From Verticillium longisporum (Eukaryota; Ascomycota; Sordariomycetes; Glomerellales; Plectosphaerellaceae), in assembly GCA_019188255.1 (NCBI GenBank), contig JAETXT010000012.1:310001-374000 (forward strand): DNA of 64,000 bases, in the 5' to 3' direction. A program made the translations under genes and the position numbers. The first letter of the stretch is position 1. Each line of letters opens with the position of its first letter. The notes beneath the pieces are model-generated. The model saw nothing but the letters and a program-made list of their open reading frames with translations, was not told the origin of the DNA and searched no databases. Below, piece after piece: positions 1-64,000 of the stretch.

Positions 1-159
1 CAATTCGATTTCTTTTTCTAAGCCCGCGGCTAGGCGACACACATGGCATATAAATCCAACTAGCTCTGTCCGGTCAGCTCTATCCATATTTTCCCTTCCA
101 CACGAACGTCTTCAGACATAAATCGTCCCCTCAGATTGCAATCACCATAGATAATCGAT

Positions 160-1720
160 ATGGCCTCTGCAGACAATCTTCAGCCGGACGCCGATGCGTC
201 TAAGCCACTTTCGGATTGCGTTGTCGCGGTCTGCGGCAAGTTCAATCGAACTCATCAGCAAGTTGAAAAGGACATCAAGACGCTTGGAGGCAGCTACAAG
301 AAATCCTTCTCTAAGAAGCTCACCCACCTCATAGCTACCCAGGAGTCGTACTATTAGCCTTCCAACCTTGTCGAGAAGGCCAGAAAGCACAACTGTGTGA
401 TCGTCGACATGAAATGGCTAGAGGAGTGCTTTGATTCCCAGTCGAAGACGGACACCGCACCTCACCTTCTTGGTCAGCAGGACGAGAGCGACCAGGAAGA
501 GTCCGGCAGTCAGTCCGGCGACTAGTCCGGCGACTAGTCCGGCGACCAGTCCGGCGACCAGTCCGGCGACGATCAGAGAGCAGACGAGCGGCACGAGAAG
601 GAGAAAAAGGTCCAAATCCTGCGAAATGCTTATATTTGTGTCATTGCCACTCCCAAAGGCCAAAAAGAGGAGCGCATCAAGAGCGATATCCGCGCCTTGG
701 GCGGACAATACCAAACGGCCATCACGAAGAAGACCACCCACCTCTGTGCGTCACAAGACCAGTTCGATAGCCTCCATAAAGACATCGTGCGTGCGCGTGA
801 CAAGGGCATTCCCGCTGTCGACCTGTCGTGGTTAACCAATACGCTCAATTTAAAGCAGGTCATAAACACTGATAGTTATGTCCTTCGAAGTGGTAAGGAG
901 ACGAGGTCAAAAGGCAGCCAGAGGAGAAGCAAGTCCCCAAAGCACAATGGAACGAGCGACGAGGAGAGCAGTGAAGAAGATGAAGAGAGTGACGAAGAGC
1001 AGTACGGATCTCCTGCCCGTTCAAACACATGGAGATCGAAGAAAGGGCGCTTGGCAACTCCGCTAGACTCTGAAGATCGTCGATCCACCATACCCGCTAA
1101 GATATCCGATCTATTCTAGAGTACCAATACGCAAAGACTCCTCGCCATGCCCCTACATCCACCCAAGAATCAAGACAGGGCTGGGAGTACTTTCATCGAG
1201 CTTATGAGCGATCCGGACTAGAAGACTAGTGGGAAAAGCAAACCACTAAAAGGGGAGATCCGAACCGAAGTGAACCAGGGACAGCTTTTGGTTGTAGCAC
1301 TAGGGAAAAACGACGAATATCCGGAAGCCATGAGAGCCTTTCTCGTTCAGGGCAGTCGCTATGCTAGACACAAGGCAAGCTTCCAGCAACTCGGCCGACA
1401 AGCGATGAAGTCCGGCACGAAGACTGACTTTCCTTAACTGACGCTGGACAAAATGAACGTCGTTCTAGTGGCATCCAATGAAGCTGAGTCGGTGTCCGTT
1501 GTGTTGTTTCTGGTTAAGGGTACGCAACACCTGCAGCTTGCTTCTCGCTTAGCTCTGAACGAGATCTTGGGCAATAAGAAGGGAGATTAAATCGTGATTG
1601 GGAAGAGGCGAATAGCTGGACAGGGTGTTCCGAAGAAGATGAAGCCAGTCGAGGTTTCGACCGAAGTGTGGGACATGCTCGAGAGGAAGAGCAACGGGAG
1701 GACTTCGTCGGCCGGATAAG
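160..1720 (+). pseudogene. BRCT-domain protein, nonsense-riddled copy
   Basis: This is the left-arm counterpart of the gene at 46446-44848. The ATG at 160 opens a BRCT domain (CVVAVCGKFNRTHQQ, then LGGSYKKSFSKKLTHLIA) and runs into TAG at 355. Further stops follow: two TAGs in the Ser-Gly-Asp repeat near 520-537, then TAG at about 1117 and 1218 and TAA at about 1435 and 1588. Several correspond to Gln (CAG/CAA) or Trp (TGG) codons in the right copy. A second BRCT (NAYICVIATPKG, then LGGQYQTAITKKTTHLC) spans roughly 627-860. An acidic linker and a C-terminal region of unknown fold follow. The reading frame is otherwise preserved, so damage is mainly by substitution. A TATAAA lies at 49-54. Confidence 0.85.
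500..573 (+). repeat. 12-bp coding minisatellite (Ser-Gly-Asp repeats)
   Basis: About six copies of agtccggcgacc lie inside the BRCT pseudogene. The copies with tag instead of cag differ by one C>T. The same segment in the right arm (about 45999-46078) encodes a similar Ser/Gly/Asp linker with degenerate units, so the repeat predates the duplication. Confidence 0.85.
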
Positions 1721-1852
1721 CTCGGAGGGGTGTCGCTGGGCGATGCATCTCGCGTGCCATAAGAAACGTGCCGTATTGCGAGTAGTGCTGAATTTCGTAC
1801 ATTGTTTCTGTAAGCCACGCAAGTACTTGCCTCTTTTAGTATCACGAATAAG

Positions 1853-1927
1853 GTGTCTGGGCGTCTGATGTCTAGGCGTCTGATGTCTGGGCGTCTGATG
1901 TCTGGGCATCTGACGTCTAGGCGTCTG
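1853..1927 (+). repeat. 15-bp tandem repeat downstream of BRCT pseudogene
   Basis: About five imperfect copies of gcgtctgatgtctgg. It is non-coding on the plus strand; open frames on the other strand (Arg/His/Gln/Thr/Pro repeats) are by-products of the repeat. I found no equivalent array in the right arm. Confidence 0.8.
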
Positions 1928-2369
1928 AACACCATGCTGCCGATGCTCGCTGCATATCTGTGTTATTCTTGTTTCTAATGAAACATCGGCAATCCGTGAG
2001 ACCCTTGGATCACTGGAGCGCCTGGGCATGCCTACCCTGGGCACCACCTTAGATCGGAGCTCTGAGTGGGCAAGTGGTTACCCTTATTCCACTCGTCGAT
2101 CCCACAAGCTTGGCAGGTCTTGCAGAAGTGACGTCTTCTTGTTCCTATGCATACATTTCTCTTTCTAGAGAGATGTAAGATGTCTATTCTTGAATGTGTT
2201 GTTAGTCTACAGTTTGGGGGGTCATAGATCGTCACTGAGCATGTCCACGCGCTTTCCGAAGCCAAGTTATATAAAGTTCTATCTACTCCTTGTTCACAAT
2301 CACGTCTGCTAGAGGCCAGCCCTTCGGATTTTCTTATATGTGAACGCCTACTTCTTCCGAAAAAGGCTG

Positions 2370-2889
2370 CTTATCGCGAAGAAAGATAGGACTTCTTCTC
2401 TAGCCGCGCTGGCTCAATGTGGACCTCCTAATCTAGAAGGCGTAGTAGATCTCTTTCTATCCCGTTTACATCTTACTTTGAAAGCCCGAATATCTACTGC
2501 TTTCTTTTAACAATTCGACTGTGAGCAGCCCAATTTCTGTTAGAGAACGAGCGATCTAATAGGCACTTGTTAGCATTTATTAGACAACCTAAGACAAAGC
2601 CATGATTTGTGCACCTCCGGCCACGTCTTTGTATCTGTTTTGCAAATAGTTTCCCAATCAAGAGGCGAAGATAGATCAGCGATGCCATGAGTTCCAGAGG
2701 GGTAAGCCGAAAGCATTTCACGAGATGGGTGATGAAGGCTTCCAGCGAGGGAGGATTCAGGTCGCCCGGGCGAGCAGGGTCGGCGCATCACGGTGTGTCA
2801 CGGTAGAAGAAAATGCGGTTACGCAGGGCAACGATGTCCTTGGTGACTTTCTGGCTTTGAAACTAAACGAGCAGGTCGGGCTAATTCAT
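2370..2889 (-). pseudogene. Pho80-type cyclin, RIP-damaged copy
   Basis: Left-arm counterpart of the cyclin-like gene at 43677-44232. The aligned start ATG at 2889 is followed at the third codon by TAG where the right copy has CAG, and another TAG replaces TGG a few codons on. The cyclin core remains readable (FITHLVKCFRLTPLELMAS, then RRGRRCTNHGFVLGCLI), as does the tail near 2400 (a TAG replacing the Trp of LLDW, then IEPARL). Cyclins of this group pair with a Pho85-type kinase; this copy cannot encode a full product. Confidence 0.7.
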
Positions 2890-3315
2890 GTTGAGAGGCT
2901 GGACCAGGTGCACGATAGCGCAGGCACTTGGATGGACGGCAGAGCTAGGCTTGTTTATATAGGTCGGCGCCGGACTATGGCCATTCTGACAATTTTGTCT
3001 CTAAAACCTGTTTCCTCGTTTAGGTCCGCCTCAAGTCCATGTTCGTTCTCCTTCGGATATTCAGAACGAGCCTATGCGATCGGGAATGTCCTAAGTTCGC
3101 CTGCATTTACACAAGTGACAAGCCAATTCACGTCACAGGGACATGAGTGCCATTTTGAGGACTATGGCTTCCTCACACACGGAGCAGGATATATTGCGGC
3201 GAACCGGCGTGGCCAGAGCTTTGCGAGACCGGCTTTCCGGTCCAGGCACAAATGAAGGAGACATGTTCTTCCTTTCGTGCTGAGGCCCCTGCCGACTCAC
3301 CTTCCTAACCTGACA

Positions 3316-3732
3316 ATGCGCGTTGACCTGGTCATCGTGGAGAGGTCCGTCTCGCCCCTGTCATCAGAAGATGGGGAAGAAACCCAATTATGGCCACGAC
3401 CGTTGGCGTTGCCTCCATCGCGCTCCTCTCAGAAGCTTCGGGGCTGTTCTGAAGCGACGAGGGATGCAAAGATCGAGCGTCTTCGCAACGAGAACAACAA
3501 TTTAAAGCAAGAGATCCACGTATTACGTAATAAGCAGCGCAGCGATCACGGTCGCCTGGAAGTCCTGCGCGAACAGGGAGGTTACCAACGGCAGGTGCTT
3601 CGGGAGCAAACCAGGGAGATAGCGGAGGCCATCAGCGTTGTGGAAGAGGTCTTTCTCGAGTATGAAGCCTGGGTGCGACGGTCGATGGGCTCTAGATCAT
3701 CCACATCCCGAATGGATCTTTTAAGCTATTAG
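3316..3732 (+). CDS. Coiled-coil protein, bZIP-like helix, function unknown
   Basis: A 138-residue frame from ATG 3316. Residues about 50-120 form a charged heptad helix (KIERLRNENNNLKQEIHVL) that would make a coiled coil. It resembles the leucine-zipper half of a bZIP protein, but I see no clear basic DNA-binding region. The N-terminal third is Pro/Ser rich. It lies between the cyclin pseudogene (opposite strand) and the F-box gene (same strand). The right-arm version at 43246 has lost single bases in two G runs and is out of frame after about 85 residues, so here the left arm has the better copy. No known function is assigned. Confidence 0.55.
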   Translation: MRVDLVIVERSVSPLSSEDGEETQLWPRPLALPPSRSSQKLRGCSEATRDAKIERLRNENNNLKQEIHVLRNKQRSDHGRLEVLREQGGYQRQVLREQTREIAEAISVVEEVFLEYEAWVRRSMGSRSSTSRMDLLSY

Positions 3733-4436
3733 CCGCTTATCAGCGCACCTCGTCTGCTATACGTGGTGAGCAGGGCGAGAAGTGATTACTCTTCGGATGC
3801 GGCTCGTATGACACGTTAGCAGTTAGATTACTTAATGCAAGCGCCTGCCACAGAGATTGGAAACGAACCTCGCAATACAGTTTAGAGTGAGTCCACGATC
3901 AAATGGAAGCAACGCAATATTCCTGCCTGGAAACTGCTTTTCGGCTTTGGGGCCCGTCCAGCATCGGCCATGCGTTGATTGGAATAGGAGCAATGAAAAG
4001 AAGAAAGCCATGAATCAATGCTCAATAGTCTAATTTATTCTAACGTTCTGCACGGCTTGAGTCTCTACAGTGCTGTGGCCATGTCGTGCCAGGCTGCGCA
4101 ACCGCGCGGCTATAGTGTTCGCTCGGCGGGGGAGTCCTTATGTCGGATTTGGCCCAGGGTGCCGCTATGCGTGCGCCCACCGACACGCGCTGAATAGCGC
4201 ATCTCATCGGCACACCGCGACCTCATATGTCCACTATGACTACCTCCATAGCCGATAATAAATTCTGATAAGTTCATACTATAGTTCAGAGAAACCCGAA
4301 ATCACATATTGCTTTTATCGGAATTGTGGCTGTCCAGGGTGAGCCTAACCAGGAGAGGTACAACGGCCATATTTACACCACTATGCGTCTCCGCCTTCGC
4401 TGAATTGCGGCCAGCCTGCGTTCACCCGCCCTCGCC
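3733..4436. other. Intergenic, no gene seen
   Basis: Holds the upstream region of the F-box gene. Short stretches match 42100-42900 in the right arm (for example the Cys/Arg-coding stretch near 4080-4200). I see no supported coding region; the 62-residue frame at 4070 has no recognisable content. Confidence 0.5.
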
Positions 4437-5354
4437 ATGGAAGGGATGCCCTATGAAATCATTAGCGAGTTCGTCTCGTATCTAGACTCGCGAAGCCTTC
4501 TCAATTTAGCACTGACTGCTAGTCGCTTCACGCATGTCTGCTTGTCCGAGGCTTCGCGTCACCTCTGCGTGCTCGATACCCGTTCGGCGCTGATAGGCCT
4601 GGCGCACCACATTAAACAGACAAGTCCGCCCACACGAGCTCTCACGGTGTATCATGGGGAGTGGCCGAAGTGCAACTACAAAGAATGGGAGCTTCACCCG
4701 CTCCAGGTGTACGAAGCGCACCCTGTTGTGCTGCAATCCCTGTCGAAGAAGGAAAAGGCTTTGCAGGCCTTCCGCCGCTACGGCCACTTTGTAGCGGAAG
4801 AAGAGTCTCGGGGTCGCGACGATGACATCCGTCGATTGAACCAGATTCTAAGTTCTCTCCCACAGCTCCAGCGGATCACAATCTCCCATATCTGTTCCCA
4901 TGGGTGGAAACCAAAGAAAAACGCCCAAGTCACCCGGCTATGTCAACAGATCTGGATATCACCGTGCCGGAGAGACTCGGTCGATCGACTCGTTGGTGAT
5001 TTTCTGATAGTACTTCCCAACTATGGCCGCGTCCAGGATTTGAAGATTAAAGGCAAACTGAACCTTGAGTCGATCGGCCCTCTATATACGGCGTTATGTT
5101 CCGTGACCAAACTCGACATCAAATCGTTGAACATAGCAAACACCACTACTGCAATATTCAATTCCTTCTTGTCTTTGTTTCCCGCTTTACAAAACCTCCA
5201 AATCAACTTCTGCCGCCACGATCCACTAACCGTTATCCCTCTCGATCACGTGCACTGTCCTGAGCTTCGCTCGGTATCTCTCGCCAACTTGCGTGTGGCA
5301 GTCCTCGCGTTAGTACGGTTCATGCAGCGACACCCTGCCATGGAATTATTATAA
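4437..5354 (+). CDS. F-box protein (left copy, truncated tail)
   Basis: A 305-residue frame beginning with an F-box (MPYEIISEFVSYLDSRSLL, residues about 4-40), the Skp1-binding module of SCF ubiquitin ligases. Leu-rich segments further on (LPQLQRITISHI, FPALQNLQINF, CPELRSVSLANL) suggest degenerate leucine-rich repeats for substrate recognition. The frame stops at TAA where the right copy (42087-41110) has CAA (Gln). Beyond the stop the frame stays open to TCTTTCTAA-like sequence near 5488, matching a tail that is also shifted out of frame in the right copy. The ancestral protein was therefore about 45 residues longer. About 80% identical to the right copy by eye. Either a slightly shortened functional protein or an early-stage pseudogene. 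Confidence 0.75.
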   Translation: MEGMPYEIISEFVSYLDSRSLLNLALTASRFTHVCLSEASRHLCVLDTRSALIGLAHHIKQTSPPTRALTVYHGEWPKCNYKEWELHPLQVYEAHPVVLQSLSKKEKALQAFRRYGHFVAEEESRGRDDDIRRLNQILSSLPQLQRITISHICSHGWKPKKNAQVTRLCQQIWISPCRRDSVDRLVGDFLIVLPNYGRVQDLKIKGKLNLESIGPLYTALCSVTKLDIKSLNIANTTTAIFNSFLSLFPALQNLQINFCRHDPLTVIPLDHVHCPELRSVSLANLRVAVLALVRFMQRHPAMELL

Positions 5355-5796
5355 CTTGACGAGGCAACGCTGGTGAACGGCCACTGCGTGTTGTACTACC
5401 CGCGCAGCTGGTTGTTTGGGATCAACTCTAGATTGACGCTACGGATAACGGGTACTGCCCCGGCTCCCGGTGGTCCTACTAGCTTCTAAGTGGGTACGTC
5501 GGACACGAGTCCCATGCAGATACATGGCAGGCCGGCAAGCTATTGGTAGAACCGAGACGATTCTCGGCTAATACTAAATCGCAGGGATACGCTCGCAGGC
5601 TGCAGAGACATGATAAAGACAGGCGAGAATGAAGCTTGCGTAGAGAGCGTGCAGATAAGTAACCGACGAGTCGGAAAGTCTTGCGACAATATAAGATAGA
5701 GGAAGAGTGTGTGCAAATAGACGAGCTTATATGTACATTAAATCCGAAACAAGTATACCCTTGAAAACCATCCACCTCAACCAACTGGATCGTTTA

Positions 5797-6535
5797 AGTC
5801 TTGCGTTTTGTAGTCCTGTCAAAATAAGCAGCTTTCTGCTTCACCCACTTATTAGCACTAAACTTCGACGTGATTTCCCGTTCGCAAATAGCCATGGCTT
5901 CCGAACCACGCATATCACGAAGCTGCACTGTTTGAGGAGTCCAGGTCACTACACAAGTCATGGATCCGTCTGGGTGCAGAGTGAAGTCTTTGTACTCTTC
6001 CACGTCGAAAATACGGGATTGGCTAAGCTTGACACCCTTCATGGCATTTAGTCGCTTCGGCTTTGGCTTAACCAATGATTCTTTGGTGCGTCTTTTGAGA
6101 CGGGATCGGGTAGTGTCGGGCTTCAAATATGGTAACGCTGGTAGGAAGATTGTCAGTGCGGACTCTTCCCCTCCTATGCTTCATGCGACGTCACTTACAT
6201 GCTTGGTTTGGTTCGAAAGGAGGCTGCAGGTCAGGGTGGAGAGATGGATTACTAGGTATGGCTCCAGTCTTGCCACTATCGAGCAGATCACGCTCGGACG
6301 TAGCAAGCGTCGCTATGGCGCTGAGAGATAGCCTGCCGACTGCTGCACTGGCCGACTTTTGCCCTGCCTGCTTGTCGAGCGAGACCGCTCGTCCGACCGC
6401 ACGATGGGCATTGTTGGGGTTGCCTAAAGACTGCACGGAAGTAACCTCGATGGATCCGACATGGGGGCGCGTGACATGCTTCTCCGTTATAGCAGTTGTT
6501 TGATGAGGAGCGTTCAACGTTGCCTAAGAGCTCAT
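5797..6535 (-). pseudogene. Chromo-like protein, broken copy
   Basis: Counterpart of the two-exon gene at 39952-40741. The aligned ATG at 6535 is followed at once by a stop (Met-Ser-Ser-TAG). The rest of exon 1 is recognisable at 6517-6191. Exon 2 (6126-5797) keeps the conserved C-terminal domain (DGSMTCVVTWTPQTVQLRD, then GSEAMAICEREITSKF). A TATAAA equivalent to that of the right copy lies near 6630 on the minus strand. The C-terminal half is under-damaged relative to the N-terminal half, so a shortened product from a downstream ATG cannot be excluded. Confidence 0.65.
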
Positions 6536-7457
6536 GGCGTATACGTTAGTCGTTGAACAGGAAGGGTTTAAGGAGGAGCTATGCCAAGAGAATAATGAAT
6601 GATATGAAGTACGGGAGATGCCTTCGTTTTTATAGACGAGATTCTGCAATGAGTAAGCCACGCTTCGTTTGGTTTGTCCCTCGGCCAGCCACTCGCCCAT
6701 TACGTCACTATTTTCATAAACGTTCCGTTGTTTATGGGTCAGGACGAACGACGGCACGTCCCTAGTGCCTTGGGTAGTAGTGGCCAGAGGCGCAAGCACG
6801 GTAAATGCGGTGGCTTTCGAGGAAGACTACTTTGGATGTCAAGACCAATTTGCGGTGTGGTCCCGGAAGGCCTCGTCAAGAGACAGCTGCGAGCAGGCAC
6901 AACGTTCACAAACACACCGTACGCGTAAGAGCCATTCACGCGCTAGAGGTCCGCAGATTTCGGGGCTCAGGTTCGGGAGTTTTATTACTATATAACCTGT
7001 GAAGCACCCAACGCGCCCCCCAGAGCCTGAATCCCAACAGCATCCGCCTCATAATTACGGGCCCCTGAAGGACATCGAAAGTCAGGATCCGGAGCTGCCC
7101 TAGCGATAACTCATGTATGATAGCGCCGACTTCAACTCATAGCAACGCTGCACAGTGAGGAATGGAGAGCCTGGCATAGTTTGGACGAGTGACGAGGCAA
7201 ATCCTCTAGCGCCGCGCCCGGTATAGGAGACCAGTCAAATACACCCGAGTCCCGCACAATCGTCGGCAAGGCTGACCTTGGGCCTCGACTACTTGTCGTG
7301 ACTCGATATCTTGGGGGGCACTCTTCTCTCTAAGCGCGAGCTTCCTATCATTCACTTGTCGCATGCCTTCTTCGCCCCAGTTCTGCAATTTGGTGGCCCT
7401 ATCCGTCTGGCCCTCGCCTGATGTCATTTGCGTGCAACGTATACGCTTGCTTGATGC
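6536..7457. other. Intergenic between chromo-like and MADS-like copies
   Basis: Contains the upstream region of the chromo-like copy, homologous to about 39800-39950. I see no supported gene; the several 60-80 residue frames on both strands lack recognisable domains and are not conserved in the right arm. Confidence 0.5.
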
Positions 7458-7888
7458 TCATTTATCAACAACATGATCATCGAGCTCTTCTAGCAGCACG
7501 TATCCTTCCACATCATGCTTGTCGTCGTGAAGCTGCGCCGAGGTAGAGAACATGCTGGGTATAAATATCTCAGGAAGCGGGTAGGTTCGAAGCTACGAGC
7601 AGTCAGCCAGGTACGACATATCTCGAAAATATCCCGGCTCACGATCTCGTCCTTCGTAGGCGTAAATGATGCCTAATCCGGCTCGCTAGTAAAGACCCAT
7701 GTACGGTGGTTGTATTCGATGAAGGTGTAAACCTTGGCTTGACAATCTCGCGATAGATCATGCGCCCTGCGCAAGAACGTCTTGCGTCGCTTGGAAAACT
7801 TGGTTGCGGCACGCTTACGGCTTTTGCGGATTTCCTCTGGGTCGTACGGCTTCAAGAGGGACGGGGTTATCTGCTAACGTTTCGATAT
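7458..7888 (-). pseudogene. Small MADS-like protein, broken copy
   Basis: Counterpart of 38574-38998. The ATG has become ATA (7888-7886) and an early Gln codon is TAG; another TAG at about 7675 ends the MADS-like exon. The core is intact (KSRKRAATKFSKRRKTFLRR, then AHDLSRDCQAKVYTFIEYN). The second exon aligns at about 7590-7458 after an intron at the same place as in the right copy. CpA/CpG to TpA-type changes explain the losses. Confidence 0.75.
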
Positions 7889-8171
7889 GCTATCAAGACT
7901 TACGCGACCGCGATGTTACAGGGCGTCGTGCTCGCGATATGAAAGCTGCCTATTCCTTCGCCGATATCCTACTTCGTATTATACCTCATACACAAATATA
8001 GATATCGGAACACCTTGTTCAATGTTGGAAGTTGTTTCGAGCAAGGGAAGGCAAGCGCTGGATGCCGCTTCGCGCTCGAATTTAAGCGCCAGGATGCGGT
8101 TCGATTTCAAATCCAATAGAGAAATACGGCAGATAACGTCCTCTCCAACCACTTCAACCACCCTATTGGAA

Positions 8172-10909
8172 TTACACCTGTGTACTCTTTCTCCCTCCAC
8201 CCATCCCATCAAGCCCGACTGCCTCAGTTTCTCTATTAGACTTCTTGCGCCCCGTCTGGCCCTTGTATCCATGCACTTCCCAAGTGTATTCGCGCCAATA
8301 CTCTATTCCATTGATCAACGCTTCCACGCCGGCAATTGTGCATTCTGGGCAGGGAAAGGGCTCATTGAAGAGGCCCTGCGCTAGGTGCGCCGAGTTTATA
8401 TGCCTGGAAAACGCATGGCCGGCAGCGAACTGTCCCTAGCAGAGCTTGCATTCTACCTTTGGAAATGTTTTGAACTGACGAGATCGCCCTGATTTGACTA
8501 GCGGCGACTGCCGAGGGCTATATGGTGAGTTGTGTTTCCCGTGGTATCTCTCAACATGGGTGCTCCATTCAGACTGCCCATCTATGATGCGCTTTCGTTT
8601 ACCCTGCGACTTAGACAAGCATTCCGGGCAGAAAAACGTTATTCGAAACGTCTCTTTATGTCTGCGCTGAACGTGTCTGCTCAGACTATACCTGCTGTGC
8701 ATTGGGCCACAACCGAGCAGACAGCGAAATTCTGTAGTCAAGTTGGCTCTCGTATGCTTCTTCATGGGCAGCAGTGGCTCAATTGGCGGCCGAAGGAAAA
8801 GCTGCTGTTCTTCCTCCTTACTAATACCATGATTCGTCGATATTGTAGTCGACATTCTTTCGAGGTGCTCGACCTCCGAAAATCTATTTAATAGGAAAGC
8901 CATAAGAATGTCAATGTATTTTATTATAGTCAGCGTGTCGCTTTCCGAGCATCGTAACATGTAGCCGCTGAGTTGCGTTGCAGCTGCTGAACTGGTAGTA
9001 TAGCGTCCTGCTTTCTGGCTCGTCTTTCTGTTAACGAGATGCTCTGTTGAATATCCCTTGGCCCTCAGCTTGTCGGCCTTAAGAAAGTATTCTTCACGAC
9101 GTTGCAGGACTTAGAGTCTCGACAGTGTTGCCACGATATAGCTACGCTGAGATGCGATCCTCTATGCATTCTCCCTATCAGCTGATGTTTTACGTAGGAT
9201 CTCATTAAGTTGCTTATCGAGCTCTCGTATATCTTTCCGTATGTTCTATCTTGCGTAATCCTCCAGCTGCGGATCTATGGGCGCGTTATCATCACAGGTG
9301 AGTAAGGAATACTAAAGAAGTCCGAAAATAGGTTCGTTCTTTTTCAAAATAGTAGGAAAGGCGATAGCAGCTAGGTTCTCTATTATATGAACTAGTTAAT
9401 AGCTTTTTCGGAATACAGACTCCGTGTTCGAGATGACGTGGCTGCGCAATGCCGGCGTCAAGGCTCCTAAATCTATTTAGCTTATTGTTCTTCGTGGCCA
9501 TTATAAGGACAGCACGTCTTACCATCCAATCGTCCTCCCGCGCCTACGCGCATGGAGTAGGGACGATCTATTCTTCGGCAGCCCAGGACAAGAAGAGTAC
9601 GCTGCTATATCTGACTGAACTTTTGGGGCGATATCTCGAAGATAGGGCGTTCTAGCATGGAATTTTTCCACGAGAGTGGTATGGATCGGAGCCCTTGCAG
9701 CTTTAGCACCGATAGTATCTCGAAAGCCGAACGGTACTCTCCGCTGAACGCGTTATCGGTGAGAGCCTAGGCAACGATCAAGCTTGACAGGTCGACAAGA
9801 AGGCAAGGTATGAATGTCACACTGAATGATAGCCTGGAAAATCGAAAGTCAGCAAGAAGCAAGTGCCATATACGAATAGAACGGCCTGACTTGTGGTCTT
9901 GACTATTCTTCACCTTGTTATGTCGTTGTTTGTTGTGAAACATAGTCGGCGTGGCTACAAGTCGTGGCTTGTCTTCGCATGAAGGGTCCTGTACCAAATC
10001 CAACCTGATTTAGCTGTACCGAAAGCGTAACAATGTCCCTTGACGAAAGCCTCCGATGGCTATCATTAGAATTACAAAGTGAAAGGCAATGCGCTCGGAT
10101 GCGGTGCAGGGGATATCGTCTGCCCGTCGCCACAATGTCGACAGGATCATCAAGACATCTTTATCTATCATCTCTACCTTTTCGAATGTTTATTCTCGAC
10201 GTAAGCCTAGCGAATCTATTAACCCTTCTCGGATCCACTAGCGGACTCTGACTTCAGCACACATTGTATGAAGGGCTGTAGAAAGCAAATCTGCGACTTA
10301 CTAGACTGATCTTGGAAACTGGTCCTGTACTACGCTCTTTCACCGCTAGCGTCCAGTGTCTAGCGTTCCTCGGATCACTTCTCCGTTTTGCCTAGAGAAC
10401 TTGTTCGTCGGCATACCTCACTAAACCTTTCCATGCTTCCAAGACCGTCTTGGTGCAGGTCACAGTCCTTACATCGTCATACTCTTGCGGTCCCAGAGCG
10501 ATTCGTTGCTCGACTGAGTAGACGACATAGTCTTGAAGAAAGGCCTGGCAGTATTCTATCGCTTTGAAACTTTCGTCGCAGAGCTGAAGCCAGATATCAT
10601 CCGGATCCATGCCTAGCACGTTGCGGAAATAGCTTTAGATCGGCTCAGCATTCACTTATGGTCGTTAGATCAATCAAGGCGAACTTACATTTGCCACTTT
10701 TGAAAAATATTCTGCCGTTGCTTCCTCGTCACGGCAGCAACTGATGCCCTATCGGAGATCGGTTCTGCGTTAAACTGGGCGAAAGCTTCACGGCTTTTTC
10801 GCTGTCGCTCCTAACTCGTCGAAAGATAGTACAGTGGTCCGACGCGAATGGTGGTCGCCCCAGGTGCCATCCCAGGTAGCTGGGGGGCTGGAGGGAGGAT
10901 GGAAGACAT
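8172..10909 (-). pseudogene. DUF3435 captain-like tyrosine recombinase, RIP-degraded
   Basis: Counterpart of the intact gene at 35557-38298 with the same exon order. Exon 1 starts at ATG 10909 and contains a TAG near 10820 where the right copy has an Arg CGG (CpG to TpA). Exon 2 is readable at about 10635-10392 (MDPDDIWLQLCDESFKA). The catalytic exon (about 10260-9700) is heavily substituted. The zinc-finger tail is open at 8960-8436 and then hits TAG where the right copy has CAG (CKLC-stop-GQF), continuing to TAA at 8174-8172. The gene is transcribed inward from the arm boundary at 11670, about 760 bp away. It cannot encode a working recombinase. Confidence 0.85.
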
Positions 10910-11998
10910 GGCGGCGCTCGCAGTGTACCAAAGCCAAGAGTAGAGATAGTACCGAATTGTATAAAGTCTGAAGTGAATAATTAACGTAGGAGATCTAGAA
11001 GAGCGCCTGTGAGAAAGGCATAAGAAGAGAGGTCCGAAATACGGACGCCAAACAGGATGCCAGATGCTAGCAGCATGGAAATGCTGGATAGAAATGCCGG
11101 ACGGAAGGAAACGGGAAGGAGGGCGCCGTAGTCAAGACGGATAGTGGGTGGCATGAGGCGGACAGTGTATTGTAGTCTATGAACGACGGGGTGCGGCATC
11201 TCTTTTATCCCTGCCAGTTGCACCCGAGACCTTATGCCTCACCCTCTCGCCTCACAGTTGGAAGGCCATGTTAGCATGTCATCAGGCGGGTTCGAATGGT
11301 ATTCGTCAATCGCAGCAGGGATGATCATGGTTCGGTTGTGCGCATCTACGCTCTTCCTGTGCTGAACAGAACGCTTCGAGGTCAGGCGCCTACTGCAACC
11401 CGTTAAGGCGGCGAGCTTGTCTCCCCAAAGAGCTGCACTGTTCGCCCTTCGGCCAACAAGCCTGCGAAACGCTCGCTAAGGTACAGCGTACTGACAGTGC
11501 GGCTTTCATTTTGGCCACTATCCATCTTGATGGTGTCCAATGATGGGCCCTCAAGACAGACGTGACAAAGCCAGGTATGTGGCCGCTTTGAAGCACATGA
11601 ACCCCACCCATAGATCCGCCCAGGCGCGAGTTCGCATACTAAAGTTCAATTGAGACCATCTAAATCCGCACTTCGCTCAATGTCGCGTCCAGTATATTAA
11701 ATCGCGCCTATAATCCCGAAATCGAATATCCTCCCTTTGCGATCCATCCGGGTTTGATCGTGGACCCTGGATATCCAAGTACTTATAAGTACATGGAAGG
11801 TACCTACATTACATATAGATAACTGACCGGATTCAATTTTGCATGCGACATGAACCGAGAACTGCAGGTGACGCGAGGACGAAGCGCGCCGAATATTAAA
11901 TTAAGCATGCTGGAAACCCTCGATACGGAGAATTTGAGCGCACTCTCGTACAGCGTCCGCGTCCCACGGATACCCGCACATGCCAGCCGGGTAGTTTT
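10910..11998. other. Captain 5' flank and arm boundary
   Basis: Bases 10910-11670 are homologous to 34775-35556 upstream of the right captain gene. From 11671 to the Copia insertion at 11999 there is no match to the right flank and I see no gene. Confidence 0.6.
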
Positions 11999-12224
11999 TG
12001 TCGGATTGATGCTTGGATCCGCTTTTAAGCGTGTCTGAAATCGGGTTTATTGAATATTTCTCCATTCTGCCGCAGGGCGGTGAAGGAGTGGGGTTAAGTT
12101 TGTCACTCGACAGAACCAGTACAAAACAAGGATCAACCAAGTTACAACCACCAAGAGGTCCTTTTAATGTGAGGACTCGGCCAGAAGTGACGAATACGAT
12201 ACGTGAGGCATCGAGTATCTGACA
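11999..12224 (+). repeat. Element 1 5' LTR
   Basis: 226 bp, starts tgtcggattgatgcttgg and ends gagtatctgaca. No difference from the 3' LTR found by reading. Confidence 0.95.
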
Positions 12225-12244
12225 ATTAAGAGTCTCATACGCTC
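12225..12244 (+). promoter_or_regulatory. Primer binding site, half-tRNA type (tRNA-Lys CUU)
   Basis: Directly after the LTR, attaagagtctcatac is the complement of GTATGAGACTCTTAAT. That contains ACTCTTAA, the anticodon loop of tRNA-Lys(CUU), preceded by stem-like sequence. It does not match a tRNA 3' CCA end. Priming by an internal tRNA fragment is established for Drosophila copia and yeast Ty5, both with initiator Met tRNA; use of Lys here is my inference. Confidence 0.6.
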
Positions 12245-12274
12245 ACGAGCCGCTGCGCCGGACGACGATACGCG

Positions 12275-13540
12275 ATGCCGAACGATCCGACCGCGAAAGC
12301 CTTACTTCGGACCTTCGAAGACTGGGGCAGGTGGGATGAAGAGTTCCAGACAAAGGCCACAAGTCTTCATCAATGGGAATATATCGACCCAGACAGTGAA
12401 CAGAGCCTGCTGGAGAAGCCCCAACGACCGGAGTTCTCCAAGTATGCGAGGAGGGTTCCTGCCCGCTCCACAGAACCGGACGCCAATTCGGGGTTGCGGG
12501 GCCGAAGGAGTGGACAGTCCAGCCAGACAATCAGCCAACAGTCTTCTGAACCCATCGTATCTCTGCCGGAGACGACCGACCCACACCAGAGAGCTCGAAA
12601 CATCGCTGAGCTTACCGCGGAGGACAAGGTCTCCTTTCAATTCGAATGGAGAGTCTACGAACAAGATTACAAGGAATACAAAGAGCAGGAGACCAACTGC
12701 GAGAAGCTGAAGGCCTGGGTTATTGAGACGGTTGACTACGGTCTGCGGCAGAGTTCCTGTCGACCACAATGGGATCTACGGAGGTGGTACCTCAACTTGA
12801 AGACAAGCGTGGGCACTACCGACAGAGAACAACAAACTGCCGCACGCCGGAAGTATCAAGAGGCTACAAGCATCTTGACTAAAGCGCCCAAAGACTTTGC
12901 CAACTGGATCACCACGTGGGAGATAGCCACCAGCCATGCACTGGTGTGGAAAACTGGAGGTGTCGAAGACCCCAACACTTGGTTCGACGACCTTACCAAG
13001 GCCATTCGGCCCATTCTCGGCCATTGGGTCACAATCTACAGGGGCATTTACAAGGACAAGCTCGAAGACAAGACTCTGTCGATCGGAGAGGTTGCCAAGG
13101 ACCTTCGAACGGAGGCTGAGCAGCAGAATCTTCTCCACCCACAAGAAAAACGTCCCAAGATCGTCAGAGGCTCCTTTGGCCCGACATTTGCTGGTGAATC
13201 ATCAGTTGGGTCAGGAACGGGCGTCCAAGACGAAAACATCACCTCACGCCCGCAAGAAGAAGAGAGAACGGCCCGCAAGCGGAAGGCGCAAGACACTCTG
13301 ACAACAACACGACGAACTAGAGCCGCGACCTCTAACCGGGGCGATGCTGCCTGTCGAGCGTGCGATGGCAGACACGACTTGGGCAACTGCTACTACATCT
13401 TCCCGACCAAGGCGCCGGAGGTCTTCAGGGAACGGAAGGTGATTCGAGAAGCAGTCGACAGCCGTCTACGGACAGACAAAAGTCTGAAAGATGACGTGAA
13501 CCGTCTAAAGAAGGTTAACCAACTGGAAGAAGCCGAATGA
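12275..13540 (+). CDS. gag: Copia element 1 Gag
   Basis: 421 residues from ATG 12275, about 50 bp after the LTR. It is the structural capsid protein of the virus-like particle. A helical region (residues about 110-290) is followed by a basic segment and a zinc-knuckle-like motif near residue 355 (CRACDGRHDLGNC, spacing CX2CX3HX4C). The usual Gag knuckle is CX2CX4HX4C, so this one is short by a residue. It ends at TGA 13538-13540 with the pol frame continuing open in the same register. Confidence 0.85.
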   Translation: MPNDPTAKALLRTFEDWGRWDEEFQTKATSLHQWEYIDPDSEQSLLEKPQRPEFSKYARRVPARSTEPDANSGLRGRRSGQSSQTISQQSSEPIVSLPETTDPHQRARNIAELTAEDKVSFQFEWRVYEQDYKEYKEQETNCEKLKAWVIETVDYGLRQSSCRPQWDLRRWYLNLKTSVGTTDREQQTAARRKYQEATSILTKAPKDFANWITTWEIATSHALVWKTGGVEDPNTWFDDLTKAIRPILGHWVTIYRGIYKDKLEDKTLSIGEVAKDLRTEAEQQNLLHPQEKRPKIVRGSFGPTFAGESSVGSGTGVQDENITSRPQEEERTARKRKAQDTLTTTRRTRAATSNRGDAACRACDGRHDLGNCYYIFPTKAPEVFRERKVIREAVDSRLRTDKSLKDDVNRLKKVNQLEEAE

Positions 13541-14968
13541 CTCGGGAGGGGTGTTGGACAATGCACTGCCAGCTTTGTGGTCGCTGCTCTCAACGCTGCA
13601 TTTTCCATCACCCAGTACCCGCTCAAGAACTCGGCCATTCTCGATTCAGGTTCGACCATTCACATCTTCAACAACAACAATCGTTTCACGAGGTTTCAGC
13701 AGGCAGAAGAAGGAGACTATGTCTTTGCGGGGAAAAGGAGAGTTCCCATCCGTGGATATGGGATCGTGGACATCCAGACTCGAGGGCCCAAGGGACCGAA
13801 GGTCATCAGACTGTGCGATGTGGCTCTCTGCGAAAACTTCCCCTGCAACCTTGTTTCGTTACGTCAACTGCACAAACGCGGATATTGGTGGGATAACCGC
13901 CCAAGGCAGAACTGTCTCCGAGACCGGAATCATGCGATCGTTTCCAGACTGGCGGTTCGTCATGATCAGTTTGTCATCGAAGACATACCTCTGGGATGCC
14001 CTGACAGCGCATTCGTTACCCGACGACACCGAGCGGATTCTTGGTCAGAGCGTACTTCCAAAGCTGATGCCCGGAAGTGGCACTTGCGACTTGGCCATCC
14101 TGGACCGCGGGCCCTTGAACATCTAGCGAACACCTCCAGGGGTGCGAGAGTCAAGGGAACAACGACCGTGGAATGCGACGGTTGCGCACTCTCCAAGATG
14201 ACACGACAAGTCAGTCGCCGACCAAGGAAACTTGGCCATGCGCCCGGCGACCGACTAGCCATCGACTTTCATGATGTGACCAGGGATCAGGAGGGCCAAC
14301 GCAGTGTCATGCTCGTCACCGATCGCTGGTCGGGAATGATCTGGGACTACTACCTCACAGACAGAAGGACGGAAGTCCTGACTGCGGCAATCAAGGACCT
14401 GCTTGGCGTCCTGAAGCGGCAGTATGAGCTGGCCCCCAAGGTCATTGAATGCGACAATGAGATCATGAAGCACAGTCTCACCACCATTGCATTCCTCCGC
14501 ACGCTTCATATCAAGGTCGAACCATCAGCGCCGTATACACCTGCCCAGAATGGGAGTGCCGAGGTGTCTGGAAGCATCATTAAGACGAAGGCCAGAGCGA
14601 TGCGCGTTGGCGCCAGACTGCCGGAACACCTGTGGGTTGAGATATACCGAGCCGCTGTCTACCTCCACAACCGGACTCCGAAGTACATCTACAGCTGGCG
14701 GACTCCATACGATGGATTTCACACATTCCTGGCACACAGGGACGGAGTTGTCGTGGAGAACCGCAAGCCATACCAAGCACACCTCCGCGTCTATGGGTGC
14801 AAGGCTTATGCCATGACCCGGGAAGCGCAACTAGGTACACAAAAGAAACAGACTCAACCCCAAGGCATGGATTGGGTTTCTCGTGGGATACCGATCCACG
14901 AACATATACCGAATCTGGAATCCACATACTGGCAGGATCATATCTACGAGGGACGTCATCTTCAATGA
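13541..14968 (+). CDS. pol: Copia element 1 protease-integrase region
   Basis: Same frame as gag, open immediately after TGA 13538. Protease: LDSGSTIHIF with the catalytic DSG at about 13650. The GAG-pre-integrase zinc motif follows (WHLRLGHPGPRALEHL, then ECDGCALSK). The integrase core has the DDE residues in DFHDV, ECDNE and the Glu of NGSAEVSG. The first ATG is 13577, but the open frame before it codes for plausible protein and there is no separate leader, so readthrough of the TGA is more likely than independent initiation. The frame ends at 14968, while conserved sequence (KAWIGFLVGY) has already moved to another frame near 14860. Confidence 0.85.
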   Translation, partial: LGRGVGQCTASFVVAALNAAFSITQYPLKNSAILDSGSTIHIFNNNNRFTRFQQAEEGDYVFAGKRRVPIRGYGIVDIQTRGPKGPKVIRLCDVALCENFPCNLVSLRQLHKRGYWWDNRPRQNCLRDRNHAIVSRLAVRHDQFVIEDIPLGCPDSAFVTRRHRADSWSERTSKADARKWHLRLGHPGPRALEHLANTSRGARVKGTTTVECDGCALSKMTRQVSRRPRKLGHAPGDRLAIDFHDVTRDQEGQRSVMLVTDRWSGMIWDYYLTDRRTEVLTAAIKDLLGVLKRQYELAPKVIECDNEIMKHSLTTIAFLRTLHIKVEPSAPYTPAQNGSAEVSGSIIKTKARAMRVGARLPEHLWVEIYRAAVYLHNRTPKYIYSWRTPYDGFHTFLAHRDGVVVENRKPYQAHLRVYGCKAYAMTREAQLGTQKKQTQPQGMDWVSRGIPIHEHIPNLESTYWQDHIYEGRHLQ

Positions 14969-17264
14969 AGACGAACTCTTCAATGGGGATTTGAACCAGC
15001 TCAAGGATGATTTGCTCCACATCAGTCAGCAAGACTTGATCCATCTACTCGATAGGGTAGACCAGCCTGAACCAGACCGTGCCACCGAGGCAGTAGAAGT
15101 GCCTGACGGTGCCTTTCTACCCCAACGAACTTGGGAGGGCCTTCCTGGAGAGGACGAAGACGTTGAACCCCAGGAGAACTGGGAGGACTTCGCCGTTCAG
15201 GAAGCGGAAGGGGACACAGAAGCTGAACCGTCAGAGGCTGCGTCTGATCAACCAGCCAGGACTGGCGAGCGCTTTGGGTCAACCGGGGATGCGGAAATCG
15301 CACTGGGACTACCAGAGGGCGGCACGGAGAGCCAGGTTACGGCCGGCACCGATGACCAAGCCAAGAACTCTGACGCCCGGGCTAGAGAATACGCTACCCC
15401 TGTGTCACTTCCACCGGCAGCACTCCTGTCTTTGGTGATGCGGAACGGCTCGGATGATCTGCCTGAGGAGAGATTAACGATCTACAGAAACGCCGGACCA
15501 ATTGAGGTGTGGAAAGCTGCCTTTGCTGCTGGACGTCTGGCCAATCCACTCGGCGCGATAGACGGAGAACAGATCGACAAGGCCAAGTGGCTTCGACTGC
15601 TACGAAATCCCAGGACGCTCCACAGGCGACAGATGCCTCCACTACCCAAGCACCATGGAGACTTGGCAACACATCCCATGAAAACAATGTTTGAGGAGGC
15701 GGAAGCAGCACACCTGCGCAGCCACGAAGAAATGAACTCATGGGCGGAGATTTCCAAACATGACCTTCGAGTGCGAGGCTATCAGATCCTTGACTGCATG
15801 TGGGTTTACGTGTACAAGTTTGACAAACACGGACAGTTCCAGAAGTGCAAAGCACGCCTGGTGGTCAGAGGAGACCAACAACGTAAGTCGACTCACGAAG
15901 AGACATACGCAGCGACCCTAGCAGGGCGCTCCTTTCGGACACTCATGGCAGTCGCGGCGCGCTTCGACCTGGAACTGATCCAGTATGACGCCGTCAACGC
16001 GTTTGTGAACGCCAAGTTGGACAAGAACGTCTTCATGCGCATGCCACCAGGGCACCGGAAACCAGGAATGATCCTGATGCTCCGGAAAGCGCTCTATGGG
16101 CTGAGAGAGTCTCCACTACTGTGGCAGAGGGAACTCACAGCTACACTGACCGAACTCGGATTCAAACCCGTTCCTCATGAGACCTGCTGCATGACCAAGG
16201 GCGGTGTCATTATCTTCTTTTATGTCGACGACATTGTCCTGGCATACCGAAAGCAGAGGGAGGACGAGGTTGAGCGCATCACACGAGCGCTGCAAGCTAA
16301 GTACAAATTGACAGGAGGAACACCATTGCAATGGTTCCTCGGCGTTGAAATCATCAGAGACAGAGAGAACAAGCTCCTCTGGCTCTCCCAATCCGATTAC
16401 CTTGACAAGATTGCTAACCTCATTGACCGCACAGATTTGCGGCACGATGTTCCGATGAAACAGGAAGAACTCCTGCCACATGATGAACTCGCAAGCTGTG
16501 GGTCAATCCGAAGCTACCAGCGAAAGATCGGCTCAATACTGTACGCTGCGGTCATCACACGACCAGACGTGGCATTCGCCGCTTCGCGACTTGCGCGACA
16601 TAACTCAAACCCAGGACCCGAGCATCATACTGCAGCTGACCAGGTGCTGCTGTATCTAAGGAAAACAAAGACGATGGCGTTACAGTTCGGCGGAGACGAT
16701 GTTTTCACAATGGCAAGCGACGCATCCTTCGCAGACAATACTCTTGACCGAAAGAGCTCCCAAGCTTACGCCATGACCTTGTTTGGCGGCACAATCGGCT
16801 GGAGAGCCAATAAACAATCAACGGTCACCACGTCTACTACCGAAGCGGAGCTCCTTGCCCTCTCACAGGCAGCCAAGGAAGCGATGTTCGTCTCTAGACT
16901 CATCAAGGAGCTCGGGGTTACCTTGGACGATGAACGCATCCGAATAAGATGTGACAACCAACAGACGATCAAACTGGTCAACAAAGACATCGCCACATTG
17001 CGGACCAAACTTCGACACGTCGACATACACAACCACTGGTTGAGGCAGGAAGCACAGAAGAACAGGATCCTGGTGGAATATATCCCGACGGCAAACATGA
17101 TCGCCGATGGACTTACGAAGCCCCTGAATCATCAACGCCTCCAGATTTTCACGGCACAGATTGGACTCATCGATATCTCAGATCGACTGGAGGGAAGGCT
17201 ACTCCGGCCCATCGAGAAACAGGAACTTTGGGAAAGAATGGAAGAGCTGGAGATCGGAGACTGA
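14835..17264 (+). CDS. pol: Copia element 1 reverse transcriptase and RNase H
   Basis: The frame opens after a TAG at 14832-14834 and runs to TGA 17262-17264; its first ATG/GTG-type start is 14883. RT motifs: WVYVYKFDKHGQFQKCKARL, then DAVNAFVNAKLD, then YGLRESPLLWQREL, then the catalytic FYVDDIVLAYR at about 16220. RNase H: MASDASFADN, then STTEAELLALSQ, then IRCDNQQTIKLV. Relative to the integrase frame it needs a +1 shift between 14835 and about 14860, around aaaagaaac. That could be a single inserted A or a programmed frameshift. Confidence 0.9.
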   Translation, partial: VHKRNRLNPKAWIGFLVGYRSTNIYRIWNPHTGRIISTRDVIFNEDELFNGDLNQLKDDLLHISQQDLIHLLDRVDQPEPDRATEAVEVPDGAFLPQRTWEGLPGEDEDVEPQENWEDFAVQEAEGDTEAEPSEAASDQPARTGERFGSTGDAEIALGLPEGGTESQVTAGTDDQAKNSDARAREYATPVSLPPAALLSLVMRNGSDDLPEERLTIYRNAGPIEVWKAAFAAGRLANPLGAIDGEQIDKAKWLRLLRNPRTLHRRQMPPLPKHHGDLATHPMKTMFEEAEAAHLRSHEEMNSWAEISKHDLRVRGYQILDCMWVYVYKFDKHGQFQKCKARLVVRGDQQRKSTHEETYAATLAGRSFRTLMAVAARFDLELIQYDAVNAFVNAKLDKNVFMRMPPGHRKPGMILMLRKALYGLRESPLLWQRELTATLTELGFKPVPHETCCMTKGGVIIFFYVDDIVLAYRKQREDEVERITRALQAKYKLTGGTPLQWFLGVEIIRDRENKLLWLSQSDYLDKIANLIDRTDLRHDVPMKQEELLPHDELASCGSIRSYQRKIGSILYAAVITRPDVAFAASRLARHNSNPGPEHHTAADQVLLYLRKTKTMALQFGGDDVFTMASDASFADNTLDRKSSQAYAMTLFGGTIGWRANKQSTVTTSTTEAELLALSQAAKEAMFVSRLIKELGVTLDDERIRIRCDNQQTIKLVNKDIATLRTKLRHVDIHNHWLRQEAQKNRILVEYIPTANMIADGLTKPLNHQRLQIFTAQIGLIDISDRLEGRLLRPIEKQELWERMEELEIGD

Positions 17265-17297
17265 CAGTTTCCACCTGCGAGGCCTCAACTGGGGGTG

Positions 17298-17523
17298 TGT
17301 CGGATTGATGCTTGGATCCGCTTTTAAGCGTGTCTGAAATCGGGTTTATTGAATATTTCTCCATTCTGCCGCAGGGCGGTGAAGGAGTGGGGTTAAGTTT
17401 GTCACTCGACAGAACCAGTACAAAACAAGGATCAACCAAGTTACAACCACCAAGAGGTCCTTTTAATGTGAGGACTCGGCCAGAAGTGACGAATACGATA
17501 CGTGAGGCATCGAGTATCTGACA
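17298..17523 (+). repeat. Element 1 3' LTR
   Basis: 226 bp, the same as 11999-12224 as far as I can read. A polypurine tract (actgggggtg) sits directly upstream, where plus-strand DNA synthesis would start. Confidence 0.95.
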
Positions 17524-17929
17524 GTTTTTCTTCCTTTTCTCCTCTCCTCTTCTGTCACATGTCGATACCTGCCTCTTTCCACAGCGACCACCTCCCCGTT
17601 TGGTTGCCCTCTGGGCAGAAAGCTGGTAGCTGCGTGGAGAGCTCTCAACTGAAGGGGAAATGAGCGGGCGTGAATTTGGCGGGGGGGGGGACTGAACCTG
17701 ACACGCCGAAGGCCTGCAAAACGGATGGTGGGGTCGCTTGTGATATCAAGTCGACCCATCGTAGCCAATAAAATGCAGGCTTTTAGTCATGTTATGATCA
17801 AGCACTCTACGAAAGGTGCACCTCATTGAATGTCAACGACGGAAATGACTAGCAAGCAGAATTATAACCTGTGCGACACAACGTTCTTGATTCAACTAAG
17901 AACGAAAGACTGACCATGCGGGGGTCCAC
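17524..17929. other. Non-coding spacer
   Basis: Contains a run of nine to ten G at about 17681-17690. I see no gene. Confidence 0.4.
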
Positions 17930-18342
17930 GCTACCGTGGAAACCTCGCTGGTAGCCCAAGGCCATGCCCGTGCCTTTTTCGCAAAGTCACAAGGTCACGA
18001 GCCTGGCTGTCGTGTGGCTCACCAAAAGTCTGTTTCTTCCATGTCAGCTGCTTCATCATGATGGGAGGTCTAAGAGCCACAAACTCATTGGTATCCAAGT
18101 GTTCAGCCTCGCGCCAAGACTCCAAAAGCTAGTCTGGAGGAACAATAATGGTCTCTTGCTCATTAGCAAGAAAGGCGTCCGGCTGGATTCCGTAGCTGGC
18201 GGTGACTGGAGCATAGCACCTTGGTGTGGGAGGTCAACTTCTTATGGTATTTACCACCTAGACGCTTACTGTGGTCCTGTAACTCTTCCAATGTGGCCCA
18301 ATCAGGCAGGGGGCAGCTTATAGCTATAGTGATGACCCTCAT
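17930..18342 (-). pseudogene. Single-BRCT-domain relic
   Basis: From ATG 18342 the minus strand reads MRVITIAISCPLPDWATLEE, then LGGKYHKKLTSHTKVLCSSH. This is the same CPLP...LGG.YH signature as the first BRCT domains at 51323, 53990 and 54600. The domain end (IIVPPD-stop-LLESWREAEHL) has TAG where a Trp is expected, and other frame breaks separate the two parts. It lies in the spacer between the two arms, away from its relatives. Confidence 0.65.
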
Positions 18343-18399
18343 AGTGGTGCAAGGCAAGAGGTAAAGTGGAGGGTAGGACGAGGTGTGTGGCCAGTACAC

Positions 18400-19480
18400 A
18401 CTGTACTATGCAAGAGAGCTAGCAGCATCAAAGAAAGCGTTTTCATTCACTTTATATAATTGCCCTCCTCGCTTGCCATGAGAAAACGGCTAATTTGAAA
18501 TTGAAGAGGCGCAGTTGGCTTTTCAACATGCGACAAGTTAACTTGAACGATGCCCTTTAGTGGTATCCAACCTCTGGTGTGATCGCCCAGCTCGCTCATT
18601 CGAGGCCAACAACGACTTCCGAAATTTAAGTTTTCAGTTCGTATTATGCACCGTAACTCACAGCTAAGCTTCGGGGACTCGGAGGCCAGCGTGTGCCAAC
18701 GCGCAAAACTCAGTCTTTCTCTGTGTCATCACATACACCTGCTTTTCACACTTGGTGGCGTGCAGACCAATATAGCACTATCTGTTGTGTATATGGCCTC
18801 TTCCTTCGGGATGACTTAAGGTCTCAAGAGCCCATAAGATACTCAGTTAATCCTTGCCTCCTCCGTTTCCGCCATTCGCTCGTGTTCTGAGATTTTGTGT
18901 CAAAGCGGGTTAGTAACAGAGTGAAGAGGTCTTCCGACGGTGATATCCGCACTCAATTGTTAGGTAGGCAATAGGAATACATCTGAAATCTGGCCCTCCG
19001 CAGCTGGGAGGGTGTCAGAGGAGTCTCGCGACGAGTGAAGGTCAACTGTTGATCTCTTGGGGGTCTCTAGATAGGTAGAATAATCGATGCCCTTCCTCGA
19101 TATGTGAACCGTTAGCTCTCCTTAGAACTAGCTCCTCGCTACGCTTGGTCCCTTCCCCTGGCCTTCTACGACCAAACAGTAGGCGATCCCCGGTCAACCT
19201 CGTAGTATCCATAGGTCCTGATAAAGGGCCATCCGCAGCCCTGATATATACGCCTCCGTGGCCTCGAGCCCCTATCCTAGCCCTTAAAACCCCTTGTTCC
19301 AGGGCTCCGCAGGTACCTTTTGGTTGTATTAGCAGGCATACTTGAGGGCAACTCTCCTAGTGATCAGAGTCCATAGGCTTGACTGGCGCATGCTCTCTGT
19401 GGTACAAAGTTGAGTGGGGTTAATGAAGTGGATAATGTGTTGGGCCCATGTCTGGGGATTACGTGTTTTCCAGTCGGCCA
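18400..19480. other. Spacer, no gene seen
   Basis: AT-richer, with no coding frame I can support and no transposon protein homology by eye. Confidence 0.4.
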
Positions 19481-20700
19481 TTGGCCTTTATGAATCGTAT
19501 CATGACTTGGACCTTTCTCATGTCTGGCTTCCAATAGTGTCTGTCTGATACTGGGTCTCCTCCTTGGTGGAAAGAGACATGATCACTATGCACGTCAGTG
19601 TATTGGAGGATCTCACTGTGTCGTGTTGCCTATTGCACACATCGAAGATGAAGGCGTTCTACTGTCTCTGTTCCCTGTCTGCATGCACGTGATGTGATGG
19701 TATCGCCTTGATCCAAATGACAAACTCATTCAGTCTTGATGTGCCCTTGCTCAGCTGGTTCAGAACGCTTGCTTCCATCCAGGTACTTGTCATAGACTTC
19801 TTACATTGCCTCCTAGGCTGTGTCGATCTCCTTAGAGTGTTTTCCGACGTGGTCCGACAGGCGGCTTTCTGGGCGTGGCTTTGCTTTTGCGGTACCGAGG
19901 ACATTGCATCGCATCTTCGGGAATCCTGTTTCCCTGACTTCAGCAGCCGGTCCTCGTGGATTGCCGTGCGCCAGACCGGACTTCGCATTTCCATCTTCTC
20001 GCAGTCATTCGGTGGATTCGTCGATGTACCCACATAGTCTACTAGTAGACGCCTAGTAGTGGGGAGAGGCGGAGGCTATAGGCCATCCTTACAACAATTA
20101 GGCAAAAACCTTGGCTCGTGCGTAGTAGCTGCCAATTCTCCCGAGAACGGGTTCTATTTAGCCCAACACGATACATCCAGGGCGCTACCCTGATCGGATC
20201 GATGATTCTCAGATGCTTCATTAATACTACTCAAGTGAAGTAGCCGGCTCTTAAATGGGGGCAGTGGAGTTATGGGAATATGTACTTCCGCTTAGTTAGT
20301 TGCGGATTAGGCTTGCCTCTAGCTGGTAGTATATAGATGTCTGCCTAGAGTCATTCCTTTAGGCTGGTAAGGTAAGCCTCCGCCTCGGTTACGCTCGTGG
20401 CGACTCGAGGATGTTCCTATGATCGCCTGCGCCCGGTTCTCTTGTACATAATTGAATGCTGCTGTGATCCGGTACTTCGTGCCTCTTGACATTGGAGGTG
20501 TAATGTACCACCGGTGACCACCGTAACAGCGAATCTGCCACTGCGGATCTGCCAGCGGATTCAGCTCCAACAAGACTCCTGATTCCTTGGTCGCTAATCT
20601 GGCAATGTGTTTCCCGTCCTGGACCTGACAGGTACCCAATGACAAGGATTACGCCAAGGATTTCGATATGCTATTTATGTTCGATTGTCTGCCCGTTGTC
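19480..20700 (-). mobile_element. Degraded Tad-like LINE fragment B
   Basis: Minus strand, 3' part only. Near 20450 the frame reads VQENRAQAIIGTSS, which parallels VQKVRAQAIIGAF in LINE A. The C-terminal knuckle-like region at about 19690-19490 reads CRQGTETVERLHLRC, then YWKPDMRKVQ and KANGRLE, the typical tail of Tad-clade ORF2 after RNase H. Several stops (TAG for TGG) and frame shifts are present. Endonuclease and RT are missing, as expected for a 5'-truncated insertion. Confidence 0.7.
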
Positions 20701-20860
20701 GGCGAAGGTTTCTGAACCTATGGCTCATCTAGTCAAGGTGAATTGCAGATGTTTAGCCATGGAGATCTTACCACGTCTTCTTTTAGTCTAAACGCCTCTT
20801 GATAGATGATCGCTCTAAGCCCGGTTGTCTTGCATATATCAGCCAGCGACTCTAACTATA

Positions 20861-20879
20861 ACACACACACACACACACA
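20861..20879 (+). repeat. (AC)n microsatellite
   Basis: About nine uninterrupted AC units between LINE fragments A and B. Confidence 0.95.
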
Positions 20880-21169
20880 AGTTTATTATGCCTGGTGGCC
20901 TAAAGCTAATCAGGCACTATATTCTATCGTATATGGTTACTTCCTGAGGGTTCTCTAGATTTTCGAAAGCCCATACAGAATTCTCTTCTCGGTCTCGCTT
21001 TGTCGTGCTCCGCCTTTCCGCCGGTTTCTCGTGGGTTTTAGTGTTTTCAAGCGAGCTGCTGGAAGGCTATTCTTCAAGTGTTCAGAGTCCTATCTACAGC
21101 GACTGAAGTGGCGCCTGCTGTTATCGGCACGAGGTGACTGTGGTTTGGGTTAGTAGAAAGGAAGAGGGC

Positions 21170-24100
21170 GTTGGTGCATTGGGTTCTTATTAAGGATCAC
21201 GCATTATCCAATGGGCCCGTGGCCTTCGCGAAGCGTGTCTTAGCTGGCACAGCTTTCATGTTTGTCTTTCAGTCGTCGCCATCTGCTGTCGTCTTTCCTC
21301 CCAGATGGAAGGAGATGTTGTCTCTTTGTGTGTCAGGTCGTAGAAGTATCTCAGCGCGTTGTGTTGCCCATCGTATGCATCGGAGGAGGAAGTACTCAAC
21401 CGTTTCATTCAGGTATCCATACGCGCATTGAGGTGAGGGGACTACTCTGATTCGGAAGAGTGATGCATTCAACCTCGACATGCCTGTCCTAAGCTAGGCT
21501 AGCATGCTTACCTCTGTCTAGGAAAGGTTGTCGTATAAATCTCGGGTATGTTTGCCGGGTAACTTTGTCAATTTCCTTGGAGAGTTTTCCACCATTTTCC
21601 GGAGTCGCCTCTCTACCCGCAGTTGACGCCTCGCAGTATTAAGGGTGGTGGACTGTATCTTGGGAACTGTTTTTCTAGCGAGGCACCCTCTTGGCTAGCC
21701 TTGCGCGCTTCTATTTTGGCTTTCTTCAGGAGGCCGTTCTCAAGACTGTTAGGAAGCCAAACGGCTGCAATGGTGTTCCCGGTTTCTCGAAGTCGAGTAA
21801 CCGCCTCGTAGATGCAGCGAACATACTCTTGGCCGGACTGTTGGCGGGGGTTTCGAAGCGTCTGCACCACGGCTTTGTTGCTCGTAAGTAACGCCACGTT
21901 CTGCGCTCTAAGGTTTGGCAGAAACCGAACGCGTACGCCGCGCAACTAATTCTCCAGAGGACGTATTTTGATCTGTCCTCATGCTGTGGGTGAATGAGAA
22001 CGTCTCGGGTGTCAAAACTGGCACCTCAATAGCTCTACCGACCCTAACCAACTCATTTCGTGCTGAGCTACTGACAGCGATGCGCACCGTAGCATTGTCG
22101 TCGGCTCGCGTCGATGTTGCGTGGTCATTGTGTTCGGTGATGATCTGTATTCTCTCTGTCCACGGTGACAGTGTGAATGGGTTGACCGTTTCCAGCTCCT
22201 CCATCGGAATCTCATTGAGCGCGGTCGCCAGGTGGTAGAACGGCGAACAGTGGAATCGTCGAAACTTTCGTATCCGTGACGTCGTCCTACGGAGGGGTTC
22301 GTTTGGGGTAAAGCATGGAGGTCGGTCCACAGCTTTATGGCCCTGCTCATGAAACGCTCTAGTGTACTGGTGATATGAGCTTCCGCCTCTGCTACGCTTA
22401 TGGCAATAGTGATGAACGCTCCTATAATCGCCTGCGCTCTGACCTTTTGGACTTAATTGACTGCTGCTGCCGCTCAGTCTTTGGATTTGTGTATCCAAAA
22501 ATTCGACGCGTAGTCTACCACCAGTGCCACGGTAGCCGTAAATAGCTATCACACTGTCGCGGGGGTTAGGCCTCGAAGTCTCTTTAGCTCTATTACAGCC
22601 TTAAGTCCTTTGGACGCCGGTCTCGCTATATGTTCCCTGAATCTAAGCCCTGCATCCATTATAACTCCGAGGATCTTAACATAGGCTGTCGGATGGACCG
22701 CTAGTCCCTTAATGATGAAAGGCTCTGATTCGGACTTGTGTGCTTTCCGGTAAAGTAGATCACCGCTGTTTTCTCTACTTTAAATGTTACGCTACTTCTC
22801 CTTTCCCACGCCAGTACGCTATTATCTCTACTGTTAAACTAGCGACCTACGCCGTGAAGTCGTCGACGAAGGTAATAGCCCCCCGCACCAGTCTATCTTT
22901 TTTTAGATGAGGTCAGCGTTGAAGAATAGAAAAAGGACTGGAGACAGAGGGGAGCCTTTTGGAAGACTAGCTTGAGGTAAACTCCGTGGTTCTGATGCAT
23001 AGCTATTAACTTGGATCATTACTGTCCTGTTAGAATAGAAAGCCTCCACCCAGTAAAGGAGATCCTCCGAAATGCCCCTGGCTTTTATTCTTTGAACTAG
23101 TCTCTCCTTACATACTCCGTTATAGGCGCCCTTTACGTCTAAGCTTACAAGGCTGATAACCTAGCGACCTCTTTATGCTGTATAAATCTGTTCTTACAGT
23201 AAAATTAATGCTTATCTAGCTAACCTCTGCTTTAGGGCTCCGAAGTAGTTTACAGGCAGTAGGCTGTAGGTTTCTACTATATATCAAACTTCTTTTAGTA
23301 ATAACTAATTTAATAATCTTGCTAAGTGTGGCGAGGGGTGAGATAGGCCCTCACGCCTTGGCGCTGGTGTAGTCTCCTTTGCCTGGTTTCTTGCATGGGA
23401 TGATCTTGGCATGCTTCCATTGGTCAGGCTGCACGCCTTGTTCCAGTGATGCGCGGAAAATTGCCAGGACTCTGTGTTCGACGACAGGCCATACCTGCTT
23501 CCAGGCCATAGCCGGTAGTCCATCTTCACCAGGTGCCTTCCACGATTTCGTCGCGAAAATCTGGCGCTCGACTTCCTCCATTGTGACCTCCGGCATAGTG
23601 ACGGCCGAGTCACGCTGGGGTTTCTCCCCTTCCTCTTCGATGTAGTCTGGTAGGGAAGGGAAGAAGGTGGTGAGTAATTCTTCTGCTTGCTCGTTGGCGT
23701 TGATAGTGTGGGTACCGTCCACCCTCGCTAGCTGCGGTATCTTGCCGAATGCTGCTTCATCGCCAGACTTCAGATACTTCGCAGCCTTCCAGATATTGTC
23801 GTTGTCCACGAGGAAATCGTTCCAGTGGGTCTTCTTCTGCTGCCGAATAGCATCATGAAACTGTTTTGCCGCTCCTTCGGCCGTGTCTCCAACGCGTCAT
23901 TGATCTGACCCACCGTCTCGCTGAGCGTGCCCGGTTCCTCCGGTTTGTGTGGATGCGACGGGGCTGTGTGAGGTCTGTCGTCCGCCACCTCTTCGCGTAT
24001 GCGAAGGTTTGGCCTTCGGGGTTAGATCCTCTACCGCTTCCTGCACTACTGACATGAGCCTATCCGTCCTCTCTTGTACTGTGCCCTCCGTTGGGACTGT

Positions 24101-24240
24101 CTCCAGCGCAGTGGCAATCCGGGTGTTGATTTCCTTCCACGGGGCATTTTTGAATAGAAGCCGATCTTGGGCTCTCGGGGCTGGAACTGATGTTAACTGT
24201 AATATCACGTGGCGGTTTGTCATAGCGGGGCTACATACAC
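21170..24240 (-). mobile_element. Degraded Tad-like LINE A
   Basis: Minus strand. Order of recognisable parts: post-endonuclease linker (LLFKNAPWKEINTRIATAL, about 24150); RT entry ([18 protein letters not shown], about 23550, and [15 protein letters not shown], about 23380); RT core with LDVKGAYNGVCKERL (about 23130), then LPKGSPLSPVLFLFFNADL (about 22950) and FVDD (about 22870); pre-RNase H segment (ETVNPFTLSPW, about 22190); RNase H (to about 21900); and C-terminal knuckle with HLGGK (21480-21270). Multiple stops, shifts and an AT-rich core at 22800-23340 point to RIP. The endonuclease is mostly absent, so it is 5' truncated near 24240. Confidence 0.85.
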
Positions 24241-25964
24241 ATGCATCTTCAGGTTTCATGGGGGAGATGGTCTCAAAACGGCTGCTGCTTTCATGCTCTC
24301 GAAACGGTGTGGACACGGTGCTTCAGCGCTTGTTCCAACCCCGTATGCAGCCTCTGCGGTGTCATGCAAGCACAAAACGGTATATGCAATAAGGCTCTTG
24401 TCATCAGGTCCTGGCCATTTCTGCTAAAAAAAACCATGGAAACCCGCTATAAGACATCTCCAATGTGGTAGAACACTATATCATATTATTGGGTAAAATG
24501 GCACTTTTTTCCAGTGCGGCGAAGTATTTACAATCTGCCATTTTACTTAATATTCTTGATTGCGTAATGCCAGCGGCCTTGGATATACAAACGCACACTT
24601 GTGAGCTTCATCACGTGATCCCCATACCCCCAATCCGACTTTGCATTTTACAGAGAGGACAGATAAGGCCTTCATTCTGCTGATACAATAGTCACAAGAA
24701 ATTCTTATCGACAGTCCATGACAGCCTGTGAAAACCTGGCCTGGTAATTGACTTAACTATTCTTCTACGGCAATAAAGAATTCCAGAGGAAACGTCTAAG
24801 ATGAGCGAGCCGTCCTTGATCATGGGTATACGATCACGTGATTTCTCTTGCTTCACAATGTCAAAAGCGCGACTTAAATTCGGGTCATGAGGTTGATTCC
24901 TGAATCGAAAAGCCCTGAGCGCTGTCACGGAAGGGGGGTTCACCGACGAGGCAGGGGTTCAAAAAAATTGAGGGGCACTCTACATGGCCTTCAAAGCGGC
25001 GGGCTACGCGCATTGCCGCTGGGATTTTTGCACATGATCATTGGATGCCATCAGTTTCAACTGTGTCGGAAATCAGAAGCACACACTGTACACGGCCGCA
25101 GGTTTGTGACCCTTCTACCATGCTTGGAAGAAAAGTTTGCCATACTTGGAGGACCCAGCTCCGAAATGTAAAAAATGTGAGGGTCGGAGAAGTCTCTACT
25201 ACAAGGCCAAGATGGCCCGCACAGTACGCGCCCACATGACCTTTCCCCTCTTTAAGCCGCCGCTTTAGGCCCCACCACAAGCGCTCAAATTTGTGGTATC
25301 CTGATTGGCAGCCTCAGCTTACATAGTCTCAGGGGGTCCAAACATCCTGCCTTGATTTCGGTGTTCCGATTTGGTGGGGGGTGCTGTTGAGTTAAGACCT
25401 GGGAGCTTAGATTTTACAAGTGAGCACGGCGTAGTATCTTTGGCCTACTGATTCCTGGTTGGAAACAAGCCAAGAGTCAAGCTGGCTGGTTCCTCATCTG
25501 GTCCATTATTGTGTGCTGTAAGCCAAAGTCTTCAGCATTGGATTGATTCAGTCTCCGACCCGTTATGATGCGTCTCGGCAAATTCGTAACGCGGCATGTA
25601 CTGAACACGACCTCTCCAAGGATCTGGCCCAGCTATGCTCATGCTCATACTGCCAGCCGACGATATGGAGAGAGAGAAGGCGAAGCCTAATTGGAGTCAG
25701 TTACGTCTGGCATGTACACGAGCGAAGCCTCTCTCCATTTAGCGGACGACGTTCAAAGGCTCTTGAACAATTGTCTTACGTCAGCCATAACGCAGAGATT
25801 AGACGACCCATTTAATCGTATGTGATGTCCAGAAGGGATGAGATGCTGTCGCTTCAGTAGAAAGTAAATGTGTTACCTACATCGTTGTGATGAGCCTTTT
25901 CCGCTCCGCAAGCCGCCTTTGTTTTCATTGTGGCAATTGGAGGCGTAATTTCAGGGCAACAAGC
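24241..25964. other. Spacer, no gene seen
   Basis: Non-coding by inspection. Frames of 60-100 residues on both strands have no recognisable motif. It is interrupted at 25965 by Copia element 2. Confidence 0.4.
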
Positions 25965-26194
25965 TGTTGCCGATCAGGCATGGTCCTTTCTGCGACCCCA
26001 GGGGTACTTACACCTGTGGGTCTGCAGGATCCTCATTTGATGCATTCATTCTCTAGCTACCGCCCCGGTAGTATTCAATCCGTTCTACGGTTATTGGCAA
26101 CTGGCCAATGGTCGTCCGGGAGTGACTGCAGGAAAGTCTCCTTTTGTACCATAACAACAACAATCAATCCACTTTGTTCAATTTCGTGGTGACA
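25965..26194 (+). repeat. Element 2 5' LTR
   Basis: 230 bp, starts tgttgccgatcaggcatgg and ends tttcgtggtgaca; no difference from the 3' LTR seen. Confidence 0.95.
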
Positions 26195-26209
26195 GTTATG
26201 AGCCCGGGC
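26195..26209 (+). promoter_or_regulatory. Primer binding site, half-tRNA type (initiator Met)
   Basis: gttatgagcccgggc directly follows the LTR. Its complement contains GGGCTCATAAC, the anticodon-loop region (CAU) of initiator tRNA-Met. This is the internal-fragment priming known from copia and Ty5. Confidence 0.75.
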
Positions 26210-26590
26210 GACGATCCAGCTCGTTGACCTTCGATACGTACAGCAGGGCGCCAAGGTCCCAGATCGGGACCACGGCCAGTACGCCTGCTGCGGAGCCGTC
26301 TACAGCTGGATCACCGCTGCAGTTCAACAGTCAATCGACGCGACGTTTCGCCATTGACGACAACCGGCCAAGGGCCATCACCATCATCCTCCAGGAGAGC
26401 AATCACCTCTCTACGACCTGTCGAAGCAGGAGAAGTGAGCTCCTCGACATCCAATTGCGCCTCTGAGCCGTGCGGCCAAGGGCCTGAATGCACGCGGGGT
26501 CAATTGACGACATCCAACATACACGCGATCAGTCGCGACCATCGAACGACCTCCCCGACTGTCTCCGACAACGCCCCGGGCCCCCTCAAG

Positions 26591-29500
26591 ATGGACTCTG
26601 GTAAGCTCAGAGTGATCCTTACAAGGAGGGAGGAATGGAGGACGTGGCTCAACTCCGTCAGAGCCGTAGCGTCCTCCTACGAGGTCTGGGATTTAGTCGA
26701 CCCAGACAAAGAGGCTGACAGCCGGCCAAAGAGGGCCAAGAAGCCAACAGCCCCATCGCTCGAAGATGAGACGAGAGATCTCAGCACACAGCTGACGTTG
26801 TACAAGATCCATTTGGACATCTACAACAGGGAGTCAGCGGGCCTCCAGGAGGTCCAGAAATACATCCTCAACACAGTCGACAGGAGCCTTTCGGCCGTCT
26901 TCATGAACGAGGAAAGCAGCCAAGAATGGCTCAAGGCGTTAAAGGACCATTTCGCCCCTTCCGACATGGGACAGAAACAATACATTCGTCAACGCTGGGA
27001 GGAGCATATGTCGATGATCAAGAAGATGGACCACGAGAAGTGGGTTGACGACTTCATTCTGCTCTGTATCGACGTTGAGAAGCATGGGATTCCTCAGCTT
27101 AAAGAAGCCGCAGATCAGAATATCCAATTCCTTCGGGCAATTCTTTCCGTGTCTCCAGGGTGGGCCGAAGCAGAGTGCGCCCACCAAGTTCGCCGGGAGC
27201 TAGACGATCGTGATGGAGGGAAGGTACTGGCGCTGAGGTACAAGAGCTACCTCAGAGACTACCAGCCACATCGCCTCACCACTAAACCTTCTCAGACGTC
27301 CTTCTACAACGACTCGGCGACCTTTATAGGCAAGGATCGGAACGGTCAAAGTGCTCAAAGGAGTGTCCAGGATTCCCCTCGCGACTCTCCTCAACAGTCA
27401 AACAGCCTGCCGGCTCGCAGATTGTTCTGCGACTGTGTACAGCAGAAGAGGGCACCCAAGGCGTGTCAGCCCATTTGTCTGTGCCCAAATATCGCAGAAC
27501 ACCGGAGGAAGAAAAGCTATCAACCCGACCAGAGCCTGCTAGACTACATTGACGAAGCGAAGAAAGGGATGAAGCCAAGCACGTTGCAATTCTGGAATGA
27601 GAAAATCAAGGAGGACAAAAAGAAGCAACAAGAGGCAAAAGGCACTAGCGGGGCCGCAGTCTCTGCTTTCAACAATTCCTTCAGTAATGACGATGCCCGG
27701 AGCTACGAGGGCGAGTACACCAACTACATGAGCAACTTCTCCCTAGCCGATTCAGACGAGTTTCAGCAAACTACCCGAGGAGGGGATCTCCGTCACGAGT
27801 TCTTGATCGATTCGGGTACACCCAACCACATTACCAACAACAAAGACCTCCTTAGCAGCTTCCGTGAGGCCACCGACACTGTAAGGTACAGAACGGGGGG
27901 AGGCAAATCAAACCCTGTCGAAGGGTATGGCACGATGACCATTGAAACTCTCGACAGCAAGCAGAACGTCATCAGAATCACCTGTCATGATGTCTCGTAC
28001 ATCAGAGACTACCCAACAACGCTCGTTTCAGCCAGGCAGCTCCAGCGTCAAGGACTCGGACTGGACTCGCTCAGGAGCATGCTGTTCAACCCAGCCAGTG
28101 GCTCAGAGATCCCACTGCAGGAGAAGGGTGGCCAGTATGCAGTGAACACTCTACACAGCATCACTTCCTTCTATCACTCCAAGAAGCAGAGAGCCGCAAT
28201 GGTCAGCGACTCGAGGCTCTGGCACGAACGGCTGGCTCACGCCCACCCAGAGGCCATACAGCAGCTGCAATACAGCTGTATTGGAGTTGGGGTAAAGGGG
28301 CCAACAACATTCGAGTGCGAGTCTTGCGGGGTAGCAAAATCCAAGAGAATTGTGTCTCGGAGACAGCCAACGTACACGACGACGGATCCATTCGAGCGCG
28401 TCAACCTGGATTTTTTCAGCCCTGGAAGGTCATACAACGGCATGGAGTCGTGTCTCGTAATCACAGACGCCTACTCGGGGAAGATCGTTGTCAGGATTCT
28501 ACCTGCAAGAGCAGATGGCTTCCAGGCATTTATCAACTTTGAGATGTTTTTATGGAGACAGTACCAGTTGGTCATCAAGGTCCTGAGAGTTGACTGGGAC
28601 TCGGCACTACGCAGCAATCTGGTTACTTGGTCAGAAGAGCGCGGCATCCTCTTGGAGAGATCAGCCGCCAGGACACCAGAACAGAACGGTGCTGCAGAAC
28701 GCAACGGAGGCACGATATTCACCATTGCACGAACCCTTACCTCGGCTGCCGGGTTCCCGGAGGATTTGTGGCCAGAGGTGGTACAAGCCGCCGCATATCT
28801 CCACAACCTCACGCCGAAGGGGCGCCTGCAGTGGGCAACACCAGAAGGAAAGCTGAACGACTGGCTCAATTCCAAGGGTCTTGCTGCTCGAACCACGGCT
28901 CCAGGCCTAGCTCACCTGCGAAGATACGGGTGCAGGGCATATCCTCTCACGGCAGATGCCCAACACGGACGCAACCGGAAGCAGAAACTGGCCCCGAGAG
29001 CCCACATCGGCTATCTCTGCGGATACGACAGCAGCAACATATACAGAATATGGGTTCCAGAGATGAAAGCAGTATTGAGAACAAGAGACGTGGGTTTCGA
29101 TGAGTCCACCGTTTTCAAAGATGCCCAAGCCCCAAAGCCAATTCTACAGGATGAGTTCCAGGCTTTGGACGTGCCCGTTGCGGACGCCCAGAATCCTTTC
29201 AATTCGTCGCTAGACATTGACGAGTTCGATATTGGCACGATCGACCTGTTCGAGAGAGCCCGGACATTCCAACTTGAAGGAAAGATCAACGCGGAGATAC
29301 GACGACCTGGGGGAGTTCGCGCAGCCAGTAGAGACGATGTCCTGCCGTCACCACGTCCAACTCCAGAGACAGCGACTGGACAAGGCCAGCCAGCTGCCTC
29401 TGAGGGGGTGGAAGATGCGGTCGGCAACATCGTTCAAGGGGCTGAAGAGGCTGCGGATGACCCTACCCCCGGGCTAGACACTATTCAAATGACTGACGAG

Positions 29501-31462
29501 GCTATTCAAGACACCATTGAAGTAGCTCAGAGCCCCGAATCAACACCTCAATATACACCAGCTGATCAAAGCTCAGCTGAAGACGAGACGGAGACTGTAG
29601 AGGCCCGGCCACTGATTGCACGCAGACCAGCCCCACAGCCGTCACCATCAACACAAATCCAAGGCACTCGAAGGAGCGCCAGAGACAGAAAGCCGTCGCA
29701 GTTCAAGGACGGCACCCCCACAGACCAGGCTCTAGGAGCCCGTGGCAGCAGGAAAATGCCTCCATCGTCACACGTGGCCATGGAATACTCATTCTTTCAC
29801 ACTCAGACTCCATCAAACAAGAAACCACTTCTCCGAACAGATATGCCTGCGGAGCCAAGATCCTGGAAGGAGATGCTTCGTTCTGGTCACAAGAAGCAGT
29901 GGCTGGAGGCAAGCGTACAAGAGGTCAACACCATTGAAGACATGGGCACAATTGAGCAAGTCCCCTTCGAATCGGTCGACCAGGAGGTACACAAGGTTCT
30001 CGGGTTGACATGGGTCTGGAAATACAAGGTTGACTCCGCCGGCTACGTGACCAAGTTCAAGGCCAGGCTCTGCGTTCGAGGAGACCAACAACCCAAGAAT
30101 GAGATGGAAACATATGCGTCGACACTAGCAGCCAAGACGTTCAGGACGTTGATGGCCATCTGTGCAGAGTTTGACCTAGACACGCACCAGCTGGATGCCG
30201 TCAACGCCTTTCCAAATGCACACCTCGACGAGACAGTCTACGTCTGGGCACCTCAGGGCTGGGGTCTCATGCAGGACATGCAACAGAAGAAAGACACTTC
30301 ACAGAGGCGCACGATTTTCAAGCTGAAGAGAGCCTTGTACGGTTTGCGCCGATCACCACTTCTCTGGCACAAGCTGTTGTCCGAAGCCATGCGGAAGATC
30401 GGCCTTGTGGCTCTCGAGGAAGACAACTGTGTTTTCATGGGCAAAGGCATGATCGTGTTCTTCTACGTGGACGACATCATTCTCATGAACCGCAAAGAGG
30501 ATCGCCAAGCGGCCGAGGAGCTGAAGAACCAGCTCAAGTCTCTGTTCGAGATGCGAGAACTTGGGGAGGTCAGATGGTTCTTAGGCATCAGAGTGATTAG
30601 AGATCGTAGCCAGCGCAAGCTCTGGCTGTCTCTGGAGAACTACATCACCGAAAAGATGAAGGACCTCAACCTCCAGCCATCCACCAGAGGGCATTTGACA
30701 CCTTTGTCATCAGATCCGGCACCTGCTCCAAAGGACTATGAAGCTTCTGCTGAGTCCATCCACCTATACCAACGTAAGATTGGTTCCATCAATTACGCAG
30801 CAACCACAGCACGACCTGATGTGGCCAAGGCTGCCTCGAGACTTGCAGAGTCTCTTCTCAGGCCGACAGAAATTCATCATCTTGCGGCAGATCACTGTCT
30901 CCGTTACCTCTATCGCACGAGGACCCTCTCGCCGTCCTACGGAGGATCAGGAGACTATTCCCCATCGCTGTATTGTGCTAGCGACGCATCATTCGGCGAT
31001 GATCCCATCACCAGATTCAGTTCCCAAGGATATACCACCATGCTCTTTGGAGGCCCAATTGACTGGAAGGCTACAAAGCAGCGCTCTGTGGTCACCTCTA
31101 GCACCGAAGCTGAGCTGGTTGCTCTCAGTGTTGCGGCAAGGAATTACATCGCCACTCGTCGCCTGCTCAAGGAGCTTCAGCTACGTTTTAGTGGCGAGAT
31201 TCCGATCCAAATGTTCTGTGACAACCGCCAAACTCTGTCGTTGCTTACCAGCGAAAGACCTCAAGCCACAACGAAGCTTAAGCACGTTGATATCCATCGT
31301 CTTTGGATCCGACAGACAGTCAGACAGGGGAAGGTCTCCGTGGACTGGGTGAGCACCGACAAAATGGTAAGCGACGGGCTTACCAAGATCCTTACAGCCC
31401 AGAAGCACCAGAACTTTGTTCAGCTCCTGAACATGGAGTGCGTACCTGCGGTCCACCAGTGA
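26591..31462 (+). CDS. gag-pol: Copia element 2 Gag-Pol polyprotein
   Basis: One open frame to TGA 31460-31462. It extends upstream to an ATG at 26354, giving 1702 residues, but typical Gag sequence starts at ATG 26591 (MDSGKLRVILTRREEW), giving about 1623. Gag has a Cys-rich segment (CDCVQQKRAPKACQPICLC). Protease is LIDSGTPNHI. The pre-integrase region (LWHERLAHAHPEAIQQL, then CESCGVAKSK) precedes integrase (DFFSPGRS, then VDWDSAL, then PEQNGAAERNGG). RT has WKYKVDSAGYVTKFKARL, DAVNAFPNAHLDE and the catalytic FYVDDIILM. RNase H has CASDASFGDD, then STEAELVALSV. No stop or frameshift, unlike element 1. The choice between the two starts is uncertain. Confidence 0.95.
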   Translation: MDSGKLRVILTRREEWRTWLNSVRAVASSYEVWDLVDPDKEADSRPKRAKKPTAPSLEDETRDLSTQLTLYKIHLDIYNRESAGLQEVQKYILNTVDRSLSAVFMNEESSQEWLKALKDHFAPSDMGQKQYIRQRWEEHMSMIKKMDHEKWVDDFILLCIDVEKHGIPQLKEAADQNIQFLRAILSVSPGWAEAECAHQVRRELDDRDGGKVLALRYKSYLRDYQPHRLTTKPSQTSFYNDSATFIGKDRNGQSAQRSVQDSPRDSPQQSNSLPARRLFCDCVQQKRAPKACQPICLCPNIAEHRRKKSYQPDQSLLDYIDEAKKGMKPSTLQFWNEKIKEDKKKQQEAKGTSGAAVSAFNNSFSNDDARSYEGEYTNYMSNFSLADSDEFQQTTRGGDLRHEFLIDSGTPNHITNNKDLLSSFREATDTVRYRTGGGKSNPVEGYGTMTIETLDSKQNVIRITCHDVSYIRDYPTTLVSARQLQRQGLGLDSLRSMLFNPASGSEIPLQEKGGQYAVNTLHSITSFYHSKKQRAAMVSDSRLWHERLAHAHPEAIQQLQYSCIGVGVKGPTTFECESCGVAKSKRIVSRRQPTYTTTDPFERVNLDFFSPGRSYNGMESCLVITDAYSGKIVVRILPARADGFQAFINFEMFLWRQYQLVIKVLRVDWDSALRSNLVTWSEERGILLERSAARTPEQNGAAERNGGTIFTIARTLTSAAGFPEDLWPEVVQAAAYLHNLTPKGRLQWATPEGKLNDWLNSKGLAARTTAPGLAHLRRYGCRAYPLTADAQHGRNRKQKLAPRAHIGYLCGYDSSNIYRIWVPEMKAVLRTRDVGFDESTVFKDAQAPKPILQDEFQALDVPVADAQNPFNSSLDIDEFDIGTIDLFERARTFQLEGKINAEIRRPGGVRAASRDDVLPSPRPTPETATGQGQPAASEGVEDAVGNIVQGAEEAADDPTPGLDTIQMTDEAIQDTIEVAQSPESTPQYTPADQSSAEDETETVEARPLIARRPAPQPSPSTQIQGTRRSARDRKPSQFKDGTPTDQALGARGSRKMPPSSHVAMEYSFFHTQTPSNKKPLLRTDMPAEPRSWKEMLRSGHKKQWLEASVQEVNTIEDMGTIEQVPFESVDQEVHKVLGLTWVWKYKVDSAGYVTKFKARLCVRGDQQPKNEMETYASTLAAKTFRTLMAICAEFDLDTHQLDAVNAFPNAHLDETVYVWAPQGWGLMQDMQQKKDTSQRRTIFKLKRALYGLRRSPLLWHKLLSEAMRKIGLVALEEDNCVFMGKGMIVFFYVDDIILMNRKEDRQAAEELKNQLKSLFEMRELGEVRWFLGIRVIRDRSQRKLWLSLENYITEKMKDLNLQPSTRGHLTPLSSDPAPAPKDYEASAESIHLYQRKIGSINYAATTARPDVAKAASRLAESLLRPTEIHHLAADHCLRYLYRTRTLSPSYGGSGDYSPSLYCASDASFGDDPITRFSSQGYTTMLFGGPIDWKATKQRSVVTSSTEAELVALSVAARNYIATRRLLKELQLRFSGEIPIQMFCDNRQTLSLLTSERPQATTKLKHVDIHRLWIRQTVRQGKVSVDWVSTDKMVSDGLTKILTAQKHQNFVQLLNMECVPAVHQ

Positions 31463-31650
31463 ACAACGTGCTCAACGTTGGCCGCCTCCTTGACTGACGT
31501 ACTTGTGACTGGCTTCACAAGTGCACTTACCTGGAGAACTTCAACCGTTCAAAAAGGGGAATTTACAACCCAAACCTTCAACAGGTTACTGCCTGACCTT
31601 CAGTTGTCCAGATGGTCAGAGACAGGCTCTCATGCCCATCTGAGGGGGTG

Positions 31651-31880
31651 TGTTGCCGATCAGGCATGGTCCTTTCTGCGACCCCAGGGGTACTTACACC
31701 TGTGGGTCTGCAGGATCCTCATTTGATGCATTCATTCTCTAGCTACCGCCCCGGTAGTATTCAATCCGTTCTACGGTTATTGGCAACTGGCCAATGGTCG
31801 TCCGGGAGTGACTGCAGGAAAGTCTCCTTTTGTACCATAACAACAACAATCAATCCACTTTGTTCAATTTCGTGGTGACA
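31651..31880 (+). repeat. Element 2 3' LTR
   Basis: 230 bp, the same as 25965-26194 by reading; preceded by a polypurine tract (tgagggggtg). Confidence 0.95.
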
Positions 31881-34222
31881 CAAGCCGGGAGCTGGTTGAC
31901 AACATAATTGTAATAAGCGAGGTTCATGCCAAAAACGAAACGTTCGGGGCGGTGAAACCTGGGTCATGCACGTTTTCCTGCCGTATTCATCCCAAAACCG
32001 TTACTACGTCGTCAGCAGCAAATGCGCCCTCCGTTCTTAGCTGACAAAGCCACCTTTTTCGTCAGAGCTCTCGTCAGAGCTCTCGCCAGAGCCGAACTTT
32101 TCGCGAGAGGATTTGAGGTGAAAGGGTGAACTCTTATTCTAACGATCAGTGGCACGAGTAGTAGACCACAACAGCATTTGCGAAGGATGAAAATTAGCGG
32201 GAAACTCGAAAGGCTAAATCGCTTATTCAGTGACACAAACGTGTATCTACGTCTTTGCCTAGAGAAACCAAGTCAGCACCGAATGGACACAACAGAAAGC
32301 CGCTGCAGTAACCAAGTGGTGCAAGCCGAGTGTTGATCAGGGCACAGCGACCTTCTTATTAAATCATTTGTACCGCGTGACAGTCCTCAATCCACAATCT
32401 ATGAAGCGGTTGACCACGAGAAGACGACTTTATCATCTGTAAGTCTGCTATCAAAAGATACATCTTCGTATTACGCATCGAGAACTAAATGTTCTAACTC
32501 TCGACCTATAACACTCGAGTTTGAATAATTATTAAGTGTCAGAGCCTGCTTCACAACCTAGCTGGTGTCCACTATCATCGTTCAGACAACTCCGAATGAT
32601 CAAGGCGTCTCTTGGCCGTTGAATGAATGGAATGACACCTCAGGGAGCCCCCTCACCCGGGAAGATTCTGGCGACAATTGAAGTACCAGCTACGGAATTC
32701 CAACGTTTACGTTGCGGGCTCCTGTCTATACAGTTGGGCTGCGAACCGCAGCTGGGAGCATCAACGAAGCTGCTCCAACGGGTTTTTCATGCGGCCGTGG
32801 CGACGGGCGAACGGGACCTCGACTCCTGTGGTAAACGAGACATGGCGCCGAATGCTGTTGCTCACCAGCGGTGCCTTTGCAGCAAATCTCCTGATGCAGC
32901 ACATGCTGAAATAATGACGTAGCTTGGCTGACAGTGACCAACACTGTAGCCTTCCCATCATCATAGTTGAGGGGGCACAAACTCGGCACTTTTGTTCAGA
33001 ACAGCGCGCTTCACTCTCGTTTGGAAATCATATGGAAATTGCATCAAAAGAATACTTGTCAAAATTACCTACATGAACTCTGGAGGCTGATGTGGATGCG
33101 CCGCGGGGCGGAAAGGCAGTGCGAGAGCCAGTTTATAGAAGTAGTCGACACCTTGCTGTTGAGATTATTCAGCCCAGTCGAGCCAAAGTAACAGGCACAA
33201 GAGCTCGTTGTGCAATGTCAGCGTAGACCAGGGCCAAGATATTGGAGATTTACCTCTAGGCGGCAGTTTGATCTCGAGCTCTGGCGCTTTCCCCTCGCAG
33301 CGGCTGAGGACGGCAGAAACCACAATCGAACCATAACGCCAAGGTATGCTGCCCTCAGAGAAAGATTATATCATGTGCACTCGTGCATGATGGATTCTGG
33401 AACTCGAAACTAACTCATAATGAGTCACAATTTATAATAACAAGGTAAAAGCCTAAGTCTTGGAAGTCGCTTTCGGCCTGGAACGAGTAGGGTCGGCGAT
33501 CACAGCCGAGATTGGGTACGATTTCCGTTCATTAATTGAGTCAAGTTGTCGCATGACGAAAGTTGGAATGGCCTACTCACTTGTACACTCGTTGTGTCCT
33601 TGTTGCAAATAAGAGGAGTAATCATGCAAAGTAAATAAAAATGCTATCTTTGGCGCTGCTAGCTCTCATGCATACGCACAGCATCTTGTTCTTCACCCAT
33701 GTTCTTGCCTTACACCGCCACCGTAAGGACATCACTGAGGCTAAAAGTTTCCCCAACCTAACTGGGCCACGTTGAACGAGTCACAGAGTTGGATTAAGCG
33801 TCTCGTGGTAGATACCATAAAAGCTGCATCTACACCACTGCCGCAAGAATGTTCTCGGATCCTATGAGATTCCGGTATCGCAAGAATTCAACGACCCGAC
33901 ATTTGCCTTGAGTGGACATGTCGTTCTAGTCTCTCACATGTTTCTGCTGTCCATCAATACGAGCAGCGTGGGGAAGCTCCACCAGCAGACTAACTGGCTG
34001 GGAGAGGGATCTTAACCTGACGGTAATGATCCCAAAGTTGTGATGCACCTCAGCATGTTCTCAGAGGAGCTGGACCGCAGGCTCCGATAATGTCCAGAGC
34101 CTGGCCAAATCACAGGTGTCTCGTTTAGTGTCTCGCCACCAAACCGAGGATAGAGAAGAAGAAGTGGCTCTGAAGCTCCTACCAACACTACTAAACCGGG
34201 TCGCAATTTGTTGACACAGCAA
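31881..34222. other. Spacer, no gene seen
   Basis: I found no conserved coding frame. The frames at 32623-32989 overlap on both strands without motifs. A short tandem of tcgtcagagctc units lies near 32059-32090. Confidence 0.4.
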
Positions 34223-34513
34223 GTGGGTAACAAAAAAAGCAGGACTCCATTAACGCAAGTTACCTTACGCAAGCACGACCTAGATACCTTAGATTACTAA
34301 CCCCTTGATCGGCCTTCCGTTCTAATTACATCTACCACCCTCAGCTTTTCGTAGTCAAAAACGGGTTTCAAAGTAGGAGATTTTTCGAGAATCCAGGAAA
34401 TCGACTACGTCTTTAATCTTAGGCTTTTTAGGGGTTTTGTGGTGCTGATATATTGTGAAAATGGTAGTTGTAGTAGGTTGCGTTAATGGAGTCCTGCTGT
34501 TTTTGTTAACCAC
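34223..34513. mobile_element. MITE-like element with 36-bp inverted repeats
   Basis: The 36-base arms at 34223-34258 and 34478-34513 are inverted copies with two mismatches (shared core gcaggactccattaacgcaa). No coding capacity. If the true ends are at the TA inside each arm (TA|ACAAAAA...TTTTTGT|TA), the flanks fit a Tc1/mariner TA target duplication. If the ends are at gtgg/ccac, I see no target duplication. It sits about 260 bp outside the right arm boundary. Confidence 0.75.
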
Positions 34514-34774
34514 CTGACAGGTAGGGGGATGGCTTCAGGCTAACCTAGCTAGGCTTGGACGGTGGCGCGGACTTAGCATGGCTCGTTTTTTGCTCGTGGT
34601 ATGAACGAGAGCATGGTGTACAGAGTCAGTTCCGCTTGCTAGTCACTCCCGTCGCCGACACTCAACTCGGCCGTCGATATGTAATGAGATTCACCTCCCG
34701 TAGAGTGCGTGATGATAAACATGACTCCAAGTCTCGCATTTCGTTATCTAAAGCCTGTTCATGGTAAAGAATGA
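34514..34774. other. Flank between MITE and right arm boundary
   Basis: Unique sequence with no match to the left flank. No gene supported. Confidence 0.4.
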
Positions 34775-35556
34775 TGCGGATTCAGATGGTCTCAATTGAA
34801 CTTTAGCATGCGAATTCGCGCCTGTGAGGAGTCGGCGGATCTACGAGTGGGGTCTCATTTGCTTTAAAGCGGCGACATACCCGGCTTCGTCCTCCCTGCC
34901 TTGAGGACCCGTCATTGGATAACGCGGGGATGAGTAGTGCCCGGAGCAGTAGTCACACCATCAGTTCGCCATGCTTTGGCGAGCATCTCGTAGGCTTATT
35001 CAGGGCTGTGGAGAGACAAGCTCGCTGCTTTACAGATTGTTCCAGTAGCCGCCTTCGAAGCGTGGCGTTCAGCACAACAAAGGCGTCGATGCGCACACCT
35101 GAGCCATGCTTACCCGCACCCCTGCTACAATTGACGAATACCATCCAAACCCGCCTGATGATATGCAAGAATGGCTTGCAGGTATGAGGCGTCAGTATGA
35201 GGCAGAGTGCGTAGGGCGAGGCCTCAGGTCTCGGGTGCAACTAGCAGGGTTAAGAGAGATGTCCCCCCCTCGTTCACAAACTGTAGTACACTGTCCGTCT
35301 CGTGCCGCCCACCGTTCGTCTTATCTTCACAACAGCATCCTCCCTGTCTTTCTCCAAAGGCCAGGCTCTGTTCATCATTTCATCCTGGCATCCGGCATCC
35401 GGCACCCTGTTTGACATTCATTTCAGACCTTTCTTCTTGTGCCTGTCTCACAGGCGCTCTTTTGGACCTCCTGCATGCTCATTTCTGGCAAACCTTGAGC
35501 CATCCGAACGCGAAATCCCCCTTCTACCCTTGCCTTTGGCACACTGAGACCGCACG

Positions 35557-38298
35557 ATGTCTTCTGTCTTCCCTCTAGAGTCCCAGACGCCCACGATGGC
35601 ACCTGGGGCGACTGCCGTTCGCGTCGGACCACTGTCCCATCTCTCGATGAGTCGGGAGCGACAGCGAAAAGCCCGGGAAGCCTTAGCCCAGTTCCAGGCA
35701 GAGCCGATCGCCGACAGGGCATCAGTCACTCACGTCACAAGGAAGCAAAGGCAGAGCTCGTATCAAAAGTGGCAAATGTAAGGTCGCCTTGAGTGCTTCG
35801 AAGACCATGAGTGAATGCTGAGCCAAGCTGCAGCTTTTTCCGCAATGTGCTGGACTTGGACCCGGATGACATCTGGCTTCGGCTCTGTGACGAAACCCCC
35901 GAGTCAATAGGATACTGCCAGGCCTTTCTTCACGATTATGTCGTCAACTCATTGGAGAAACGGGTCAGTCTGGGACCGGAAGAGTACGAGCTTGCGAGAA
36001 CTGTGACTTGCACCAAGACGATATTGGAAGTTTGGAAGGGCTTGGTAAGGCATGCCGACGATCACGTTCTACAGGCAAAAAGGAGAGGTGATCCAAAGAA
36101 GTCGGCGCACTGGACGCTGTCGGTGTCAGAGCGTCGCACAGGACCAGTGTCCAAAATCAGCCTGGTGAGTCGCCGAGGTGCCGTCCGCAACGCTTTATCC
36201 CACACTTGCTGAGGTCAGAGTTCGCTAGTGGATCCGAGAGGGACTGACAGACTCGCTGGGATTACAACGCGACCAAACGTTCGAGAAGGTGGAGATGACC
36301 GAGAAAGATGTCTTGTTGATTTTGACGACATTGTGGCAACGGGCAGACGATATACCCTGCACCGCATCTGAACGCGTTGCCTTCCACTTTGTGGTTCTGA
36401 TGATGGCCATCGGAGGCTTTCGTCAGGGGACATTGACGCGCTTTCTGTATAGCCAAGTCAGACTGGATCTGGTGCAGGATCCATCCTGCAAAGCTCCCCA
36501 CCGACTAGTAGCCACGCCCACTGTGTTGCACAACAAACAGCAACACAAGAAGGTGATGAATAGCCAAGACCACAAGTCAGGCCGCTCTTTTAGAAATGGC
36601 ACTTGTAGCCTGCTGACTTGTGATTTTTCCAGACTTTCATTTAGCGTGACATCCATGCCTTGTCTTCTTACCGACCTCTCGAGCTTGATCATCAGCAAGG
36701 CTCTCAAGGATAAAGCATTTAGCGGAAAGTATGGCTCGGCTCTCGAGATGCTGTCGGTACCAAATCTGCAAGGACAACATCTTATCCCACTGCCGTGGGA
36801 CAAATCCATGCTGGAACGCCCCATATTCGAGATATCGCCCCAAAAGTACCATCAAATATGGCAGCGCACTCTGCTCGTGCTAGGCTGCCGAAGAATGGAT
36901 CGCCCCTACTCCTTGCGCGTAGGCGCGGCTGGACGAGTGGATGGTAAGACATGCAACGCCCTACAATGACCACCAAGAAGGTCAAGCTGAACACATTCAG
37001 GATCCTTGACGTCCGCAGTACGTAGTCACATCATCTCGAATACGGAGGCTGTGTTCCGAAAGAGCTATCAGCCAGTTCATACCAAAGAGAACCTGGCTGC
37101 TATCGCCTTTTCTACTGTTGCGGGAGATGACGAGCCTCTTTTCGAATTTCTTCGACAGTCCCTACTTACACGTGATGATAACGCGCCTATAGACCCGCAT
37201 CCAGAGGATTACGCAAAGTGGAATCAGCGGAGCGATATACAAGAGCTCGACAAGCAACTTGCCGAGGTCCCACGTACAACGGCAGCTGACAAAGAGAACG
37301 CACAGAGGATTGCATCTCGGCGTGGCCATATTGTGGCGACACTGTCGAAACTCCAAGTTATGCAACGTCGTGAGGAATACTTTCTTGAGGCCGACAGGTT
37401 AAGAGGCCAGGGACGTTCAATAGAGCACCTCGTCAGCAGAACGATGCGTCCCAAAGCCGGACGCTATACTGTCAGTTCAGCAGCCGCGACGATTATCAGC
37501 CGCTACATGGTACGATGTTCGGGAATTGACATGCTGGCCACGACGAAATACATTGACCTCCTCGTCGCTTTCCTGTCTAACAGATTCTCGGAGGTCGAGC
37601 ACCTCGAAAGCACTGCGACGACAATACCCACGAGTCATGGGGGCATCGATAAAGAGGCAGACAAGCAGCTTTTCTTGCAGCCGCCGACGATTGAGCCGAA
37701 ATTTCCAGTGCAGAAAGGACACATAGGAGTCAACATAGCTACTGAATATCGGTGTCTGTTCGGTTGTAAACCACTGAGCAGCAGATTTGCTCTGAACAGA
37801 CACGTGGCAAGCATTCATAGAGACTCATTTTCAACACCGTTCCACTGCCCCGAAAGCTTGTCGCAAGATAAGAAAGAAATCATCATCAATGGGCTGTCCG
37901 AATGGATCATCCATGCTACGAGATACCACGGGAAACGCAGCGCACCATATTGCCCTCAGAATTCGTCGCTGGCTAGCTCAGGGCGATCTCGCCGCATTAG
38001 ATCATCCCAAAAGGCGGAATGCAAGCTTTGTCAGGGACAGTTCGCTGCCGGCAATGGGTTTTCAAGGCATATGAACTCGGCGCACCTGCATCAAGGCCTC
38101 TTCGATGAGCCTTTTCCCTGCCCGGAATGCAAAACCGCGGGGGTAGAAGCTTGGATCGAAGGGATTGAGTGCTGGCGCGAGCACACTTGGGAAGTGCATG
38201 GTTACAAGGGCCAGACAGGGCACAGGAAGTCTGATGAAGAATTTGAGGCAGCTGGGCTGGGCGGGGTGGACAGGGGGAAGAAGAGGATACAGGTGTAG
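35557..38298 (+). CDS. DUF3435 captain-like tyrosine recombinase with C-terminal zinc fingers
   Basis: Exons by inspection: 35557-35777, 35834-36164, 36229-36943, 37001-38298. All junctions are GT-AG and the phases agree, giving 854 residues. Motifs of the DUF3435/tyrosine recombinase family, with approximate positions: Arg 249 in GGFRQGTLTRF; the second box PYSLRVGAAGRVDG (Tyr 411, Arg 414); and Tyr 445 in SNTEAVFRKSYQP. This is the R-Y-R-Y set reported for Starship captains. The C-terminal part has Cys/His finger-like units (CLFGCKPLSSRFALNRH, CKLCQGQFAAGNGFSRH, CPECKTAGVEAW) and resembles proteins annotated as FluG-domain. It starts 780 bp inside the arm boundary and is transcribed inward, as captains are. 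In Starships the captain excises and integrates the whole element; activity here is inferred, not shown. Confidence 0.85.
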
Positions 38299-38573
38299 TC
38301 CCAATGCTGCTATTGTACAAGATACCATCCGTGGTGCCTTTTTGCCATATTTGAAATTGAACCACATGCGGGCGCTTACAAGCCGAACACGAAGTGGGGT
38401 CCCGCGCTTGACTCCCCTTACGCAAAATGACTTCCAGCAACAAGCAATGAGGTCCGCCCTCTGTATGTATGTGTGATATATAATACAAAGTGGGATGTCT
38501 GCGAAAGAAGTAACAGTTTTCGCACGACGAATAAGCCGCCCTATGAAGTTGCGGTCGCGTTCGCTTTGACAAC

Positions 38574-38998
38574 ATGTCCGAACGCCAGCAGATCACGCCG
38601 CTGAAGCCGTACGACCTAGAGGAGATCCGCAAAAGTCGGAAGCGTGCAGCCACCAAGTTTTCCAAGCGCCGCAAGACGTTCTTGCGCAGGGCGCATGATC
38701 TGTCGCAAGATTGTCAGGCCAAGGTGTACACCTTCATCGAATACAATCGTCGCACATGGGTCTTTACGAGCGAGCCGGATCAAGCGTCATTTCCGCCTAC
38801 AAAGGATGAGATTGTGAGCCGAGATGCTTCCGAAACAGGCCATACCTGACTGACTGCTCATAGCTTCGAATCTATCCGCTTCCGGAGATATTCATACCTA
38901 GCATGTTCTCCACCTTGCCTCAGGTTCACAACGACAAGCATGACGTGGTAGATTCCGCGCTGTCAGACAGGTTTAACACTCATGCCGCTGATCAATGA
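38574..38998 (+). CDS. Small MADS-box-like protein
   Basis: Exon 1 is 38574-38813 and exon 2 is 38864-38998. The 50-base intron (gtgagc...ctgactgctcatag) joins in phase 0, giving 124 residues. Residues about 18-65 (KSRKRAATKFSKRRKTFLRR, then AHDLSQDCQAKVYTFIEYN) match the MADS/SRF pattern: a basic helix with FSKRRK, then a hydrophobic strand and VFTS. MADS domains bind CArG-type DNA as dimers. There is no larger transcription-factor body. The exon 2 peptide (RIYPLPEIFIPSM) is conserved in the left-arm pseudogene, which supports the splice model. It lies 275 bp downstream of the captain gene on the same strand. A regulatory role is inference. Confidence 0.75.
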
Positions 38999-39851
38999 AC
39001 ACCAAGCAATCGTAGGGATTGCAGACGAATGCCGCCAATCGTTCGACAGAGGCAGTTTGTATGGCGGGCTGGGCAATCGAGTGAGGACCAGACCGATAAG
39101 TCCATCGGATTGCGGAACTGCGGTGTAGGAGGCACGCGACAAGAGGAACAAGAGAACTCGCGCACAGCAAGAAACCCCCTCGTATCTTCCCTCCTCACTG
39201 AGATATGACGTGCAGTCGAGGCCCACTGTCGCCGCTGCCGACAACTATGCGGGAGTCGGATTGACCGGTCTTTCATGGCGGGCGCGGTGCTGGAGGATCT
39301 GCCTTACCGCTCGTTCAAGATAGGGCCAGGCTCTCCGTTCTTGTTTGATGCCTGTTACTTCGAGTTTCGAGCTCCAATCAGTGCCACCACAAATGAGCTA
39401 GCGTCGGGGCCGCTCTGTATGTCGGCTTCCGATATCCTCCAAAGGCTCGTAATTATACGATGGTTGTTGTTGGAACCTGAGATTGTAGGATGTTTTGTCT
39501 GCGTCACAGAGTATATCTCGGGAATAAAGATTTTCAACTTCGGCCACAAGCTCTGTGGCACGTGGATAGCTCTGACACAAATAGATGTTTACCGACATTG
39601 TGCTTGTTCGCAGTTGAGTCTTCATGAGGCCCTCTGAAACTCCTCGCAGACTGGTTCTGGCATTCAGAGAAGGCTACCTTCAGCGTCAGTGGGAGTACCA
39701 CACTCGTGCCCCTGAACAGCACTACCCGATGCGCTAGGGGCCTGCCGTCGTTCTCTCTTGCTCGTGAGTCGATGAGAATAGTGACGTGGTGGCCACGACT
39801 AGCTGAGGGACAAAGTGAGGGAGCGTGGCTGACTCATCGCAGAAAACTGTC
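38999..39851. other. Intergenic, no gene seen
   Basis: A 120-residue plus-strand frame at 39275 and minus-strand frames at 39398-39625 have no recognisable content and no clear left-arm equivalent. Confidence 0.4.
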
Positions 39852-39857
39852 TATAAA
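39852..39857 (+). promoter_or_regulatory. TATA box of chromo-like gene
   Basis: TATAAA 95 bp before ATG 39952. The surrounding stretch, including TATAAA, is conserved upstream of the left-arm copy. Confidence 0.55.
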
Positions 39858-39951
39858 TACAGTGCCTTTCGCTTCCCCTTTACACAGTTCATCATCCTCT
39901 CCCCACAGCTCCTACTTCCACTCACCCTGTGCAACGACGAGAATACACGCC

Positions 39952-40741
39952 ATGAGCCTGTGGAGCACTTTGCACTCTCCAGGCGAGAGGCCTGCAGTCC
40001 CTAGTCCAACAACTACCGCAACGGTTAAGCAGGCTGTGCAACCACACATCGGATCCGCCAAGGCTGCTTCCGTTCGGTCTTCAGACAACCCCGACCATGA
40101 CCATCGTTCAGTCGGTCAAGTGGTATTGTTCGCCGAGGAAGCGGTGCAAACGGCGACTAGTCCAAAAGTCAGCAGCCTGACCCCCGATGTGGCAGCCCCT
40201 GCCGCTCTACCATGTGGCCTGCTCGAAATCGGCAAGACAGTAGCCACTCTCAGTGACGCATCTCCACAAACTGATCTTTCAGCTTATCACAAACTAAAGA
40301 AAGCACGTAAGTGATGTCCCATGAAGCCTCACAACGCAGCGATGAAGAAGGGTCTGTAGTGACAAGTTTTCCCCACCAGCGTTGTCGCGGTCGAAGCCGG
40401 GCTCTGCACGATCCCGTCCTACAAAGCGCGCCAGAGAATCATCGATCGAACCACAGCCGCAGAGGAAAAAAGCCCCGAAGGCTGTCAAGCTTGACAGATC
40501 CATGGTTTATGACGTGGAAAATCTCACAAACTTTGCTTTCAGAAACGGCACCATGTATTGCAAGGCTGAATGGGCTCCCACAGAAGTCCAGCTTTGTGAT
40601 GTAGTTGGAGACGAAGCAATGGCGATTTGTGAACGAGAAATCACATCGCGATTCGGGGCTGACGTATGGGCGAAGCAGAAAGCTGCTTGTTTTGACCAGA
40701 AACCAGAAATCCAAGATGTAAACGATCGGATCACGTCCTAA
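39952..40741 (+). CDS. Chromo-like domain protein, function unknown
   Basis: Exon 1 is 39952-40306 and exon 2 is 40380-40741 (intron gtaagt...caccag, phase 1), about 238 residues. The N-terminal half is low-complexity Ser/Thr/Pro. A basic patch (RPTKRARESS, then QPQRKKAPKA) could be a nuclear signal. The C-terminal domain (VENLTNFAFRNGTMYCKAEW, then EAMAICEREITSRFGADVW) resembles chromo or chromo-shadow folds in its strand-Trp pattern, but I am not certain of the family. Left-arm conservation of this domain, against a diverged N-terminus, suggests it is the functional part. Confidence 0.65.
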
Positions 40742-41109
40742 TTGGGTGAGGTGGATGGGTTTTAATGGTACACTCGTTTTGGATTGTATGTACAGGCTTG
40801 TTTGTTTGCGCACACTCTTCCTCTATTCTAGGTTGTCAAAAGATTCTCCGACTCGTCGGTTTCTCACCAGCGCGTTCTCTGCGCGAGCTCTATTCTCGCT
40901 TGTCTTTATCATGTCTCTGTACCTTACAGGCGTATCCCCGCAATTTACCATCAGTCGGAAATCCTCGCCTCGGTTCTACCAAAACCCTGCCGGACTACCG
41001 AGTATCTACATAGAGTTCGTGTCCAGCATGCTCACTTAGAAGCTAGTAACGCCACCGGGATCCGGGGCAGCGCTCGTTATTCGTAGCGTCAATCTGGAGT
41101 CGATGCTAA

Positions 41110-42087
41110 CTAACCAGTCGCGGGGTAGCACAACACACTCCGGCCGTCCACCAGTCTTGGCTCGTCAAGTTGTAACACTTCCAAAGCAGGGTGGCGCTGC
41201 ATGAACCGTACCAACGCGAGGACTCCTACATACATGTTGGCAAGAGATACGGAGCGAAGCTCAGGGCAGGGCACGCGATCGAGAGGAATGAGAGTGGGCG
41301 GATCGCAGCGGCTGAAGTTGACGTGGAGATTTTGTAAAGCGGGAAACGAAGACAGAAAGACATTGAATGTTGTTGCAGTGGTGTTTGCCATGCTCAATGA
41401 TCCGATGTCGAGCCTGGTCACCGAACGCAGCGCCGCGTGCAGAGGGCCGATGGACTCAAGCCTCAGTTCGCCTTCAATCTTGAGATCCTGGATACGGGCG
41501 TAGTTGGGAAGTATTGTCAAAAAGTCACCGACCAGACGATCGACTGAGCCTCTCCGGCCCGGAAATAGCCAGATCTGTTGGCACAGTCGGGTGAGTTGGG
41601 CGTTTTTCTTCGGTTTCCGCGCATGGGAACAGGCATGGGAGATTGTGATCTGCTCGAGCTGTGGCAGAGAACTCAAAATCTGGTTCAGTCGACGGATGTC
41701 TCCATGGCGACTTCTAGACCCCTCGACCGCTACGAAGTGACGATAGTGTCGGAAGGCCTGCAAAGCATTTTCCTTCTTCGACGGAGACTGCGACACAAAA
41801 GGGTGCGCCTCGTACACCTGGAGCGGGTGAAGCTGCCACTCTTTGTAGTCGCACTCCGGCCACTCGCCGTGATACACCGTGAGAGCTCGTGTGAGCGGAG
41901 TTGTTTGTTTGATGTGGTGTGTCAGGCCCGACAGTGCCGAAAGGGTGTTGAGTACGCAGAGGTGACGCGACGCCTCGGACAAGCAGGCATGGTTGAAGTG
42001 ACTGGAAGTCAGTGCCAAATTGAGAAGGCTTCGTGAGTCTAGATACGAGACGAACTCGTGGATGATCTCATAGGGCATCCTTTCCAT
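41110..42087 (-). CDS. F-box protein (right copy)
   Basis: 325 residues from ATG 42087. An F-box at residues 4-40 (MPYEIIHEFVSYLDSRSLL) would bind Skp1 in an SCF ubiquitin ligase. Downstream Leu-rich segments (LPQLEQITISHA, FPALQNLHVNF, CPELRSVSLANM) suggest substrate-binding repeats. The frame ends at TAG 41110, but homology with the left copy continues in another frame to about 41040 (SRLTLRI, then a TSF end). Either a small net deletion near 41115-41125 shortened the protein by about 30 residues, or the assembly lacks a base. It is convergent with the chromo-like gene. Confidence 0.8.
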   Translation of the reverse strand: MERMPYEIIHEFVSYLDSRSLLNLALTSSHFNHACLSEASRHLCVLNTLSALSGLTHHIKQTTPLTRALTVYHGEWPECDYKEWQLHPLQVYEAHPFVSQSPSKKENALQAFRHYRHFVAVEGSRSRHGDIRRLNQILSSLPQLEQITISHACSHARKPKKNAQLTRLCQQIWLFPGRRGSVDRLVGDFLTILPNYARIQDLKIEGELRLESIGPLHAALRSVTRLDIGSLSMANTTATTFNVFLSSFPALQNLHVNFSRCDPPTLIPLDRVPCPELRSVSLANMYVGVLALVRFMQRHPALEVLQLDEPRLVDGRSVLCYPATG

Positions 42088-42859
42088 GGTAAAGGTGGGT
42101 GAACGCAGGCTGGCCCAATGCAGCGAACCCGCAGGCGCACAGTAGCGTAGATATGGCCGTTGTTGTTCTTCTCCTGTTGAGGCTCATCCCGGATAGTCGC
42201 AATCCTGAACAAAGCATGGTATGAATCTGCATTCTGAGTTTCTCATGGACTGTAGTGGGAACCTGTCCGAATTTATTGTCGACTACCTAGGCAGGCACAG
42301 TGGACGGATGGGGTCATCGCGGTGTGTCGATGGGATGCGTCATTCAGCGGGCGGTGGTGGGTGCACAGTGGCGCACCCCGGGTCAGATCCGACATGAGAC
42401 TTCCTCGCTGAGCGAACACCATAGCCGCGCGGTTGCGCAGCCGGGCACGAGCTGGCCACAGTAAGGCAGAGACCCAAGTTGCTGCGGAACGTTGGAATAA
42501 ATCAGATTATTGACCATTGATTCGTGGCTTTCTAATTTGCACTGATCCTATCTCTCCCGACTAACGCATGGTCGACGCCAGGCTGCACAGGCTTGACCGG
42601 CCGCCCCCAAGGACAAGAAGTAGTCTCTGGGCGGAACAATGCATTGGGTCCATCTCATAGTGGATTAAAACCAAGCTGCGTTACGATGTCCGCTTGCAAT
42701 CTATATGGAAGATGACGTTTGCTGTGATTGAGTATTCTGACTGCTGATTGTGCCACGCAAGCCGCATCCGAAGGAGAAGCACGTCTCGCTCCGCTCACCA
42801 TATACGGCAAATGAGGTCTGAGGACGAGCAGCTAACTGCTTGGAGGATCCATTCAGGGT
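42088..42859. other. Intergenic, no gene seen
   Basis: Mirrors 3733-4436; no supported frame. Confidence 0.45.
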
Positions 42860-43246
42860 GAAGATACCCCGAAGCCCATCGACCTTCGCACCCAGTCTTC
42901 ATACTCGAGAAAGACCTCCCCACTACGCTGATGACCTCCGCTATCTCCCTGGTTTGCTCCCGAAGCACCTGTCGTTGATAACCTCCTGCTCGCGCAGGAT
43001 TTCCAGGCGTCCGTGATTACTGCGCTGCTTGTCGCGCAATGTGTACATCTCTTGCTTCAATTTGTCGTTCTCGTCGCGAAGACCCTTGATTTTTGCATTC
43101 AACGCCGCTTCGAAAGAGTCCTGAGGCTTCTGAGAGGAGCGCCGTGGAGGCAACGCCAACGGGCGTGGCCATAACTGAATTTCTCCCTCATCTTCTAATA
43201 ACTCAGGTAGAACGAATCTCTCCGGAACGGTCATGTCAACACGCAT
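42860..43246 (-). pseudogene. Coiled-coil protein, frameshifted copy
   Basis: Counterpart of the intact frame at 3316-3732. From ATG 43246 the sequence matches for about 85 residues (NAKIKGLRDENDKLKQEMYT, then HGRLEILREQ) and then leaves frame where one G is missing relative to the left copy (about 42982-42986). A second one-base loss follows at about 42917-42921. The rest of the helix is readable in the other frames. Both losses are in G/C runs, so either genuine decay or assembly error is possible. Confidence 0.65.
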
Positions 43247-43676
43247 GGTGAGGATGGGAAGGTAAGTCGGCAGAGATCTCAGGATAAAAGAGAGGCAATG
43301 TCTCCTTCATGCGTTCCCGGACTAGAACGCTGATCAAGCTGGGCATCGGCAATACCGGCTCGTCGCAATATATCCTATTCCGCACATTCGGAAGCTGCAG
43401 TGTTTATATTGGCACTCATGTGCTTGTGACTTGAATCAGCTTGTCGCTTGTGAGTATGCAGGCGAATTTCGGACTACTCGACCGCACAGGCCCATTTTGA
43501 ATGTCTGAAGGAAAATGAACATGGAGACGAATCTAAATGAGAAAACAGATATTGGAGGCAGAATTGCCTAGGCCGCTGTGATCTGGCCGCTGCCGGCCTA
43601 CATAAAAAGCGACACTCTGCCGTCCACCCATGTTTCTGCGCTATCACGCACCTGATCTAGATTAGAACCTTTCGGC

Positions 43677-44232
43677 ATGGAGCAGTCCGACGTGCTCGTG
43701 TGGTTTCAAAGCGAGGGTGTCGACGAGGACATAATAGCCCACGTAGCCGCGCTTGCTTCTACCGTGACATACAGTGATACGACAGGGCCTGATGCCACTG
43801 TAGCTGCTTGTGCGGAGGACCCAGATCTCCCTCGCTAACAGACTTCATCACCGAACTTGTGGAGCGCCTTCAACTGACACCTTTGGAACTTATGGCATCG
43901 CGGGTCTATCTTGGCCTCTTTATCGATAAATTGTCCGAATTCGGGATAAAAAGACGTGGCCGGAGGTGCACAAATCATCTCGTTATCTTGAGTTGTCTGA
44001 TGGTTGCCAACAAATGCCAACGGGATCACGCGTTCGATAATCAAGTCTGGACTACCGTAAGTCAAATTTACGAAGGCGATCGGCAGATATTAGGGTTTCA
44101 GAAGCACGAAGTAAACATGGGCGAAAAAACCTGCTGGCCCTTCTGGATTGGAAGGTCGACATTGAGCCGGTGCGACTAACGGAAGAAGTCCAATTTTACT
44201 TGGCAATGAGCGACTTTTCACAGATGAAATAA
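43677..44232 (+). pseudogene. Pho80-type cyclin, frameshifted
   Basis: Core cyclin box (FITELVERLQLTPLELMAS, then RRGRRCTNHLVILSCLMVAN) with an intron (gtaagt at about 44058, ending tttcag at 44100) and tail (NLLALLDWKVDIEPVRL) to TAA 44230-44232. Cyclins of this group (Pho80/PCL) activate Pho85-like kinases in nutrient and cell-cycle control. The ATG at 43677 aligns with the left copy but is in a different frame from the cyclin box, so a small unrecognised intron or indel lies before 43848. The A6 run at 44124-44129 is one base short of the frame needed for LLDW. Called a pseudogene with reserve: one or two base corrections would give a full gene. Confidence 0.6.
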
Positions 44233-44847
44233 TGTCTTCGCATGTTCGCTGAAGAAAAATGCGTCAAATTGTAGCGTTCAAGGAAATTGAGAAAGCTGGC
44301 CTTCAGTAGACGTACGTTCGAAAAAGTGTGGACCACTACTCAACTTGGCTTCTGAAAGTGCGTGAGCATCCGTAGTGACTGTTAATGGCCTCCCAGACGG
44401 CAGAAAGATACAAATTAAAGAACGGACAGATCACATTACCCTAGGAAAACTGATAGTTGGAAACGAGAAGACGTCGTTTCTGCAAGATTTGCCGGGCTCG
44501 TGTGATCCATGGGTGGAACAAGGCAAACCTCTTGCCCTCCTAGAGTCGAACTTGTCATAATTTCATGTCCAATCAATGTCATCATACTAATACGTTTGAA
44601 TGATGAAACAGTCCAACGTAATGCTGACTCTTGATGAGGAACATTAACAACAATAAAAAGCAGCGAGCATCAGTAGCACGGTGTTTGGACAGGCATACAC
44701 GTTATTCGCGACTTTCGACGGATGACGGATGAGGACTTGCGTGGCTTACAGAATCAATGTATGAGATACAGTACTACTCACGATACGGCACCTTTCTGAT
44801 GGCACTCCAGATACTTCGCCCAGCGACATCCAAGGAGCCCAAACAGC
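44233..44847. other. Intergenic, no gene seen
   Basis: A 61-residue frame at 44375 has no recognisable motif and no clear left-arm equivalent. Confidence 0.4.
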
Positions 44848-46446
44848 CTACGAAGTCGCCCCGTCGTTCTTCCTCTCAAGCATGTCCCACACTTCAGGCG
44901 AAACCTCGATCGCCTTCATCTTCTTTGGAACATTCTGTCCGGCCAATTTCCTCCTCCCGATCACGATTTGATCTCCCTTCTTATTGCCCAGGATGTCGTT
45001 CAGAGTTGTGCGAGACGCAAGCTGCAGATGTTCCGTACCATCAACGAGAAACAGCACAAGGGACACCCTCTCGGCTTCATCGGATGCCACAAGAACTACA
45101 TTCATCTTGTCCAGTGTTATTCCCGGAAAGTCAGCCTTCGTGCCTGACGGCATGGCTACTTTGCCGAGTTGCCGAAAGCTTGCCTTGTGTCCTGCATAGC
45201 GACTGCCTTGCACGAGAAAGGCTCTCATGGATTCCGGATATTCCTTGTTCAACCCAGGTGCTGCAACCAGAAGCTGCCCTCTGTACACTTCGGTCACGAT
45301 CTGCCCGTCGAGTGGTTTGTTTTTCGAGCCCGTCTTCTGGTCCGGATCGGATACAAGCTGGATGAAACTACTTCCAACTTGTGCCGGATCCTTGGGCGGG
45401 TGCAGGGGCATGTCGAGGAGCCTTTTCGTATTGGTGCTCCAGAACAGACCCGGCTTCTTAGCGGGTGTGGTGGATCGACGACCTTCGGAGTCCGGCGGCG
45501 TTGCCATGCGTCTGTTCCGTGCTCTGTGCGTGGTCGAACGGGTAGGAGGCTTGTGCTGCTCTTCGTCACTCTCTTCCTCGTCCTCACTGCTTTCCTCTTG
45601 GCTCTCTCGATTACTCTTTGGGGACGTCCTCCTCCTCGGGCTGCCCTCCGACCTCGTCTTCTCGCTGCTTCGAAGGACGTACTTGTCAGTGCTTTGAAGC
45701 TCCTTCAAGTAGAGCGTGTCGTTGAGCCACGATAGACTGACGATAAGAGCACCGTTGTCACGCGCATACAAGATGTCTTTCTGAAGGGTATCGAATTGGC
45801 GTTGCGATGCACAGAGGTGGGTGGTCTTCCTTGTAACGCTCGTCTGATAACGCCCCCAAGGCGCGGATCTCCTTTTTCAACTGCTCCACGTTTTGGTCTT
45901 TAAGAGTGTCAATCACACAGATGTACATGTTTTCAAGGATTCGGCCCTTTTCTTTCTTCTTATGCCGCCCATTTTTTCTCAGATCGTCCTCGGATTGGTC
46001 GCCGGAGCCGTCGCCAGAGTTGTCGCCAGAGGCGTCGCCAGAGTCGTCGCTAGAGTCGTTGCCGGACTCACTGATGGCATCGTCGCCGGTCTGACTGTCG
46101 GAGATGTCCTCTTTGCTCTCGGCCTGCTGCTCGAGAAGGTACGGTGTGGTGTTGACCTTCGACCCGGACTTTGAGCACTTCTCGAGCCATTTCACATCGA
46201 CGATTTTACAGTCGTCCTGTTTTTGGCCTTCTTAACAAGGTCGGAGGGCTTATTGTACGACTCCCGGGTGGCTATGAGGTGCGTAATTTGTTTGGAGAAG
46301 GATTTCTTGTAGGTGCCTCCAAGCGTCTTGATATCCTTCTCGATCTGCTGGTGTGTTCGATTGAACTTGCCACAGACGGTGATAACGCAACCGGAGAGCG
46401 GCTTAGATGAATCGCCGTCCGTCTCACCTTTCTGCTTAGGGGCCAT
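44848..46446 (-). pseudogene. Two-BRCT-domain protein, frameshifted
   Basis: ATG 46446 (MAPKQKGETD). BRCT 1 (SGCVITVCGKFNRTHQQIEK, then LGGTYKKSFSKQITHLIATR) should end in VDVKWLEKC but leaves frame at an A5 run (T5 on plus, 46220-46224) one base short. The next frame carries that end, the Ser-Gly-Asp linker and BRCT 2 (NMYICVIDTLKDQN). It is shifted again at the C5 run 45853-45857. The last 307 codons (45771-44848) carry the BRCT 2 end, an acidic linker (EESSEDEEESDEE) and a conserved C-terminal region of unknown fold. BRCT domains bind phosphoproteins, usually in DNA-damage response. No nonsense codons occur, in contrast to the left copy. Two base corrections would give one frame of about 530 residues. 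Confidence 0.75.
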
Positions 46447-46535
46447 ATTGATTGTCTGTAGTGAATGGAACCAGAGGGGGCAAGTTGTGTCTGACAATTT
46501 TATGATGAGAGTCAACCTGGATGGAGCTGCGTGGG

Positions 46536-46541
46536 TTTATA
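46536..46541 (-). promoter_or_regulatory. TATA box of BRCT gene
   Basis: TATAAA on the minus strand 90 bp before ATG 46446; conserved at 49-54 in the left arm. Confidence 0.55.
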
Positions 46542-46600
46542 GGTCGATTGCGTTGCCTCGCAGCGAGCCCAGAAAAAGAAAACGAATTGTGGAAAGCAAC

Positions 46601-47000
46601 AGGCTAGTGCAAGTCAAAAGTCGCAACCGACATCTAGGGGATCTATTTTCAGTTCCGCCGAACGAATGTCAGAGGCGGCGATGAAAGAGAGCAAACGGAA
46701 CCGGATCAAGATCGAATGGAAGACGTGGGACGTTGAATCTATTGCGACAAAAAGCAAGGTTTCCATCTGGGCTGGAGGGCTTCACCAGAGCAACCCATCC
46801 ACACCGCAAGACACCCTGCTGGACACACATACTGTACTGTACAATACACGCAGACATCGCGAAAGTAGTGTCCGGTCATATGTTGAGCACAAGGCGCGTG
46901 GCGACGCGTGGAGACGCGTGCGGCAAGGCTCGTGGCTGCGATTCAGCATTGAAAAATCTATTCTAGGCAGCTTCATGTAGCCGTTTTCTCGCACTGCCCT
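46601..47000. other. Intergenic, no gene seen
   Basis: Overlapping frames on both strands at 46666-46994 show no motif. Homology to the left arm cannot be followed here because the window starts. Confidence 0.4.
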
Positions 47001-48988
47001 CTACGCCGCGTTTCTCTTGCCGGCCCACACCCTCTTGCCAGCACCCCTTCCGCCGGCCTGACCCGCAACGACGGCATCAATCGGTCGATGCGACCTCGGC
47101 TGATACTCGGACTCAACAAACTCGATGAACGTGCGGCCGCCCATGGCCGCAATGACACCAGCACGCATGCGCATGGTAAAATCTGGGTCTCCGCAATCTG
47201 AACCATATCAACAGGATTAGTCTCTGAAGCACCCAGCAGGCACGACGGCAGGGCAGAACGGTCACGTACTGATGACAATCATTTCGCCTCGCGTCCGTGT
47301 ACTCTTCTCTCGAATTCTGTTCGTCATCATCTCCATGACGTCTGCCCCGCCCGGCGCGGCAGAGGTGCACTTCCAGTAATCAGAAGGCTGGAATGGTCGG
47401 GGCCTGGAGGTGCGGGGGCCAGGATACAGACACCAGACCACAAGTAATCTCTGGAACGAGGCGGCGTCAGTACGACAATTGAATGTAGCACCGCATGTTC
47501 ACGTCATAGCAGCCACCCACGGGAAGAAGGACAGGGAGACTTACGTTGTTTGGGTCTAGACGCTGCAATGCAGAAAAGAAGCCGGCTGTCCATCTTTCCT
47601 GCTTCTCGTTCTCCAGCATCCACAACAGGTCGACTCGTTGCGTTTTGTCTTGGAAGAGCACACGCGACAGAGATGTTCGCTCCTTGCGAACCGTGTCCAG
47701 TCGACGTTGGAAGTTTTGTTGGTGCTCCCCGCCGCGCTCGCCGCGCTCAACATGAGCTCGGTCTCTTCCTGCTGCAGGCGCTGGATGTCTTTCTTGACTT
47801 CGCTATCGCTCTTCCGTCGCTCGGCGAGCTGCAGCGCATATGGCAGCACTCCGGAAATGCCCGCGCCTTTGGCCACCAGCATGACGTCCTCGTACTGGCG
47901 ATAGTCCGACTTCTGTCCGTAGGGACCGTCCAGCTTCAGCGCAGCGCCTTCCACCAGTCTCTCGAGCTGGCTCGCGAGTGTGCCATCGCGCGCCATGAGG
48001 AACGACATGGTGCGGACCCCATCCGGCGAGGCCAGATCGCCGGGCTTAAACCACAAGGGCTTCATCGCGTGGCCGTGAACGCCCGGCACGAGCGAGCGTG
48101 GGAAAGAGGCCGGAAAGTAGATGTTGAAATGATCGTCGGCCGAGGCCCGGATGGGCGCGTTCGCGTGCACGGTCACGAGGGCGACGTCGTCATCGAGTTC
48201 CAGTCGGAGCACGCGGACCGTGACCTGTCGATACCACCAGACGGCACGAACGCAAGCCGCAGCAATCCAGCAAGAACATCCCACCGTAATGAGCGCACGG
48301 CTTACGAGCGCGGGCAGAAGATAAGCATGCCACACCAGACCGGCCAATGCCGAGATTGCCAGGACGAGGTGGGTGACGAAGAAATAGCGGCCAAGACGCC
48401 GACGTGTTACACTCACAGACAACGGCAGAATGAGCATCAGCGTGCTGAGTCCCTGGCAAGATCTTAGTCTCTACTCTGTACAGCGCCGTTGGGCGAGTGA
48501 TAAGTGCCGCTTACGATGTATCCCGACGCGACAACGGCACCAGGCCTCGGCCGCAGAGCGAGGACCACGAAAGCGTGAAGCAACGCTTGAGCGATGGCGA
48601 CCCTGCCGATCCAGTGATGGACGAGGTTAACGGTACCGAGAGGTACGTTGCACAGGGAGGTGAGGACGTTCGTTCGAATGACGATGGAGAGGGGAACCAG
48701 ATTGACAAACGCAGCCACGCCTGCTTGTCTCTCCACCTCTCTCAGCGTGGGCAGGGCACTGAAGGGGTACAGCAGAAGGGCGATGTTTACGCCAGCGTAC
48801 AAGAGGACGGCCAGAGCCTCCCATCGGGTGGCACCCGTCCAGTGCTGCCGGCGGACGAGCAATGGATAGGCCAGATGCTGGGCGTAAAGCACGTGTACGT
48901 AGGAAAAGGCCTGCCGCAGAGGGCGGGCTACGAGGCGTGCAACTATGAGGGTATAGAAAGAAAGCATGTAGTAGTGCAAAGCCTCCAT
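47001..48988 (-). CDS. Ferric reductase (FRE family), possible frameshift
   Basis: Exons by inspection: 48988-48515, 48452-47545, 47450-47270, 47197-47001. All have GT-AG borders with matching phases. It is a membrane flavocytochrome that passes electrons from NADPH via FAD and two hemes to extracellular Fe(III). Both heme pairs with H-X13-H spacing are visible: HHWIGRVAIAQALLH in exon 1 and HLVLAISALAGLVWH in exon 2. The NADPH-binding part has LDGPYGQKSDYRQYEDVMLV, then GAGISGVLPY. The usual FAD motif (HPF.I) is not clear. Exon 2 changes frame at about 47663-47673, where one base is needed to reach RVLFQDKTQRVDLLWMLE; real break or assembly error. The start ATG is uncertain and the N-terminus looks short. 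Ferric reductases recur among Starship cargo. Confidence 0.75.
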
Positions 48989-49914
48989 TGTCGCAGTCGG
49001 CAGTGTTGTAGGGGCGAGGAGCGGAAGTGGCAAAGGGCACAATGGCAGATGGGCAGATAGAGGACCGCCTGAATGATGCCTGGTCGCCGCCCGGGCATGA
49101 TCCAGGTTTAAGGGGCTACATCAGATCCTATGGGGCGCTTGATGCATGCTGGGTGTGCTGCTGGGTGGGAGAGATGCCAAAGTTGACAACGCAATTGAAG
49201 CGACGCCAGGGCCCGTGACAGCACGGATCAAACCCACACTTGGTGTCAAGATGAGATTCAAGACGGCGCACCCAGGCGCCCTCTGTGACATGGCGCGTAC
49301 GCCGTTCCGATGGATAAGCGCCGATCGCAAGCGCCGGCCGTTACCTACAATGTCGAAAATGGCATCAAGATTGGAGGCTACCAGCGCCTGCTCAAAATAA
49401 ACAGGCGGCAACGACGGGCGATGGCCTGGACGTCTGCCTGACCAGTCCCGTGCGCCGGTCCCCCATGCGAAACGCCGTGTTGCCGCGCCCGTAGCCCCAC
49501 TCGCCTGTTTCGGCGGACCTGCTTCGGCGGCTGGATGTGAGATTGCAAAAGACGGAGGCCGGACCTGAACACCAACCGGACCGTGCGACGGCATTGCTTT
49601 CTAGACGCCGGGCCTATACAGTCGCCCCAAGTCGAGGAGGCTCCACGAAAATAGAACCACACAGCGCAAGCCCCCGGAACACCCGCAATGCTGCTGACGG
49701 GATTACCGCCGGCGACATAAATTCAACGACCCTCCATCGTTCCCTTCGTCCCTGTGTCACAAGGCAAAAAGCCAAAGGCGAAAGTCCAAAGAAATCAAAA
49801 CGCAGAAGCGGCTCGCAGCAATCAGGGTTCTTTCAAGCCAGGTTCTGTTATTGATTGTCCACCACTAAGCGTCACCCTGGTAGGTTGTCTCCGCACGAGG
49901 CCAGTTCTTCCACC
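48989..49914. other. Intergenic, no gene seen
   Basis: Divergent upstream region between the ferric reductase and the MADS-like gene at 49915. The frames here lack motifs. Confidence 0.4.
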
Positions 49915-50693
49915 ATGACGCGCGGGAAGAGCAACAAAGACTTTCGCAAAGGGTTCGAAAACCGAAAGACCGGCATCTTCAAGAAGTCGGACACGTTCTA
50001 CCGCTACTACAAAGCCAGAGTGGCGGTGCTGGTCATCGGCCACGATGGCCACCTCGAGGCCTACGAGTCTCAGCATGGTCTGATCCGAAGCTTGACGGCG
50101 TCTCCTATCCCACAAGAGACCATCTTGGGGCCCGACAACTTTGAGACGGTCGCAGCCAGGCACGCCATAACGCCAGCACCTAGCAGCCCGCCTGCGGCGG
50201 CCGCTTCGGCCGACTTGACAGGTTCGACTGACGCGGGCGACGCAGCCAACGCGGCTGACTTGGTCGTCAATGCAGTCGGATCTCCCCGTCGTCCTACTTT
50301 ACCTGTCTCTCGGGCAGCTCGAGCGACGGCGCGGAGTCCTATTCGAGCCTGGACGGAGAGCTGTCGGTGTCGCCTCAGGCGCCACTGGCCACCATGTCGG
50401 CAAGCAGCTCGTCGTCCAGTGGCCCCTTGTCGAGTGGTAGCAGCGGGAAGGACACAGATGAGACTGCTCCCATGTTCAACGAATATGACTTCGTCAACAT
50501 GGGAGACACAGTGTTCCCATCTATGTTTCTGGAAGGCGACATGGTAGGCACGACACGTCGGCAGCAGACTGAGATCTTCCCTGCCATGGGCATGTCTTAC
50601 GCTAAAGCCGCCGATACGGCACCACACGGGACCGAGTCATCACGTCGGAAACAAGCCCTGCTTTCGTTGGCGAACCGCTGTTTCCAGGTGTAA
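49915..50693 (+). pseudogene. Second MADS-box-like protein, frame break
   Basis: ATG 49915 opens a MADS-like domain (RGKSNKDFRKGFENRKTG, then IFKKSDTFYRYYKARVAVLV, residues about 2-55) in SRF order: basic helix with FENRKTGIFKK, then hydrophobic strands. An Ala-rich stretch follows. A Ser-rich, acidic C-terminal region (GSSSDGAESYSSLDGELS, then APMFNEYDFVNMGDTVF) continues in another frame to TAA 50691-50693. The change falls between about 50270 and 50310; I see no good GT-AG intron there, so it is a small indel or an atypical intron. It shares only the MADS fold with 38574-38998. Acidic Ser-rich tails are common in activation domains; that role is inference. Confidence 0.65.
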
Positions 50694-51322
50694 ACCTCTC
50701 TTGGGCAGGCATGGCATTGGTTGTGTGTGTAGGTTTCTTTAGGAGGTCACTTGGCCATGGAAGGAGTTCTTGGAGTTACTGAGTTCTATAGCTCATGGAT
50801 GCGGACCGTGTACACTATTCTTCCCAATACCGTCTGCTCTGTCAATACTCCACCGCTCTTCCGTAGTTGTATTACACCCCAAGATGATGACACCGTGTGT
50901 TGGCTGACCACAAGTGATGACGATCCCGGCTCGATGACGGCCGCGCCTCAGTGCAAGAACAGGATGCTGGCCGCGCGACTGCTGTTTGTCAAGGTCTAAT
51001 GTTTGCTTTCGACATTGTGGCACTTTGTACGGCGTCTGAGTCCGATTCAGGGCTGTAGGTGGCCTGACGTAAAGACGTGCGTAACTTGAATTTCATTGGC
51101 AGGAACAGACGCATGCCCGGGATTTGAGAATGGACCTTTCTAGAATGAATCTTCGAAGCCCAAATTCCCTATGTAAGATCAGACAGACAGTGTACCCACA
51201 CCTGCATCACAGCAGACGAGTACAAGAGATAAGACATGGCTCACTTCAGACGCAATTGGCTCACGTTCGGACGCGATTGACACAACCACACCGCGTGCAG
51301 CACCATATAACAGATCATCACC
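50694..51322. other. Intergenic, no gene seen
   Basis: Upstream region of the BRCT gene at 51323; short frames on both strands without motifs. Confidence 0.4.
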
Positions 51323-52558
51323 ATGATGAAGAACTTTAGCGTTGCTATCAACTGCCCCTTGCCAGCTGAGATATCGATCAAGGATGTCAAACGGGGCATC
51401 CAGAGGCTCAGCGGGACGTTCCATGAACGGGTCCTCTCAACCACCGACGTGTTATGCACTTCTGAGGATCGCGACCGAGATTCACCACAGACTCGCCTCC
51501 AGGTGGCACGGCAAGGCGGTGTCACTGTCTCTTTCGACTGGCTTCAAGATTCATTCGCAGCTGGCCGCTTTGTGGACCCCCTTGAATATCCCATCTCTCA
51601 AGAACCATGGACCCTTCGCGGGGAGGATGAGGAAAACAGTGAGACAGAAATTGAGGAAGAGAGCGAGGAAGAGAGCGAGGAAGAGAGCGAGGAAGAGAGC
51701 GAGGAAGAGAGCGAGGAAGAGAGCGAGGAAGAGAGCGAGGAAGAGAGCGAGGAAGAGAGCGAGGAAGAGAGCGAGGAAGAGAGCGAGGCGCAACGCGTGG
51801 AATGCTGTGGCAATATCACCATCCTACTCCGAATTCTCTACTTCCGTGTGATGAAGGCGGTCGAAAAAGAAACGGAGGGCGAGAGTGACGCAGAGCGCAT
51901 GGAATGCATTGACCATATCAATGCTATATTTCGTTGCTTAGAAGCTACCTTGTCGACAGCGGTTGGGGAAAACATGGAAGGCGAGAGTGAAGCAGATGAC
52001 GAAGAGAGTGACGAGAGTGAGGAGAGTGAGGAAGACCGTGAGGAAAGTGAGGAAGACCGTGAGGAAAGCGAGGAAGACCGTGAGGAAAGCGAGGAAGAAA
52101 CCACCCTGGCTCGATTCGACCCCGGGAGGCCTTTGTATAACTGTGGCATTGTCGTAGCCGACGAATCCCCTTATATGACCAAGGCGCAGCTTGAGAAAGA
52201 AGTCGTTCATCTTGGAGGGGTATCATTATTTAGTCTCTCGAAGGATACTACTCACTTTGTGGCCTCGCGAGCGACATACAACAAGCTTCCGCAAGCTGTC
52301 CTCTCGTACTTCCACAAAGTCTCCTTCGTCAATCATGGTTGGCTAGACGCCTGCTCGCAACAGGGCTCTCTAGTACATGTTGGTCCGTACATACACGACA
52401 GGCTGGACGAAGAAGAGAGCGAAGAAAGTGAAGAAGTGGACCGGGAGGAGGACGAAGACAAAAGCGAAGAGAGTGAAGAAGAGGACCGAGAGGAGGACGA
52501 GGACGAGAGCGAAGAGGAAGACAACACGAGTTATTTTCCTAGAGAATGGCGTAGCTGA
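51323..52558 (+). CDS. Two-BRCT protein with long Glu/Ser repeats
   Basis: An intact single-exon frame of 411 residues. BRCT 1 is residues about 4-90 (FSVAINCPLPAEISIKDVK, then TTDVLCTSED and the closing WLQDSFAAGRFVD). A Glu-Glu-Ser-Glu repeat follows (residues about 110-156). A helical stretch and a second Glu/Asp/Arg/Ser repeat come next (about 225-260). BRCT 2 is about 270-355 (YNCGIVVADESPYMTKAQ, then LGGVSLFSLSKDTTHFVASR, closing with VSFVNHGWLDAC). An acidic tail ends it. BRCT pairs usually bind phosphopeptides; acidic repeats may bind histones or basic proteins, and Ser within them are possible CK2-type sites. It is the first of three related genes at 51.3-55.3 kb. Confidence 0.8.
   Translation: MMKNFSVAINCPLPAEISIKDVKRGIQRLSGTFHERVLSTTDVLCTSEDRDRDSPQTRLQVARQGGVTVSFDWLQDSFAAGRFVDPLEYPISQEPWTLRGEDEENSETEIEEESEEESEEESEEESEEESEEESEEESEEESEEESEEESEEESEAQRVECCGNITILLRILYFRVMKAVEKETEGESDAERMECIDHINAIFRCLEATLSTAVGENMEGESEADDEESDESEESEEDREESEEDREESEEDREESEEETTLARFDPGRPLYNCGIVVADESPYMTKAQLEKEVVHLGGVSLFSLSKDTTHFVASRATYNKLPQAVLSYFHKVSFVNHGWLDACSQQGSLVHVGPYIHDRLDEEESEESEEVDREEDEDKSEESEEEDREEDEDESEEEDNTSYFPREWRS
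51653..51788 (+). repeat. 12-bp coding minisatellite (Glu-Glu-Ser-Glu)
   Basis: About eleven near-perfect copies of gaggaagagagc, all in frame, inside the BRCT gene. The near identity of units suggests recent expansion and likely length variation between strains. Long frames on the opposite strand (Leu/Phe/Ala or Ser/Leu repeats) are artefacts of this repeat. Confidence 0.95.
52009..52100 (+). repeat. 21-bp coding repeat in same BRCT gene
   Basis: Three to four units of gaggaagaccgtgaggaaag(c/t), in frame, encoding Glu-Glu-Asp-Arg-Glu-Glu-Ser. A further irregular acidic repeat lies at about 52405-52530. Confidence 0.85.
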
Positions 52559-53322
52559 TAGCTTACTCCTCGATTAGTTCATCAGTTGAAGGATACCTTC
52601 GATTGTTGCTTGTATCCGTGCGAATGTCGACGTGAAAGTGCTCCAGCATGAAGCGACCCCAGCATACTGACCTCATGTGTGATATCCGGGCCGGAGCCAA
52701 GACCGGCATGGCTGGTGATGAAGTAAAGATGCTTTGGCTTCCATCCATGAAGAAACGGTGAGCCTGGGGCGTAGAGCGCCACGCAATTCGTCAGAAATTG
52801 TCGTTTCCCTTGATCACCTTGATGAGCAAGGACTGCGTGAAAGCAGGCCAGCAGTGACAACTGCAGGACGCGGGAAAGCTTGGCAGGTCAGGCAGCATGA
52901 CGAAATCACGGAGGTTGGTTGGCGAGGGTATGAAGTAGAAAAACAAGTTCTATTCGGAAGCTGGTGTGTGCTGGGAGCAGCCGCCTTTGTAGAGAGATGT
53001 TCGTGATCTGCTCTTAAGCTGACCTGACGTGCCAGCACTCTTGGTTGCATGCGAATCCGCTCGCCCCTGTTTCGAGGACTAGACCTTCAGTAAGATCACA
53101 CACAGCAGTGGCTGGCACCAACAGAGACGCATGATGCTCGCTCAAGTTGACCATAGGCCTCTATCATCCTGACATTTCTTTTTCTCTTATCTGTTCCCTT
53201 GTTTTCGGCTGTGATATCCCCGTACTCAGCCATCCTCAGCTCGCCCCGTCTCTACGTCCTGTCTTCCCGGCTTTGCCTCCGTTTTGCCCTCTCCGCGTCT
53301 ACTTCGCGAGTCGATATATTCA
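52559..53322. other. Intergenic, no gene seen
   Basis: 3' side of two convergent BRCT genes. No supported frame. Confidence 0.4.
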
Positions 53323-53990
53323 TCACCAGGACAGTGGCAGGACATCAAGGTCCTCTTCTACCCTTCTTCCCTGCCTCAGGCATTCCACAAGCCACTGGTG
53401 GTTGACGAGATGGAAGGCCTTGTCCTCGTCGCTTTTCGCCCGATGGAGGACATTTTTCACGTAAATGCCTTGATGACGAATCTCCTCCTCGGTCGCGCAA
53501 AGGTGTGTCAGGGTGTGGATAGGCTCGCTAGCCTGATCGCAGATCCCGCCCAGATTGACGATATGCTCTTCGACAAGCTTGAAACCAGGAACGCCACGAG
53601 ATCGCGGATAGCTGGATGTGAAAGCGATCACGCACCCCCGCAACGGAGCGGCGTGTGCACACAATGCAGCAAGGTCGTAGTCGCAACTATTCACGAACCT
53701 GCCCTCGGCGTAAGAATCTGTAGCCAGCCCAGAGTGACAAGAACGATGTTCCTCGATCTTGCCATTCTGACATCGTGGCTCGAGGAATAGTACTGGCTCG
53801 GCTCGATGCAAACGTGCGTCGTTGTCGAGCCGACATGCTTTTGATAGGTCCCGCCGAGCGACTGAATCCAAAGCTTCGTGAGTTCCATACTCACCTGTTG
53901 CGGAAGTGGACAGGCAATCACGACCTTGACCAGACCTGTGAAGCATTCGTCTGTCGCCTCGTGGACGAGAAGCGGAAGTGGGGCACTCAT
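53323..53990 (-). pseudogene. Two-BRCT protein, single-base frameshift
   Basis: From ATG 53990: BRCT 1 (LVKVVIACPLPQQVSMELTK, then LGGTYQKHVGSTTTHVC) closes with LGWLQ and leaves frame. The other frame continues DSYAEGRFVNS, exactly what the paralogues have after WLQ (WLQDSFAAGRF at 51323, WLQGSYDQGKF at 54600). One base missing at about 53718 explains it. BRCT 2 then reads LRGCVIAFTSSYPRSRG, then LGGICDQASE and a close at VNHQWLVECLRQG, ending at 53323. The corrected protein would be about 220 residues. Upstream and opposite in strand to its closest relative at 54600. Confidence 0.7.
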
Positions 53991-54599
53991 GACGTGTGAA
54001 CGGCCCTGCTCTGCGCTACGAATGTCTGTGTGTGCTTCTGACCGGCAGCCGACTGCAAGACACGTACCGTCCGCGCCTCACCACATACCTTAAGGAGCGC
54101 GAAAAAATGCCTGACAGTACAAGCCTAACTTTGGCAAGCAAATTGCGAACAACGCTGTCCAACGCGCGTCCGATCCGAACCTGAATCAGACAGCACATGG
54201 TCTGTGCGCTCACTGTCGTTGCCCGTCGGCCAATGCCTGCTTTTGTCCGCTCGGCGGACCGGGTCTAATCGCTCAAGTCGCCTTTGGCTTTTCACCATTC
54301 GTTTCGGCGCGCGCAAGCCACTAAATCCATCTAAGAAAATCACGACTGGCTTCCTGCTCGTCATTTAGCGGCCATGGTCGAAATACACTTCTGCGTGATG
54401 GGTTTGCGGCGAGTAGAAGGGCAAAGAGAGTGTCTGTTTCTGTACATGTACAGCGTATGTCTATAAGGTGAGGGCTGGTCGCGAATGCGCGTCAAGGATC
54501 GCCCGACTGCCAGCCTGCCAGCTGAAGACTGCCCGACTGTATTCAAAGACTGCACGGCCGCCAGGCCATGGCCTACTAATATTCCCGCATCAATTTGAC
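53991..54599. other. Divergent intergenic region between two BRCT genes
   Basis: Probably contains the promoters of the genes at 53990 (minus) and 54600 (plus). No clear TATA seen; no gene supported. Confidence 0.4.
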
Positions 54600-55289
54600 A
54601 TGTTTGCGGCACTGAACATCGCCGTGAGCTGCCCACTGCCTAATGAGATCTCTCTGCAAGAGGTCAAGACCTGGATTTACAGGCTCGGCGGGAGCTACCA
54701 TGAGCAGGTTTACGAAACGACGCAAGTCTTATGTTCTACGGACCACCGAATTCGATATCTGCACCAGGATGCCTTCCGAGCCACGCAGCTGCGGGCGGCT
54801 GTCGTTTCTTTCGAATGGCTCCAAGGATCATATGACCAAGGCAAGTTTCTGCCCGTGTCACATTATCTTTTGAATACGCGGCGGAATCCAAAATATGCCC
54901 CGCTCACAGGCTGTGTCATCGCCTTCACGAGCAGCTTTCCTTTGCCCAAAGGGAGTGAGAGCTACGACGGCGTGCGCAACGCCATTATCAGACTAGGTGG
55001 CACTCACAGGACGGGCGTACGGCCAGATGTCTTGACGCATTTCTGCGTCACCGAAAAGGAACTCAATCGGCACGACTCGCTCGTCCAGCACGTCCTCATG
55101 CATGATCCACGACCCGACCGGGAGCCGCTCTGGATAGTCAGCCATCAGTGGTTGACCGAATGCCTGGAACGTCACGAACGGGTTGGAGAGAGCGATTTCA
55201 CGTTTCCGAGCTGCAGTCATGGTGGGGGCATCCATGGCACCGGCGGCGAGGACAGCGAGGACGATGTGGACAGCGACGAGTCGATATGA
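54600..55289 (+). CDS. Two-BRCT protein, intact
   Basis: 229 residues, single exon. The start is chosen at ATG 54600, where similarity to the paralogues begins (MFAALNIAVSCPLPNEISLQ); the frame is open further upstream but without conserved content. BRCT 1 is residues about 5-85 (LGGSYHEQVYETTQVLCS, closing SFEWLQGSYDQGKF). BRCT 2 is about 105-200 (LTGCVIAFTSSFPLPKGS, then LGGTHRTGVRPDVLTHFC, closing VSHQWLTECLERH). A short acidic tail (GGEDSEDDVDSDESI) follows. The protein is little more than a BRCT pair, so it may act as a phosphopeptide-binding adaptor; the partner is unknown. Confidence 0.8.
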   Translation: MFAALNIAVSCPLPNEISLQEVKTWIYRLGGSYHEQVYETTQVLCSTDHRIRYLHQDAFRATQLRAAVVSFEWLQGSYDQGKFLPVSHYLLNTRRNPKYAPLTGCVIAFTSSFPLPKGSESYDGVRNAIIRLGGTHRTGVRPDVLTHFCVTEKELNRHDSLVQHVLMHDPRPDREPLWIVSHQWLTECLERHERVGESDFTFPSCSHGGGIHGTGGEDSEDDVDSDESI

Positions 55290-55521
55290 CTAGGGAAAAT
55301 AGATAGAGGTGGCTAGGAAAGAGAGATAGACATGACTGGGAAGGAGAGATGCTCGTCATAGCGCAAGAAGCCTCTTTTGGCCCCTTTTCCCAATGCGGTT
55401 GCCCCCGGTGACCATCTTGACTGTTTGTCGTTGTCTTGCCATCGTGTGGCCGTTCCCGTCGGACATATTGGCATGCCATGTGCAGCCGCCAGCAAGCTCT
55501 TGTAGTTCCGTGCAGACGCAC
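55290..55521. other. Short intergenic stretch
   Basis: Convergent 3' ends; nothing recognised. Confidence 0.4.
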
Positions 55522-56703
55522 CTACGTCCGTGTGACCCGTCGTCTCGTGATGCTCCCACTCAACAACCTGACAGACTCATAATTTAACGGCTGACTTTTC
55601 CCGACAGCTAGCAGCAGAGCTTGTGCCATTTCAAAGCTGATGGCCAGCCTCTTTCCGCGAATCTCGTCCTGGCCGCAGAAAACGTTTTGATCTGCGCTCC
55701 AACACAGCCGGACAGCAAAGCTAGCGGTGCCGCCCGGGTGGACATCTATCCAGCTCAGTGTCCCGTGCGCTGTCTCTATGCTACTTCGGGGTTCAAACTC
55801 GATTCTTTCCGGGCTGGCGTCGGACACCCAGACCTGGCTTCTCCGCTGAGGTTTGAACACTAGCTCGATGTTGTTCCAGGTCCAGAGTATGCTTGGCGAG
55901 ACAGACATCGAGCGGGGTCAAGCCGGCGAAATCTACGCCTTGCTCCCAGCAGGCCCCTGCGACACCGTATCGTCGCATTCACCGCTGCGCAGGCAAATAT
56001 CGCAAGCGTCGTTGCACGGGAAAATGTCGCACCCGTCGTTGCACAAGCAAACGCTACTGACAGAGATGCCACGTCGCCACACACCCCGTCTGGTATGAAG
56101 TCTGTGAGGCCGAAAGAAGTATCGGGGGATGAGGCTGTCCCATGGTCCATCATGCAGCTCCTGGACCGCGGACAATGTCGGATCTCCGTCATAACATGCC
56201 TCCGAGGCTTGCGTCACGTCTTCCTGGAAGATGTCTGGCGAAAGACAGCGTTGAGAAGGGTCGACGGCGTTACCAGCATCTCCAGTACCGTGCATATAAA
56301 TCAAGGCTGCCGCGGCAAGTCGCACTGCCTCGGCGGCACATTGTCCAGATGGATTGGCGGCCGTGCCCATGTTCAGGGAGGCAGGATGGAGAGACGGCGA
56401 TTGAGTAACCATGTGGTGGAAGGACGTGGGAAAGGAGATGGATGGACCTAAGCCACCATAAAGGAAGGGCAGTGGAAGAGAGAAGAGTGATGTTGTGAGG
56501 CTCTTGGGCAGGGTATCATTGAGAGGCTCTTGTATTGGATCAATGTTTAGTAAAGCAGAGATGACCGACGCGATGAGGACGGTAGACTGGTGGAGCGTGT
56601 CCAGATTTATACCATCCGTTTCCCACTTGCCGTGGAGTTCCTCAACACACTCAAGGCATACGCATGAACGTGGAAAACAGGGAAGGTGTAGACGGCATGC
56701 AGT
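55522..56703 (-). CDS. Hypothetical protein, fragmented, part ankyrin-like
   Basis: A continuous minus-strand frame without an ATG at its start runs from about 56703 through 56412 (LECVEELHGKWETDGINL, then LLNIDPIQEPLNDTLPK) to about 55933. Beyond that, a different frame at about 55950 has an ankyrin-like end (GVDFAGLTPLDVCLAKHTLD). A third, 55908-55522, is open for 128 residues (GGTASFAVRLCWSADQ). These probably belong to one gene with introns or frame breaks that I could not place. Cys/Asp repeats near 56000-56050 come from a short tandem repeat. I do not recognise the family and give only the outer limits. Confidence 0.35.
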
Positions 56704-57530
56704 CTAGGCCCACCCTACAGGCTATGGCGTATCGCCTACCTGCGTGAGAGATCATCTGGCATCGCGTGAAGCGAGGGTGGGAGTCAAGGAGCACGAGACG
56801 CAAGCACGGCATCTCCCAAGGCACCCGTGCGGAGTAGCCAGGCCGCGACCCGAATGATGATTCGAGGGTTGGTGTGATGTGGCCATGTTGTGACGTATCT
56901 CGGTAAGGAGCATCGTTCGGAAAGGAGAGGGAGGTGGCAGAGGCTCGGCGGCAGCACCGGTCGAGGCAGAAGTCGCGAGGCCGACTCGGATCATATCGGT
57001 CCAGCGCGACAGGCAAGAGGGCATGATCACTGTTGTGGTCTATTTCCTGTGGTCTATTTCCTGTGGTCTATTTCTTGTGGTCTATTGGTCTAGGCGGAGA
57101 CAGAAGTGGCTTCACAAAGCCGGTGTCACAGAAGCGCGTCACAGTTCCCATGAGTTCCCCCTTTCCCACCCTTTCTACTTGCCACTCTTCCAACCACCCC
57201 CCCCAGTTACCCCTTTGTGCCTGCATCCTTAGCCAATGAACGCCTCGTCCGTCTCACGGCCCGTGGGCGTACTCGTCCTGAGCGTACTCGTCGACGTACT
57301 CTTCCTGGAACTCTGTAATCAACTCCCTGCTGTGCCACTATGTGTTGGCCAGCCATGGCTGCCAGCCAGCCCAGAGACTAAGTGGCGCATGTGTGTATAT
57401 AAAGAAAGCCTGATTCCTCTTTTCAGTGTTTGGCTGCTGCCAGGATCGCTCACCGAGCTATCATTCCCTCTCAAGCTCTTCTTCACCCGCCCCATCTTCA
57501 CCCACGAGCACAACGCTAACGTTGTGGTCC
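56704..57530. other. Intergenic, no gene firmly supported
   Basis: May hold a 5' exon of the hypothetical minus-strand gene (ATG at 57016), but the joining intron would be unusually short. It contains the tandem repeat at 57034-57087. Confidence 0.35.
57034..57087 (+). repeat. 14-bp tandem repeat
   Basis: Four copies of tgtggtctatttcc (the last incomplete), non-coding. Confidence 0.9.
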
Positions 57531-59155
57531 ATGGCGCGGAAGACGCACATGGCATTCGCTACAACTGAAATGGCACCCACTGACTCCCGCAAGCTCACTT
57601 CCGACTGCACGGCCGTTCAACATGGGCCTTTGTGTCGCCTCCCTCCCGAGCTCCTCAACGGTATCATCAGCCGCTGCGACCAAAAGTCCATCTCGGCGCT
57701 CCTACGAAGCTGCAAGCAACTGCTGCATGCCTATACTACTTGGTTGTATGCAAACAACGTTCAATATTCGCATGCATCGTCCATCATCTGGGCAGCGCGT
57801 TGCCAAGAAGACAATGTCACCATTTCGGTCCTGAACAAGGCCGTCGAGGCTGGCGCGAATTTACGGAAGCAATGTCAGATTTCCCTCAAGCCATTTGAAC
57901 ACCTACGCCTACCACAAATGGTCTACCGGGATTGCTTTCTCTCGGCGCAATCTCAACTGAGGGACATGTATCCTGAATCTGTTGCAGTCTCTTGCCTTGA
58001 ACTTCTCGTCGAAGAGGGTCGAGATACCGTGGTTCTCCACTTGCTGCAGCATGGTTTTCATCCATACCATCTGCTGACGTCTCGCATCCTGAACCTCGTT
58101 TCCAGCACCCATGGCGCTTTGCCGCGTCTGACCGACATCAACCCCTCCATGTGTCGGCGGCCATGAGCCTACAGAACGTGGCTGCCCTTTTGATTGGCCA
58201 GCATGGCGTTCACGTCGATAGCAGGGACAGCTGTGGCTACACGCCATTGTCGTACGCCATACGCTCGCCGTTCGCCGATGACGAGATGATATCCGAGCTG
58301 ATCCTCTGCGGTGCCGACCTCAAGCAGGAGGTGCCACATGGCGGCATACAAGTGTCCATTCTGGAGTACGCCTGCCATGCCGGCCGGTTCTCCGCTGCTC
58401 TTCACATCCTCGCAGCGCTCGACTTGTCTGACGTGCCTGGTGCTTATGACCCAGCTCTTCAGGTCGTCATACCAATACCCTCCTTCAAAAGAAAAGGCCA
58501 GACTTCGCATACCAAAAGAATTCTGGTCAACAAGCTCTTGGGACGTGGAGCGAACCCAAACGCTATCGTTCGTTCTTCCGGGGCCCCTCTCTTGACGCAT
58601 CTGGTTCGGAACCATCCCAAGGCTGTCGACTATCTCCTGGCCCTGCCGGGCATCCTTGTTGATGCATTGGATGAAGGAGGCCTCACCGCCTTGGCCTGGG
58701 CTCTGACATATACAGCGCACCCTACGAATGTGTATCTGAAAGTCGCTGCGTCTCTTCTAGCCCACCAAGCGACCTTGACGACAGCTGTGACAAAGTGGAT
58801 ATCGGACAGCACACGTACTATAAGCACCATGCGACACGTGAAACACGCACTCAAGAGAAACCCACGTATCCTAGATATCTACCAACTCATCTATGGCCAT
58901 TGCATCAGGGTCTCCCCTTGGCAGCGCACCAATGCCCAGCATCAGTTTCTGGCCGAGGCACCCGAATGGATTGTACTTCTGATCTGCAGAAAGAAGAGAA
59001 AGGGATTATGGACACGGAGAACGGCGGAAAGCATGGTGAACAAGTATTGTGATCTCGAGATAGTGCCTAGAGGCTCCGCGATGTCTCTCTCGGCTCCGGT
59101 GCAATATCTGGGACATTCCAACGACGAGGCGCCTACCCAGCTGCGGATACCATAG
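57531..59155 (+). CDS. F-box/ankyrin-repeat protein, one-base frameshift
   Basis: ATG 57531. The N-terminal frame (to 58166) has an F-box (CRLPPELLNGIISRCDQKSI, residues about 35-70) followed by helical repeats. The second frame (58151-59155) has ankyrin-type repeats (DSRDSCGYTPLSYAIRS, then LLGRGANPNAIV, then DEGGLTALAWAL). The junction is in a C4 run at 58142-58145. One more C would join the two and create the ankyrin-like sequence NPLHVSAAM, so a single base is missing in the genome or the assembly. Corrected length is about 540 residues. F-box/ankyrin proteins are a large, variable family in Pezizomycotina and probably act as SCF substrate receptors; the target is unknown. Confidence 0.75.
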
Positions 59156-59911
59156 ACACTCCATCTGTCTTCCGGATTGTCTCTCTAGGTGGGGCCATAT
59201 CGTGGCGATTGGCCACATGCTTCTCCCCGACACACCGTCGATTGAATTCCTTGCCGCATTGGACGCAGATGAAGCGGGCCGCGGAGGGACGGTATATGAG
59301 GCTGGCATCTCTGACAGTCCCCGCACCGCCCCGACTCTGGCCACGAGGGTTATGCTGGTCGATCGAGAGCAGACCAAGAGAAGGAGACCGGCCCGAAGAC
59401 TGGTCAAGAGACCGATTGGAAGGGGGAGCCGGCCAGTGTGGCCACCAAAGGTGCCATGCTGTATCCAGGGAAGACCGCCCGAGAGCCGCGCTCGGGCGGG
59501 TGCGTGGCGCTGGACAGCCGTCCGAGGGCCTGCGGCAGCCAGACTCGACCTGTTGGCCATCGGCGCGCCAACCGGCACGATGAGGTTATCACTCGAGACG
59601 CGTCGTTCGAGCTGATCGATGATGGAGCGAAGCTGGTCTGCTTGCCAGCGGGCTCGAGCAAGGGTTGCGGGTCGACCATGGCGTCGATGGATGTACGATT
59701 CTGTCGCGCGGAGCATATACATGTGTTTGTGGACGGCGTGGCATACTGGGCACGGCGCCTGGTGAAAGCGTGCGGTCTGAATCAACTTGAGACGGCAAGG
59801 TCGGCGTTGGTGTTGTGCATGTGCACAAGGTTGGAGACGCTGCCGCCACTGCCAGTGGCGACACGTCCAGACGTCTTGATCGTAGAAACACATGGTGTTC
59901 GCCGCAGTCAT
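59006..59911 (-). CDS. Small Cys/His-rich protein of a fungal family, function unknown
   Basis: ATG 59911. The first 100 residues (MCFYDQDVWTCRHWQW, then QPCAHAQHQRRPCRLKLIQT and CPVCHAVHKH) match a pattern I know from small fungal proteins: M-C-F, W-x-C, a Gln-x-Cys, a Cys before Leu-Lys-Leu, then C-x2-C and a basic coiled coil. Zinc binding is plausible but unproven. The frame stays open to 59006 and overlaps the end of the F-box/ankyrin gene. Only about the first 130 codons look like real protein; the true end may lie after an unseen intron near 59500. Confidence 0.5.
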   Translation of the reverse strand: MTAANTMCFYDQDVWTCRHWQWRQRLQPCAHAQHQRRPCRLKLIQTARFHQAPCPVCHAVHKHMYMLRATESYIHRRHGRPATLARARWQADQLRSIIDQLERRVSSDNLIVPVGAPMANRSSLAAAGPRTAVQRHAPARARLSGGLPWIQHGTFGGHTGRLPLPIGLLTSLRAGLLLLVCSRSTSITLVARVGAVRGLSEMPASYTVPPRPASSASNAARNSIDGVSGRSMWPIATIWPHLERQSGRQMECLWYPQLGRRLVVGMSQILHRSRERHRGASRHYLEITILVHHAFRRSPCP

Positions 59912-59929
59912 ACAACGAGAAAGTAGGGC

Positions 59930-59992
59930 AAGCAAGTGAAAATGCAGGGCGAGCAAGTGAAAACGCAGGACAAGCAAGTGAAAACGCAGGGA
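59930..59992 (+). repeat. 21-bp tandem repeat
   Basis: Three copies of agcaagtgaaaacgcagg(g/a)c, just upstream of the Cys/His-rich gene. Confidence 0.9.
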
Positions 59993-60675
59993 GCGAGGAC
60001 ACGCGGTGATGCGAGGACCTGTCCGGAACGGCCATCACGGATGGCATCACGGATGGCCAACAGTGCCAAGCTTAACGGCCGGGTCATGGCAGCGCCGATG
60101 GCAGCTTCAAACGCGGCCTTGTCGGCAGCGCCTCAGTGGCACGCGCCCTCTTACCAGGAGCCCGGCGGCTATGCACGACTCCGGGTGGGGCTGCCAGCAG
60201 TGCCTCGACCAGGAGCCTCAGCGGCTTTGTATGCGGCTTGGTCGGGGCTGCCAGCAGCGCCTACATGACAGGCGCTCCGCTACCAGGAGCCGAGCCGACT
60301 GATATGCGGTTCGGGGCCACCAGCAGCCGCTCTCTCCACGCTCCGGGTTGCCAGCAGCCCCTGTTAAGCGCCCGCCGTCGAGAGGGCGCCCGGCCATCCC
60401 GAACCAATGCCTGGCGCTGGCTACTAGTAACAGGAATGGCTCACTACCAGCAGCCGCTGGCTCGAAAGCGAACTCCTTCAAGATCAGAAGACGGGTCACG
60501 CGAGTCACAGGTGGGCGGGCGGTGCGTTGGCAAGTACAAGGCCATAATTAATCGTCCGTCTACGGAATCCGACACAACCGCCTCACGTATCCTCACGTAT
60601 CCCACGGAAAAGCACACATCGCCTTTGGTGTCGTAGGCGCTGCTGGCTCACACGCCTTGCTCGGTCAGCATGCGG
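59993..60675. other. Repeat-like GC-rich spacer
   Basis: Imperfect repeats of a unit containing gctgccagcag recur between about 60120 and 60460. Open frames here on both strands are products of base composition; no gene supported. Confidence 0.45.
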
Positions 60676-61011
60676 TCACACACAGAACGAGATGACGGGC
60701 GGACAGACCTCCTGGTCGCGCTTCTTCGCCGCGGCCAGCTCGGTAGCCAAGCGGCGGATCTCCTCTTGGAGACCGTCGATGTAGGCCGTGGATGCCACGC
60801 GCAACTCTTCATATTCCTGCTGCCAGTACGTGATGACGCCGCGCAGGTTTTCGCACAGATAGCGGTAGTCCGGCTTATACAGCGGATGCGGCTCGTCCCA
60901 CCGGCGTAGGGACAGGCGCACGCCCGGGGACAGAGGCGCGCCCGGGGATGGAGGCACGCCCGGGAACGAAAGCACGCCCGTGGACAAATCTCGGACACGT
61001 GGGTCGCCCAT
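60676..61011 (-). CDS. Small coiled-coil protein with Pro-Gly repeats
   Basis: 111 residues from ATG 61011 (MGDPRVRDLSTGVLSFPG). An 18-bp DNA repeat encodes four hexapeptide units of the type Pro-Gly-Val/Ala-Pro-x-Ser/Leu. The second half is a well-formed helix (YLCENLRGVITYWQQEYEEL, then LQEEIRRLATELAAAKKRD) that should make a coiled coil. The frame is open further upstream, but with low-complexity content. I do not recognise a family. Confidence 0.5.
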   Translation of the reverse strand: MGDPRVRDLSTGVLSFPGVPPSPGAPLSPGVRLSLRRWDEPHPLYKPDYRYLCENLRGVITYWQQEYEELRVASTAYIDGLQEEIRRLATELAAAKKRDQEVCPPVISFCV

Positions 61012-61547
61012 GGCAGGATGAGATGAAATGCTGCGAGAACGAGAAGGCGAAGATGCCGAAGCGAGCTCTGGACACCGCCCGCTTGATGCCGCCTGCTTTA
61101 TAGCCATGGCCAACCCGCCGCGGCCCCCGCACATCGCACATCGCACGCCGCACGCCGGCCTGCACATTCTGCTCCGGCGATAGACAGTCCCCGTCCAGGC
61201 CCGGGCGGCTACGCAGTCGACCCACCAGGCATGCCGGACCTACTGCAGTGGCGTCCTTGCGTGCGTATGCGCCTGCTCGACAGCTCGGCGCTCGTCCGGG
61301 TTATCGGCGATTACGTGCTGGGCACGTAAGCGACGGCGAGGGGTAGATGGTTCATGCGACGCTGCAATCGAGGACCGACCGACCGACGACCAACGCGCCA
61401 ATCCCAGGTCGAGCCTGACCCCACCTGGCCTCCACCTCCTCTGCAGCCAAGACAGTCTATTGTCCTGGCGTCACTTAGCGTGCCATGTCCTCGGGAATCG
61501 GACGGGCTAGGCACGAACAGGCATGAAAGTCAGGCACAACCGGGCAA

Positions 61548-61640
61548 AGCCAGGCACAGGCAAAGCCAGGCACAAAGGCAAAGCCAGGCACACAGGCAAA
61601 GCAGGCACACAGGCAAAGCAGGCACACAGGCAAAGCCAGG
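61548..61640 (+). repeat. Tandem repeat aggcacacaggcaaagc
   Basis: About six imperfect 16-19 bp units; non-coding. Confidence 0.9.
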
Positions 61641-62502
61641 AACTACCGGGCACGAGCTTGCTGAGCCATCCTTCAGCTGACGATAATACACGGCAACGTC
61701 ATGACATGGAAAACAGGTCCGGAGAAGTATTGAAACTATCTGACACTAACGCACAGCGCATCACACCCACCCTCGCGCAACGCCAACAGCCAATCACTCC
61801 TGCGAGGTCATGGATAGAGGCGTCAGCATGCCACTGTCCAGTGCCTCCAGCGTGGACGGTGCCACCATCGGCTCCTCCGTCGATGGAATGTCCTATTGCC
61901 GCATAAGCTTCGCTCGCCTGACCTGCGCCATTGTGCCACAACACGTACTCGACGATCGACGTTTGCGTCGGCCAGTCTCTTCACCAGTGTGTCCAGCCGA
62001 TGCAGCGTCTGCAGGATGGCCATCAACGGGTCACGATGGGCATGTGGCCCGGGTGGGAAGAACTGCGAGGTTCCGCCCCCGGAGTATTGTCTCCGCATCC
62101 CTCAAGTCTCTCAAGACGAAGAAGTTGGAAGCCAGACGGACAGATACAGCGAGGGTCTCGCGTGCCGTTGGACGGCCGGAGCGACGGCAGATGAGCCATG
62201 TGGAAGGGAAGGCGAGGAGGGGGAAGAGGAGGAGGGCGAGCAGTGCGAGAAAATGGGCAGGAGAGGGCGAAAGGTGGGCAGGAGGGCGAAAGGTGGGCAG
62301 GAGGGCGGAAGATGGGCAGGAGAGGACGAGGAAGCCAAAGACAGTGATACAATCAGGCGGGAGATAGCTGCGTAGAACGCTAGATACAGTCACAACGCTA
62401 CAGTCGCTAGGATAGAAAGCTGGCCACGCTGGGTCGACATCTTATATAGTTTGACAACGGTGCAATGGCAGTTCGATGACAATGGCCTGCCGTCAGTCGC
62501 AC
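61641..62502. other. Spacer with possible lost exons, no gene firmly supported
   Basis: Minus-strand fragments near 62050-61930 (MAILQTLHRLDTLVKRLAD) look protein-like but change frame. A purine-rich tandem (aggtgggcaggagggcgaa) lies at 62255-62325. A further 3' exon of the secreted-protein gene may lie here. Confidence 0.35.
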
Positions 62503-63836
62503 TCACGTCCTCGCGGAGCAGCTGGCCGTCACGGTCTGGACGACGGTCATGGTCGACACCAGCGTCGACACAACCGTGGCGACCACAGTCAGACCCGTAG
62601 ATGGCACGACCTTGGACGCCATGCTGACCTGGAAGAGCGACGACGACGACGACGACGCCGCCGGGGGCACGCTCGCTTGCGCGCCGGGTGTGGTCTGTCC
62701 GTCTAGGGGCGCGCCAGCCGATGGCGTCGATGCGCCCGCCGGAGCTTGCCCGGTTCTGGTCGACGTGTGGCTCGCTGTTGGTGATGCCTGCAACCCTGTG
62801 GAGGATGTCGCCGACGCCAGCGATCCCGACCCCGACAACATCGCCCCCGTTGGTGGCGCGCCGTCTGACTCGGGCGCCGATCCTTCCGTGCTCGTCCTGG
62901 TCATTGCGCTGCTTGAGCCGGGTGTGCTGCCTGAGCCTGGCGCGCTGCTTGAGCCAGGTGTGCTGCCTGAGCCTGGCACGCTGCTCGAGCCAGGTGCGCT
63001 GCTCAACGCGACGCGAAAGTCGGTCGTCGTCTGCGTCACCAGCGTCGGCACCGTCGAGACAAACGTCGTCGACGACCGCACGATTGTCGCCAGCGTACTC
63101 CGTGTCACCACCGACTCCGACACGCACCCAATCCGGCCGACATTCACCAGTGGCAGGTGGGGGTCGCCGCGGCCTCCGGCGATCGTGGCGTGAGAGCACG
63201 TTGGCGGTAATCCCGCGCATTGCCTAGAAACCTGTTAGCGCGGATGTCTGTCGCGTCGCCTGTCCTGGTCGCCTGTCCTGGTCGCCTGTCCTGGTCGCCT
63301 GTCCTGGGCGCCCGTCTCGTCGCCCGTCTCGTCCGTCGGGCGCGATCGCTCAGGCGTGACCAGTTGGGCATGCAGGTGCGCCATCCTACCATGTAATGTG
63401 TGCATCGCCGCTGGGCGCCCCTGTCGGCACCACAAAGCTGGCGACCCTGCGACCTGAGCAGGGAATGGCCTCGAAGGCATAGCTGACGGGGAGGAAGTCC
63501 GGATTGTCGAACTGGAGGGTGGCCCCGCACCGTCGATCCAGCGCGTCCTCCACACTAGAAGCTGCGGTTAGCAACAGCAACAGACCATGCCACCCACACC
63601 ACGACCACGCCCTACGAGCGAGCAGCATTGCGCCAACGGCCACACCAACAGCATCACTCGCTGCGAGCCGCATCACACCCGGCAACGCTCCACGCGAACG
63701 GACCAACGTACTCGGCAGACACCACCGACCGACCGGCCTCGAGGGCGACGACAGGACTTGACATGCAGATGCAGGGGCCGTCGTGCAGGGCCAGCACGCC
63801 GGCGTGCACGAGAGGGAAAAGGAGGAGGAACTTCAT
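62503..63836 (-). CDS. Secreted Ser/Thr-rich protein with signal peptide
   Basis: Exons 63836-63712, 63554-63390 and 63223-62503 or beyond, with GT-AG borders and matching phases. Residues 1-16 (MKFLLLFPLVHAGVLA) are a clear signal peptide. Exon 2 encodes a compact Cys domain (LQFDNPDFLPVSYAFEAIP, CSGRRVASFVV) that continues across the second intron into ITWQCAGLPPTCSHATI, a pattern common in fungal extracellular proteins. The rest is Ser/Thr/Pro/Gly-rich with an 18-30 bp coding repeat (PGSSSAPGSGSTPGSSS), as in GPI-anchored or heavily O-glycosylated wall proteins. A gtgagt at 62503 suggests a further 3' exon, so the C-terminus (GPI signal or membrane segment) is undetermined. A role at the cell surface is inference. 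Confidence 0.65.
63256..63330 (+). repeat. 13-bp intronic tandem repeat
   Basis: About four copies of gtcgcctgtcctg, then shorter gcccgtctcgtc units. They lie inside the second intron of the secreted-protein gene. Confidence 0.9.
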
Positions 63837-64000
63837 CGTCTTGGTGGCTGTGGGGGCGTCGGTCTTGGACACTGGGTTATCACGCTGCCTTGCGCGTTAT
63901 GACCGGTTATGAGAAGTGGGAGCATGTCGTGCGCCGCCACGACAGGCGACGGTCGCCCTGCGAGCTAAATAGCGAGGGCAACAGGCGGCCGTCCCATGTT

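Follow-up and report, generated by a model that had tools for sequence, protein, structure and literature searches.

Two Starship-like elements lying head to head in Verticillium longisporum, candidate members of a new giant transposon family

The closest described relatives of the locus reported here are the Starships of Pezizomycotina, especially those of Hephaestus type, for which TTAC(N7)A is given as the canonical target in the available part of one study (PMC12153272). DUF3723 and ferric reductase are named, in the accessible sections of another paper, among genes that are reportedly prevalent in Starships or otherwise notable (PMC12134995), and Starship regions of Verticillium itself are described, in the part of PMC12289983 available, as containing segmental duplications and nested elements. 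We analysed a window of 64,000 nucleotides of Verticillium longisporum (GCA_019188255.1, JAETXT010000012.1, positions 310,001 to 374,000), which holds two elements, A and B. Like Starships, they contain a DUF3435 captain near the 5' end that is directed inward, extend over tens of kb, carry ferric reductase cargo with DUF3723 nearby, and belong to a family with several copies, RIP-decayed relatives and nested mobile elements. The two 5' ends abut here, a feature unlike Starships, and unlike the nesting described for Verticillium in the available text of PMC12289983. Cryptons and solo DUF3435 genes also encode a tyrosine recombinase; to our knowledge, a large shared cargo would not be expected of them.

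Self-comparison of the window revealed an inverted repeat, positions 112-11670 against 46494-34775 reversed, in pieces of 75.2-77.8% identity, and tblastx recovered one gene order in mirror image on both arms, namely DUF3435, MADS, a 'chromo-like' frame, F-box, coiled coil, cyclin and BRCT. Chance is excluded, because the best self-match has E = 0 and the block recurs at other loci. The head-to-head inverted pair and the seven mirrored genes of the original prediction are thereby borne out, although the chromo-like frame has no Pfam match, the coiled coil has none over cut-off, and the limits of the pair had been misread. The outer edge, placed at 1 and 46600, was merely the start of the window, and homology between A and B continues to C4:288811 on the A side and to C4:374155 on the B side. 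The inner edge, placed at 11670 and 34775, does not end either element: A-to-B homology restarts at 17762-18723 (64-66% identity) behind a retrotransposon, and the flank of B recurs elsewhere up to 25184; 34775 was also rejected as the 5' end of B because other loci continue inward from it. Element A occupies 1..25165 on the minus strand, with its 5' end at 25165, and is read leftward out of the window to at least C4:288811; element B occupies 25184..64000 on the plus strand, with its 5' end at 25184, and is read rightward to at least C4:374155.

DNA identity between the arms is 75-88% overall, with a divergence of about 23% in the inner block, so that the pair is not a foldback of one sequence. 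Transversions between A and B amount to 7.2-9.3% within the block and to 5.6% for one piece further out, against 2.3-3.9% between B and the copies on C13 and C1, and these levels allow RIP to be told apart from divergence. Since the arms are colinear over about 30 kb, one element could have been inverted and duplicated in place long ago and have diverged afterwards, rather than two elements having arrived. We regard this as highly improbable, given that the 5' parts beyond 18723 and 33356 are without significant similarity to each other and match different sets of loci, and that the 3' sides of A and B differ too. Rfam yielded nothing that reached its gathering scores, and ARAGORN with the bacterial code detected no tRNA.

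Only 18 bp separate the two 5' ends (A at 25165, B at 25184), whereas 23 kb had been predicted between them; that interval (11.7-34.8 kb) is made up of the 5' portions of both elements and of later insertions. The spacer at 25166..25183 provides the TTAC of the A junction, which reads TTACATTTCGGAG on the minus strand (25171-25159). The B junction is abrupt at 25184, and the inner flank of B recurs at other loci up to there. With 24191-25964 as query, six other loci begin at window position 25184 (C4:733395, C11:5028191, C7:1409302, C2:1152250, C2:828065 and C13:783184) and two stop at 25165 (C11:5226051 and C4:866278). TCGGAG stands at the boundary in all five 5' ends read (A, B and the relatives B', C7 and C4c), which have four different flanks, one of them common to B' and C7. 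The motif TTACNTTTCGGAG was found at six of the ten known 5' junctions; it occurs 11 times in the 72 Mb genome (9 times for the reversed control), and 6 of these 11 fall exactly on element junctions. By its letters, it fits the published Hephaestus-type Starship target TTAC(N7)A. The exact motif is missing at four junctions, those of B and C4c, which were read, and those of C11a and C11b, which were not among the genome-wide matches. Upstream of the terminus, B' and C7 are identical at 27 of 28 bp, and the N of the motif is the same at five of the six motif junctions (G at three, as read or shown, with the letters of C13 left aside), so that these five may go back to a common ancestral flank.

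Alternatively, an accessory region with genes might simply have undergone segmental duplication, and homologous recombination between repeats might have spread and inverted it, the DUF3435 gene being carried along as a passenger. This genome does contain near-identical long blocks, C4:555-20000 against C4:765001-784449 (99.985%) and C13:1390903-1397597 against C11:4725001-4731696 (99.7%); moreover, the 3' side past C4:374155 is common to B and B', and B' and C7 share the upstream bases mentioned above. Nevertheless, the ends that were read break at the same nucleotides, TCGGAG, next to four different flanks, and six of ten junctions carry TTACNTTTCGGAG; breakpoints of random recombination should not coincide in this way, which makes such a duplication unlikely. 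An assembly or scaffolding artefact, suggested by a 500-N gap in scaffold C4 (383927-384426) with a chromosome-start telomere repeat directly after it and by contig ends that fall within near-identical repeats, appears very improbable as the source of the head-to-head arrangement: the gap is some 49 kb away from the A/B junction, the window is free of N, and termini at other loci agree with the junction.

Reading inward, the captain is the first recognisable gene; the six frames of at least 80 aa that overlap 31881-34780 are all shorter than 100 aa. As predicted, both copies have their DUF3435 gene on the inner side, with transcription directed into the block. The captain of B (35557..38301, plus strand; PF11917, 62.2 bits) is a DUF3435 tyrosine recombinase modelled as a four-exon gene (35557-35777, 35828-36164, 36229-36943 and 37001-38301) with an open frame of 856 aa and appears to be intact; an interpretation as a pseudogene with in-frame stops was dropped, as introns restore the frame. 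Between its start and the 5' end at 25184 lie 6.2 kb of later insertions, and with the retrotransposon LTR2 and a MITE subtracted it sits about 4.2 kb inside the terminus. Putative catalytic residues are R251, Y413-x-x-R416 and Y447, and the C-terminus contains a BED/C2H2-like finger below the Pfam cut-off. The R-to-Y spacing of 31 equals that of the Sanctuary captain (R427-Y458) as given in the accessible portion of PMC12506042, while the lysine spacing is not an exact match to it. A comparison of residues 1-639 with solved structures gave no match with E at or below 1. The captain of A (8166..10909, minus strand) is a pseudogene with 13 premature stops on the frame of B, 9 of them of RIP type. 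Captains would be expected in B', C11a, C11b and C4c, and none was among the matches listed by the genome search for DUF3435.

The interval between the arms contains several younger insertions. A was interrupted by LTR1, a Copia-type LTR retrotransposon (RVT_2; 11999..17523, plus strand) with identical 226-bp LTRs and the 5-bp target duplication GTTTT, and by a high-copy repeat (20865..24190, minus strand) that looks LINE-like by eye and gave no Pfam match in the one frame scanned. B contains LTR2, likewise Copia-type (RVT_2; 25965..31880, plus strand), with identical 230-bp LTRs, the 5-bp target duplication CAAGC and at least 20 further copies at 89%, and a MITE-like insertion with 36-bp terminal inverted repeats (34223..34513), a stretch that is left out where four other loci match B.

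In copy B, DUF3435, F-box, Cyclin_N and BRCT exceeded the Pfam cut-off, and SRF-TF (MADS) fell just short of it. The captain is followed by the first exon of a MADS-like (SRF-TF) gene (38574..38846, plus; 24.8 bits, cut-off 26), which gives an omega of 0.10 between B and A, the chromo-like frame (40346..40738, plus), an open F-box protein of 325 aa (41113..42087, minus), the coiled-coil frame (42941..43306, minus), the Cyclin_N frame (43793..44176, plus) and a BRCT gene of three open frames (44848..46536, minus). The F-box counterpart in A (about 4438-5405, plus) has one stop and an omega of 0.31 against B. Further outward lie a ferric-reductase-like gene (47559..49120, minus), with its N-terminal frame over and its C-terminal frame under the Pfam cut-off and with a stop-bearing counterpart in arm A outside the window, a second MADS-like frame (49855..50544, plus; 22.8 bits, cut-off 26), three further BRCT frames within 51311..55286 (51311-52555 and 54417-55286, both plus, over cut-off; 53326-54015, minus, just under it), and F-box/ankyrin frames (57414..59152, plus), of which F-box is under and ankyrin over cut-off. 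Among the papers listed by our literature search, none was met with MADS, cyclin, BRCT or F-box genes as Starship cargo, and none joined Starship or DUF3435 with MADS-box or BRCT; chromatin-type cargo is described for Janus elements in the accessible part of the source.

The F-box gene is present at nine loci of the genome, at 9.2 kb from the 5' end in C11b and 8.6 kb in C4c, and, with insertions subtracted, at about 9.7 kb in B and 10.9 kb in A. An idiomorph reading, derived from C11 flanks that seemed to lack the block in a DNA search scoring the best 14 of 19 candidates, was abandoned once the F-box gene was found there at 81% protein identity. The search for a 3' terminus, a terminal inverted repeat or a target duplication found none, and scanning the 3' side for CTCCGA produced no convincing site. 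At C4:374155, A and others part from B; since A and C4c both cross this point and share sequence past it, it is a module switch and no proven end. C4:287249 was rejected as the 3' end of A, since C4c and the C4:67k locus have DUF3723 at 1.59 and 1.60 kb past this position. Outside the window, three relatives carry DUF3723 at 3158, 3160 and 3201 bp beyond the shared 3' point.

Given their common 5' terminus with different flanks, TTAC(N7)A at six of ten junctions, the inward captain, the ferric reductase and the several copies, A and B are probably two members of one Starship-like giant transposon family. The predicted pair of captain-bearing Starship-like elements face to face is thus well supported, although its coordinates, separation and block ends were wrong. 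We favour a new Starship-like family of which two members meet head to head here, one dead and the other apparently intact. Each member would possess a fixed 5' terminus, TCGGAG..., which in canonical copies meets the flank at a TTAC(N7)A-type site, followed by a DUF3435 captain a few kb inside, then MADS, F-box, cyclin and BRCT cargo with ferric reductase. The shared 5' breakpoint, the presence of further copies, the condition of both captain genes and the younger insertions are observed, whereas captain-driven transposition and the order of events are inferred. The captain would cut at the 5' terminus of the element and at a TTAC(N7)A target and insert the element captain-side to the target. 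A was disabled by RIP-type mutation. As its junction is exact at TCGGAG and lacks TTAC, B could either have used a non-canonical target or have reached its position through recombination at the terminus.

A bolder and rather doubtful proposal is that in this undescribed Starship family the 5' terminus itself serves as the target, with elements docking 5' to 5', and that members swap their cargo, their 3' modules and the 5' modules that bear the captain, two 5' types and two 3' types being combined in different ways. The cargo of cell-cycle and transcription type, with omega below 1 between A and B, is unlike the metal-resistance and virulence cargo described for Starships in the accessible parts of the sources. 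A multi-copy family in one genome, with a defined 5' terminus and a captain amenable to testing, makes dead and apparently intact members comparable, and the 18-bp junction raises the question of whether Starships target each other's ends, leading to stacking and trade of cargo.

The mirrored gene order described in the original prediction was borne out by tblastx of the window against itself, and in the self-comparison positions 112-11670 matched 46494-34775 in inverted orientation. With 50 kb added per side, the homology extended to C4:288811 in the left element (A) and C4:374155 in the right element (B), in pieces at 75-88%. Since the match runs on to these points, the outer edge assigned to the blocks in the prediction is the edge of the window rather than of an element. 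Homology between A and B restarts at 17762-18723 (64-66%), inward of an LTR retrotransposon in A (11999-17523; duplication GTTTT; Copia-type by RVT_2). A further retrotransposon, LTR2 in B (25965-31880; duplication CAAGC; likewise Copia-type by RVT_2), is a late insertion and has at least 20 other copies at 89% among the matches listed. A high-copy repeat occupies 20865-24190, and the inner flank of B (31881-34774) was found again on C13, C11, C7 and at C4:734k.

The genome searched comprised 72.0 Mb in 16 contigs, the window being C4:310001-374000. Twelve matches were obtained when 24191-25964 served as query. Besides the match of the window to itself, six loci begin at query 994 (window 25184) and two terminate at query 975 (window 25165); the remaining three are short extra pieces nearby. 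Because common start points alone might stem from a breakpoint in the query itself, letters were read at five ends (slash at the junction): GTGAGGG/TCGGAG in B, TTACGTT/TCGGAG identically in B' (C4:733-775 kb) and the C7 copy, TTACAT/TTCGGAG in A, and ATCATGG/TTCGGAG in C4c (C4:832-866 kb); that is, one terminus meets four flanks. A and B face each other, with 18 bp between their 5' ends. The motif TTACNTTTCGGAG fits TTAC(N7)A, according to PMC12153272 the target of Hephaestus-type Starships, which are captain-bearing giant transposons. A whole-genome pattern search located 11 sites versus 9 for the reversed control, a count that by itself is no above-chance signal, but placement on junctions is beyond chance: six of the 11 coincide with 5' junctions, namely those at A, B', C7, C13a (C13:783-806 kb; C13 letters not displayed) and both C2 loci. 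The exact motif is absent at those of B, C4c, C11a (C11:5.01-5.03 Mb) and C11b (C11:5.21-5.23 Mb), 4 of ten junctions. Because the break position is identical in all four settings and the known motif lies at six of ten junctions, the evidence favours Starship-like transposons over a plain segmental duplication, and membership of the elements in Starships is likely. Segmental duplication probably contributed further copies as well. The definition of Starships was taken from PMC12153272, PMC12289983 (nesting), PMC12134995 (accessory genes) and PMC12506042 (captain catalytic residues) as a set. Among the papers listed in literature searches, none linked Starships with MADS or BRCT cargo, and of the 12 listed out of 13 for head-to-head arrangement, none combined that term with Starship.

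On the 3' side, 13 matches were obtained with C4:374001-376500 as query. Those at A, C4:832138, C4:67396 and C13:1353187 end at query 154-155 and the one at C11:4517553 ends at query 162, whereas B, B', C4:294, C13:845533-848090 and C11:4677228-4679994 continue past query 154-155. Judged by sequence, 3' modules of two kinds exist, because A, C4c and relatives share their own sequence beyond the switch point at C4:374155 (1.56 kb of it common to A, C4:830571, C4:65840 and C13:1354742) while B-type copies continue. DUF3723 is found past the switch point (3160 bp in C4c, 3158 bp at the C4:67k locus, 3201 bp at the C11:4517k locus), and on the B-type 3' side lie an HlyIII gene and, at C4:379931, a second DUF3435 gene.

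The F-box protein search gave 10 matches, nine at block loci, the tenth (C1:5741946, 31%) being omitted from the locus count. Besides B itself, these are B' (C4:741851, 100%), C11:5016693, C11:5215875 and C4:856724 (81%), A (76%, one stop), and C1:5527149, C13:819717 and C13:793599 (13 to 29 stops each). The repeats show strong C-to-T decay, GC reaching 21% in C13a; taken with the DUF3435 genes, this would suggest that the genome belongs to an ascomycete of the Pezizomycotina. Divergence was measured by transversions only: 2.3-3.9% between B and the C13 and C1 copies, while A and B differ by 7.2-9.3% within the block, and by 5.6% in a single outer piece. B and B' are 99.9-100% alike in the F-box protein and 3' side and merely 87-97% alike in their first kilobases, and are no simple copies of each other. 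C13 at about 784-848 kb, with C13a and C13b (C13:815-848 kb), holds two direct, heavily RIP-mutated element copies (GC 21-29% in measured pieces). At C1:5525493-5546000, a copy decayed by RIP has been broken up and, in part, inverted about a perfect 1.5-kb inverted repeat, and a further DUF3435 gene (C1:5540711-5541983) lies 1.8 kb from it.

Other duplicated stretches were also observed. C4:555-20000 and C4:765001-784449 are 99.985% identical across 19.4 kb, contain a second DUF3435 gene and also match C4:373709-383926; C4:260001-267330 and 267672-275004 form a 7.3-kb inverted repeat (99.96% identical, about 340 bp between arms); and C13:1390903-1397597 and C11:4725001-4731696 share, at 99.7%, a 6.7-kb block that includes another DUF3435 gene. 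Because a chromosome-start telomere repeat directly follows a 500-N gap inside scaffold C4 (C4:383927-384494), the join of C4:1-383926 to the remainder of the scaffold is doubtful.

The captain (DUF3435 tyrosine recombinase) gene of B, modelled from splice motifs rather than transcripts, encodes 856 aa and is open once three introns of 50, 64 and 57 nt are taken out (an alternative acceptor for the first of them lies 6 nt on), with a DUF3435 score of 62.2 bits. Its R251, Y413-x-x-R416 and Y447 are similar to the active-site residues described for the Sanctuary captain in PMC12506042: the R-to-Y distance is 31 in both and the first arginine to first tyrosine spans 162 versus 164 residues, but B has no lysine at Sanctuary's distance. 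The A captain carries 13 premature stops on B's frame, nine of RIP type, and one of the others sits at the first splice join. Between the two captains dS is 0.55, dN 0.18 and omega 0.33; sixteen further A/B comparisons of 15 gene pieces (F-box run twice) gave omega 0.10-0.63, these sixteen coming from frame pieces rather than full gene models, and where omega exceeds 0.5 (cyclin, coiled coil, chromo-like, two BRCT, ankyrin) it tells little on constraint. At least one stop occurs in 11 of the 15 A pieces. From the state of the captains and the stops in A, the left element looks dead, and the right element may be functional.
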